A DNA stretch of 44,415 nucleotides from an uncultured Agathobaculum sp. (GTDB lineage: Bacteria; Bacillota; Clostridia; Oscillospirales; Butyricicoccaceae). The DNA is taken from contig NZ_CALWUN010000010.1 of NCBI RefSeq assembly GCF_944384735.1, positions 1-44,415 of the forward strand, given 5' to 3'. Below, piece by piece: positions 1 to 44,415 of this stretch (position 1 is the stretch's first letter; each line of letters begins with the position of its first letter). Below the pieces are notes generated by a model that was not told the origin of the DNA, did not search any database, and saw only the letters and a list, made by a program, of their open reading frames with translations. The position numbers were made by a program, and so were the translations under genes.

Positions 1-66
1 TGGCTCACTTTTTTATGAGCGTTGGTGGCTCAAAAATTCATGAGCGCCTGGCTCACTTTTTCATTG
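1..66. mobile_element. Possible insertion sequence end (IS21-like repeats), partial
   Basis: The first 66 bases hold three copies of a motif beginning TGGCTCA (at 1, 26 and 49), about 24 bp apart; the first two end in ATGAGCG, so each carries GCTCA...TGAGC dyad symmetry. Regular repeats at one end of an element are typical of IS21-family termini. The motif stops just where the integrase frame begins (a TGA precedes codon 68), so it looks like an insertion that cut the integrase gene. No transposase is visible because the window starts here. The family assignment is a guess. Confidence 0.4.
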
Positions 67-67
67 A

Positions 68-340
68 CATTTACAGCTATACAAACCTGACTATGTAACC
101 AGACATTTTCAATCCATCTTACATAAAAATAATTTGAAGGTTATTCGATTTCATGATTTAAGACACACCTGCGCTACTATGCTGTGCCGTCAAAAAGTTT
201 CTCTTCAGGAAATACAAATTTGGCTGGGACATTCCACTTATCAAACCACAGCTGACATTTATACACATCTCGACTACAAGGACAAAATAGGAACTGCATC
301 CGCTGCTGAAAGAATATTAACGAGTGCAGCCAATATCTAA
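68..340 (+). pseudogene. Tyrosine recombinase/integrase, C-terminal fragment
   Basis: The readable frame starts at about 68 and ends with TAA at 338-340. It contains the C-terminal catalytic box of the phage integrase family: the HDLRHTCATM motif (catalytic H and R), the WLGHS motif, and a late YTHLD containing the presumed nucleophilic tyrosine. The family is normally 350-400 residues, so only about the last quarter is present; the 5' part is missing and IS-like repeats abut the break. A TTG at 134 could start a 68-residue peptide, but it would lack the fold. The gene reads toward the 3' end of a tRNA-Leu gene 65 bp downstream, the usual arrangement for an element integrated at a tRNA. Not expected to be active. 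Confidence 0.85.
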
Positions 341-405
341 GGAGGATTTATTTTGAGTGAATGATAAAAGCTCGCATTTCAAAATAGAAATACGAGCATA
401 AATAT

Positions 406-492
406 TGGTGCCGCCAGCGGGAATCGAACCCGCACGCTGAAATCAGCCTCAGATTTTAAGTCTGATACGTCTACCAATTCCGTCATGGCGGC
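406..492 (-). tRNA. tRNA-Leu (UAA anticodon)
   Basis: The minus strand gives a complete class II tRNA. The 5' GCCGCCA pairs with 3' TGGCGGC, followed by the discriminator A and an encoded CCA (406-408). The anticodon loop reads CTTAAAA with anticodon TAA, there is a long variable arm, and the T-arm has GGTTCGATTCC. It sits at the end of an integrative element remnant: the integrase tail finishes 65 bp from its 3' end. A second, truncated tRNA-Leu with the same anticodon lies at 694-740, so this intact copy may have been brought in by the element. Confidence 0.93.
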
Positions 493-520
493 ATATAGTA
501 TTGCAATTTATATAACAATT

Positions 521-561
521 TGTTGGCAAAATGTTGGCAACCACAAAAAAATCTGCCAACA
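521..561. repeat. TGTTGGCA repeats, possible integrase arm sites
   Basis: TGTTGGCA occurs twice in direct orientation (521-528, 532-539) and once inverted as TGCCAACA (554-561) within 41 AT-rich bases, between the intact and the truncated tRNA-Leu. Short repeats of this kind are typical arm-type sites for tyrosine integrases near an attachment site. Their role here is inferred from position only. Confidence 0.4.
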
Positions 562-693
562 CCCAAGGGATAAAACTCTGGAAAAAAGTTTGAAATTAAC
601 TAGATTGTTTTCCTGATTCAAATTCCATATCACAATAAAACATAAAATCAGGCATATGCGCCAAGCGGACACGGAAACAAAACCGTATATGAC

Positions 694-740
694 ACGGGGG
701 ATTTTAAGTCCCCTGCGTCTACCAGTTCCGCCATGGCGGC
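694..740 (-). pseudogene. Truncated tRNA-Leu (UAA), 5' part only
   Basis: On the minus strand from 740 the sequence repeats the 5' half of a tRNA-Leu: acceptor strand GCCGCCA, D-arm GCGGAACTGGTAGACG, and an anticodon stem-loop GGGACTTAAAATCCC with anticodon TAA. After the anticodon stem it diverges; no T-arm, 3' acceptor strand or CCA follows. It is a broken tRNA gene, probably the original chromosomal copy disrupted when an element integrated at this locus. Confidence 0.7.
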
Positions 741-817
741 ATGACATGATTATAGCAGACCGGGCGCGGCGTGTCAAACGCCGCGCCCGGTTTTGCCTGT
801 CAAATATCGGCATGCTG

Positions 818-2086
818 TCACTTTTTTTCAAAAAGCGCGCGGTCAAGCGCACCGTCCTGATGCGCCACGATCGTGGTGCACACCGCGTCGCCCGTGATGT
901 TGACCGCGGTGCGCGCCATGTCGAGGATACGGTCGATGCCCATGATCAGGCCGATGCCGGCCACCGGCAGACCGACCGAGTCAAACACCATCGCCAGTGT
1001 GATCAGACCGACGCTGGGCACACCCGCCGTACCGATCGAGGCCAGCGTCGCGGTGGCGATCACCGTAAGGTAGTCGGCCGGGGTGAGCGAAATGCCGAAC
1101 GCCTGCGCGACGAACACGACCGCCACCCCCTGCATGATCGAGGTGCCGTCCATGTTGATCGTCGCGCCCAGCGGGATGGTGAAGGACGAAATGCGGCGCG
1201 ACACGCCCACCTTTTCCTCCAGCGTCTCGATCGACAGCGGGATAGTCGCGTTCGAGGTCGCGGTCGAAAACGCAAACCCCATGACAGGCGCGAATTTCCG
1301 GATGAAACGCAGCGGGTTCAGCCCGGTCAGCAGCTTGAGCAAAAGCTGGTACACGCCAAAGCACTGCACCGCCAGCGCAAGCAGCACCGCGCCCATATAC
1401 TTGAACATGGGCACCATCGCGGAAAAGCCCAGCTCGGAAAAGGTTTTGGCGATCAGGCAGAACACGCCGATGGGCGCAAGCCGCATGATCATCATGGTCA
1501 TTTCCATCATGATATCGTTGCCCTGCTGGAAGAAGTTCGTCACCAACTGCACCTTGTCCTGCAGCTTGGCAAGGATCAGGCCGACGAGCAGCGCAAACAG
1601 GATGATTTGCAGCATATTGCCGGTGGCCAGCGCCTCGACCGGGTTTTTCGGGATGATGCCCAGCAGCGTTTCGGTCATGGTCGTCTGGCTTTCGCTGATG
1701 GCCGTCTCGGCGGCCTGCACCTGCGACATATCCAGCCCAAGGCCGGGGTTGACCACCGACGCCACCCCCAGCGCCACGGCCACGGCCAGCATGGTCGTAA
1801 CCAGATAGAAGCCGATCGTCTTGACGCCGACCTTGCCCAGCGTTTTGGTGTCGCCGATGGCGGCTGCGCCGCACACCAGCGAGCAGAACACCAGCGGCAC
1901 GACCAGCATCTGCATCAGACGGATAAAGCCCTGCCCGACCACATAAAACACACCGCCGATCAGGATATCCTGCACGACGGGCACATCGGCGGCAAAGGCA
2001 TGCAGCGCCGCGCCGGCCGCCGCGCCCAGCAGCAGCGCGATAAAGATTTTGGTGGTCAGGCCCAGCTTTTTTGTTTGAGCGCTCAT
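818..2086 (-). CDS. Dicarboxylate/amino acid:cation symporter (DAACS family)
   Basis: Inner-membrane secondary transporter of the DAACS/SLC1 type, which takes up dicarboxylates, glutamate or similar amino acids with Na+ or H+. The 422-residue length is normal. Visible family features are a serine-rich re-entrant loop (FSTATSNATIPLS, about residue 265), the NMDGTS motif (about 300, residues that bind substrate and Na+), and a late hydrophobic region with GIDRILDMARTAVNITGD that matches the substrate-binding helix. Eight or so membrane segments alternate with short loops. The ATG at 2084-2086 overlaps the TGA of the upstream reductase (ATGA), so translation is probably coupled; the longer open frame upstream is only a shadow. 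It is the last gene of the operon starting at 3898. The exact substrate cannot be read from sequence. Confidence 0.92.
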   Translation of the reverse strand: MSAQTKKLGLTTKIFIALLLGAAAGAALHAFAADVPVVQDILIGGVFYVVGQGFIRLMQMLVVPLVFCSLVCGAAAIGDTKTLGKVGVKTIGFYLVTTMLAVAVALGVASVVNPGLGLDMSQVQAAETAISESQTTMTETLLGIIPKNPVEALATGNMLQIILFALLVGLILAKLQDKVQLVTNFFQQGNDIMMEMTMMIMRLAPIGVFCLIAKTFSELGFSAMVPMFKYMGAVLLALAVQCFGVYQLLLKLLTGLNPLRFIRKFAPVMGFAFSTATSNATIPLSIETLEEKVGVSRRISSFTIPLGATINMDGTSIMQGVAVVFVAQAFGISLTPADYLTVIATATLASIGTAGVPSVGLITLAMVFDSVGLPVAGIGLIMGIDRILDMARTAVNITGDAVCTTIVAHQDGALDRALFEKK

Positions 2087-2943
2087 GCCCGTCCCCCTGT
2101 CTGCCGCCCGGCCAGATAGTCCGCCAGCGCGTCCTTCCAATCCGGCATGCGGTAGATGCCGGTAATGCGCATCATCATATTGTCGAGCAGGGTAAACCGC
2201 GGGCGCAGCGTGTTGCCCGCCGCGCCCTCCCCGACTGCGGCGTCCGGATGCCCCGTCAGGCGCAGGATCTCGCGCGCCCAATCCGCGCGCGAACAGCGCC
2301 CTTCACACGAGGCATGGTACAGCCCGTATTCGCGCGCCGTAATCAGGTATTCGATGAAGCCTGCCAGCGCGTCCGCCGAGGTCGGCGAGGAAATTTCATC
2401 CGCGGGCAGGCGCACCGGCTCCCCGGCTTCCGCCGCCTCCCGCACACGGTCGACAAAATCATACGTCCCCGCACCGTACAGCCACGACGAACGCACGATG
2501 ACGTGCTTATCGGTCAGCTCGCGTACCAGCTTTTCGCCCGCATATTTGCTCTTGCCGTACATCGTCACCGGATGCGGGTCGTCAAACTCGCACAGCGCGG
2601 CGTCGCCCGTGCCGTCAAACACATCGTCAGTCGAAATCTGGATCAGCTTGGCATCGATGCGCCGGGCTGCGACCGCCAGATTGCGCGCGCCCAGCGCATT
2701 GATCTTATACGCCTCCTCCGGGCAGTCCTCGCAGCGGCGCACGTCGGTCAGCCCGGCACAATTGATGATGACGTCCGGGTGGTTGAGGTCGGCAAAGCGG
2801 CCAACCTGTTTGCCGTCCTCGACCGGCACGTCCCGGTCGCTTGTGAGCACCTTGCAGGACGCACTGTTGGCAAACCGGCGGCACAGCGCCGAGCCAAGCC
2901 GCCCATTCGCCCCGGCGATCCACACACGGTTGATGACACCCAT
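2083..2943 (-). CDS. RmlD-like NAD(P)-dependent sugar-nucleotide reductase
   Basis: Extended short-chain dehydrogenase resembling dTDP-4-dehydrorhamnose reductase (RmlD/StrL substrate-binding family). Seen in sequence: an N-terminal Rossmann glycine motif GANGRLG (about residues 9-15), a STDDVFDG block (about 105), and the catalytic YGKSK (Y-x-x-x-K, about 130), followed by GEKLV and SSWLYG, all typical of RmlD. Length is 286 residues, as in the family. The start at 2943 (MGVINRVW) is preferred because an AGGAAAGG lies upstream at usable spacing; another ATG four codons earlier is possible. It lies 37 bp after the PfkB-family gene and overlaps the symporter start by 4 bp. No other rhamnose genes are present, so the true substrate is open. 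Confidence 0.85.
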   Translation of the reverse strand: MGVINRVWIAGANGRLGSALCRRFANSASCKVLTSDRDVPVEDGKQVGRFADLNHPDVIINCAGLTDVRRCEDCPEEAYKINALGARNLAVAARRIDAKLIQISTDDVFDGTGDAALCEFDDPHPVTMYGKSKYAGEKLVRELTDKHVIVRSSWLYGAGTYDFVDRVREAAEAGEPVRLPADEISSPTSADALAGFIEYLITAREYGLYHASCEGRCSRADWAREILRLTGHPDAAVGEGAAGNTLRPRFTLLDNMMMRITGIYRMPDWKDALADYLAGRQTGGRA

Positions 2944-2980
2944 GGCATTCCCCATCCCTTTCCTCTTGTGCTGCGGCCGG

Positions 2981-3898
2981 TCAGACCGTATGGGGCGCGC
3001 CCGTCTTGACCAGCGCGCGCTCGATTTCCGCCCGTCCGGGCAGCCACGGCGCCGAACGCGCCGCGCAGCCCGCGGCCACCGCCCAGCGCAGCGTTTCCGG
3101 CACGGACAGCCCGCGCGCCTGCGCATACAGCCAGCCCGCGGTCATCGCCGTCCCCATACCGACCGGCTGGACGGCCTCGCCCGGGGCATAGGTCAGATAC
3201 AGCGCAGACCCGGCCTGCGGCGTGTACACCACGCCCTTGTCGCAGGCAATCAGCACATCGCGCGCGCCGGTCTGCTGCAGCTCACGCGCGCATGCCGCAA
3301 CGCCGACCGCGCTGTGCGGCGCGCCGCCGATCAGTTCATCCAGCTCGTGCAGGCCGAGCGCGATCAGGTCGGGCGCACAGGGCAGCGCGTTTTTGAGCGC
3401 ATCGCCCGCAGCATCCACCACCGTCCGGACGCCGCGCCCCTGTACGCGGCCGAGCAGCTTGGCATAGGCGTCCGCCGATACCCCGGCAGGCAGCGACCCG
3501 CTCAGCACCAGCCAATCGCCCTCGCCCAGCGTATCCAGCGTTCCGGCCAGTTCCTCCAACGCCTCGGGCGGGATAACCGGGCCCGCGCCGTTGAGCTCGG
3601 TCTGCTCCCGCGCGGCCACCTTGACGTTGATGCGCGTCATGCCCTCTTCCAGACGGCAGAAGTCATATTCCACCCCGGTTTCGGACAGCAGCGAAGCGAA
3701 CAGCGCGCCCGTGCGCCCCGCAATAAAGCCGAGCGCGCGCGTCGGCAGGCCAAGCGCCGCGCACACCAGCGACACATTGACGCCCTTGCCGCCCGGATAG
3801 AGCGCCTCGCTGTCGGTGCGGCACAGACGCCCCGGGCGCAGCGCGTCGGTGCGCACCAGATAGTCCAGCGACGGGTTGAGGGTTACGGTGTAGATCAT
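2981..3898 (-). CDS. PfkB-family sugar kinase homologue lacking the catalytic Asp
   Basis: At 305 residues this matches 1-phosphofructokinase/tagatose-6-phosphate kinase (FruK/LacC) in length and order. It has the N-terminal TLNPSLDY, the first signature PGGKGVNVS (about residues 36-44), and LSGSLPAG (about 135). The second signature, normally GAGD with Asp as catalytic base, reads GMGTAM (about residue 250): Asp is replaced by Thr. The Mg-site motif PNxxE reads LGLHE, and the nucleotide-loop SLGxxG reads ACDKG. It may therefore be a catalytically dead sugar-phosphate-binding protein, or a divergent kinase. The start ATG has AAAGGAGG at good spacing. First gene of the operon with the RmlD-like reductase and symporter; no fructose PTS gene is near. 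Confidence 0.85.
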   Translation of the reverse strand: MIYTVTLNPSLDYLVRTDALRPGRLCRTDSEALYPGGKGVNVSLVCAALGLPTRALGFIAGRTGALFASLLSETGVEYDFCRLEEGMTRINVKVAAREQTELNGAGPVIPPEALEELAGTLDTLGEGDWLVLSGSLPAGVSADAYAKLLGRVQGRGVRTVVDAAGDALKNALPCAPDLIALGLHELDELIGGAPHSAVGVAACARELQQTGARDVLIACDKGVVYTPQAGSALYLTYAPGEAVQPVGMGTAMTAGWLYAQARGLSVPETLRWAVAAGCAARSAPWLPGRAEIERALVKTGAPHTV

Positions 3899-3939
3899 CT
3901 CGGTATCCTCCTTTTGCGCACGGCTGCGGTTATGCTCTT

Positions 3940-3967
3940 ATTATATACCATCCCGCCAGCTTTTCAA
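3940..3967 (-). promoter_or_regulatory. Promoter of the PfkB-rmlD-symporter operon
   Basis: On the minus strand TTGAAA (3962-3967) and TATAAT (3940-3945) are separated by 16 bp, about 42 bp upstream of the first start codon. Good match to a housekeeping sigma promoter. Confidence 0.65.
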
Positions 3968-4042
3968 CCCGCGCGACAGTTTTCGTCCCTCTTTGCTGCA
4001 AAAAAGCCGCCTGCCTGCGCACGGCCGTACCGGCATAGCAAA

Positions 4043-4070
4043 AACCCCGCAGTCATTCGACTGCGGGGTT
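4043..4070 (-). terminator. Terminator after the tRNA-Ser genes
   Basis: Perfect 11-bp stem AACCCCGCAGT/ACTGCGGGGTT with a 6-nt loop; on the minus strand it is followed by a T run. It lies 5 bp past the 3' end of tRNA-Ser(GCU). Confidence 0.8.
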
Positions 4071-4075
4071 GATGA

Positions 4076-4166
4076 TGGCGGAGACGGAGAGATTTGAACT
4101 CTCGCGCCGGTTTCCCGACCTACTCCCTTAGCAGGGGAGCCCCTTCACCAGCTTGGGTACGTCTCC
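4076..4166 (-). tRNA. tRNA-Ser (GCU anticodon)
   Basis: Class II tRNA on the minus strand. The 5' GGAGACG pairs with 3' CGTCTCC, then discriminator G and encoded CCA. The anticodon loop contains GCT, there is a long variable arm (GGTCGGGAAACCGGC), and the T-loop reads TTCAAAT. It is followed by a strong terminator and preceded by tRNA-Ser(UGA), so the two are probably co-transcribed. Confidence 0.93.
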
Positions 4167-4185
4167 ATGTCAAGCAGTAGCTTCG

Positions 4186-4216
4186 CCGTAATGCTATGGC
4201 GGAGCGGGTGGGATTC
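4186..4216. repeat. 31-bp direct repeat carrying the tRNA-Ser 3' end (copy 1)
   Basis: Positions 4186-4216 repeat 4305-4335 with a single mismatch (G4193 against C4312). The repeated stretch includes the 3' acceptor strand and CCA of tRNA-Ser(UGA), but copy 1 is not attached to a tRNA. The 88 bp between the copies code for nothing visible. A duplicated tRNA 3' end is what a past integration/excision event, or an unequal tRNA duplication, leaves behind. Confidence 0.7.
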
Positions 4217-4315
4217 CTTTTTCTGCGGAAAAAGCCACGGCGGTTGCAACATGCCGCCGGCATGCTGCCAAGAGCCGCCTTTCGAATCCCTCACCCTGCA
4301 AGCTCCGTAATCCTA

Positions 4316-4404
4316 TGGCGGAGCGGGTGGGATTCGAACCCACGCGCCCTTTCGGACAAACGGTTTTCAAGACCGCCTCGTTATGACCACTTCGATACCG
4401 CTCC
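4316..4404 (-). tRNA. tRNA-Ser (UGA anticodon)
   Basis: Class II tRNA on the minus strand. The 5' GGAGCGG pairs with 3' CCGCTCC, then discriminator G and CCA. The anticodon loop CTTGAAA holds TGA, the variable arm is long (TTTGTCCGAAAGGGCGC), and the T-arm has GGTTCGAATCC. Its 3' 20 bases are duplicated at 4197-4216 without a tRNA body. Confidence 0.93.
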
Positions 4405-4454
4405 GTATCTTGCCCGATAAGCAAGGTATATTATATCACCGTTCGGCCGGGTTG

Positions 4455-4811
4455 TCAACTGTTTTTCAGCGCCTGCTCCCATGCATCCTGTTTGAAGCCC
4501 ACCAGCACAAAGCCGTCGCCAACCAGCAGCGGCCGCTTGACCAGCATGCCGTCGGTTGCCAGCAACGCCAGCTGTTCGTCCTCCGTCATATCCGGCAGCC
4601 TGTCCTTCAGCCCGAGCGCTTTATACTGCGTGCCGCTCGTGTTGAAAAACCGCTTGAGCGGCAGGCCGCTGCGGGCGTGCCACGCGCGCAGCTCGTCCTC
4701 AGTCGGGCGCTCCGCTTTGATATCGCGTACATCAACCGCGATGCCCTGCCCCTCCAGCCACTTTTTCGCCTTCTGGCAGGTAGAGCAACGGGGATAGCAG
4801 AGAAATAACAT
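4455..4811 (-). CDS. Spx/ArsC-family thioredoxin-fold protein
   Basis: 118-residue protein of the ArsC/Spx/YffB family. It starts MLFLCYPRCSTCQKAKKWL, with a CxxC redox pair (Cys11 and Cys14) after the first beta strand, then the family RDIKAERPTEDEL block, LKRFFNTSG, and a C-terminal LLVKRPLL-like segment (VKRPLLVGDGFVLVGF) typical of the fold. In Firmicutes some members (Spx) bind RNA polymerase under thiol stress and others are small reductases; this one is nearer the YffB/ArsC-like group, and the choice is not certain. AAGGAGGG lies 5 bp before the start. It follows the membrane protein gene by 14 bp and should be co-transcribed with it. Confidence 0.85.
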   Translation of the reverse strand: MLFLCYPRCSTCQKAKKWLEGQGIAVDVRDIKAERPTEDELRAWHARSGLPLKRFFNTSGTQYKALGLKDRLPDMTEDEQLALLATDGMLVKRPLLVGDGFVLVGFKQDAWEQALKNS

Positions 4812-4825
4812 GGTTTCCCTCCTTT

Positions 4826-5659
4826 TTACACCTGTTCCTGCTGCGCGCCGCGGCAGAGCACAAACAGCTCGGCCGCCACCAGCACGCATGCCGCCACCGA
4901 CAGCACGCCGCGCAGCACCATTTTATCCGACCATGCGGGCGCCGCCACGCCCATCAGGCGCGCAAGGCCGTAGCCGCCCATGTCGGACACCGCCATCGTC
5001 ACCGCGCACGCGCTGCAAAAGCCCAGCAGCGCCGGACGCGGCTTGCCATACAGCAGACGCGCCAGATGATAGCACGCGAGCACCAGCATCACGTCCGCTA
5101 CCAGCCCGAACGCAAACGAGGCCAGCTTGGGGTCGACGCAGGTCATGCGGTAATTGACCAACAGGTGCAGGCAGCTCCAGATGAGCGGCACCAGCGTCAG
5201 GTTTGCCGATGTCTCGGTGATCTCGCCGCCCTGCGCCTTGGCCAAACCGATCGCGCACACGCCGCACAGCACGGTCACCACCGCGTAGACCAGCTCGAGC
5301 ACCCGTGCCCACGCCGCGGCGTCCTGCTCGACCGTCGTCAGCGTCAGGTACAGGTAACCCGCGCCGCCCACGGCCAGCAGCAGCCCCGAAATGACCGCCA
5401 GCATGCGGAACATCGTGTTCTGCGTGCCAAGCAATTGCTCAAACGGCTGCTCACGCCGCGCGCGCAGCGGCCACGCCAGCACTGCGTAGGCCGCCGCCGC
5501 GATGAGCAGAAAAGCCGTAAAATACCAGACCCACGCGCCGCCCACAGCGGGCAGGCCGGTGGCCACATCAAAGCCGTTGAGCATATGCAGTGCGCGCACC
5601 ACCACACCCGGCACGCACAGCACGACCGCCAGACCCGGCAGAAACTTGATTCGGTTCAT
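4826..5659 (-). CDS. Multi-pass membrane protein of unknown function
   Basis: 277 residues with about seven or eight hydrophobic segments (starting near residues 8, 42, 82, 113, 145, 178, 210 and 248) and short, partly charged loops. The first segment (LPGLAVVLCVPGVVVRAL) follows a short basic N terminus. No catalytic or transporter motif is recognised. The chosen start (MNRIKF) has GGAGGGAAAC just upstream; an in-frame ATG further upstream lies between promoter and RBS and is less likely. It is the first gene of a two-gene operon with the Spx/ArsC-like protein. Function unknown. Confidence 0.75.
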   Translation of the reverse strand: MNRIKFLPGLAVVLCVPGVVVRALHMLNGFDVATGLPAVGGAWVWYFTAFLLIAAAAYAVLAWPLRARREQPFEQLLGTQNTMFRMLAVISGLLLAVGGAGYLYLTLTTVEQDAAAWARVLELVYAVVTVLCGVCAIGLAKAQGGEITETSANLTLVPLIWSCLHLLVNYRMTCVDPKLASFAFGLVADVMLVLACYHLARLLYGKPRPALLGFCSACAVTMAVSDMGGYGLARLMGVAAPAWSDKMVLRGVLSVAACVLVAAELFVLCRGAQQEQV

Positions 5660-5694
5660 GTGTTTCCCTCCAGAACGGATTTCCATACGGAGAT

Positions 5695-5723
5695 AGTATA
5701 GCACAAACCGTGCCCGGCTTCAA
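5695..5723 (-). promoter_or_regulatory. Promoter of the membrane protein/Spx-like operon
   Basis: Minus strand TTGAAG (5718-5723), 17-bp spacer, TATACT (5695-5700), about 36 bp before the start codon at 5659. Confidence 0.6.
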
Positions 5724-5735
5724 GCGCGGATACAA

Positions 5736-5771
5736 AAACGTCCCTTGTCGGTCTCCCGGCAGGGGACGTTT
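5736..5771 (-). terminator. Terminator of the cation/proton antiporter gene
   Basis: Nine-bp stem AAACGTCCC/GGGACGTTT with an 18-nt loop that can pair further; on the minus strand a T run follows. It lies 13 bp past the antiporter stop codon. Confidence 0.75.
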
Positions 5772-5783
5772 GCATGCAGCGGT

Positions 5784-7010
5784 TCAGTGGCGACTGGCGT
5801 TTGGCATTTTGGCCGCCTCGACTGCGGAAAACTCGGTATTTGCGGGGGTTTCGCGCTTCATGCCGAACTTGAGCAGGATGGGCGTCGCCAGCGTCGTGAC
5901 GATGACCACCAGCACGATCGCCGGGAACATCGCCGGGTCGATCAGGCCGGCCTGCGCGCCCTTCTGCGCAACGATCAGCGCGACCTCGCCGCGGGACACC
6001 ATGCCCAGACCGATAGACAGCGCATCGTACGCCTCAAAGCCCATCACGCGCGCGCCCAACCCGCAGCCGATGATCTTGGTCAGGATGGCCACGACGGTCA
6101 GCGCGACGGCGAACAGGATCAGCGAGCCGGTCAGCCCTTCCAGATTGGTCTTGATGCCGATCGATGCAAAGAACAGCGGTGAAAACAGCATATACCCCAG
6201 CACGTTGGTCTTGCTGGCAACATAGTCGCGCGTGGCCGACAGGTTGCACAGCACGATGCCTGCAAAGTACGCGCCCGTGATATCCGCAATGCCGAAAAAG
6301 CGCTCAGCCACATAGCTCATCAAAAACGCGAACACCAGTGCGTAGATCGCAATGCGGCGGTGCTTGTGCCACATCTGATCCATCTTGACAAAGGCCTTGT
6401 ACATCACAAAACCGACGACCAGCACGAACACAAAGAACGCCACGATACGCCCGAACACCAGCAGCGGCTTGACTGCCGGGTCGGTGAACGCGGTCAGTAC
6501 GGTCAGCACCACGATACCGAGGATGTCGTCAATGACGGCAGCGCCCAGAATCGCCGTGCCCACCTTGCTTTTGAGCTTGCCCATTTCGCGCAGCGTCTCG
6601 ACCGTGATCGACACCGAGGTCGCGGTCAGCACCACGCCGATAAACGCAGCCTTGAGCATATTCATCGGGTCATCTGGCCGGTTGCTGAATGCCAGATAGC
6701 AACCGATGCCGCCCAGCAGCGGCACGACTACGCCGATGACCGCAATGACAAACGAAGCGACGCCAGTGCTCTTGAGCTCCTTCAGGTCGGTATCCAAACC
6801 GGCATTGAACATCAGGATGATGACGCCGATCTCGGCCGCCTTGACCAGGAAGTCAGTCTCCCCTACCCAAGCGATCCCGCTCGGACCGACCAGCACACCG
6901 GCCACCAGCGCGCCGACTACCTGCGGCATATGGACACGCTCCGAGGTCAGGCCAAAAATCTTGGTAAACAGCATGATGATCGCCAGCGTCAAAAGAAAAT
7001 CATAAGACAT
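5784..7010 (-). CDS. Monovalent cation:proton antiporter (CPA2/KefB-NhaS3 type)
   Basis: 408-residue membrane protein of the CPA2 family, exchanging Na+ or K+ for H+ and so acting in pH or salt balance. About 12 membrane helices can be read. The family signatures are LVGPSGIAWVG (about residue 48), GVIILMFNAGLDTDLKEL (about 72), TATSVSITVETLREMGKLKS (about 140, unwound helix), and AAVIDDILGIVVL (about 165), where the paired Asp residues form the ion site. It has no C-terminal RCK/TrkA-N domain, so it is a short form. The ATG at 7008-7010 was chosen over a longer frame because GGCGGGGGAACC precedes it and the membrane fold starts immediately. Single-gene unit with its own terminator; a TATAAT lies upstream at about 7044-7049. 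Confidence 0.9.
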   Translation of the reverse strand: MSYDFLLTLAIIMLFTKIFGLTSERVHMPQVVGALVAGVLVGPSGIAWVGETDFLVKAAEIGVIILMFNAGLDTDLKELKSTGVASFVIAVIGVVVPLLGGIGCYLAFSNRPDDPMNMLKAAFIGVVLTATSVSITVETLREMGKLKSKVGTAILGAAVIDDILGIVVLTVLTAFTDPAVKPLLVFGRIVAFFVFVLVVGFVMYKAFVKMDQMWHKHRRIAIYALVFAFLMSYVAERFFGIADITGAYFAGIVLCNLSATRDYVASKTNVLGYMLFSPLFFASIGIKTNLEGLTGSLILFAVALTVVAILTKIIGCGLGARVMGFEAYDALSIGLGMVSRGEVALIVAQKGAQAGLIDPAMFPAIVLVVIVTTLATPILLKFGMKRETPANTEFSAVEAAKMPNASRH

Positions 7011-7189
7011 GGTTCCCCCGCCCTTTCTGCTCAATAAAGGAATATCTATCATTATACAACTTTTTTCTAAGTCGGACACGCCCAACCGGAAAAAACCACC
7101 CGTCATTTTCGCCAAAAAGCGTCACTCATTCCGAGCAGTATGCACAAATCCGATGCGCCGCGTGCACGGTCACACCCCTTCGGCCGTCG

Positions 7190-7654
7190 TCACCCCCCCA
7201 CTTTGGGCGAATGCTCGCGGATCTGCTTGATCGTTTCCACGCTGTCCTGCAGGCTGCGGCGCAGCGCCTCCATATCCCCGGCGGACACGTTACGCTCGAG
7301 GAACAGCAGCTCGATCGCGTGCGACAGGCGCACCATATCGTTGGCGGTCTCAAGGAACTGCGGGAAGTTATGCGACTGCATCGCGTTGCGGAACTTTCGG
7401 ATATCGCGGCGGATGAACTCGACCACCTCGCCCGCGCCCTCGAAATCGCCGTAGGAGATCGGATACGGCTCGACGCGCTGCAAATAGTATTTGTCCCGCT
7501 TGGTCACATTAAATACATAGGTGACGCACAGGTCGTCGGCCAGTTCGAACTTGGCGATATACAGGATGCCGTTGCGCACCTCCTTGATTGAGGTCGCGCC
7601 GATCTGACGCAGCGATACGTTGATGATATCGCCGGAGAAACTGCTTGTTATCAT
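7190..7654 (-). CDS. Hypothetical protein (154 aa)
   Basis: No family recognised. It has an N-terminal half rich in beta strands (VSLRQIGATSIKEVRNGILYIAKFEL..VTYVFNV, split by turns) and a C-terminal half that is charged and helical (residues about 80-150: FIRRDIRKFRNAM, ELLFLERNVSAGDMEALRRSL). No signal peptide, membrane segment or metal motif. The start has AAGGAAAT upstream. It begins 31 bp after the stop of the ArsB/NhaD-type transporter, so it is probably the second gene of that operon and may be a cytosolic partner. Confidence 0.75.
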   Translation of the reverse strand: MITSSFSGDIINVSLRQIGATSIKEVRNGILYIAKFELADDLCVTYVFNVTKRDKYYLQRVEPYPISYGDFEGAGEVVEFIRRDIRKFRNAMQSHNFPQFLETANDMVRLSHAIELLFLERNVSAGDMEALRRSLQDSVETIKQIREHSPKVGG

Positions 7655-7685
7655 AATATTTCCTTCTTTCTCATCCGGTCAAACG

Positions 7686-8954
7686 TCAATGGAAGCGGAC
7701 CAATAAGTACGCAGTCGAAATCGCGACCGACAGCAGCATCATCGGGAAGCCGACGCGCAGGTAGCGCGCGAAGGTGATCGGATGGCCGTGCTTGGCCGAG
7801 ATGCCGGACAGCACCACATTGGCCGACGCGCCGATCAGCGTGCCGTTGCCGCCCAGACATGCGCCCAGCGACAGCGCCCACCACAGCGCGGATACATCCA
7901 TACCATCCGCCTGCATGGACAGGATCAGCGGGATCATGGTCGCGACGAACGGGATGTTGTCGAGGAAGGACGAGAAAATCGCCGAGCCCCACAGGATGAG
8001 CAGCATCAGCAGCATGGCGTTGCCGCCGGTCGCCTCGACCAGTGCGTTGCCCAGCATAGTGATGATACCCGTCTGCTGCATGCCGCCGACCACAACGAAC
8101 AGCCCGGTGAAGAACAGGATAGTCGACCACTCGACGCCGAGCACGATTTCTTCGGTATCCTGCTTGCCAATCAGCAACATTATTGTAGCACTTCCCAGTG
8201 CGATAATGCAAGAATCCACGCCAAGCGAGCTGTGGAATACAAAGCCGAACACGACAAGGATAATCATCACAACGCTCTTGACCAGCAGTGCGTGGTCCTT
8301 GATCGACTTATTTTCGTCCAGCTGCATAACAGCTGCCATCTTGTCCGGTTCGACGATGAGCTTTTTGCCGAACATGAAATAGAAGCTCACACACAGCGCC
8401 GCCATGATAAATACAACTGCAACGCCGGTGTTGGCCACGAAATCCATGAAGCTCAGGCCCGCCTGCGAACCGATCATGATATTCGGCGGGTCACCGATCA
8501 GGGTCGCCGTACCGCCGATGTTGGAGGCAAGGATCTGCGCCAGCAGGAAAGGCACCGGATCGATGCCCAGGATGCCGGTGATCGCGATCGCCATCGGGCC
8601 CACCAGCAGCACGGTCGTCACGTTATCCAGAAACGCGGAAAGCAACGCGGTCAGGATGGTGAACAACAGCATGATCTTCCAAGGATTGCCCTTTGCGATC
8701 TTGGCCGCCTTGATCGCCACATACTCGAACAGGCCGGAATTGCGCACGACCGCGACAAACAGCATCATACCGATCAGCACACCGATGGTGTTGAAGTCGA
8801 TATAGCCGACCGCGTCGTCCACCGTCAGCACATGCAGGCAGACCAGCACGACCGCGCCCGCGACCGCTGCCACCGTGCGGTGGATCTTCTCGGAGACAAT
8901 CGCTGCCATGACGAGCAGAAAGACCACAACGGAAAGGATTTGCATGGTATTCAT
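7686..8954 (-). CDS. ArsB/NhaD-type ion transporter (IT superfamily)
   Basis: 422-residue membrane protein with two homologous halves, as in the ArsB/NhaD/SLC13 group. Each half has a re-entrant motif: SAFLDNVTTVLL followed by SNIGGTATLIGDPPN (about residues 107-165), and SSFLDNIPFVATMIP followed by GGNGTLIGASANV (about 325-385). These paired SFLDN and GG-TLIG-N elements form the ion path in the family. The substrate may be Na+ (NhaD) or an oxyanion such as arsenite (ArsB); no ars regulator or ATPase gene is near, so neither is favoured. The start lies shortly after GGAAAGGGG. It leads a two-gene operon with the hypothetical protein at 7190-7654. Confidence 0.88.
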   Translation of the reverse strand: MNTMQILSVVVFLLVMAAIVSEKIHRTVAAVAGAVVLVCLHVLTVDDAVGYIDFNTIGVLIGMMLFVAVVRNSGLFEYVAIKAAKIAKGNPWKIMLLFTILTALLSAFLDNVTTVLLVGPMAIAITGILGIDPVPFLLAQILASNIGGTATLIGDPPNIMIGSQAGLSFMDFVANTGVAVVFIMAALCVSFYFMFGKKLIVEPDKMAAVMQLDENKSIKDHALLVKSVVMIILVVFGFVFHSSLGVDSCIIALGSATIMLLIGKQDTEEIVLGVEWSTILFFTGLFVVVGGMQQTGIITMLGNALVEATGGNAMLLMLLILWGSAIFSSFLDNIPFVATMIPLILSMQADGMDVSALWWALSLGACLGGNGTLIGASANVVLSGISAKHGHPITFARYLRVGFPMMLLSVAISTAYLLVRFH

Positions 8955-9023
8955 TTTCTTACCCCTTTCCCGCGCGAAACGCCGTCCGCGCCCGCGCTGT
9001 TTCCATTATTTTTTTACCGACCT

Positions 9024-9053
9024 ATTATACTCCCCGCCTTGAAAACTTTTCAA
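9024..9053 (-). promoter_or_regulatory. Promoter of the ArsB/NhaD-type transporter operon
   Basis: Minus strand TTGAAA (9048-9053), 18-bp spacer, TATAAT (9024-9029), about 70 bp before the start codon. Confidence 0.6.
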
Positions 9054-9193
9054 TATTCATTTCCCCGGTATTTGTCGCATTTCCGATCAATTCTTTTGTG
9101 CTTTCGCACCAAGCACGGCGTTTTTTTCACGGGATGTTAACAACCCCTGCCAGACCTTCCAGCCGCTTGCAGCTTTTGCGCGGCACACGCAAA

Positions 9194-9227
9194 AGCGCCC
9201 CCGCTGCAATGACGCATCGGGGGCGCT
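9194..9227 (-). terminator. Terminator of the ctsR-mcsA-mcsB-clpC operon
   Basis: Ten-bp stem AGCGCCCCCG/CGGGGGCGCT, 14-nt loop, followed on the minus strand by TTTT. It lies 26 bp past the clpC stop. Confidence 0.85.
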
Positions 9228-9253
9228 GGATCATGGGAAGTATTGGGGGCATA

Positions 9254-11743
<2,490 letters not shown>

Positions 11744-11781
11744 CAGTCAACACTCCTTTCGTGACTGGTGGGATGCTTCAG

Positions 11782-12783
11782 TTATTGTAAGGTCAGGCCG
11801 TCTGCCGCGTCACGCAGCAGTGCGGCGCGTTTTTTGTCGCGCTCGTGCGGCGCGCCCGCCAGCATGGCCGGGCGGATGCGCTGCTCCAGACGGTACAGCG
11901 TCTGTGGCTCGACGCCGGTCAGCAGACCCATTTGCAGGCCGACCAGCACATCCGAAATGCACTGCACGGCCTCGGCAGTGTCGATGCGGTAGGCCGAGCG
12001 CAGCGTGCCCGCCGCGCGCCAGACGCGGTCGTGCAGGGCGTCCTCGTCCTGGCTGCGCACCCGTTCGCGCATCTTCTTTTCGGCGTCGATGATCGCGGTC
12101 GCGGTCTCGACCAGCTGGTCGGTCAGTTCGGCCGCAGACGCGCCCAGCGTGACCTGGTTGGAAATCTGATAGAACCCGCCGACCGCCTTGGAGCCTTCGC
12201 CGTACGCGCCGCGCACCGCGCAGCCGCGGCTGCCCGCGTAGCCGGTCATGCGGCCGATCTCGCCCGCCGCCGTCAGCAGCGGCAGGTGCAGCATGATGGA
12301 CGCGCGCAGGCCGGTGCCGATGTTGGTCGGGCAGGCGGTCAGGTAGCCCAGCCGCGCGTCATAGGCAAACGGCAGCGCCGCTTCGATGAGCGAGGCGATG
12401 CGCTCGGCCGTTTGCAGGCACTCCTTGGGGCAAAGCCCGGTGCCGATCACCTGCAGGCGCAGGTGGTCTTCCTCGCCGACCATGATGGCGACGCCGCCGT
12501 CGTTTGAGACGATCAGCCAGCCGCCGTTCTGCGCCAGCTCGGGCGAGATCAGGTGCTCCTCGACCAGCTGGGACGCTTCGGTCGAACGCGGGATGACCTG
12601 CTTTTGCGTAAATTCCGGCCCGATGGTCGGGTTGGCCTGCAAGGCTGCGAACACCTTGTCGGCCACTTCCTTGTGCTGGGCTTCCGACAGATGGAACGGA
12701 TACCCCTTGATATTGCGCGCCAGGCGCACGCGGCTGGATGCTGCAAGGCCGTCAAAGCCGCCATGAATTTCAAACATACTCAT
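11782..12783 (-). CDS. mcsB: Protein arginine kinase McsB
   Basis: Phosphorylates arginines on proteins, marking them for ClpCP, and inactivates CtsR under stress. It belongs to the phosphagen kinase-like fold. Seen: SSRVRLARNI near the N terminus (about residue 16), the ATP-site stretch LGYLTACPTNIGTGLRA (about 148-164), MLHLP, and arginine-rich ATP-contact regions such as GSRGCAVRGAYGEG (about 183). Length is 333, slightly shorter than the usual 350-360, with the difference at the C terminus. Its ATG overlaps the mcsA TGA by 4 bp (12780-12783), indicating translational coupling; clpC follows after 38 bp. Confidence 0.95.
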   Translation of the reverse strand: MSMFEIHGGFDGLAASSRVRLARNIKGYPFHLSEAQHKEVADKVFAALQANPTIGPEFTQKQVIPRSTEASQLVEEHLISPELAQNGGWLIVSNDGGVAIMVGEEDHLRLQVIGTGLCPKECLQTAERIASLIEAALPFAYDARLGYLTACPTNIGTGLRASIMLHLPLLTAAGEIGRMTGYAGSRGCAVRGAYGEGSKAVGGFYQISNQVTLGASAAELTDQLVETATAIIDAEKKMRERVRSQDEDALHDRVWRAAGTLRSAYRIDTAEAVQCISDVLVGLQMGLLTGVEPQTLYRLEQRIRPAMLAGAPHERDKKRAALLRDAADGLTLQ

Positions 12784-13319
12784 TTCTGCCCGCCCTCCAT
12801 TCTGCGGATCTCGTCGCGCAGGCGTGCGGCCTGCTCATATTCCTCATTTTCGACTGCCGTTTTCAGCTGCGCGCGCAGCGCCTCGACCGGGTCTTGCTTC
12901 GGCTGCTCGGGCGCGGCGGGCGCCGCGCCGATGTGCTGCTTGGCGCCGTGCACCTTTTCCACATAGGGGTTGAGGATGTCGGCAAAGGTCTGGTAGCAGT
13001 CCGGGCAGCCGACGCGGCCGCCCTGCCGCAGCTGGCTTTCGGTCATGCCGCAGGTCGGGCATTTGCGCTCGGTGCCGAGCAGGGTCGCCGTCGGCGCGCC
13101 CAGCATGTCGTTCCACAGGCTGCCGAAGCCGCCGCCGAGGAAGGAGTGGAACGGGTCGCTCCAGAAATGGTTCATCGACTGAAATGCGCTCTCAAACGCG
13201 CCGCCGATGTTCTCCTTCTGCGCGCAGTCTTCGCACAGGTGCATTTCGCGCGTCACACCGTTGATGTTTTCCTTGTAATACATGGTCGCTTCATTCTTGC
13301 CGCATTTTTCGCATTTCAT
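12780..13319 (-). CDS. mcsA: McsA, activator of McsB
   Basis: Zinc-binding partner required for McsB kinase activity. It has four CxxC pairs: C4/C7 (CEKCG), C28/C31 (CEDCA), then C87/C90 (CPTCG) and C104/C107 (CPDCY) in the middle, expected to bind two zincs. A UVR motif lies at the C terminus (about residues 142-175, YEQAARLRDEIRRME). Length 179 is normal. AAAGGAG precedes the start. Sits between ctsR and mcsB, but is separated from ctsR by an unusually long 337-bp spacer full of inverted repeats. Confidence 0.95.
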   Translation of the reverse strand: MKCEKCGKNEATMYYKENINGVTREMHLCEDCAQKENIGGAFESAFQSMNHFWSDPFHSFLGGGFGSLWNDMLGAPTATLLGTERKCPTCGMTESQLRQGGRVGCPDCYQTFADILNPYVEKVHGAKQHIGAAPAAPEQPKQDPVEALRAQLKTAVENEEYEQAARLRDEIRRMEGGQK

Positions 13320-13656
13320 AAGTCAAAACTCCTTTCAAAAGGGTTGGTTGTACAGTTTCAATCGATACGGCGCCAGCCGTTCGGATTGATCAAACCGCAG
13401 CTTTGCCGCGGTTTGATACCGCTGCCCGCGCCGCCGCGGCGCGGCCTCGTCTGCCGTGCAGACGAGAGGGGGTTATCGAAAAAAGTTTCTGCTGGAACTT
13501 TTTTCGTATCTAAGGGAGTGAGATTGCGCCATAGAATAACGTTTTACGTTGCACAATCGAACTTCAAGCGGCCACTTGCGATTTTCGAGCAAGTGGTGAA
13601 AAAGCAGCCAGTGGCTGGTTTTTCAGCTTGATTGCCGGAATCCCCCTTAGAGGCCG
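13320..13656. repeat. Hairpin-rich spacer between ctsR and mcsA
   Basis: The 337-bp gap inside the operon contains no open frame but a series of perfect inverted repeats: 13389-13398/13408-13417 (ATCAAACCGC), 13446-13454/13458-13466 (CTCGTCTGC), 13477-13487/13496-13506 (CGAAAAAAGTT), and 13572-13579/13589-13596 (CCACTTGC). The part from 13511 to about 13650 also begins CTAAGGG and ends CCCTTAG, like a small palindromic (MITE-type) insertion. Alternatives are RNA processing or attenuation signals within the operon. Confidence 0.6.
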
Positions 13657-14112
13657 TCAGGCAGTTGCGATGCCCATGACTGCGCATCGGAAGATCGCCG
13701 CACGCAGGCGGTCGCGGTCGGCCTTGTCGACCTCGGCGAGCGCGCCGTCCGAGCAGGCCGAGAGCAGCAGCTGCGCCTCGCGCGGGCTGAGCAGCTCGGC
13801 AGAGAGCAGCGCGCGCGTCAACCGCGCCGCATCGTTCTGCGTCAGCCGTCCGCCGATACCGCGCGCAGCCTCGAGCAGTGTGCGCTGCTTGTCGTCCATC
13901 AGCCGCACGATGCGGATGTAACCGCCGCCGCCGCGCTGGCTTTCGACCAGATAACCGTGCTCGGGCGTGAACCGCGTTTCGATAACGTAGTTGATCTGGC
14001 TGGGCACGCACGAAAACCGGTCGGCCAGACTTTTGCGCTGCACTTCAGCCACGCCGCCGCCGGACGAGAGCATCTCGCCGATGAAATCGGCAATGATATC
14101 CGACATCTTCAT
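13657..14112 (-). CDS. ctsR: Transcriptional repressor CtsR
   Basis: Repressor of class III heat-shock genes (clpC operon, clpP, clpE). The 151 residues show the winged helix-turn-helix N terminus (MSDIIADFIGEML, then VQRKSLADRFSCVPSQINYVI) and the thermosensing glycine loop SQRGGGGYIRI at about residues 60-70, whose tetraglycine tip is the heat sensor in Bacillus and Geobacillus. The C-terminal dimerisation half (LTQNDAARL...) is normal. The start at 14112 has GGAGGTGGCAGC upstream; the longer frame upstream runs through the promoter and is rejected. Two CtsR boxes flank its own promoter, so the operon is autoregulated. Confidence 0.95.
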   Translation of the reverse strand: MKMSDIIADFIGEMLSSGGGVAEVQRKSLADRFSCVPSQINYVIETRFTPEHGYLVESQRGGGGYIRIVRLMDDKQRTLLEAARGIGGRLTQNDAARLTRALLSAELLSPREAQLLLSACSDGALAEVDKADRDRLRAAIFRCAVMGIATA

Positions 14113-14140
14113 GCTGCCACCTCCTTCCGTCCGGTCTTTG

Positions 14141-14222
14141 TTTGACCTTTCCTGACCTTTGTCTCTATTATAACCGCTCGCCGCCGCGAATGCAAGAGAA
14201 AATTCTGACCATTTCTGACCTT
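14141..14222 (-). promoter_or_regulatory. ctsR operon promoter with two CtsR boxes
   Basis: Minus strand: TTGCAT (14190-14195), 17-bp spacer, TATAAT (14167-14172). A CtsR-type tandem heptad GGTCAGGAAAGGTCAAA lies at 14141-14160, over the transcription start, and a second GGTCAGAAATGGTCAGA at 14203-14222, just upstream of -35. The known CtsR consensus is two GGTCAAA-like heptads with 3-bp spacing. One box on each side of the core promoter would give tight repression. Confidence 0.85.
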
Positions 14223-14356
14223 CAGTTTTCCTTATGCGGGAGAAATCCAGCGTTATCTCCCCGATACTCACGCAATCTCTCTTTTTCTCCTGTTTTTATG
14301 CATTCTGATTTTCTTTCCCCTGTCAAAAGTTATCCAATGCTAACCCATCCTTTTTA

Positions 14357-14384
14357 TTGATTTTTCCCAAACTTGTGATACAAT
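14357..14384 (+). promoter_or_regulatory. Promoter of the ferredoxin gene
   Basis: TTGATT (14357-14362), 16-bp spacer, TACAAT (14379-14384), 33 bp before the ATG. The moderate -35 match lowers confidence. Confidence 0.55.
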
Positions 14385-14417
14385 AAGTGTGTAAATTCAA
14401 ATGGAGGTGCAATACCA

Positions 14418-14588
14418 ATGGCATATGTTATCAGTGGCGCTTGCATCAGCTGTGGTTCCTGCGCGGGCGAGTGCCCGGTAGGCGCTATCTCTGAGGGCGA
14501 CGGCAAGTACGAGATCAATCCGGACGCTTGCATCGATTGCGGCAGCTGCGCAGGTACCTGCCCGGTAGGCGCGATTTCGCAGGGCTAA
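14418..14588 (+). CDS. 2[4Fe-4S] clostridial-type ferredoxin
   Basis: 56-residue soluble electron carrier. It carries two perfect cluster motifs, CISCGSCAGECPVGAI and CIDCGSCAGTCPVGAI, each CxxCxxCxxxCP, so two [4Fe-4S] clusters at low potential. The two halves are near-identical, as in classical clostridial ferredoxins. ATGGAGGTG supplies the ribosome binding site 7 bp upstream. It has its own promoter and terminator and converges with etfA. Since Bcd-EtfAB bifurcates electrons to ferredoxin, this could be the acceptor of that complex; the proximity is suggestive but not proof. Confidence 0.95.
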   Translation: MAYVISGACISCGSCAGECPVGAISEGDGKYEINPDACIDCGSCAGTCPVGAISQG

Positions 14589-14641
14589 GCTTTAGCATAG
14601 ACGCGAAATACCTAACCAAATCCGGAACACCGGAACACAAT

Positions 14642-14676
14642 AACGCCTGAGAGCGGCACAGCCGCTTTCAGGCGTT
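14642..14676 (+). terminator. Terminator of the ferredoxin gene
   Basis: Stem AACGCCTGA/TCAGGCGTT with an inner GAGCGGC/GCCGCTT stem and a 3-nt loop, followed by TTTTG. Confidence 0.75.
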
Positions 14677-14756
14677 TTGCTTTGCCATGCGATGAGAAGC
14701 CCTCGCATTTTTTTAGAAGCCGCAATACTCCTTTTTCTGATCTTTTACCGACAAAA

Positions 14757-14784
14757 AAGAGCCTGTCCTTTCGGACAGGCTCTT
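14757..14784 (-). terminator. Terminator of bcd-etfB-etfA
   Basis: Perfect 12-bp stem AAGAGCCTGTCC/GGACAGGCTCTT with a 4-nt loop; on the minus strand a T run follows. It lies 21 bp past the etfA stop. Confidence 0.85.
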
Positions 14785-14805
14785 CCTTTTGTTCCAAAAC
14801 CAGAC

Positions 14806-15921
14806 TTACTTGGAAGCCTGCGCAGCCTTGATGGCCTCGATCATCATCGGGACAACCTTGAACAGGTCGCCGCAGATGCCGTAGTCCGCTACGTCGAAGA
14901 TCGGCGCGGAGTCGGACTTGTTGACGGCTACGATGCACTCGGAATCCTGCATGCCAGCCTTGTGCTGGATCGCACCGGAGATGCCCAGCGCAACATACAG
15001 CTTCGGATGTACGGTCTTGCCGGTCTGACCTACCTGATGGTCAGCCGTCAGCCAGCCGGAGTCGATCGCCGCACGGGAACCGCCGACAACGCCGCCGAAC
15101 AGGCCGGCCAGCTCTTCGGCCAGCTTGATGCCGGTCTCAACGTCCTTGGAGATGCCGCGGCCGACGGAAACGACCACGTCAGCGCCGGTCAGGTCGACCA
15201 GTTCCTTGGCTTCCTTGACAACTTCCAGAACCTTGGTCTGGATGTCGGCGTCGGACAGCTGCGCCTCGATCTTCTCGACGACAACTGCGTTTGCCTTGGC
15301 TTCGTCGTACTCGCCCTTCTTGAGCACGCCCGGACGGACGGTCGCCATCTGGGGACGGAAGCGCGGGCAGATGATGGTCGCCATCAGATGGCCGCCGAAC
15401 GCTGGACGGGTCATCTTCAGGTTGCGGTCAGCACGGTCGAGCGCGTCGATCTGCGCCTGCGGCAGGGTGGAAGCTTCCTGCAGGAACGCAGCGTACTTCT
15501 CAACGTCGACGTCGAGGTGCGTGCAGTCGGCGGTCAGGCCGGTGTGCAGACGGGCTGCGCAGCGCGGGCCGAGGTCGCGGCCAATGTTGGTCGCCGCGAT
15601 CAGCATGATCTCGGGCTTCTTGTCCATGACGGTGTCGCAAATGACCTTTGCATATGCGTCAGTGGTATAGGTCTCGAGCAGGTCGTTCTCACAAACCAGA
15701 ACCTTGTCCGCGCCGTAAGCGCCCAGCTCCTTGGCCATAGAGTCGCCAACGCCCTTACCGCCCAGCAGCAGGCCGCATACCTCGACGCCCATGTCGTCCG
15801 CCAGCTTGCGCGCCTCGCTGATCAGCTCCAGAACGGTCGGCTGCAGCTTGCCCTGGCGCTGCTCACAGAATACCCATACGCCGGAAAAATCGGCGAGGTT
15901 GGTGTTATTGAATTCAGCCAT
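14806..15921 (-). CDS. etfA: Electron transfer flavoprotein alpha subunit
   Basis: FAD-binding subunit of the electron transfer flavoprotein that works with butyryl-CoA dehydrogenase. The C-terminal FAD domain shows the family signature: [11 protein letters not shown] (about residue 280), [29 protein letters not shown] split over residues 294-322, and [11 protein letters not shown] (about 330). The N-terminal half has the ETF adenine nucleotide-like fold ([12 protein letters not shown] at 15, [11 protein letters not shown]). 371 residues is slightly longer than the 320-340 of many ETF alphas, mostly through the N-terminal and central part, as in bifurcating clostridial EtfA. It follows etfB after 18 bp. 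Confidence 0.95.
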
Positions 15922-15939
15922 TGTAGTTTCTCCTTTCGA

Positions 15940-16740
15940 TCAGATGATGTGCTTCTTGAGAAGCTCTGCTGCGAGGGTCTCGCAGGTAGCCTTGTCAGCA
16001 CCTTCGAGCATCTTGCCCTGACCCTTCTGCGGGGGCGTGAAGGACTTGAAGATGTTGGTCGGAGAACCCTTCAGGCCGATGGTGGTGGGATCGATCAGCG
16101 GATCGTCCTTGAGGGTGTTGTAATCATAAACCGTAACCGGCTTGGAGTAGCAGTCCATGATGCCGCCCAGCGACATGTAACGCGGCGCGTTGAGCTCCTT
16201 GATGCAGGTCAGCAGGCAGGGGGTCTGGCACTGGATGGTCATGTAGCCGTCCTCGAGCATACGCTTGACGGTAACGGTGTTGCCTTCCTTCTTGATGTCG
16301 GCAGCGTAGGAAATCTGCGGGATGTGCAGCTTCTCCGCGATCTGGGAGCCTACCTGTGCGGTATCGCCGTCGATCGCCTGACGGCCGCAGAACACGATGT
16401 CGTCGTCCTCGAGGCCGATCTTGTTGACCGCAGCGGCGAGGATCTGGGAGGTCGCAAAGGTGTCGGAACCGCCGAACTCACGGGCGGAAACCAGCACGCC
16501 TTCGTCCGCGCCGCGCGCGATCAACTCGCGGAGCATGCCTTCTGCCGGCGGGGGACCCATGGTGACGACAACGACCTTGCAGCCGGTCTCGTCCTTGAGC
16601 TTGAGGGCAGCCTCAACCGCGTTGAGGTCGTCCGGGTTGGTGATGGTTTCCATGGAAGCGCGGTTCAGGGTGCCGTCGGGATTGACCGCAACCTTGCCGG
16701 AGGTATCCGGAACCTGCTTTACACAAACAATAGCCTTCAT
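15940..16740 (-). CDS. etfB: Electron transfer flavoprotein beta subunit
   Basis: 266-residue partner of EtfA. It begins MKAIVCVKQVPDT, the family start, and contains the NPDDLNAVEAALKLKDE block (about 35) and FCGRQAIDGDTAQVGSQIAEKL (around 120-140), the ETF beta signature that holds the nucleotide; in bifurcating ETFs this site carries the second FAD. The C terminus (AAELLKKHII) forms the arm that contacts the dehydrogenase. Lies 22 bp after bcd and 18 bp before etfA, in the usual clostridial order bcd-etfB-etfA. Confidence 0.95.
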   Translation of the reverse strand: MKAIVCVKQVPDTSGKVAVNPDGTLNRASMETITNPDDLNAVEAALKLKDETGCKVVVVTMGPPPAEGMLRELIARGADEGVLVSAREFGGSDTFATSQILAAAVNKIGLEDDDIVFCGRQAIDGDTAQVGSQIAEKLHIPQISYAADIKKEGNTVTVKRMLEDGYMTIQCQTPCLLTCIKELNAPRYMSLGGIMDCYSKPVTVYDYNTLKDDPLIDPTTIGLKGSPTNIFKSFTPPQKGQGKMLEGADKATCETLAAELLKKHII

Positions 16741-16762
16741 AGTTCAGTAATCCTCCTTATCC

Positions 16763-17914
<1,152 letters not shown>

Positions 17915-17956
17915 GCCATATACCTCCCAAAAAATATTCGCGGATGCCATAGAAAA

Positions 17957-17993
17957 GCACAGCCGGCGACGCCCTGCGGCCTTCGTGCTGTGC
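17957..17993 (-). promoter_or_regulatory. Possible leader hairpin of bcd mRNA
   Basis: In the bcd leader, GCACAGC (minus strand 17987-17993) can pair with GCTGTGC (17957-17963), followed by TTTTCT on the mRNA. It resembles a weak intrinsic terminator and could act as an attenuator. The 23-nt loop and short T run make this uncertain. Confidence 0.35.
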
Positions 17994-18031
17994 CCTGCGT
18001 CAACACCCTACTTTGGAGCATGTCTATTTAT

Positions 18032-18070
18032 ATTATATCGTTTGGCGCAAATATGTCAAGGATTTAACAC
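18032..18070 (-). promoter_or_regulatory. bcd promoter with overlapping Rex-like site
   Basis: Minus strand: TTGACA (18054-18059), 16-bp spacer, TATAAT (18032-18037). The stretch 18053-18070 reads GTGTTAAATCCTTGACAT, close to the Rex consensus TTGTTAAnnnnTTAACAA (three mismatches), and covers the -35 box. Rex is the NADH/NAD-sensing repressor known to control butyrate genes in clostridia. The promoter is well supported; the Rex site is an inference. Confidence 0.6.
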
Positions 18071-19663
18071 ACTTTTACCCACAGATTTTCGACCGTTTTT
18101 TTGTTCTGTGCCCATAGCGTTTACCCCTTGTCGAATCCGGTTGGATGTTTACATTTTGTATCACCCGGCACGCCCGCCGCCGCGGCTTTGCGCGCGCTTT
18201 CGCGCATATTCCGCACCGCGCCCGCATAATAAAGATGGAAGGCCAACGGAATAAAGGAGGAAACGCCTATGTGTGGAATCGGCGGCTTTGTCGATTACAA
18301 GCGCGACGCGCGCCACTATGCCGCGGCCGCGCACCGCATGCAGCATGCGCTCACGCCGCGCGGCCCGGACGCGGCGGGCGAATATCAGGACGCGGACGCG
18401 GTGCTGGTGCACCGCCGCCTGATCGTCATCGACCCGGAGGGCGGCGCGCAGCCCATGCATGCGCCCGACGGGGACACCGTGCTGGTATATAACGGAGAGT
18501 TATATAATACAGAAGAAATACGCAAAGACCTGCTCGCGCGCGGGCACACCTTCCGCAGCCATGCGGACACCGAGGTGCTGCTGCACGCCTTCCTCGAGTG
18601 GGACACGGATGCCTTCGCCCGGCTCAACGGCATCTTTGCCTGCGCCTTCTGGCAGCCGCGCGCGCGGCGGCTGGTGCTGTGCCGTGACCGGCTGGGCGTC
18701 AAGCCCCTGTTCGTCGCGCGGCTGCACGGCGGGCTGGTGTTCGGCTCGACGATCGGCGCGGTGTTGTGCCACCCGGCGGTCGAGCCCGAGGTCGACGAGG
18801 ACGGCCTGCGCGCGCTGCTGCTACTCGGCCCGGCGCGCCCGCCCGCCTCGGGCGTGTTCCGGCAGATCGACTCGCTGCTGCCCGGCCACTACGCGGTTTT
18901 CACGCCCGAGGGCTACACCGACCGCGCTTATTGGCAGCTCGAGGCACGCGAGCATACCGACACGCTGGAACAGACCATCGAACGGACGCATGAGCTGATC
19001 TGCGACGCCGCAAAGCGGCAGCTGGTGAGCGACGTCCCGCTCGCCTGCTTCCTGTCCGGCGGGCTGGACTCGTCCATCCTGTCCATGCTGGCAGCTAAGG
19101 AATACGCCGCGCGCGGCGAAACGCTGCACACCTGGTCGGTCGACTACCGCGACAACGACAAATACTTCACCAAAAACAGCTTCCAGCCGAGCGGCGACAA
19201 CGAATTCATCCAGATGATGGCAGACACGCTCGGCACCCGCCACCACAATGTCGTTATCGAGCCGGACGCCCTGTGCGCCGCGCTGCTGCCCGCAACCGAC
19301 GCGCGCGACTTGCCCGGCATGGCCGACGTCGACTCGTCGCTGCTGCTGTTCTGCGCGGCGGTCAAAAACGGCGGCACGACCGTGTGCCTGTCGGGCGAAT
19401 GCGCTGACGAACTGTTCGGCGGCTACCCATGGTACCACCGCGAGGAAATCTTGTTCGAGGATACCTTCCCGTGGTCGCGGTCGGTCGGCCTGCGGCTCGG
19501 TCTGCTCGCGCCCGGCATCGTGCGGGATGGCGCGGCGTTCGTCCGTGAGCACTATCTGGCCACCTGCCGCCGCGCGCCCGGACTGCCCTCGGACAGTCCC
19601 AAGGACGCGCGCATGCGCGAAATGTTCGTGCTCAATCTGGACTGGTTTATGGCGACCCTGCTC

Positions 19664-19686
19664 GAAGGCCGCGTTGCAAAAGGATA
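19664..19686 (+). other. attL: asnB/element left junction
   Basis: The asnB sequence ends at CTGCTC followed by GA (19664-19665). After AG comes the arm gccgcgttgcaaaaggata (19668-19686), which is the exact reverse complement of the arm at 35516-35534. GA is the usual central crossover dinucleotide of TnpX/TndX-type serine recombinases. The 2-bp distance from GA to the arm is the same at both ends. Confidence 0.85.
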
Positions 19687-19700
19687 CCGTCCAAAAAAAC

Positions 19701-19734
19701 GCCGCAGGCACGGGGCCTGCCCCGTGCCTGCGGC
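19701..19734 (-). terminator. Terminator of the c-di-GMP signalling operon
   Basis: Perfect 15-bp stem GCCGCAGGCACGGGG/CCCCGTGCCTGCGGC with a 4-nt loop; on the minus strand a run of seven T follows. It lies just inside the left end of the element and is read in the asnB tail frame on the other strand. Confidence 0.9.
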
Positions 19735-19762
19735 TTTCGTCCAGTGATCGGTGTACCGCCCG

Positions 19763-21133
19763 TCAGTCGAGCACGCGCAGCTTGAAATGCCCCTTGCGGC
19801 CTTTTTTGATCTCGTAAAGCACCTCGTCGGCGATCCGGTACAGCTCGTCAAAGGAGCGGTGCTTGCGTCCGAACACGCCGCCCGCCGACATGGTCGAGCC
19901 GGCCTCCGGCCAGCGCTGCTGCATCATGCGGCAGTATGCGTCGCTCATGTGCAGCAGCTTCTGCTGGATGACCAGCAGTTGCTTACAGTCGGCTACGAAC
20001 ACCGCAAACTCATCGCCGCCCAGCCGGCAGACCATATCGGTCGACCGGAAACGCTTGGACAGCTGCTCGGCCACAAAGCGCAGCGCCTCGTCGCCCTGCT
20101 GGTGGCCGTACAGGTCGTTGATCCGCTTGAAGTTATCCAGATCGAGCATAAAGAACAGATAGCACGAAACGTGCTGCATCGCCTCGATGATGCGCGCCTG
20201 CGCGCCCTTGCGGTTGTACACGCCGGTCAGCGGGTCGCTGACCGCCTCCAGCTTGAGCGAGGTCTGCGCGTCGACCTGCCGGGACATATCAAACAGCACG
20301 CTGATGACGACCTCGCGCCCCTCCGCCGTGACCGTCTTGCGTCCGATACCATGCACCCACAGGTCGCTGCCGTCGCGCTTTTTCAGGCGGCAATCCAGTT
20401 CATACTGCTCGTTGCGCGCGACCGCCGCCGCGATCTCGTCGAACACAAATCCGCGGTCCTCCGGGTGGACGCAGTTGAGCACCATTCCCCGAATGCCGGC
20501 CTCATAGTCCTCCAGACTTTGGTAACCCATCATCTCGACCAGCCGGTCGTTGGCCAGATAGAGCGGGAAGCCCGGCTCGTGGTACCCGCCGACAATGCCG
20601 CCTGGCATGGCCTTGCCGATCAGCTCCAGCAGCTCATAACGGTTTTCCCGGCTGAGCTGCTCATCGCTGCGCGAAACATATTGCAGCGGGAAAAACTCGC
20701 CCTCCTGCTGGTACTTGCTCGCCTCGGATGCGTGCACCGTGTCCAGCCAGAAGCGTGTGCCCGTCCGGTGCAGCCCAGCCGTGACGCGCGCATGGTATCG
20801 CACCTGACCGCCATCCGGCATGTCGATGGACATTTCCATGCTGCAAAGGATGTGCCAGCAGTTTTCCCCCCGCTCTTTCTGATAGTAGTCCTCAATGGTA
20901 AATCCGATCGGGTCGGGCAGCTGTTCCAGCTCGGTGCGCAGCAGCTCGGCAAACGCCGCCTTGCCCACCGCAATCTCACCCTCCCCTGTGCCGACGCTGC
21001 AAAAATCATCCGGCAGCATCGCCAGCGTTGCGGCGGCGTCCCGCCGCGTCAGGTAGCAATCGAAAAAATGCGCTACCGCGGTATAAACGGGGTCATTCCT
21101 CCATTTGTTTGCAACGCCTTCCCCATAATTCAT
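19763..21133 (-). CDS. Diguanylate cyclase with NTF2-like and PAS domains
   Basis: 456-residue cytosolic signalling protein. Residues about 1-140 look like a SnoaL/NTF2-type ligand-binding domain (FFDCYLTRRDAAATLAML, ARVTAGLHRTG), 165-290 a PAS domain (YLANDRLVEMMGYQSLEDYEAG, then RLKKRDGSDLWVHGIG), and 295-455 a GGDEF domain. The catalytic loop RLGGDEF is intact, with DLDNFKRINDLYGH before it, so it should make cyclic di-GMP. RSTD five residues before GGDEF is a standard inhibitory I-site (RxxD). No membrane segment. It follows the GGDEF/EAL gene by 29 bp and shares its transcript. Which ligand the N-terminal domain senses is unknown. Confidence 0.9.
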   Translation of the reverse strand: MNYGEGVANKWRNDPVYTAVAHFFDCYLTRRDAAATLAMLPDDFCSVGTGEGEIAVGKAAFAELLRTELEQLPDPIGFTIEDYYQKERGENCWHILCSMEMSIDMPDGGQVRYHARVTAGLHRTGTRFWLDTVHASEASKYQQEGEFFPLQYVSRSDEQLSRENRYELLELIGKAMPGGIVGGYHEPGFPLYLANDRLVEMMGYQSLEDYEAGIRGMVLNCVHPEDRGFVFDEIAAAVARNEQYELDCRLKKRDGSDLWVHGIGRKTVTAEGREVVISVLFDMSRQVDAQTSLKLEAVSDPLTGVYNRKGAQARIIEAMQHVSCYLFFMLDLDNFKRINDLYGHQQGDEALRFVAEQLSKRFRSTDMVCRLGGDEFAVFVADCKQLLVIQQKLLHMSDAYCRMMQQRWPEAGSTMSAGGVFGRKHRSFDELYRIADEVLYEIKKGRKGHFKLRVLD

Positions 21134-21162
21134 ACCTCTTCCATCCTTTCCAAAGGGATCCT

Positions 21163-24100
21163 TTACCGCTTGTCGACCGCATCCATTTGCGCGCCCCGCG
21201 CGGGTCCCCCGCCCCCGCCAACCAGATGGTACACATCCTGCAATTCCATCGGCCGGTAATAGAAGTAGCCCTGAATCAGGTCGCAGCCAGTGTTGAGGAT
21301 GATCTCATTCTGCGACGCATGCTCGACGCCCTCCATGCACACGGTTTTGCCGAACTGATGGCAGGCGAACACGATACTGCGGATAAAATTCATCTTCGCC
21401 TCGGACTCGGTCACCTCGCGTACGAGCGACTGGTCGAGCTTGATGATGCTCATGGGATATTGCAGCAGCATGCGCAACGAGGAATAGCCGCTGCCAAAGT
21501 CATCCAGCGCGATCGAAAGCCCCATCTTCTGGCATTCCCGCACAAAACGGGTCAGCTCCTCGGGCTGTTCGTCCAGCGCGCTTTCGGTCAGCTCCGCCAC
21601 CAGTCCGCCGCCGTCCAGCTGGTATTGTTCCAGCGTGTCCCGCATGAACGGCAGGAACATGGGGTCGGACAGCTGGTGCAGGCTGACGTTGAACGTCAGG
21701 TAAAAGTCCGGGTTGTGCTGCCGCAGGCGGGCGCAGGCACGCACAACCTGCTCAAACACCCACCGGCCGACCTGCTGGATCAGCCCGTCCTTTTCCAGCA
21801 GCGGGATAAACTGCATGGGCGAAACGTCATGCCCCTCAAACTGCCAGCGCAGCAGCACCTCGCCGCCGATGGCCCTGCCTTCGCTGGCGCGTACCACAGG
21901 CTGGATGACGATGCGGAAATGCTCCATATCGTGCACCACATCCTCGCTCAGGCGCAGCGCCATGTTGGACATCCGCCGGATGCGCTGGATGTTGCGCAGC
22001 GAAAAATCCACATATTCCTGCTTGGTCTCCTGCCGCGCCACCCGGATAAGCGAGGACAGGTTTTCCACCAGATCATCGGACGACATATCGCCGTTCGGAT
22101 ACTCGATCACACCGAATGAGCACACATTCTGCACCGTGATGCCCATGTCCTCATAACAGCCGTGCGCCATCTGCCGGATCTCGCGCACCAGCTGGCCAAC
22201 CTCCTCCTGCGCGCAGCCCGGCTGCGTCAGCGCCATGCAGCGCACACCCTCCAACCGATAGAAGGAAAGCCGGTCAGACAGGTTTTCCACCAGTGCATTG
22301 GCCATCCGGCGCAGCAGCCTGTCTCCATAGGCGCGGCCGCGCGTACTGTTGATCTCGGTGATGCCGTTGAGGCAGAAGCCGATGACCATGGCCTTGCCGC
22401 CGTTCTTGCGCAGCTCCTCCAGCTGTTGGAACGCCCCGTGCTCCCGCAAAAAACCGGTAACCGGGTCGACGACAAAGCGCTCGTCCTGATGCGTGATCCG
22501 GCCGGAGAAAAAGAGCGGTTTGGTCTTGTCCTTGCTCCACTTCAGGATGCCGTAGCAGCGGATCCATTGGTTGTCGCCGTTGACATCGCGCACGCGGTAG
22601 CGCAGGTCGTGGATGGTGCGTTTTTCGGCCAGCATACTGTTGATATCCTGCCAGTACAACTGCCGGTACTCGGGCGTGCTGATGCGTTCTGCCCAGATCG
22701 GGATCAGGCCCTTGACCAGATTGCTCGGAAAACCGAAGGCATCCCGCATGTTGTCCGAAATATAGAACTGGTCGCTCTGCATGTCGCCCATATAGAAATA
22801 GCTGGAATGGTTGTCCCTGGACACCGATTGGAACAGCGACTCTGTATCGCAGTAAGCGCTGCTCAAAAACGTCTGGAACGCCGTCAGCGGGATGGTCTGC
22901 GTATCACGGTGCCGGCCGGGCAGCCGCCGGTTTTCCGAACGGCGCTCGACCCCCGGCAGGCCGCTGTTTTTCTGGTAATAGGCCCGCTTGTCCTCATACA
23001 TGTGCTGGTCGGCTACTTTCATCAGGTGTTCCAGGTCGATCGCGCTTTCATCCGACCATGCGTAGCCGACCGCCATGTTGAACTCGTCCGCGGCGATCCG
23101 GTCGCGCAGCCGCTGCAGCGTCTCCAAAAACTCCGGTTCCTTGCAGTTAAGGTACAGCGTGACGAATTCGTCGCCGCCCGTGCGGTAGACCAGTTCGGTG
23201 TCCACAGTCTCGCGCAGCAGGTCGCAGCAATGCTGGATCATGCGGTCGCCCGCCTCATGCCCCTGCTCATCGTTGATACGCTTGAGGCCGGTCACATCGC
23301 AGTAGATCACGCCGATCGAGTTGACCGCCAGCTGGCCGAACATCTCGGTCAGCGCGTGGCGGTTGTAAGCGCCGGTCAGCTGGTCACGGTAGCTTAAGTT
23401 GCTCAGGTGCTGCAGCATATCGCGCCGCCGCATCAGCGAGGCGGTAAAATACCCGATGACATTTAGGAACGATTCGATGATCGGCATCATCTGCTCGTCC
23501 GGGTTGTCCACACCGATAAAGCCGATCACACAGCCATCCAGCTTGATCGGCCCGGCGGCCAGACAATGGATATCCTGCGGTTTAAGGATGGCGTACGCTT
23601 CGGGATAGACCGTGCGGATGTCCTCCATCTCCCGGATGATAGTCACACCGTCCTCGACAAATATTGACAGCCACCACTCGATCGCGGACAGCGGCACCTC
23701 CTGCAGCGCATCAATCTGTGGCGTTACGTTGGGTGCACACCATTCGTAGGTGTTGACCGCAGTGTTTTCGTCCGCCAGTTCGAAGATGTACGACCGGTCA
23801 CAGTCAAAGGTGCTCCCAATATAGGAGAGTATGCGGCGCAGCGATTCCTCCACATTTGCGTCAGAAAAAATATACTGCAGGCATTCATTGAGGACGGTTT
23901 CGCTGCGTGCGTAGTAATACGGCGTCTTGGCTGCGCCCTCCGCATCCGCATTGATGGCAATCTCCAGCCGGTAATCCTGCCCATCCTCATGCACCAGCGT
24001 ATCCTTGAGCAGCATCCGTCGGTCGAGCACCGGGTTCTTATGCACCCATGAAACAAACTCCCCGGCGCGAAGCCTGCTGTTGGTACAAAACAGGCACGGA

Positions 24101-24273
24101 CGGTCTTTGCCCTGCAAGATCTTGTAGCACTTGCCGCCGATATACTCCTCATGGTAGCGGTAACCCAGGCATTCACGCAGCTGGCGGTTCATATATACCA
24201 ATTCATAGGTGTCAATGTTTGCGGCATAGACCATTTCATCCAGGTTTTCAAAAAAATCCCACATCCTGCTCAT
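21163..24273 (-). CDS. PAS-GAF-GGDEF-PAS-GGDEF-EAL c-di-GMP signalling protein
   Basis: 1036-residue soluble multidomain protein. In order: PAS (about 1-110, YMNRQLRECLGYRYHEEYIGG), GAF-like sensor (about 125-280), a GGDEF domain with intact RTGGDEF (about 370), a second PAS (about 480-600), a second GGDEF-like domain in which the loop reads YRLEGVRCM (degenerate, so not a cyclase), and an EAL domain (about 785-1030). The EAL signature reads EVLLRW, keeping the metal-binding Glu; DDFGSGYSSL, IKLDQSLV and EGVEHASQ are present, so phosphodiesterase activity is likely. The first GGDEF lacks an RxxD I-site. AAGGAGACCAGCCT supports the start at 24273; the longer frame runs into the promoter. Whether net synthesis or breakdown dominates cannot be read. 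Confidence 0.9.
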   Translation of the reverse strand: MSRMWDFFENLDEMVYAANIDTYELVYMNRQLRECLGYRYHEEYIGGKCYKILQGKDRPCLFCTNSRLRAGEFVSWVHKNPVLDRRMLLKDTLVHEDGQDYRLEIAINADAEGAAKTPYYYARSETVLNECLQYIFSDANVEESLRRILSYIGSTFDCDRSYIFELADENTAVNTYEWCAPNVTPQIDALQEVPLSAIEWWLSIFVEDGVTIIREMEDIRTVYPEAYAILKPQDIHCLAAGPIKLDGCVIGFIGVDNPDEQMMPIIESFLNVIGYFTASLMRRRDMLQHLSNLSYRDQLTGAYNRHALTEMFGQLAVNSIGVIYCDVTGLKRINDEQGHEAGDRMIQHCCDLLRETVDTELVYRTGGDEFVTLYLNCKEPEFLETLQRLRDRIAADEFNMAVGYAWSDESAIDLEHLMKVADQHMYEDKRAYYQKNSGLPGVERRSENRRLPGRHRDTQTIPLTAFQTFLSSAYCDTESLFQSVSRDNHSSYFYMGDMQSDQFYISDNMRDAFGFPSNLVKGLIPIWAERISTPEYRQLYWQDINSMLAEKRTIHDLRYRVRDVNGDNQWIRCYGILKWSKDKTKPLFFSGRITHQDERFVVDPVTGFLREHGAFQQLEELRKNGGKAMVIGFCLNGITEINSTRGRAYGDRLLRRMANALVENLSDRLSFYRLEGVRCMALTQPGCAQEEVGQLVREIRQMAHGCYEDMGITVQNVCSFGVIEYPNGDMSSDDLVENLSSLIRVARQETKQEYVDFSLRNIQRIRRMSNMALRLSEDVVHDMEHFRIVIQPVVRASEGRAIGGEVLLRWQFEGHDVSPMQFIPLLEKDGLIQQVGRWVFEQVVRACARLRQHNPDFYLTFNVSLHQLSDPMFLPFMRDTLEQYQLDGGGLVAELTESALDEQPEELTRFVRECQKMGLSIALDDFGSGYSSLRMLLQYPMSIIKLDQSLVREVTESEAKMNFIRSIVFACHQFGKTVCMEGVEHASQNEIILNTGCDLIQGYFYYRPMELQDVYHLVGGGGGPARGAQMDAVDKR

Positions 24274-24328
24274 AGGCTGGTCTCCTTGTCTGGTTCGTCG
24301 TGTTGCACAACCGGAGTCGGTATGCCTC

Positions 24329-24358
24329 ATTATATCATGTGACAATCTTCCAGTTCAA
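24329..24358 (-). promoter_or_regulatory. Promoter of the c-di-GMP signalling operon
   Basis: Minus strand TTGAAC (24353-24358), 18-bp spacer, TATAAT (24329-24334), 55 bp before the start at 24273. Confidence 0.6.
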
Positions 24359-24507
24359 TACAATTTCATCATTTCCTCCCGCAAAACGCATATCTTTTTA
24401 TTTTGCCCAAATAACTACATTTTATCCGCTTTTTTCTGTTTGCAACTTATTTTCGTGTCAAATCCTATCCCATTTTCATTTTCGACCTAAATTGTGCATT
24501 TTAAGCC

Positions 24508-24529
24508 CGTGCGTGCGGCCGCACGCACG
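24508..24529. promoter_or_regulatory. 22-bp perfect palindrome upstream of the recombinase genes
   Basis: Positions 24508-24529 are perfectly self-complementary, with GTGCGTGC and GCACGCAC arms about a central GGCC. It lies 49 bp before the small ORF that precedes the recombinase. It could be an operator for a dimeric regulator controlling recombinase expression, or an RNA hairpin in the leader. The surrounding 24360-24507 is AT-rich with no clear gene. Confidence 0.5.
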
Positions 24530-24577
24530 CTTGCCGGGGCCGCCGCACACACCGGAACCAAAGGAGGCGCAGACCCG

Positions 24578-24703
24578 ATGACCACCCTCGTTTCCACCGC
24601 ATCCGACAGGACGGCGTTGTCCGCCGCCGCGGTCAAGGCGGAGATCATCCGCATCCGGCAGGGCTTCGACCGGCCGCCGCCGTCCCCCGCCCCACACCCC
24701 TGA
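24578..24703 (+). CDS. Small ORF (41 aa) upstream of the recombinase
   Basis: A short frame, MTTLVSTASDRTALSAAA then VKAEIIRIRQGF, ending PPPSPAPHP. The case for it being real is a strong AAAGGAGG 11 bp before the ATG and its place 23 bp before the recombinase start, which has its own RBS. The Ala-rich then charged middle part (residues 14-33) could form one amphipathic helix; the proline-rich end is disordered. It could be a small recombination accessory factor or just a translated leader. No known family is recognised. Confidence 0.5.
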   Translation: MTTLVSTASDRTALSAAAVKAEIIRIRQGFDRPPPSPAPHP

Positions 24704-24726
24704 TCCCACCGAAAGGAGATGGCTGC

Positions 24727-26289
24727 ATGGTCGCCATCTATACCCGCCAGTCGGTCGAGCGCGCGGACAGCATCTCGGTCGAGCAGCAGGCGCAGCTGTG
24801 CCGCGACGCGCTGCCCGCGCGCGAGGCGCAGTCCTGCCGGGTCTATACCGACAAGGGCTTTTCCGGCAAAAACATCGACCGCCCCGCCCTACAGCAGCTG
24901 CTGACCGATGCGGATGCCGGTCTGGTCGATAAAATCCTCGTTTACCGGCTCGACCGTATCAGCCGCTCGGTGCACGACTTTACCGGACTGTGCGCGCGCC
25001 TGTCCGCACAGGGCGTGCATTTCCAGTCGGTCACCGAGGGCGTCACGCTCGACAACTCCCCCTCGGGCACGGTCATGGCGCAGATCATGATGGTGTTCGC
25101 CCAGTTTGAGCGCGAAACCATCCAGCGCCGTGTGACCGACAACTACTTCGCCCGCGCCAAAACCGGCATGTATCTGGGCGGCCGGCCGCCGTTCGGCTTT
25201 GCCAAAGGGCAGACCACGGTCGACGGGCGGCGTACCGCCTGCTACGTCCCGCACCCGACGCAGGCCGCGCAGGCGGCGGCGCTGTTTGCACGCTATTTGC
25301 AGGACGGCGAAACGCTCGGCTCGCTCGTGCGGCGGCTGAACGCCGACGGCCTGCCCGCCGCGCGCGGCGGCAGCTGGTCAACGCTGCCGCTCGGCCGACT
25401 GCTGCGCAACCCAGCCTTTGTCCGCGCGGACGCGGCGGTCTACCGCTATCTGCAAAGCCGGGGCGCGGCGATGAACGACCCGGTCGAGGCTTACGACCAG
25501 CGCCGCGGCTGCTACTGCTACGCGCCGCTGTCCACCGCGCCGCCCGGCCAGCGCCCGACGCGGCGCAAATTTTCCGACCTGACCGGCAGCTTCATCACCC
25601 TCGCCCCGCACGAAGGGCTGGTGGACGCGGACTGCTGGCTGGCCGTGCAGCACAAGCTGGACGCGGGACGTGCGCTCAAGCGCAGCGGCGCGGGCACGCA
25701 CAGCTGGCTGTCCGGCCTGATGCGCTGCCGCAAATGCGGCTATGCCATCACCGTGGTCGGCAAGCCCGCCGGCATGGGCGGGCATTACATCAACTGCGGG
25801 GGACGCAAGCGCGGCGCGGCGGTCTGCCCCGGCCGCAGCAAAACGGTCACACTGGAGCAGATTGAGGGCGCGGCCGAGGCCGCGCTGCTGCGGCACCTGC
25901 GTCAGCTGCGCGCCGCGCCGCTCCAGCTGCCGCAGCGCCGGGACGCGCAGGCCAACCGGCTGGAAGTGGCGATCGCCCGTCACGAGGCCGACATCGCCCA
26001 GCTGACGCAAAACCTTGCCCACATCCGCGAGCCGGATGTCATCCGCATCGTCGCCGCGCAGATCCAGCAGGCCAGCGACGCCCGCAACGCCTGCATCGCC
26101 CAGCGGGACGCACGGCTGCGCTGCGACGGGCCGGACACGCTCGAAGCCCTGTTTGACGCGGTGCCGGACGAGTGGCCGGGCTACACCCTCCCGGAGAAAA
26201 AGGCGGTCGCCCGCGCGGCCATCGCGCGCGTGCTGGTCGATGAGGACAGCGTCGAGGTCGTGTTCCGCGCCCAGACCGGTGCCCGGTGA
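24727..26289 (+). CDS. Large serine recombinase (TnpX/TndX-like)
   Basis: 520-residue site-specific recombinase, complete. The N-terminal resolvase domain (about 1-150) has the nucleophile Ser9 in IYTRQS, the SVEQQ block, YRLDRISRS (about 73-81, catalytic arginines), and FAQFERETIQRRV leading into the long helix. The recombinase domain (about 160-280: GGRPPFGF, LVRRLNADGLPAARGGSW, LLRNPAFV) and a zinc ribbon follow (CRKCGYAI at 337, then INCGGRK and VCPGR), then a coiled coil at 405-450. This is the architecture of recombinases that move elements between GA-centred att sites, which fits the ends of the element it lies in. GAAAGGAG precedes the ATG. Unusually, it lies about 5 kb from one end rather than beside it. 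Confidence 0.93.
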   Translation: MVAIYTRQSVERADSISVEQQAQLCRDALPAREAQSCRVYTDKGFSGKNIDRPALQQLLTDADAGLVDKILVYRLDRISRSVHDFTGLCARLSAQGVHFQSVTEGVTLDNSPSGTVMAQIMMVFAQFERETIQRRVTDNYFARAKTGMYLGGRPPFGFAKGQTTVDGRRTACYVPHPTQAAQAAALFARYLQDGETLGSLVRRLNADGLPAARGGSWSTLPLGRLLRNPAFVRADAAVYRYLQSRGAAMNDPVEAYDQRRGCYCYAPLSTAPPGQRPTRRKFSDLTGSFITLAPHEGLVDADCWLAVQHKLDAGRALKRSGAGTHSWLSGLMRCRKCGYAITVVGKPAGMGGHYINCGGRKRGAAVCPGRSKTVTLEQIEGAAEAALLRHLRQLRAAPLQLPQRRDAQANRLEVAIARHEADIAQLTQNLAHIREPDVIRIVAAQIQQASDARNACIAQRDARLRCDGPDTLEALFDAVPDEWPGYTLPEKKAVARAAIARVLVDEDSVEVVFRAQTGAR

Positions 26290-26293
26290 TCGA

Positions 26294-26326
26294 AAAGGCC
26301 CCCGCGCACCTTGCGCGGGGGCCTTT
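26294..26326. terminator. Bidirectional terminator between recombinase and mocA
   Basis: Perfect 15-bp stem AAAGGCCCCCGCGCA/TGCGCGGGGGCCTTT with a 3-nt loop, A run on one side and T run on the other, between convergent genes ending at 26289 and 26333. Confidence 0.9.
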
Positions 26327-26332
26327 GTGCCG

Positions 26333-26902
26333 TCAGTCCAACAGGTCGGCAGTGGTATCTACATCGTCCAGTTCCCGCGCGCGCACAGCCTGCACATATA
26401 CGCAGTCTGTGTCGCGCAGCAGGTCGCGGCCGCCCTCGTCGCCCGACAGCGCGCGTAGCGCGGGCAGCATCGCCGGGCCGAACAGGCACGGATTGCCGCG
26501 CCGCTCGCCGAAGCACACGCGCGCGGCCTGCACCCCGGGCGCCGCCGCGTCCAGCAGGCGCGCCACGGTCTCGCCGGTCAGGTAGGGCTGGTCAGCCGCC
26601 ACGAATACCACCGAATCGCGCGGCATCAGCCGCAGCGCGGCCAGCCCCGCGCGGATGGTATACGACAAACCCTTTTCGCTTTCCGGGCTGGGTACGGCAT
26701 GCACCCCAAGGGTGCGCGCGCCCTCGCGCACGGCCGCATAGCGCGACACGACGGTCAGCGTACAGTCGTCGCGCCCGGCGACCAGCGCGGCCAGCATGTC
26801 CAGCCCGTGCCGGTACAGCGGCCTGCCGTCCAGCTCATACAGCAGCTTATTGACCCCGAAGCGCCGGCTGCTGCCCGACGCAAGATAAAGAATATGTTTC
26901 AT
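26333..26902 (-). CDS. mocA: MocA-like molybdenum cofactor nucleotidyltransferase
   Basis: 189-residue NTP-transferase of the MobA/MocA fold. It has an N-terminal nucleotide-binding loop LASGSSRRFGVNKLLYELDG (about residues 7-26; family LAAGxSxRxGxxK), the metal site VAADQPYL (about 100), and RGNPCLFGP (about 135). MocA attaches CMP to molybdopterin to make the MCD cofactor used by xanthine dehydrogenase-type enzymes. The small differences (SGSS for AGxS) do not exclude activity. Its ATG overlaps the stop of the hydroxylase large subunit (ATGA), so it is translated with the enzyme it should serve. Last gene of the operon. Confidence 0.88.
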   Translation of the reverse strand: MKHILYLASGSSRRFGVNKLLYELDGRPLYRHGLDMLAALVAGRDDCTLTVVSRYAAVREGARTLGVHAVPSPESEKGLSYTIRAGLAALRLMPRDSVVFVAADQPYLTGETVARLLDAAAPGVQAARVCFGERRGNPCLFGPAMLPALRALSGDEGGRDLLRDTDCVYVQAVRARELDDVDTTADLLD

Positions 26903-29202
26903 GCCTGCCCTTTCTTGATACCCCACAGCACCTTTTCCGGCGTGATCGGCAGCTCGCGGTGCCAGACGCCGGTCGCGTGCCAGACCGCGTGCGCGATGGC
27001 GGGCGCCGGTGTGTTGATGACGATTTCCCCGATGGATTTTGCGCCGAACGGCCCGGTCGGCTCATAGCTCGACTCAAACTCGACACGCAGCCTGCCCATG
27101 TCGAGCCGCGTCGGGATTTTATATTGCATCAGCGAGTTTTCGACCAGCGCGCCCCTGTCGGTGTACTGGATGTTCTCAAACAACGCCATGCCGATACCCT
27201 GCACAATGCCGCCCTCGGTCTGCACGCGGGCGAGGTTGGGGTTGACCGGCGTGCCGCAGTCAACGACCGCAACGTAGTCCAGCACGTCGACCTGCCCGGT
27301 CTCGCGGTCGAGCTCAATCTCGACCATGCCGACCATGAACGGCGGCGGCGAGATCGGCGAGGTGTGCGATGCGGTCGCCTGCACGGCGGTGCCGCTGCCG
27401 CACATCGACTTGGTCGCGATATCAAAGAGCGAGACCTCGTCCGAGCCGTCGAGCCGGCGCACGGCCTTGCCGGCAAATTCGACCTCGGCCACGTCGCAAT
27501 CCAGCATGCCGGCCGCGACCGTGCAGATATTTTCTTTCAGCTGCTCGCACGCCTTCTCGACCGCCTTGCCGGTGACATAGGTCGTCGAGGACGCGTAAGA
27601 GCCGGAGTCGTAGGGCGAGGCGTCCGAGTCCGCGCCGAACACCGCGATATCGTCCACCGGGCAGTCCAGACACTCGGCGGCCATCTGGGCGAGGATGGTA
27701 TCGCAGCCCGTGCCCATGTCGGCCGCGCCGATCGTCAGGTTGTAAAAGCCCTCGTCGCTCAGCTTGATGGTCGCCGAGCCGACGTCGACGCCCGAGATGC
27801 CCGAGCCCTGCATCGCCATCGCAACGCCCGCTGTGCGCACCTTGCCGTTCCCCATGTCGCGCACCGGGTATTTCTCATCCCAGCCGAACAGTTCCTTGCA
27901 GCGCGCCATGCAGCGGTCGAGCGCGCAGGCGTTGGCCGGTTCGCTGTAATAGGCGGGCATGATCTGCCCCTCGCGCACCATGTTCTGTTCGCGGATGGCG
28001 ACCGGGTCAATCCCCAAGCGGTCGGCCAGCTCGGTCACTGCGCACTCGACCGCGAAGATGCCCTGCGTCGCGCCGTACCCGCGGTACGCACCCGACGACT
28101 GGTGGTTGGTGTACACCACGTCGTAGGCGAAGCGGTGCGCCTCGAGGTTGCCGGTGTACAGCGGGATGGACTTGTGGCCGGACAGGCCGACCGTCGTCGG
28201 TCCGTGCTCGCCGAACGCGCCGGTGTTGGACAGCGTGTATACGTCGATCGCGCGGATGGTGCCGTCGCGGCTTGCGCCGACGCGCACCGTGACCTCCATC
28301 TCGTGCCGCGGCGAGGCCGCGATCTGGCTTTCCTCGCGGGTATAGATCATTTTGGCGGCGCGGCCGGTCTTCCACGTCACAAACGCCGGATAGACCTCGG
28401 CCACCACCGTCTGCTTGGCGCCGAAGCCGCCGCCGATGCGCGGCTTTTCGACGTGGATCTTGCTTTTCGGGATGTCCAGCGCATTCGCGAGGATACGGCG
28501 CACATGGAACACGATCTGCGTCGACGAAACGACGTGCAGGCGGCCGTAGTGGTCGATCTCGGTGTAGGTGCGGAAGGTCTCCATCATCGCCTGATTGACC
28601 GCGGGCACACGGTAGGTGTGCTCGACGACTTCTTCGCAATCGGCGAGCACCGCGTCCACGTCGCCGTGGCCGCTCGTTTCGCTCGCGCACAGGTTGCGTT
28701 TGTTGTCCGCCCCGACCGGGCAGAGCGAGCGCCAGTTTTCCTCCGGGTGCACCAGAATCGGGTTGTCCTTGGCCGTGTGGAAATCCATCACCGGCTCAAG
28801 CACCTCGTACTGCACCTTGATGAGCTTTAACGCCTTGTCGACCGCCTTTTCGGTCTCGCCCGCGACGATCGCGACCGCGTCGCCGACAAAGCGCACGCGC
28901 CGGTCGAGGATGAGCCGGTCGTAGGGCGACGGCTCGGGAAAGGTCTGCCCGGCCATCGTGAAGCGCTTGTTCGGCACGTCCTTCCACGTGTACACCGCGA
29001 CAATGCCCGACACCTTGCACGCAATATCTGTATTGATGTCCTCAATCAGCGCATGGGCGTGGGGCGAGCGCAGCACCTTGACGACCAGACAGTCCTTCGG
29101 GGTCACGTCGTCGACGTAGGCGGGCTTGCCCAGCAGCAGCTGCATCGCGTCCTTTTTGCGGACGGGCTGGTTGACCACCCGGTAATTCCGCTCGACCATC
29201 AC
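26899..29202 (-). CDS. xdhA: Xanthine dehydrogenase-type molybdenum-binding subunit
   Basis: 767-residue catalytic subunit of a molybdenum hydroxylase. The N-terminal Ald_Xan_dh hammerhead domain (about 15-130: RKKDAMQLLLGKPAYVDD, LRSPHAHALI) is followed by the Mo-cofactor domain with GGGFGAKQ (about 245), GAYRGYGATQ (about 373), GAADMGTGCDTIL (about 490) and, near the C terminus, KSIGE, whose Glu is the catalytic base in the family. Hypoxanthine/xanthine is the best guess for substrate because xpt and a purine-type permease lie on the same element, but other N-heterocycles or aldehydes, or a selenium-dependent form, cannot be excluded. Overlaps the FeS subunit upstream and mocA downstream by 4 bp each. 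Confidence 0.92.
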   Translation of the reverse strand: MMVERNYRVVNQPVRKKDAMQLLLGKPAYVDDVTPKDCLVVKVLRSPHAHALIEDINTDIACKVSGIVAVYTWKDVPNKRFTMAGQTFPEPSPYDRLILDRRVRFVGDAVAIVAGETEKAVDKALKLIKVQYEVLEPVMDFHTAKDNPILVHPEENWRSLCPVGADNKRNLCASETSGHGDVDAVLADCEEVVEHTYRVPAVNQAMMETFRTYTEIDHYGRLHVVSSTQIVFHVRRILANALDIPKSKIHVEKPRIGGGFGAKQTVVAEVYPAFVTWKTGRAAKMIYTREESQIAASPRHEMEVTVRVGASRDGTIRAIDVYTLSNTGAFGEHGPTTVGLSGHKSIPLYTGNLEAHRFAYDVVYTNHQSSGAYRGYGATQGIFAVECAVTELADRLGIDPVAIREQNMVREGQIMPAYYSEPANACALDRCMARCKELFGWDEKYPVRDMGNGKVRTAGVAMAMQGSGISGVDVGSATIKLSDEGFYNLTIGAADMGTGCDTILAQMAAECLDCPVDDIAVFGADSDASPYDSGSYASSTTYVTGKAVEKACEQLKENICTVAAGMLDCDVAEVEFAGKAVRRLDGSDEVSLFDIATKSMCGSGTAVQATASHTSPISPPPFMVGMVEIELDRETGQVDVLDYVAVVDCGTPVNPNLARVQTEGGIVQGIGMALFENIQYTDRGALVENSLMQYKIPTRLDMGRLRVEFESSYEPTGPFGAKSIGEIVINTPAPAIAHAVWHATGVWHRELPITPEKVLWGIKKGQA

Positions 29203-29660
29203 GCCTCCCCCTTTCTGCTGTCCAGATAGGCGCGGATACCGCGCAGCTGTCCCTCATAGCCCGAGCAGCGGCACAGGTTGCCCGCGAGGTAGGCGCGGAT
29301 CTCGTCGTCGGTCGGGTCGGGGTTCTCGCGCAGCAGCGCCACCGTGTTCATCACAAAGCCGGGGTTGCAGAAGCCGCACTGCTCCGCGCCCTGATCGGCG
29401 ATAAAGCCGACAAAGTCGGCCGCCTCCTCCTGCAGGCCCTCGAGCGTCTGGATATGGTGCCCGGCCGCGCGGGCGGCCAGCATGCTGCACGACAGCACCG
29501 GCGTGCCGTCCATCAGCACGGTGCACAGGCCGCAGTTGGCGGTCTCACAGCCGCGCTTGACCGAATAGCAGCCGTGGTCACGCACAAAGTCAATGAGCAG
29601 CGTATCCGCGTCGACAGACGCCGACACCGGCTTGCCGTTGAGCGTCAGTTTGATCTCCAT
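29199..29660 (-). CDS. xdhC: Xanthine dehydrogenase-type [2Fe-2S] subunit
   Basis: 153-residue electron-transfer subunit with two [2Fe-2S] clusters. The N-terminal plant-ferredoxin-like domain has CETANCGLC with a later Cys (VLSC) at about residues 38-60, and the C-terminal helical domain has QCGFCNPG (about 96) and [10 protein letters not shown] (about 131). All eight cysteines are present. No twin-arginine signal, so the complex is cytosolic. Its ATG is 3 bp after the FAD subunit stop, and its TGA overlaps the ATG of the Mo subunit, so the three subunits are translated together. Confidence 0.95.
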
Positions 29661-29663
29661 GCC

Positions 29664-30467
29664 TTACCCCTCCTTTGCCAGTGCGAGCGCCGCGCGGCGC
29701 ACCAGCACCTTGCAGATTTCGCGGCGATAGTCCGCGCCCGCGCGCGTATTGCTGCCAAACACCGCGCGGGATGCGATATCCTCGGCAAAAGCGCGCGCGC
29801 TGTCCTCTGTGATGCCCTGCGCCAGAACGCCCTGCTCGTCCGCAAAGACGGCGGCGGGCATCGGCCGCGCGCCGACCACGCAGGTATAGCCCCCGTCCCG
29901 CGCGGCCAGCGCGACCGTGAGCACGGGGAAGTCGGTCGAAATATTGCGCTGCGACAGGTAGACGACGCGCTCCGCCGCCTTGGGCACGATGACACCGACG
30001 AGGATATCGCGCGTCGTGCGCGGCAGCGCGGCGAAGTCCGCAAGCGCCATTTCGCCCGCGTGGTGCAGCCGCACCCGCGCGCCGAGCGCCAAAAACAGCG
30101 TCAGCACGTCGGAAAAGCCGAACCGCCCCCACAGGCTGCCGCCCAGCGTCGCGCCGTTGCGGAACTGCACGCCGACGATGTGACGCACGGCCTCGGCCAT
30201 CGCGCCGTCCGTGAGCGCCGCCAACCCTTCGTGCGTTTCGAGCGCGCGCAGCGAAACCATCGCGCCAATGCGGTAGTCGGTCTCGGTCTCTTCGATCTGG
30301 TCCAGCCCCAAATCGCACAGGTCGATCGCCGTACCGACCGTCCGGCGCTGCATCTTGAGCCACAGCATGCCGCCCAGCACCACATTATTTTTCTTCTGGC
30401 ATAGCGTGTATGCCTCATCCAGACTCTGCGCCCGCACATATTGATTGATCGAAAGCACCTTTCCCAT
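29664..30467 (-). CDS. xdhB: Xanthine dehydrogenase-type FAD-binding subunit
   Basis: 267 residues of the FAD_binding_5/CO_deh_flav_C family, the FAD subunit that passes electrons to NAD+. It shows an N-terminal NNVVLGGMLWLKM block (the AGGTD-like FAD site, here more divergent), RIGAMVSLRALETH, and the RNGATLGGSLWGR motif (about 110-122; family RNxATxGGN), followed by the flavin C-terminal domain with TTRDILVGVIVP. The start at 30467 follows AAGGACGGAAGG; the longer frame extends across the promoter. First gene of the operon FAD-FeS-Mo-mocA. Confidence 0.9.
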   Translation of the reverse strand: MGKVLSINQYVRAQSLDEAYTLCQKKNNVVLGGMLWLKMQRRTVGTAIDLCDLGLDQIEETETDYRIGAMVSLRALETHEGLAALTDGAMAEAVRHIVGVQFRNGATLGGSLWGRFGFSDVLTLFLALGARVRLHHAGEMALADFAALPRTTRDILVGVIVPKAAERVVYLSQRNISTDFPVLTVALAARDGGYTCVVGARPMPAAVFADEQGVLAQGITEDSARAFAEDIASRAVFGSNTRAGADYRREICKVLVRRAALALAKEG

Positions 30468-30558
30468 CCTTCCGTCCTTGTTTTTCAATATCCGGCCGTG
30501 GCCTTGGGCCGCGCCTGCCCGTTTTGCCCGCGCCGATGTTTCCACCCTCTTTGCAGTC

Positions 30559-30586
30559 ATTATATCACAGAAAGCGGTTTTTCCAA
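30559..30586 (-). promoter_or_regulatory. Promoter of the molybdenum hydroxylase operon
   Basis: Minus strand TTGGAA (30581-30586), 16-bp spacer, TATAAT (30559-30564), about 90 bp before the first start. It is divergent from the marR promoter 50 bp away. Confidence 0.6.
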
Positions 30587-30635
30587 AGCGGTTTCCGCTA
30601 TTTTTCCACAGAATCCGTTTTTCCATTTCCTCCGC

Positions 30636-30683
30636 TTGACTTTAGTCCGAAACCGGACTATACTATAATCCGAATTCGGACTA
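30636..30683 (+). promoter_or_regulatory. marR-MATE promoter with two identical-type operators
   Basis: TTGACT (30636-30641), 17-bp spacer, TATACT (30659-30664). Two 18-bp dyads share one plan: TAGTCCGaaacCGGACTA (30643-30660) fills the spacer, and TAATCCGaattCGGACTA (30666-30683) covers the start of transcription. This is a textbook layout for autorepression by a dimeric MarR protein, whose gene starts 15 bp downstream. Confidence 0.88.
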
Positions 30684-30698
30684 TGGAGGGAAGTGTTT

Positions 30699-31139
30699 AT
30701 GGAACTGCGCGCCAAAATGGAGCAGCTCAACACCTGCGTCTGCAAAATGACCGAGCTGTACCGCACCTGGGCCAAGCGGCACGGCATGAGCTACAACACC
30801 ATGATGACGCTTTACGCATTGGGGCAGTCGCGCAAATGCACGCAAAAGCAGATCGCGGACGAATGGCTCATCCCAAAACAGACGGTCAACACGATCATCA
30901 AGGAACTGGAGCGGCTGGGCTATATCCGTTTTGAGCCACTGCCCGGCAGCAAGCAGAAGGTCGTCTGCCTGACGGAACCCGGCCGTGCCTATGCTGACAG
31001 CTGCCTGCACGAGCTGTACAAGATGGAATCGCGCGCACTGCGCTCGCTTGGACAGCCGCTGACCGATATTTTTATCGAGTGCAACCTTGCCTTTGCGGAA
31101 CGGTTGGAGGAGGAGGTGCGCGGCCATGCCGGAGAATAA
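30699..31139 (+). CDS. MarR-family transcriptional regulator
   Basis: 146-residue winged-helix regulator. The DNA-binding core is at about residues 45-95: CTQKQIADEWLIPKQTVNTIIKELERLGYI (split here by role: helix 2 CTQKQIADEW, recognition helix KQTVNTIIKELER), then a wing with PLPGSKQKVVCLTEPG. The N- and C-terminal helices form the dimer interface. The ATG at 30699 has GGAGGG 8 bp upstream; a GTG two codons earlier is less likely. The MATE exporter gene overlaps its end by 14 bp, so it is the probable target, together with itself through the twin operators upstream. The inducing ligand is unknown. Confidence 0.92.
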   Translation: MELRAKMEQLNTCVCKMTELYRTWAKRHGMSYNTMMTLYALGQSRKCTQKQIADEWLIPKQTVNTIIKELERLGYIRFEPLPGSKQKVVCLTEPGRAYADSCLHELYKMESRALRSLGQPLTDIFIECNLAFAERLEEEVRGHAGE

Positions 31140-32472
31140 CGCGCTGGCGCGGCAGTTTACCCTGCTGTCCCTGATGCGCTTTGCGCTGCCTAATATCATT
31201 ATGATGGTTTTCCTCTCCATGTATACCATCGTAGACGGAATGTTTATCTCACGCTATGCCGGCACGCTCGCGCTGAGTGCGGTCAACATGACCTATCCGC
31301 TCAACTGTTTGGAGCTGGCGCTGGGTATCATGCTCGCTTCGGGCGGCAGCGCGGTGATCGCACGGCAATTGGGGGAGGGCAGTCAGGACAGGGCGCGGCG
31401 CAATTTTTCCTTTCTGGTCGCTGTGTCGGTCGCGGTCAGTCTGGTTTTTTTGCTGTCGGCCCTCTTCTTTCTCGACCCTATTATTGCTGCACTCGGCACC
31501 AGCGAGGCTCAGTTTGACCTGTGCCGCACCTATGCACAGCTGCTGATGCTTTTTTCGCCAGCATTGTTCCTGCAAACCGCATTCCAAACGCTGTTTATCA
31601 CAGCGGGACGGCCCGGACTTGGCCTTGCGGCGACCGTGGGCGGCGGCCTGACCAACATCGTGCTCGACTATGTATTCATCGCGCGCCTGCACTGGGGCAT
31701 CGCGGGTGCGGCAGTCGCCACCGGATTGGGCTATCTTGTGCCCGCCGTAGTTGGGCTGGTCTTTTTCACCCTGAACCGGCGCGGTACACTGTTTTTCGTG
31801 CGCCCGCACGCAGACTGGCGCATGCTGCTGTTCGCTTGCGCCAACGGCTCATCTGAAATGGTCACCAACGTCGCAAACGCCATCACGACCTACCTGTTCA
31901 ACCTGATTTTCCTGCGCTACTGGGGCGAGGATGGCGTGGCATCCATCACGATTGTGCTGTATTTCCAGTTTGTGTTTACCGCGGTGTTTTTCGGCTTTTC
32001 CATGGGGATCGCCCCCGTGTTCAGTTATAAGTATGGCGCACAGGACGCGCCGCAGCTGCGGCAGCTGTTCCGCTACTGCATTGTCTTTGTCATCCTGTGC
32101 TCGGTATTCTGCACCGGACTTTCGCTCGCGATCATCCGGCCATGCCTTGCGCTGTTCACCGATATCGGCAGCCATGTGTTTGCCATTACGATCGAGGGCT
32201 TCCCGATCTACGCCATATCTTTCCTGTTCATGGGTATAAGCATTTTCGCCTCCTCGCTGTTTACCGCCTTTTCCGATGGGCGCGTGTCCGCAATCATCTC
32301 CTTCGCCCGCACGCTGGTGTTTCTGGTCGGTATGCTGCTGCTCCTGCCCCTGCTGATAGGGGAAACCGGCGTTTGGCTGGCCGTGCCCGCGGCTGAGATA
32401 CTTGGCATTGCAGTTTCCATCTATTATCTTGTCCGGCTGCGCGGCGTATACCGTTATGGCGCGCTAAACTGA
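31126..32472 (+). CDS. MATE-family multidrug/metabolite exporter
   Basis: 448-residue inner-membrane antiporter of the MATE family, with about 12 helices in two bundles. The family marks are visible: the N-terminal ALPNIIMMVFLSMYTIVDGMFISRYAG (read as LPNIIMM then YTIVDGMFISRY, about 20-45), GGSAVIARQLGEG (about 80), GLTNIVLDYVFI in the sixth helix (about 180), and the second-half VTNVANAITTYLFN and FGFSMGIAPVFSY. It exports drugs or metabolites using Na+ or H+. AGGAGGT lies 9 bp before the ATG, inside marR, which it overlaps by 14 bp. An IS200-type element follows directly, so the natural terminator is displaced. Confidence 0.93.
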   Translation: MPENNALARQFTLLSLMRFALPNIIMMVFLSMYTIVDGMFISRYAGTLALSAVNMTYPLNCLELALGIMLASGGSAVIARQLGEGSQDRARRNFSFLVAVSVAVSLVFLLSALFFLDPIIAALGTSEAQFDLCRTYAQLLMLFSPALFLQTAFQTLFITAGRPGLGLAATVGGGLTNIVLDYVFIARLHWGIAGAAVATGLGYLVPAVVGLVFFTLNRRGTLFFVRPHADWRMLLFACANGSSEMVTNVANAITTYLFNLIFLRYWGEDGVASITIVLYFQFVFTAVFFGFSMGIAPVFSYKYGAQDAPQLRQLFRYCIVFVILCSVFCTGLSLAIIRPCLALFTDIGSHVFAITIEGFPIYAISFLFMGISIFASSLFTAFSDGRVSAIISFARTLVFLVGMLLLLPLLIGETGVWLAVPAAEILGIAVSIYYLVRLRGVYRYGALN

Positions 32473-32587
32473 CAGCAATGAACACATCCACCAGCGAAGC
32501 TGGTGGATGTCACTATGCGGGCATAGCCCTTTGTTCCTCGCAGACGCGTGCAACGCGTAATACGGTCTGCCAGCTGCGTAAAGACTG

Positions 32588-33049
32588 TTACTTGCCGCCC
32601 GTAAACGGGCCGCTAGATGGGATTCTCAGTTGCTCTCCCATCTCGTCCTCTTTTAGCTGATTCCTCACATACTCGGCAATTCGGCTCTCGTTTTTCCCTA
32701 CTGTATCTACATAATACCCTCTGCACCAAAATTCTCGGTTCCGGTACTTGTATTTCAACTCGCCGAATTGCTCATACAGCATTGTGCTGCTCTTCCCTTT
32801 CAGATACCCCATAAAGTGCGACACTGACATTTTCGGCGGTATCTCGACAAACAGGTGGATATGGTTCGGGCACGCTTCCGCTTCTATAATTTTTACCCCT
32901 TTCCACTCACATAACTGTCGCAGGATTCTCCCTATCGCCGCTTTCTTTTCCTGATAAAATACCTTCCTACGGTACTTTGGGGCAAACACAATATGATATT
33001 TGCAATTCCATCGCGTGTGCGATAAACTATTGATGTCATTCAGTCCCAT
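32588..33049 (-). CDS. tnpA: IS200-type transposase TnpA (Y1 HUH)
   Basis: 153-residue single-strand DNA transposase. The HUH metal motif appears as PNHIHLFVEIPP (about residues 62-73), and the catalytic tyrosine lies in WCRGYYVDTVGKN (about 108-120). HTRWNCKYHIVFAPKYRRKVF at the start (given as WNCKYHIVFAPKYRR) is the family beta strand 1. Length and order are normal, with no frameshift, so it may be active. Its ribosome binding site (GGGAGG) is part of a 13-bp hairpin stem. Confidence 0.95.
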   Translation of the reverse strand: MGLNDINSLSHTRWNCKYHIVFAPKYRRKVFYQEKKAAIGRILRQLCEWKGVKIIEAEACPNHIHLFVEIPPKMSVSHFMGYLKGKSSTMLYEQFGELKYKYRNREFWCRGYYVDTVGKNESRIAEYVRNQLKEDEMGEQLRIPSSGPFTGGK

Positions 33050-33058
33050 CTGAATGTC

Positions 33059-33115
33059 CTCCCTTTGCTATCGTTGTGCAGTTGACAGACCGCACTCTCA
33101 TTATAGCAAAGGGAG
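33059..33115 (-). promoter_or_regulatory. tnpA leader hairpin hiding the ribosome binding site
   Basis: CTCCCTTTGCTAT and ATAGCAAAGGGAG (33059-33071 and 33103-33115) form a 13-bp stem with a 31-nt loop. On the minus-strand RNA the 3' arm contains GGGAG of the tnpA Shine-Dalgarno. A TATAAT lies in the 5' arm and loop, so transcripts from outside would fold and be silent, while any native transcript starting inside would not. Translational silencing of this kind is known for IS200. Confidence 0.75.
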
Positions 33116-33185
33116 TTTTTTTATCATGTTCATCGCCATAGGCTTTTTTGAACCACTCGCCTAGCGAGTGGTTTTCTCTATACAA

Positions 33186-33216
33186 AAAGCTCCCCTGCGT
33201 CATGCAGGGGAGCTTT
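33186..33216 (-). terminator. Terminator of the xpt-permease transcript
   Basis: Perfect 13-bp stem AAAGCTCCCCTGC/GCAGGGGAGCTTT with a 5-nt loop, followed on the minus strand by TTTTT-like bases. It lies 11 bp past the permease stop. Confidence 0.85.
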
Positions 33217-33226
33217 CATTATACTT

Positions 33227-34660
33227 TCAGTTTTCCACTGTCTTGTCCTTGGGCAGCAGGATATTCAGGATGATCGCGACGAAGGCCGCGGGCACGATGC
33301 CCGAGCCGCCGAACACCAGCTGCACCGCCTGCGGCAGGCCGGCCAGCACCGCGCTGTTCGCGCCGAGGCCGTAGCCCAGGCCGAGCGCCACCGACACGAT
33401 GGTCATGCTGCGCGCGGTCAGCGGCTCGCGGGTGATCAACTGGATGCCGCTCATGACGATCGACGAGAACATGATGACCGCTGCGCCGCCGAGCACGCTC
33501 TGCGGCATGATCGACACGACCGCCGCCAGCTTGGGGAACAGGCCGCACAGGATGAGGAACACCGCGCCGCACGCAAGTGCAAAGCGGTTGACAACCTTGG
33601 TCATCGTGACAAGGCCGACGTTCTGACTGAACGAGGTGTTGGGCAGCACGCCGAACACCGCCGCAAACGACGAACCGAGGCCGTCGCACACGATACCGCC
33701 GGACAGCTCCTTATCGGTCGCCTCACGACCCATGCCGCCCTCCATTACGCCCGAAATATCGCCCACGGTCTCGACCGCGGTGACGATGAACATGATCAGA
33801 ACAGGTGCGATGGCGCGCATGTCAAACACCGGCTTGACCGGCAGGATCTCCGGGATGGCAAACCAACTGGCCGCGGCGACCTTGTCCCAGTTGATCACCC
33901 ACGCCTTGGTGTACTCGACGCCCTCGGCGGTAACGCCCGTCGGCGACAGGAACAGCGGCAGCACCGCGCACAGGATGTAACCGAAGATGATGCCCAGCAG
34001 GATGCAGGAATAGCTGAATACGCCCTTGGTGCAGTGCTTGAAAATCAGGATGACGACCAGCACCGCCAGCGCGATCAGCAGGTTTTCGACCGAGCCGTAA
34101 TCCTGCGCGCCCGAACCGCCGCCGAACGAGGCCACGCCCACGCTGATGAGCGACAGGCCGATCGACAGCACGACCGTACCGGTCACGACCGCCGGGAAAA
34201 ACCGGCGCAGCGGCTTGAGGAAAAAGCCCAGTACGCCTTCAAACAGGCCGCCGATGATCGACGCGCCCATGATCGCCCCATAGGCGAGGATGCCGCCGCC
34301 CATGACATTGGCCACGCTCTGGAACACGCCAATGAAGCCCGAGCTTGTGCCCATGATGATCGGCACCTTGCCGCCGACCGGGCCGATGGCGAACAACTGC
34401 ACCAGCGTCACAATGCCCGCGATCAGCATCGCGTTTTGCAGCAGCGATACCTGAATGGCGGCGAACTGCTCCGCGTCGCTCATCGCGGCGCACGCGCTCG
34501 TGATGATCAGGATGGGCGTCAGGTTGCCCACGAACATCGCCAGCACATGCTGCAGGCCGAGCGGGATGGCCTGCGCGAGCGGCAGCTTGGCGTGGAAGTC
34601 ATACGGCCCGAAAAATGCCTTTTCTTTGGCCGCACCGGCAGATTGGTTTTCTTTCTTCAT
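33227..34660 (-). CDS. NCS2-family nucleobase (xanthine/uracil) permease
   Basis: 477-residue inner-membrane symporter of the NCS2 family with 13-14 helices. Family marks: LPLAQAIPLGLQHVLAMFVGNLTP near the N terminus (as LGLQHVLAMFVGNL), IGPVGGKVPIIMGTSSGF (about 110), FFPAVVTGTVVLSIGLSL (about 165), and SFSQNVGLVTMTKVVNR (about 345; the QN-G-T substrate loop). It follows xpt by 58 bp on the same strand, the arrangement of the xpt-pbuX operon of Bacillus, which favours xanthine as substrate over uracil; this is an inference from context. GGGGAGGATACA precedes the ATG. Confidence 0.9.
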   Translation of the reverse strand: MKKENQSAGAAKEKAFFGPYDFHAKLPLAQAIPLGLQHVLAMFVGNLTPILIITSACAAMSDAEQFAAIQVSLLQNAMLIAGIVTLVQLFAIGPVGGKVPIIMGTSSGFIGVFQSVANVMGGGILAYGAIMGASIIGGLFEGVLGFFLKPLRRFFPAVVTGTVVLSIGLSLISVGVASFGGGSGAQDYGSVENLLIALAVLVVILIFKHCTKGVFSYSCILLGIIFGYILCAVLPLFLSPTGVTAEGVEYTKAWVINWDKVAAASWFAIPEILPVKPVFDMRAIAPVLIMFIVTAVETVGDISGVMEGGMGREATDKELSGGIVCDGLGSSFAAVFGVLPNTSFSQNVGLVTMTKVVNRFALACGAVFLILCGLFPKLAAVVSIMPQSVLGGAAVIMFSSIVMSGIQLITREPLTARSMTIVSVALGLGYGLGANSAVLAGLPQAVQLVFGGSGIVPAAFVAIILNILLPKDKTVEN

Positions 34661-34718
34661 TGTATCCTCCCCTGTATCTTGTGTTGCGCACAAAAACGGG
34701 AATGGGGCCGTGCGGCCC

Positions 34719-35297
34719 TCATTCCCGGAAACGCACCGTCTGGGTCTCCTCGTCCATACCGTCGACGATCGCCAGCGACTCGACCCGCAGCCCCTGCTCG
34801 CGCAGCAGCTTGCCGCCGCACTGGAAGCCCTTTTCGATCACAATGCCGATGCCCGCGACCGTGGCGTGCGCCGCCTGCGCGATCTGGCACAGACCCATGG
34901 CCGCGCAGCCGTTGGCGAGGAAATCGTCGATGATGAGCACATGCTCGCCCGGCTGCAAAAACCGGCTGGCCACAATGACCTCATACCGGCGCTTATGGGT
35001 GAACGATTCGACCGGCGCGGACAGCATCGTGCCGTCGAGGTTGATCGACTGCGCCTTTTTGGCAAACACGACCGGCACGCCGAAGTATTGCGCCGCGATC
35101 GCCGCAATGCCGATGCCTGAAGCCTCGATCGTCAGGATCTTGTCCACCTGCACATCGGCAAAGCGCCGCTTGAACTCCTTGCCGATCGCGTTGAACAGCC
35201 CAATATCCATCTGGTGGTTGAGGAAATTGTCCACCTTGAGCACATTGCCCGCCTTGATCACGCCGTCCTTCCGGATCCTCTCTTTCAATAATTCCAT
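34719..35297 (-). CDS. xpt: Xanthine phosphoribosyltransferase
   Basis: Salvages xanthine with PRPP to XMP. The 192 residues match Bacillus Xpt (194) from the start: MELLKERI, then [13 protein letters not shown] (about 20-32), [11 protein letters not shown] (about 53), and the PRPP loop [18 protein letters not shown] (about 120-137), followed by [11 protein letters not shown]. The start at 35297 is chosen by homology and because AAGGAAG is 9-10 bp upstream; an ATG three codons earlier is possible. First gene of the xpt-permease operon and the last one before the right end of the element. No purine riboswitch can be read upstream, unlike the Bacillus operon. Confidence 0.95.
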
Positions 35298-35515
35298 GCT
35301 TCCCATTCTTCCTTATCCGTTTCATCCGCAAACTATCTGTTAAAAGGATAACATTTTTCGCACGCGGTGTATACCCTTTTTTCACGGCTTTTTTACATTT
35401 TCACCCCAGCGTCCCGTGTCCTCCGACCTGCGCGCCGCATCGGAACGCCGCGGCGGCAGACGGCCAACCACGGACGGGCGCATGCCGCGCACGCCGGCAG
35501 CACGGCCTTGTCCGC
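35298..35515. other. Gene-free right end of the element
   Basis: About 218 bp between xpt and the right arm. It should hold the xpt promoter. A dyad TGTTAaaaggaTAACA (35338-35353) lies 41 bp before the xpt start and could be an operator. A GGTATACACC stretch (minus strand, about 35370) resembles a -10. The part next to the arm (35400-35515) is GC-rich with no gene or hairpin that I can support. Confidence 0.45.
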
Positions 35516-35539
35516 TATCCTTTTGCAACGCGGCGCGAC
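35516..35539 (+). other. attR: element/asnB right junction
   Basis: The arm tatccttttgcaacgcggc (35516-35534) is followed by gc, then GA (35537-35538), then CCGCAAGG of asnB. It mirrors attL exactly, including the 2-bp distance from arm to GA. Crossing over between the two GA dinucleotides would excise the element and give ...CTC GAC CGC AAG GAC..., in frame. Confidence 0.85.
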
Positions 35540-35971
35540 CGCAAGGACCGCATGAGCATGTATTCCGGTCTGGAAGTCCGCGTGCCGTTCTGCGACCACC
35601 GCATCGTCGAATATGCCTACAATATGCCGTGGGACTTCAAGGCGCTGGACGGCCGGGAAAAGGGCATCGTGCGCCGCGCCTTCGCGGGCGAGCTGCCGGA
35701 CGCGATCGTCCACCGCAAGAAAAGCCCCTACCCCAAGACCTTCCACCCAGCCTACACCCGCTTGTGCGCGGACTATGTGCGCCGCATTTTTGCCGACAGC
35801 GACTCCCCTGTGTCACGGCTGTTCAACCACGCGGCGGTCGAAGCGCTGATGGAGCGCCCGGAAAGCCTGTCCGAGCCGTGGTACGGCCAGCTGATGCGCA
35901 CGCCGCAGATTTTCGCCTATATCATCCAGCTCGACCGCTGGTTCCGCCGCTACCGCGTGCGGCTGGTGTGA
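35540..35971 (+). pseudogene. asnB: Asparagine synthetase AsnB, C-terminal part
   Basis: 143 codons plus stop that continue AsnB: RKDRMSMYSGLEVRVPF, CDHRIVEYAYNMPW, GREKGIVRRAF and HRKKSPYPKTF. These are conserved pieces of the synthetase domain that line the ATP/aspartate site. On their own they have no enzyme function. An ATG at 35552 could allow translation of 139 residues, but only a weak AAGGA is in front. It has the same orientation as the 5' part at 18269, so insertion, not inversion, separated them. The rejoined protein is 609 residues, the usual AsnB length. Confidence 0.9.
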
Positions 35972-35999
35972 CCATGCCGGTGCGGCGAACGCCGCCGCG

Positions 36000-36467
36000 T
36001 CAGCCGCACAGCGCGGCCAGCGCGCCGGTCACCAGACGGTGGTCATCCCGGTGGTCGGGCAGGCCGGAGACGCACACCGCGCCGATCACGCCCGTGCCGC
36101 GCACGCGGATCGGGAACCCGCCGCCGCCCGCGGCGTAATCGTCCGGCGGCAGCTTGCGGCTTTCGAGCGTTTCGCCGTTTGTCTCGAGCCACGCGAGGAA
36201 GTGCAGCGAGCTCATCTCCATCAGCTCGACCGAGCGGCGCTTGCGCGCGAGCCACAGTTCGCTGTCCGGCCGCGCGCCGTCCGGGAAATACCGGAACACG
36301 ACAAGGCCGTTGACCGTGATCTCGACCGCGACCGGGGCGGGCAGTTCCTTCGCATCCTCGATGATGCGCAGCCCGAGCGCGAGCGCATCCGCCCGCGAAA
36401 ACGACGCAAATTGCAGCTGTTCCTCCTCCTGCCCGCACTGCGCGAGCAGCTTTTCCATCTCCTGCAT
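36000..36467 (-). CDS. UPF0303/HbpS-GlcG-like protein (DUF336)
   Basis: 155-residue soluble protein of the UPF0303 group within the heme-degrading/HbpS-GlcG fold. Seen: a helical N terminus (EKLLAQCGQEEEQLQFASF), ADALALGLRIIEDAK (about 26), VAVEITVNGLVVFRYFPDG (about 46-64), and a C-terminal GGGFPIRVRGTGVIGAVCVSGLP (about 113-135), which is the family's glycine-rich strand region. Members are described as heme-binding or cofactor-binding, but no function is proven for this group. It is convergent with the rejoined asnB end, 28 bp away, and transcribed away from the downstream cluster. Confidence 0.8.
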   Translation of the reverse strand: MQEMEKLLAQCGQEEEQLQFASFSRADALALGLRIIEDAKELPAPVAVEITVNGLVVFRYFPDGARPDSELWLARKRRSVELMEMSSLHFLAWLETNGETLESRKLPPDDYAAGGGGFPIRVRGTGVIGAVCVSGLPDHRDDHRLVTGALAALCG

Positions 36468-36541
36468 ACCCTGTTCCTGCCTTTCGGTGTTTTATGACAT
36501 TATACGCCTTTTTCACCCCTGTTGACAAGGAGGTTTTGCCC

Positions 36542-36979
36542 ATGCCTACCCCTTCCGACGACTCGGCTGAGCTGCGCGTCGTCGTCACGACCGCGCGCGG
36601 CGCGCTGCCCGTTGAGGGCGCGTCGGTCACGGTGTCGACTGCGGCCGACGAGACCGGCGCGCGTGAGCTGCTCTATGCCGTCACGACCGATTCCGGCGGC
36701 ATGACGCCGCCCATGTCGCTGCCCACCCCGCCGCGCGCCAATTCCATGACGCCGGACGGCGGCCTGCCCTATGCGGTCTACACGGTCGAGGTCGCCCACC
36801 CGGGCTTTACGCCCGGGTCCGCCCTGCATGTGACCATGTTCTCGGGCGTGCCCGCCGTGCTGCCGGTCGCGCTCACGCCGCTGCCCGAAAACCAGTCGTC
36901 CGCCCCCACCGACCTGACCGCGACCGGCGAGCCGCAGGTGCTCTACCACGCCGAACCCGACTTTGACCCAGAGGAGTGA
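36542..36979 (+). CDS. Carboxypeptidase regulatory-like (beta-sandwich) protein
   Basis: 145 residues. The centre (about 10-115) looks like a CarboxypepD_reg/Ig-type fold: ELRVVVTTARGALPVEGASV, VTTDSGGMTPPMSLP, then YAVYTVEVAHPGFTPG and a final strand AVLPVALTPLP. The C terminus is polar and acidic (FDPEE). No signal peptide or membrane helix is seen. A strong AAGGAGG 9 bp before the ATG, and only 6 bp between its stop and the next start, place it first in an operon with two peptidoglycan-binding proteins. It probably acts as an adhesion or scaffold domain. Function unknown. Confidence 0.75.
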   Translation: MPTPSDDSAELRVVVTTARGALPVEGASVTVSTAADETGARELLYAVTTDSGGMTPPMSLPTPPRANSMTPDGGLPYAVYTVEVAHPGFTPGSALHVTMFSGVPAVLPVALTPLPENQSSAPTDLTATGEPQVLYHAEPDFDPEE

Positions 36980-36985
36980 TGCGCT

Positions 36986-38410
36986 TTGCCCCAATCCCCG
37001 GTGACCATCCCGGAAACCATCACGGTGCATCTGGGCGTGCCCTCGTCGGACGCCCCCAACATCACCGTGCCCTTTGCCGACTACATCAAAAACGTCGCCT
37101 CGTCCGAAATCTACCCCACCTGGCCGGAGGAGGCCATCCGCGCCAACATCTATGCGCAGATCTCCTATGTGCTCAACCGCGTGTTCACCGAATGGTACCG
37201 CGCGCAGGGCTACGACTTTGATATCACCAACTCCACCCGGTACGACCAGTCCTTTGTGCCCGGACGCGGTATCTTTGAGAACATTTCGACCATTGTCGAC
37301 GACATGTTTAACAACTATCTGGTGCGCGGGGACAACATCGAGCCGCTGTTCGCGCAATACTGTAACGGCACGACGGTCACCTGCCCGGGCGGGCTGAGCC
37401 AGTGGGGCACGGTGCCGCTGGCCGAACAGGGCATGACAGCGGAGGAAATTGTGCGGTACTATTACGGGGACGACATCAACATTGTGCGCAACGCGCCGAT
37501 CGCGCCCAACCTCGGCGGCTCGTGGCCGGGCATCGCGTTCCGGCTGGGCGACGTGTCCGAGGAGGTGCGCATCATCCAGAACCGGCTCAACCGCATTTCG
37601 ACCAACTATCCCAACATCCCGAAAATCTATCCGGTCGACGGCATCTTCGACGCGGACACCGAACGCGCGGTACGCGCCTTCCAAAAGCAGTTCAACCTCG
37701 GCGTGGACGGCATTGTCGGCCGCGCGACGTGGTACCGCATCGCGTTCATCTACAACAACGTCAAGCGCCTGTCCGAGCTGGACAGCGAGGGCCTGCTGCT
37801 CGACGAGGTCTCGCGCCAGTTCCCCGAAACGCTGCGCGAGGGCGCGACCGGCCCCGGCGTGCAGCTGTTGCAGTATTTCCTCGCCATCGTGGGCGAGTAT
37901 TATGAGCAGCTGCCCCGCTGGCAGGCCGACCAGATCGACGGTATTTTCGGGCCGGGCACGCGCGCAGCCGTCGAGGCCTACCAGCGCATGATGGGGCTGA
38001 CGGTCGACGGCATCGTCGGCCGGAACACCTGGAACGCGCTGGTGTCGACCTACCAGTCCGTGCTGGCCGCCCAGCCCGACCAGGGCTTTCTGGATGAAGT
38101 CGCCGGCCTGCCCGACATTTTCCTCGTCGAAGGCATGCGCGGCGAGGCCGTGCGCGAGGCGCAGCAGCTGATCAACATCATCGCGCGCGGCTACCCGCAG
38201 GTGCCGTCCGTTGCGGTCGACGGCATTTTCGGCCCGGCGACGCGCAACGCCGTCTCGGTCATCCAGTCGATCGCCGGCCTGCCCGCAACCGGCGCGATCG
38301 GCCCGCTGACATGGGAAAACATGACGCTGCTTGCGCGCGACGTGCTGGCCGCGTCACAAACCAGCGAGGGACAGTATCCGGGCTACCCGGTCGGAGAGGA
38401 GGGCGCCTGA
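36986..38410 (+). CDS. SpoIID-like protein with three peptidoglycan-binding domains
   Basis: 474 residues. The N-terminal part (about 35-165) resembles the SpoIID domain: [20 protein letters not shown], the [12 protein letters not shown] stretch, and [22 protein letters not shown]. Three PG_binding_1 repeats follow (about 190-255, 285-350, 375-445), each ending [24 protein letters not shown] or [12 protein letters not shown] with the usual DGIxGxxTxxAV plan. The start is TTG at 36986, chosen because GAGGAG lies 9 bp upstream and no in-frame ATG is near. There is no signal peptide, which is odd for a cell-wall protein; it may act in the mother cell or be released at lysis. TGATG overlap with the next gene. 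Confidence 0.85.
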
Positions 38411-38952
38411 TGTATACCGAAAGCCAGCGCCGCACGCATATCTATGATTTGCAGCGCTTTCTGCGCCGTATCCAGCAGGCACAGGGCGCGCCGCAGCCGC
38501 TCGCGCCCGACGGCATCTTCGGCGCGGAGACCGCGGCCGCCGTGCGCGATTTCCAGCGCCGGAACCGCCTGCCCGTGACCGGCACAGCGGATTTTGCCAC
38601 ATGGTCGGCCATCTATGCCGCCTATCTGGCGCTTACCGGCGGCGATGCGCTGCCGCCCGCGGTTGCGTTTTTCCCGCCCGCCGCCGCGGCCACGCTGTCG
38701 CCCGGCGATAAGGGGCCGAGCGTGTTCGTTTTGCAGCTGATGCTGGGCACGGCCGCGCCGCATTTCGACAGCGTCCTGCCCGTGCCGCTGACCGGCGAAT
38801 ACGACGCGGACACCGAGGCGGGCATCCGCGCCGCGCAGGGCTGGTTCCGCCTGCCCGCGACCGGTATCACCGACCGCGCGACGTGGTCGGCGCTGACGCT
38901 GCTGCACAACAGCCTGTTCGACCGCACGCCGCTTGCGTGGCAGCTGGAATAA
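38410..38952 (+). CDS. Protein with two peptidoglycan-binding domains
   Basis: 180 residues with two PG_binding_1 domains: about 10-75 (DLQRFLRRIQQ..., DGIFGAETAAAVRDFQ) and about 97-170 (SVFVLQLML..., GEYDADTEAGIRAAQ). These domains bind murein in spore cortex-lytic and wall enzymes; no catalytic domain is attached. No signal peptide. Its ATG overlaps the stop of the upstream SpoIID-like gene (TGATG), and a bidirectional terminator ends the operon. It probably forms a complex with, or duplicates the binding part of, its neighbour. Confidence 0.82.
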   Translation: MYTESQRRTHIYDLQRFLRRIQQAQGAPQPLAPDGIFGAETAAAVRDFQRRNRLPVTGTADFATWSAIYAAYLALTGGDALPPAVAFFPPAAAATLSPGDKGPSVFVLQLMLGTAAPHFDSVLPVPLTGEYDADTEAGIRAAQGWFRLPATGITDRATWSALTLLHNSLFDRTPLAWQLE

Positions 38953-38955
38953 TGC

Positions 38956-38985
38956 AAAAAAGGACGCCCCAAGGCGTCCTTTTTT
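38956..38985. terminator. Bidirectional terminator
   Basis: Thirteen-bp stem AAAAAAGGACGCC/GGCGTCCTTTTTT with a 4-nt loop between two convergent units (stop at 38952 and stop at 38995). Confidence 0.9.
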
Positions 38986-38994
38986 CGTTGGATG

Positions 38995-40188
38995 TTATTC
39001 TGCGGTTTCGGAAGTTTCGGTGCCGCCGTCCGTTGCAGCGACATCGGCGTCTTCCGTTGCAACGTCATCGGTCGCAGCCTCGTCCGTCGCGTCACGCGCT
39101 GCGTCCTGCGCGTCGAGCACGGCCTTGACGTCCGCGTATACATAGTCGCGCACGTTCTGGTAGGTGATCTCGTCGAACACCTCTGTGGTCTGCACCTCGG
39201 CCTCCTGCATCCACTGGTCGAGCAGGTCGTCCATCGTGCCGACAGACATGGTAACCAGCAGCCCCTTATAGTTTTCGAACTGGCCGTCTACGTCGAGCGG
39301 CTCGCGCTTGATGATGTGATAGCCGTAATCCGACTGCACTAGGCCGGAAACCTCGCCCTCGCCGAGCGCCTTGGCCGCGTCATAGAAAGAAGTGACCATC
39401 TCGCCCTCGGTAAAGATGTAACCGTCCGGGTTGCCTGTCAGGCCGGGGTCCTCGCTGTACTCGTTCATCAGCGTATCAAAGTCCTCCCCCGCGTTGATGC
39501 GATCGAGGATGGCCTGTGCCTCGGCCTTGGCTTCCGCGTCCGTGCGGAGGGTCTCGCCGGTGGTCGAGTCCACGGTCGAGATCAGGATGTGCTTGGCCGA
39601 CAGGTAGTTATCCGCAAAATACTGGCGCAGCTCGTCGTCGCTCGGCACATTGACGCCGTTTTCCCCGAAATAATAATCGTTCAGCGCCTGATAGCACTGG
39701 CTGATGTACACAAAATTGGTGTAGCTCTCGTCCGTGAAGCCGAAGCTGCCCACCTGACTCAGGTAGCCGTCATAGCCCAGCATATCGATGGTGTCCTGCC
39801 GCAGCTGCCCCATCTCTTTTTCCTGATTGTAGTTCATCTTGAGGCCCAGCTCGTTGAACTTTTGCAGCACGACGCGCGCATAGACCGACTGGTCCTTTGC
39901 CGCCGCAGGCATGGACGAACCCAGCGTCGCCGCCGCATACTCGTCGTCCCACACGTTGCTCATGCCAAACTGCGCATACATATTGGCGTAATACATCATA
40001 TTGTACAGCATATAGCCCGCATATTCGTCCGCGCGCACCTCGTCGCCGTTGACCGTCAGCACGACCGGCGCGTCGGTGACGGGCTGCTCGTACCGGATGG
40101 TCATGCTGTCGACGCCCCAAATGGTGCCGCCCATGACGACTGCCAGCATCACAACCAGCGCCACCGCGCGCTGCATCATTTTGCTCAT
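38995..40188 (-). CDS. PrsA-like foldase/peptidyl-prolyl isomerase
   Basis: 397-residue exported protein. Residues about 5-27 form a signal/anchor helix (RAVALVVMLAVVMGGTIWGV); there is no lipobox Cys, so it is a membrane-anchored rather than a lipoprotein form. The SurA_N-like helical domain (about 40-190) is followed by a parvulin PpiC domain (about 195-310) with AKHILIS, AILDRINAGEDFDTLMNEYSED (as INAGEDFDTLMNEYSED), and YGYHIIKRE, the family signatures. The tail (about 360-397) is Asp/Ala/Thr-rich and low in complexity. It should assist folding outside the membrane. AAGGAG precedes the start at 40188. Single-gene unit. Confidence 0.87.
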   Translation of the reverse strand: MSKMMQRAVALVVMLAVVMGGTIWGVDSMTIRYEQPVTDAPVVLTVNGDEVRADEYAGYMLYNMMYYANMYAQFGMSNVWDDEYAAATLGSSMPAAAKDQSVYARVVLQKFNELGLKMNYNQEKEMGQLRQDTIDMLGYDGYLSQVGSFGFTDESYTNFVYISQCYQALNDYYFGENGVNVPSDDELRQYFADNYLSAKHILISTVDSTTGETLRTDAEAKAEAQAILDRINAGEDFDTLMNEYSEDPGLTGNPDGYIFTEGEMVTSFYDAAKALGEGEVSGLVQSDYGYHIIKREPLDVDGQFENYKGLLVTMSVGTMDDLLDQWMQEAEVQTTEVFDEITYQNVRDYVYADVKAVLDAQDAARDATDEAATDDVATEDADVAATDGGTETSETAE

Positions 40189-40299
40189 ATCAAGACACTC
40201 CTTATTGTGTAATCTGAACAGACTTTTAACAGTATAGCACTTTTTCTGCGCCGATACAAGCAAAATCACAAAAACGTCACAAAGGGACGCCGCAGCAAA

Positions 40300-40330
40300 A
40301 AGCCGGCGCTGCATACCGCAGCGTCGGCTT
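40300..40330 (-). terminator. Terminator of the WecC-like gene
   Basis: Stem AGCCGGCGCTG/CAGCGTCGGCT with one mismatch and a short loop, T run on the minus strand, 12 bp past the stop. Confidence 0.75.
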
Positions 40331-40341
40331 GGGGCTGTCAT

Positions 40342-41544
40342 TTATTCCATCAGGCCGACGCAGTCGTAATACGGCTTTGCGGCGATCTTGTCCTTGTTCT
40401 CCTTGAAGAGCGTGTGGCCGAGCGTGACGACCAAATAATCCGCCTTGGCGAGCACTTCGTCAAAGGACACGTTCTCAATGCCCTGCACCTCGCTGTCCTT
40501 GGCGAACGGCTCGCAGGCCAGCACCTTGACGCCCTTTTCCTGCAAAATGTGGCACAGCTCGATCGAGGGCGACTCGCGCAGGTCGTCGACGTCCGGCTTG
40601 TAGCTCAGGCCGAGCACGCCGACCGTGTCGGTGACCTTGGCCAGCTTGGACACGACCTTTTCCGCGACAAAGCGCGGCTTGTTCTCGTTGCGCTCGCGCG
40701 CGGCGAGAATGACCTTGGCCTCGGCCGGGAACTGCTCATAGATGAACCACGGGTCGACCGCGATGCAGTGGCCGCCGACGCCGACGCCCGGGGTCAGGAT
40801 ATTGACGCGCGGGTGGCAGTTAGCGAGCTTGATCAGCTCAAACACGTCGATACCCATCTTGTCGCAGATGACCGACAGCTCGTTCGCGTATGCAATATTG
40901 ACATCGCGGAAGGTATTCTCGGTCAGCTTGCACATCTCGGCGGTCAGGTCGTCGGTCTTGTGCACGACGCCCTTCTCGAGCACCTTTTCATAGATGGACG
41001 CGGCCATCTCAGCAGCTTCCGGCGTGCGCGCGCCGACAATGCGGTCGTTGTTCTTGAGCTCATACATCATGTTGCCCGGGATGACGCGCTCCGGGCAGTG
41101 CGCGACGTGGATCTTGTCCATGTCGATGCCGGACTCCTCGGAGAGCACGCGCGCGAGCATCTCGCTCGTGTGCGGCGGCACGGTCGACTCGAGGATGACC
41201 AGATTGGACGGCTCGAGCAGCTTGCCCGCCATGCGGCCGGCGGACTCGACGTACTTGAGGTCAGCCTTGTGACTGCCGGTCTCGTCCTGATAGAACGGGG
41301 TGGGCACGGCGATGTAGAACACATCGGACTTACCCAGCTCGCTCGAGAAATGCAGGTGGCCGTGCGAAACGGCGGTCTCGAACGCCTGCTGCAAACCGGG
41401 CTCGACGATGTGGATATGCCCGCCCTGCAGCGTTTCGATCGTTTTTTCGTTCACGTCAAAGCCGCAGACCTCAAAACCGGCTTCGGCCAGCGTAATAGCG
41501 GTCGGCAGGCCGATATAGCCCAGACCCATGACAGTAATTTTCAT
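40342..41544 (-). CDS. wecC: UDP-N-acetyl-D-mannosamine dehydrogenase-like protein
   Basis: 400-residue NAD-dependent nucleotide-sugar dehydrogenase, oxidising C6 of a UDP-sugar twice to make a uronic acid for surface polysaccharide. Domains in order: NAD-binding Rossmann fold (MKITVMGLGYIGLPTA, residues 1-16), central helical domain with LTENTFRDVNIAYANEL (about 207), the catalytic Cys in GVGVGGHCIAVDPWFIY (about 251-267), and the C-terminal UDP-binding domain with LGLSYKPDVDDLRESPS (about 315). GHCIAVDPWFI resembles WecC/MnaA-partner enzymes more than UDP-glucose dehydrogenase; the substrate is an inference. No other polysaccharide gene is adjacent. Ends at a terminator. Confidence 0.88.
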   Translation of the reverse strand: MKITVMGLGYIGLPTAITLAEAGFEVCGFDVNEKTIETLQGGHIHIVEPGLQQAFETAVSHGHLHFSSELGKSDVFYIAVPTPFYQDETGSHKADLKYVESAGRMAGKLLEPSNLVILESTVPPHTSEMLARVLSEESGIDMDKIHVAHCPERVIPGNMMYELKNNDRIVGARTPEAAEMAASIYEKVLEKGVVHKTDDLTAEMCKLTENTFRDVNIAYANELSVICDKMGIDVFELIKLANCHPRVNILTPGVGVGGHCIAVDPWFIYEQFPAEAKVILAARERNENKPRFVAEKVVSKLAKVTDTVGVLGLSYKPDVDDLRESPSIELCHILQEKGVKVLACEPFAKDSEVQGIENVSFDEVLAKADYLVVTLGHTLFKENKDKIAAKPYYDCVGLME

Positions 41545-41614
41545 AATTTCAAAACCTCTTTATCGACATTCTTTAATCATTATACCACTTTTTTCTCAGA
41601 ATTCAACGTAGTGT

Positions 41615-41643
41615 TTGAATTTTCCGCGCAAAGCGGCTATAAT
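41615..41643 (+). promoter_or_regulatory. Promoter of the serine acetyltransferase gene
   Basis: TTGAAT (41615-41620), 17-bp spacer, TATAAT (41638-41643), 45 bp before the ATG. The leader is too short for a T-box or S-box. Confidence 0.7.
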
Positions 41644-41688
41644 GGTTAGTGACCCGATTTCATACTGAAATGATAGGATGTAGGTATT

Positions 41689-42351
41689 ATGATCTTCAAG
41701 GGACTGCTCGACGACGCGCGCTCGATCCGCGACCGCGACCCGGCCGCGCGCACCACGCTCGAGGTCTTTCTGCTTTATCAGGGCTTTCACGCGCTTATCC
41801 TGCACCGGCAGGCGCACTGGCTGTACCAGCACAAGCGCTTTTTCCTCGCGCGCTGGCTGTCCCAGTTTGCGCGCCACCTGACCGGCATCGAGATCCACCC
41901 GGGCGCGACGATCGGCCGCCGCCTGTTCATCGATCACGGCATGGGCATCGTCATCGGCGAGACGGCCGAGATCGGCGACGACTGCACGATCTACCATGGC
42001 GTCACCCTCGGCGGCACTGGCCACGACACCGGCAAGCGCCACCCAACGATCGGCAACAACGTGCTGATCTCGACAGGCGCCAAGGTGCTCGGCCCGTTCC
42101 ACGTCGGCGACAACAGCCGCATCGGCGCGAACGCGGTCGTGCTGCAGGAGGTGCCGCCCAACTCGACGGTCGTCGGCATGAAGGCGCGCGTCGTCAAGAT
42201 CGACGGCCAGCGCGTGCCGTCCTACGACCTCGACCAAATCCACCTGCCCGACCCGCTCGCGCAGGAGCTGTGCCGCCTGCAACACCGCGTCTACGCCAAC
42301 GAGCAGAAGCTCCGGCGCGAGGAGCTGCGTGACCGCGAGGCGGACGAATAA
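41689..42351 (+). CDS. cysE: Serine O-acetyltransferase
   Basis: Makes O-acetylserine from serine and acetyl-CoA for cysteine synthesis. The 220 residues start with the short N-terminal helical domain of the EpsC/CysE form ([16 protein letters not shown]), then a left-handed beta helix of hexapeptide repeats: [35 protein letters not shown] (as [17 protein letters not shown], about 68-84), [10 protein letters not shown] (about 103) and [22 protein letters not shown]. His in DHGMG and in YHGVTLGG are the catalytic residues of the family. The tail after about 185 is helical and charged. Single-gene unit with promoter and terminator; cysK is not in the window. Confidence 0.95.
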
Positions 42352-42385
42352 CATGCGTTGCCGCACCCTTTGTCTGCCTGTATGC

Positions 42386-42420
42386 AAACAGCCATACCCC
42401 TCCCAGGGTATGGCTGTTTT
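42386..42420 (+). terminator. Terminator of cysE
   Basis: Perfect 14-bp stem AAACAGCCATACCC/GGGTATGGCTGTTT with a 6-nt loop, then a T. Confidence 0.9.
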
Positions 42421-42475
42421 GCTATCCTCTGAACTCTTTGTGCCAGGTCCCCCTGTATTTTTTCTTGACTTCTCA

Positions 42476-42504
42476 TTGACTTTTTGCTACAAAGGCGATA
42501 CGAT
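42476..42504 (+). promoter_or_regulatory. Promoter of the hypothetical gene at 42574
   Basis: TTGACT (42476-42481), 17-bp spacer, TACGAT (42499-42504), 69 bp before the GTG start. Confidence 0.5.
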
Positions 42505-42573
42505 CATGATGATGGCAAAACCGGTAAACGGCACATCCATCGAAACCGCAATGGATGATTCGGGGGGATCACA

Positions 42574-43209
42574 GTGAAAATCAGCATGAATGCAAATTAT
42601 TATCCGTATTTGCGCAATATTTCCCAAGCCAACACAGCTTTGCAGGCCGACCTGGCTTCGCAGCTCCGTTCCGACTATGCCAGCCGGTCACTCGACTGCG
42701 CCGAACCGGTTTATTGGATCGGCTCCACCGATGCGCTCGGCCAACCTTGTCAGGTTGGCGTCACACGGGAGGACATCCTCGCGCAGTACAAGGAATGGAA
42801 AGCCCAGCAGCCGCCGCTGGAGGTACCGAACCAAAACGGCTGGTCCAGCGCCAACATGAAATTCCTCGAGGAGCGGTATGGGGATTGCGGAGACCTGCCG
42901 GTTTTCCGGCGTTTTGAGTTGCTCGATGTCCTGAAGGAAATGAATATTTTAGACGGGCAGGGATTGCAGGCAAAACTATTCCCGTCAAAAATCATAACAA
43001 CCGACCCATCCTCCTTCCGCTGCTCAGGCCATGAGCTGCCCGATGGATCGTGGCTTGCATTGGGGGAAGATGGGACGCAGACCGTTTTTTCCAGCCGGGA
43101 GGCATGGGAAAACGCAGAATTTACAGAGCAGTTTTGGGGGGATTCCCCGCTCAAGGATTTCTACACATTAGAGGACGTACTCAACTGGGTAGAAGGCAGT
43201 AAACCGTGA
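42574..43209 (+). CDS. Hypothetical protein (211 aa)
   Basis: No family recognised. It starts with GTG at 42574 (GGGGGA upstream); ATG at 42586 is the next choice. The N-terminal segment KISMNANYYPYLRNISQA resembles the short helical start of several Clostridia proteins of unknown role. The middle is charged and helical (TREDILAQYKEWKAQQ at about 64, FLEERYGDCG, FELLDVLKEMNILD). There is no signal peptide, membrane helix or metal motif. Lower GC than its neighbours upstream, and it lies at the border of the mobile-element remnant, so it may be an acquired gene. Confidence 0.7.
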   Translation: MKISMNANYYPYLRNISQANTALQADLASQLRSDYASRSLDCAEPVYWIGSTDALGQPCQVGVTREDILAQYKEWKAQQPPLEVPNQNGWSSANMKFLEERYGDCGDLPVFRRFELLDVLKEMNILDGQGLQAKLFPSKIITTDPSSFRCSGHELPDGSWLALGEDGTQTVFSSREAWENAEFTEQFWGDSPLKDFYTLEDVLNWVEGSKP

Positions 43210-43616
43210 CCACCATCGCAACGCGAACGGTTCTTGAAAAGAGGACTCTTTCCGTTTTGGTGAACGCCGATAAGGAAGTATCAAAAACACACTAACTTAA
43301 CGGCTGACAAACAGGGTTGCCAAAATGAACCGGCGTGTTATTTCACAATGAAATGGCACGCTGGTTTTCTACGCATTTCAAACCGCACTTGCAAGGGTAA
43401 GGATAGTAAGATGCTTCCGGCGCTCCAACCACGCCAGAAAGCTCCGGTAACATCGGATTTTTCTACCCTCTAAATGCGTAGGTACAAACGTCATAATAGC
43501 AGTGGGCGCAAGCGGATTTCTGCTTGCGCCCGCTTAATACCACACAGCAAAGACGGAGGAAGCCGTCAAGGGCGCGGAGCGTTCATCTCGACCCTTGACG
43601 GCTTCCTTTGTCTTTG
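43210..43616. repeat. Non-coding region with three hairpins beside a conjugative-element remnant
   Basis: No gene is visible in these 407 bp. Inverted repeats: 43328-43337/43357-43366 (AACCGGCGTG, one mismatch, with inner TTTCA/TGAAA), 43504-43513/43522-43531 (GGGCGCAAGC, perfect), and a long nested one, 43546-43554/43610-43618 (AGCAAAGAC) around 43558-43572/43592-43606 (GGAAGCCGTCAAGGG). The last overlaps the stop of the HTH gene and probably terminates it. Confidence 0.6.
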
Positions 43617-43853
43617 CTATTTCCTGACTACGATGGCTTCCACCAATTTTGCCTGTAAGAAGTGCTTCATGTACTCGTCAATGCCGATGTGTGGCAAACC
43701 ATCTTTGTCATAAAGCGTTCGCGTACAAATCTTGTTGATGTAGCGGTCGTAATACCGCAAGACGCGCTCCAATGCTAATGGATCACCGGCGCGGGCCGCT
43801 TCGATTATGTCCATGGGCAAAAGCATTCTGCCGTTAAAAGCTGGTTGCTTCAT
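43617..43853 (-). CDS. HTH_16-type helix-turn-helix protein of conjugative elements
   Basis: 78-residue protein of the helix-turn-helix family common in Tn916/CTn-type conjugative elements. It starts MKQPAFNGRMLLPMDIIEAA and continues with ALERVLRYYDRYINKICTR and a late segment GIDEYMKHFLQAKLVEAI. Length is normal, and the frame is intact. In complete elements it lies between the conjugation module and the integrase and is thought to control transfer or recombination genes. Here its only companion is a fragment of a serine recombinase on the other strand, so it is a survivor in a decayed element. No clear RBS upstream (AAC ATG after a CCTAA stretch). Confidence 0.82.
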   Translation of the reverse strand: MKQPAFNGRMLLPMDIIEAARAGDPLALERVLRYYDRYINKICTRTLYDKDGLPHIGIDEYMKHFLQAKLVEAIVVRK

Positions 43854-43858
43854 GTTAG

Positions 43859-44371
43859 GGAACCACTGATTTAACGCAAAGCTATGAGGAAGCGGCGAGA
43901 AAGCAGCGTTTCCAAGAAGCCGAAAAAGAGGCCAAGAAGCGCAAGCGTGAAATCGCCCAAGCAGAAAAGCGTATTGCCGAACTTGACCTCATTTTCAAGC
44001 GCATCTATGAGGACGACATCAGCGGTACGATCAGCCATGAACGGTTCTTAAAACTCTCTACTGACTATGAAGCGGAGCAAAAAGAACTGACAGAACAGGT
44101 CAAAACATGGCGGGACACGGTAGAAACCTTTGAACAGAATCAAAGTGACTTTCGCAGCTTTGCAGCCATTGTACGAAAATATGTGGGCATCCGGGAACTG
44201 ACCCCCACCATCGTCAATGAGTTTGTAAAGAAGATTATCGTTCATGCGCCGGACAAGTCCAGCGGCCACCGCAGGCAGAAGATCGAACTGGTCGGGAACT
44301 TCATCGGAGAAGTCAATCTGCCGGGTGACGATCAGACAGTGGAACGGCAAAGAAAAGGCAGGACGGCATGA
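43859..44371 (+). pseudogene. Serine recombinase C-terminal fragment (DUF4368)
   Basis: The frame is open from 43859 (a TAG precedes) to the TGA at 44369-44371, about 170 codons. It shows the coiled coil (KEAKKRKREIAQAEKRIAEL) followed by the DUF4368 domain of ICE-type serine recombinases: IYEDDISGTISHERFLKLS (about residues 55-73), RKYVGIRELTPTIVNEFVKK, and a C-terminal basic tail RQRKGRTA. The resolvase and zinc-ribbon parts (some 370 residues) are missing, and no start codon or RBS is present, so it is inactive. Codon use is less GC-rich than the core genes. Confidence 0.87.
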
Positions 44372-44415
44372 CCTTTCAGCCATGCCGCCCTGCGACAATC
44401 AAATTACTTCCTTAT

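Follow-up and report, generated by a model that had tools for sequence, protein, structure and literature searches.

A serine recombinase-encoding element that splits asnB in Agathobaculum and may be excised in the sporulating mother cell

The window that we analyzed, a stretch of 44,415 nucleotides from an uncultured Agathobaculum sp., carries asnB in two pieces on one strand, which raises the question of whether this gene is lost or is rebuilt and, if rebuilt, in which cells.

The split gene and the element between its halves

The asnB 5′ part (18269..19663, + strand) comprises codons 1-465, encoding the glutaminase domain and the synthetase domain up to two thirds of its length, and the 3′ part (35540..35971, + strand) supplies the last 143 codons, the stop, and with them the remaining third of the latter domain. 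The break cuts codon 466 (GAC) between its second and third letters, and GA is found at both junctions (19664-19665 and 35537-35538), as a sequence-only reading of this DNA had claimed. Precise removal restores the frame of the interrupted gene: joining GA to GA takes out a unit of 15,873 bp and leaves 609 codons with a single stop at the end, so the boundaries proposed in that reading are exact. In the TIGR01536 profile, the pieces cover model positions 1-453 and 453-517 on the same strand, and the 5′ part alone scores 361 bits against an equivalog cut-off of 267.1, placing it in the family. The closest solved chain, 7ylz, is named a hydroxyamidotransferase, so the product may be either an asparagine synthetase or a different amidotransferase of the AsnB type.

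At the left end of the unit (attL, 19664..19689, + strand) GA is followed by one arm of an inverted repeat, and at the right end (attR, 35513..35538, + strand) the other arm is followed by GA. Joined, the inner ends form an inverted repeat centered on this dinucleotide with 18 of 20 positions matching, as in attP, a score that one of the 44,333 positions scanned along the window attains. Across 15 elements, arms match their own partner at 256 of 300 positions, compared with 229.4 (sd 4.6) when arms are re-dealt, and none of 20,000 permutations did as well. This implies that the left and right arms of each element co-vary. Our pattern for the circle junction matched attL sites only, with no circle junction in the 25 genome assemblies.

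The element encodes its own large serine recombinase (LSR), a protein of 520 residues (24727..26289, + strand; frame stop-free in the window) that unites resolvase, recombinase, and zinc-ribbon domains, with matches to PF00239, PF07508, and PF13408 above cut-off and to the phrog_95 integrase. Ahead of it, and behind a strong ribosome site, lies an ORF of 41 aa (24578..24703, + strand) that has no PHROGs match, a candidate recombination directionality factor. A similar ORF precedes the LSR in 11 of the 14 genomes examined; the small ORF is weakly similar in 2 of the 14 and broken in G023. The LSR of G005 carries a frameshift, those of G008 and G013 are set apart from the rest, and LSR distances track asnB loosely (Spearman 0.46). 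In G007, G008, G010, and G013, the asnB 5′ part, the small ORF, and the LSR follow one another on one strand, with the LSR starting 150-300 bp past the break, and this order suggests that the asnB promoter itself could drive the LSR there. The window counts against such a link, since two GGDEF genes and a hairpin separate its asnB 5′ part from the LSR.

These genes encode a PAS-GGDEF protein (19763..21133, − strand), whose end is faced by the terminator-like hairpin (19701..19734, − strand), and a GAF-PAS-GGDEF-EAL protein (21163..24345, − strand). Like an IS200/IS605 transposase gene that inserted later (32588..33049, − strand), they are absent from the other asnB regions fetched. The remaining cargo is largely metabolic: a MobA-like NTP transferase for molybdenum cofactor, mocA/pucB-like (26333..26926, − strand); a xanthine-dehydrogenase-type molybdenum subunit (xdhA-like, 26899..29202), an iron-sulfur subunit (xdhC-like, 29199..29660), and an FAD subunit (xdhB-like, 29664..30626), all on the − strand and below equivalog cut-offs; a MarR-type regulator (30693..31139, + strand); a MATE transporter (31087..32472, + strand); a pbuX-like member of the xanthine/uracil permease family (33227..34693, − strand); and a xanthine phosphoribosyltransferase, above cut-off (xpt, 34719..35306, − strand). 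Cargo differs between elements, and those of G005 and G023 have no xdh genes. The xdh block occupies another place in 10 genomes and is separated from the LSR in G011, and in G006 and G021 no att arm was seen at the ends of the block; we therefore rejected the idea that it is tied to the element.

The element does not classify as a prophage: no phage structural or lysis genes were recognized in a PHROGs scan of the small ORF and nine of the 12 larger proteins (all but xdhA, xdhC, and MATE); the matches were to integrase, invertase, transposase, and families of unknown function, with MarR weakly matching a helicase loader. Nor did a pattern-based scan of IMG/VR confirm any relative of the LSR, and on these two results we rejected a phage origin. 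Relaxase and conjugation genes were likewise absent among the 12 larger proteins (Pfam or NCBIfam), so the element is not classed as an ICE or IME.

Recurrence and selection across the genus

We found asnB split at the same codon in 16 of 25 Agathobaculum genomes and intact in nine. Two of the intact genomes, G021 and G006 (the latter sister to that of the window), have exactly the joined arrangement; the unbroken gene that the earlier reading had suggested looking for in relatives thus exists. An LSR of the same type is present in 14 of the 16 split genomes (one copy frameshifted) and in none of the nine intact ones (E 1e-60), and it lies between the halves on the asnB strand in all 11 Agathobaculum genomes whose asnB halves share a contig. 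Taken together, the att-like ends, the encoded LSR, the recurrence at one codon, and the co-varying arms leave little doubt that the insert is a site-specific, excisable LSR element, in agreement with the first interpretation of this DNA. The 16 split and nine intact species with their co-evolving arms also form a natural set for reading LSR specificity.

The split or intact state requires four changes on the asnB tree and five on an rpoB tree of 19 of the 25 genomes; on the latter the split state shows hardly any clustering, since 93 of 500 shuffles needed as few changes. Since such changes recur on both trees, the element appears to have been gained or lost repeatedly. At silent sites its genes have diverged to the same degree as asnB, with median pS ratios to asnB of 0.98 for xdhA, 1.02 for xpt, and 1.18 for the LSR (10 genomes, 45 pairs); the host control, acyl-CoA dehydrogenase (0.72), was not relied on, its G013 row being a paralogue. 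An order-wide survey of 295 genomes found two further asnB 5′ parts ending near the same codon (G132 and G342).

No stop interrupts either half in the copies checked (14 5′ parts and 16 3′ parts). For the 5′ part, the median dN/dS is 0.126 between split species (91 pairs) versus 0.138 between intact ones (36 pairs); for the 3′ part, it is 0.084 (119 usable of 120 pairs) versus 0.103 (36 pairs). Purifying selection on both halves is as strong in split as in intact species, and split branches have no clear excess of amino-acid changes over their intact sisters. Stop-free halves under undiminished selection suggest that split asnB is still used, most simply via excision, which suits the earlier proposal that excision switches the gene on. 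A practical warning follows, in that automatic annotation may label asnB a pseudogene where selection indicates a working gene. The other proposal, a passenger element tolerated because a second AsnB exists elsewhere, has lost ground. In the genome of the window (83% complete) no second AsnB exceeded the family cut-off, and none was found at E 1e-15 in G001 and G005, the most contiguous split genomes, while asnA above cut-off was missing from all 25 genomes; we therefore rejected a second AsnB or AsnA as back-up.

The asnB promoter and when the gene may be rebuilt

Upstream of asnB lies ATATT-N14-CATAA (18206..18229, + strand), which we take to be a sigma-E-like promoter and which is the sole such place on either strand of the window. 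Of 24 upstream regions, 23 from the genus plus that of G030, all but those of G023 and G030 (22 of 24) have a site of this kind 61-69 bp before the asnB start, and 19 of the 24 have the form ATAT[TC]-N14-CATA. A single pattern, chosen after seeing the alignment, was applied to asnB and control genes: it was found before spoIIIAA in 22 of 24 regions as well, against 0.38 (asnB) and 0.21 (spoIIIAA) in shuffled sequence, with the bases following CATA not alike between the two genes. It was absent within 120 bp of spoIVA (0/20), apparently because spoIVA sits inside an operon; over 1,500 bp upstream, the loose pattern occurred in 6 of 20 versus 1.45 shuffled, and the ATAT[TC]-N14 form in none. None of nine sigK genes had the pattern, and among 12 asnB genes from other genera and 14 LSR genes the site precedes just one in each set. 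SpoIVA is above cut-off in 20 of the 25 genus genomes.

On balance, we lean toward a gene-intervening LSR element from which asnB is rebuilt mainly in the sporulating mother cell. The LSR, perhaps assisted by the small protein of ~40 aa whose ORF directly precedes its gene, would recombine attL with attR at GA, releasing a circle and rebuilding asnB, mainly in the mother cell, where sigma-E would turn the gene on. As the mother cell is doomed, the split form would persist in the lineage of the spore. Mother-cell excision is favored but unproven. Of the triggers named earlier, the sigma-E-like promoter favors sporulation over asparagine limitation or general stress.

Several other explanations deserve weighing. 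Because the window comes from a bin of 94 contigs that is 83% complete, an assembly chimera or MAG artefact might be suspected, yet the split recurs at the same codon in 16 genomes, three of them (G001, G015, and G023) apparently isolates and not MAGs, and the same junctions are seen in such isolates as Agathobaculum massiliense Marseille-P4005 (G001) and Agathobaculum sp. Marseille-P7918 (G015); this makes assembly error scarcely credible. With intact relatives and stop-free halves as well, we saw neither the edge error nor the universal decay that would have spoken against the sequence-only reading. Each half might instead be produced on its own and the two combine into an active enzyme, with excision unneeded, and the 3′ part does start near a Met preceded by AAGGA. 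We consider this very improbable: the break falls inside one Pfam domain, the kept att symmetry would go unexplained, and the 5′ part has no conserved end, given that its frames run into element DNA for totals of 482 to 1,652 aa across the genus.

An ordinary integrative island would use the conserved asnB stretch as its attachment site and inactivate a dispensable gene, each insertion being fairly recent. Such an island would account for the nine intact genomes, the scattered changes of state, the variable cargo, and the breaks at or beside the same codon in other genera (G034, G035, and G041), where LSRs of ~33-36% identity lie nearby; arms of the Agathobaculum kind are absent at the G034 and G041 breaks, examined in the same register. 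Recent insertion into a dispensable gene is nevertheless unlikely, as the halves are stop-free and as constrained as intact asnB, element genes are as diverged as asnB, and G009, G018, and G020, whose asnB genes are 0.39-0.48 apart at silent sites, agree in gene order and have LSRs of a single clade. Alternatively, excision in growing cells could serve as a population switch under nitrogen or asparagine limitation or stress. Heritable excision would fit the intact sister species, and growing cells might need asnB because no other asparagine synthetase was found, but the conserved sigma-E-like promoter and the lack of a sigma-70-like site on the + strand at 17900-20000 of the window make a switch of this sort quite improbable.

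The preferred reading, rebuilding in the mother cell, may have a wider counterpart, since sigK is likewise split in the isolate Marseille-P7918 by an element that carries a ferredoxin oxidoreductase and CoA-ligase block. It is tentatively possible that several LSRs program the mother-cell genome by excising the asnB and sigK elements, rebuilding development genes and discarding metabolic blocks, with the elements kept for both roles. If so, xanthine oxidation and salvage (asnB) and the ferredoxin oxidoreductase and CoA-ligase block (sigK, G015) would be discarded, host metabolic cargo taking the place of the phage genes of other elements.

Relation to known gene-intervening elements

XisF of heterocystous cyanobacteria is an LSR that excises the fdxN element from a gene during differentiation. 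The window's LSR is distantly similar, scoring 101.7 bits against NF041201, far below the cut-off of 375, and thus falls outside that family.

In the literature that we drew on, gene-intervening elements of the skin, SP-beta, vfbin, gin, and yin kind are named from Bacillus and Clostridium, where they interrupt sigK, spsM, spoVFB, gerE, and yabG. Among the matches listed for open-licence PubMed Central, we found no report of an interrupted asnB or of such elements in Agathobaculum or Butyricicoccus. The cited account of B. subtilis asnO describes an AsnB-type mother-cell gene under sigma-E and does not report it interrupted (PMC517825); its likeness to the window's gene is one of AsnB type, with orthology not implied. 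The skin element of B. subtilis and C. difficile, as described in PMC5025042, is excised precisely and under regulation from a mother-cell gene, sigK, by an LSR, with the directionality factor of C. difficile controlled by sigma-E and SpoIIID. It is prophage-like, whereas the asnB element has an enzyme gene as its target and no recognized phage structural gene. SP-beta in spsM (PMC4191935) and yin in yabG (PMC10747680) also interrupt host genes, in their case sporulation genes, that are rebuilt, but by these accounts they are a phage genome or phage-like. A close parallel is gin, a non-phage element excised during sporulation from the mother-cell gene gerE of Bacillus cereus ATCC10987, which, according to PMC5595907, shares with the asnB element serine recombination and inverted-repeat att sites about a central dinucleotide. 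It has three recombinases rather than one LSR and needs an extra factor, GirX, for which the 41-aa product is a candidate counterpart. The asnB element, skin- and gin-like and known here from sequence, differs from gin as described there in its target, metabolic cargo, and genus-wide occurrence, and would extend the targets of these systems to an enzyme gene of the AsnB type in a gut-commensal genus, with a cargo that is metabolic instead of viral.

Ends and recombinase of the element in asnB

The genome bin that holds the window comprises 2.06 Mb on 94 contigs, of which the window is contig 10, and is 83% complete. Here asnB starts at 18269, is broken in codon 466 after GA (19664-19665), and continues from 35537-35538, giving an insert of 15,873 bp. 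The sequence-only reading had claimed that joining at GA rebuilds a seamless gene, and we found that the joined sequence indeed has 609 codons with a single terminal stop. We scored the symmetry of the ends outwards from GA, comparing the inner left end (attL, 19664-19689) with the reverse complement of the inner right end (attR, 35513-35538). The former, AGGCCGCGTTGCAAAAGGATA, and the latter, GCGCCGCGTTGCAAAAGGATA, share 18 of their first 20 bases, with the GA dinucleotide at the exact centre of the inverted repeat; one among the window's 44,333 scored places is equally symmetric. The rebuilt asnB site has weak symmetry (11/20). Judged from these features, the putative attP and attB match the make-up expected for a large serine recombinase (LSR; PMC5595907). 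The LSR gene (24727-26289, + strand) is stop-free and encodes resolvase, recombinase, and zinc-ribbon domains. We consider it very likely that this is an element that can be excised precisely from asnB.

AsnB exceeds the asparagine synthetase cut-off, and its nearest solved chain is 7ylz, an amidotransferase; in Listeria, AsnB is reported to amidate peptidoglycan (PMC8554201). Since the 3′ part encodes the final third of the synthetase domain, the 5′ part by itself should be inactive. The protein encoded just downstream of asnB (36986-38407) matches SpoIID weakly, contains three peptidoglycan-binding stretches, and is possibly a spore or wall neighbour. At 32588-33173, an IS200/IS605 transposase adjoins an Rfam STnc490 match, which is probably part of the insertion sequence and not an Hfq RNA.

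Recurrence of the split and matching of the arms

We searched 87 family genomes with the recombinase at E 1e-60 and with the joined AsnB protein at E 1e-15. Intact relatives, which the sequence-only reading had proposed to look for, exist: of 25 genomes of the genus, asnB is split at this codon in 16 (G000, G001, G004, G005, G007, G008, G009, G010, G011, G013, G015, G016, G018, G020, G023, and G024) and intact in nine (G002, G003, G006, G012, G014, G017, G019, G021, and G022). Among the 16, only the 3′ part was found in G011 and only the 5′ part in G024; G016 has an incomplete 5′ part plus two 3′ parts. The latter differ from each other within one bin (L090, L091), probably reflecting a mixture of two strains. 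At E 1e-60, an LSR of the window's type was found in 14 of the 16 split genomes (58-77% identity outside the window's genome; 63% in G005, as far as a frameshift) and in none of the nine intact ones, where the best match is a 47% fragment in G017. No LSR was found at this threshold in split G004 and G024, where the halves sit on separate contigs or a single half sits on a lone one. Eleven genus genomes have the two halves on the same contig; in all of them the LSR lies between the halves on the same strand as asnB, and the elements span about 11 to 44 kb.

Outside the genus, asnB is broken at or beside codon 466 in G030, G050, G034, G035, G041, and G081 (5′ part only). At L116 of Ruminococcaceae bacterium UBA1448, which lies outside the set of genomes counted here, an LSR of 73% identity is followed by an asnB 3′ part. 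In another genus of the family (G034, L095-L096; G035, L097; G041, L098-L099), elements with different LSRs break asnB at the same codon, and the G035 3′ part has the opposite orientation on its contig.

Across 15 elements, left and right arms are identical at 256 of 300 positions, compared with a mean of 229.4 (sd 4.6) for reshuffled right arms, and none of 20,000 shuffles attained this value. This set omits G034 and G041, whose arms are invisible in this register; with all 17 elements, agreement is 273/340 against 236.3 shuffled, and for 12 genus elements, omitting G004 as a near copy of G005, it is 205/240 against 186.5 (0/20,000 as good in both), a signal to which the relatedness of the genomes contributes. 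That arms 10-45 kb apart stay matched within each element would be explained most simply by one protein reading both sites.

Selection, gain, and loss

Decay of the asnB halves in relatives, which the sequence-only reading had set against excision, was not seen: in split genus genomes, stops interrupt none of the 14 5′ parts or 16 3′ parts examined, G016 contributing two of the latter. Median dN/dS of the 5′ part is 0.126 for split-split pairs (91) and 0.138 for intact-intact pairs (36); for the 3′ part it is 0.084 (119 usable of 120 pairs) and 0.103 (36). On sister branches, where change counts are small, amino-acid/silent changes in the 5′ part are 11.5/25.5 in split G000 versus 10.7/30.3 in intact G006 and 5/33 in split G018 versus 11.5/41.5 in intact G021; in the 3′ part they are 5.0/8.0 versus 3.5/11.5 and 0/6 versus 1/11. 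By these estimates, splitting has not visibly relaxed selection on asnB. G009, G018, and G020, which share gene order and LSR clade, have 5′-part silent distances of 0.39-0.48 and dN/dS of about 0.04-0.08. Judged at silent sites in 10 genomes (45 pairs), element genes and asnB are equally diverged, with median ratios to the 5′ part of 0.98 (xdhA), 0.87 (pbuX, permease), 1.02 (xpt, phosphoribosyltransferase), 1.08 (mocA, MobA-like NTP transferase), and 1.18 (LSR); rank correlations are 0.55, 0.82, 0.80, 0.70, and 0.46, respectively.

On the asnB tree (25 genomes) the split label requires four changes, at least three backed by strongly supported branches, and on the rpoB tree (19 genomes) it requires five, at least four so backed. 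It is clustered on the former (1/500 shuffles as low) and hardly on the latter (93/500). Both loss through precise excision, perhaps in G006 and G021, and new gain may have occurred. The LSRs of G008 and G013 have 58% and 57% identity to the window's and stand apart from the rest, so recombinases were probably exchanged. The xanthine-dehydrogenase-type (xdh) block (26899-30626, - strand) lies inside the element in 10 genomes and at other places in others, and is a wandering metabolic block. In G006 it lies elsewhere on the chromosome with relatives of the window's two GGDEF genes, and att arms are absent at that location. Several chromosomal places carry the block, some with pbuX and xpt (L156 G006, L157 G021, L158 G022, L160 G019, L166 G011).

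Proposed timing of excision and relation to known elements

We scanned 100 bp before the asnB start in 24 genomes (23 of the genus plus G030). ATA[TCA]N-N13-15-CATA occurs in 22, missing in G023 and G030 (shuffled mean 0.38), and ATAT[TC]-N14-CATA in 19 (shuffled 0.01). With both strands scanned, the latter occurs once in the window, at the asnB upstream site. A nearby sigma-70-like site is oriented away from asnB, toward an acyl-CoA dehydrogenase gene. The asnB site resembles the sigma-E consensus and is a candidate sigma-E-like promoter. Upstream of spoIIIAA, which belongs to the sigma-E regulon in B. subtilis, the loose pattern is found in 22/24, 18 of these with ATAT[TC]-N14; there the pattern is followed by CATAGAGT, and asnB mostly has CATAA at that place. 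As evidence to the contrary, the pattern was found upstream of spoIVA in 0/20 and of sigK in 0/9, in 1/14 LSR upstream regions, and before 1/12 asnB genes of other genera. SpoIVA is over its cut-off in 20/25 genus genomes and, among 14 control genomes, only in B. subtilis; SpoIIIAA-like and SigK-family matches occur in 25/25, both under curated cut-offs, and at E 0.001 these families match non-spore-formers too. We lean modestly towards an element whose excision is timed to the mother cell, our confidence being slightly reduced by the single-pattern promoter controls and the weak rpoB clustering.

Of 14 genomes read at this place (G030 and 13 from the genus), 11 have an ORF of 36-44 aa, preceded by a strong ribosome site, just before the LSR. 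It reaches 52 aa in G020 by an upstream start, is weakly similar in G008 and G013, and is broken in G023. Its median dN/dS is 0.30 (11 genomes, 52 usable of 55 pairs), with silent sites near saturation, and a PHROGs search gave no family match. In G007, G008, G010, and G013, this ORF lies between the break and the start of the LSR, which is 150-300 bp farther on; such an order would tie excision to transcription of asnB, and in the window it is disrupted by two GGDEF genes.

The genus seems to hold skin-like elements too, given sigK breaks accompanied by serine recombinases. On contig C17 of G015 (L173, L230), the sigK 5′ part ends near 31851 and a short final stretch lies near 42185, an interruption of ∼10.3 kb; between them, Pfam identifies a 593-aa serine recombinase with three domains and AMP-binding, two ferredoxin-oxidoreductase, and sodium-symporter proteins. 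In the window's own genome, G000 (L167), and in G008 (L174) and G010 (L172), sigK stops at the same codon, and no 3′ parts were found within the stretches read. At a second site, near HIVKK, sigK is broken in G006 (L168), G021 (L169/L170), and G011 (L171), and in G006 and G021 another serine recombinase directly adjoins this break; the remainder of the G021 gene is on another contig.

PMC517825 describes B. subtilis asnO as an AsnB-type mother-cell gene under sigma-E. Two other elements have small partner proteins of 53 and 72 aa; the candidate directionality ORF here is 36-44 aa. In kind, this is a gene-intervening element, and its novelty lies in its target, its cargo, and its genus-wide spread.
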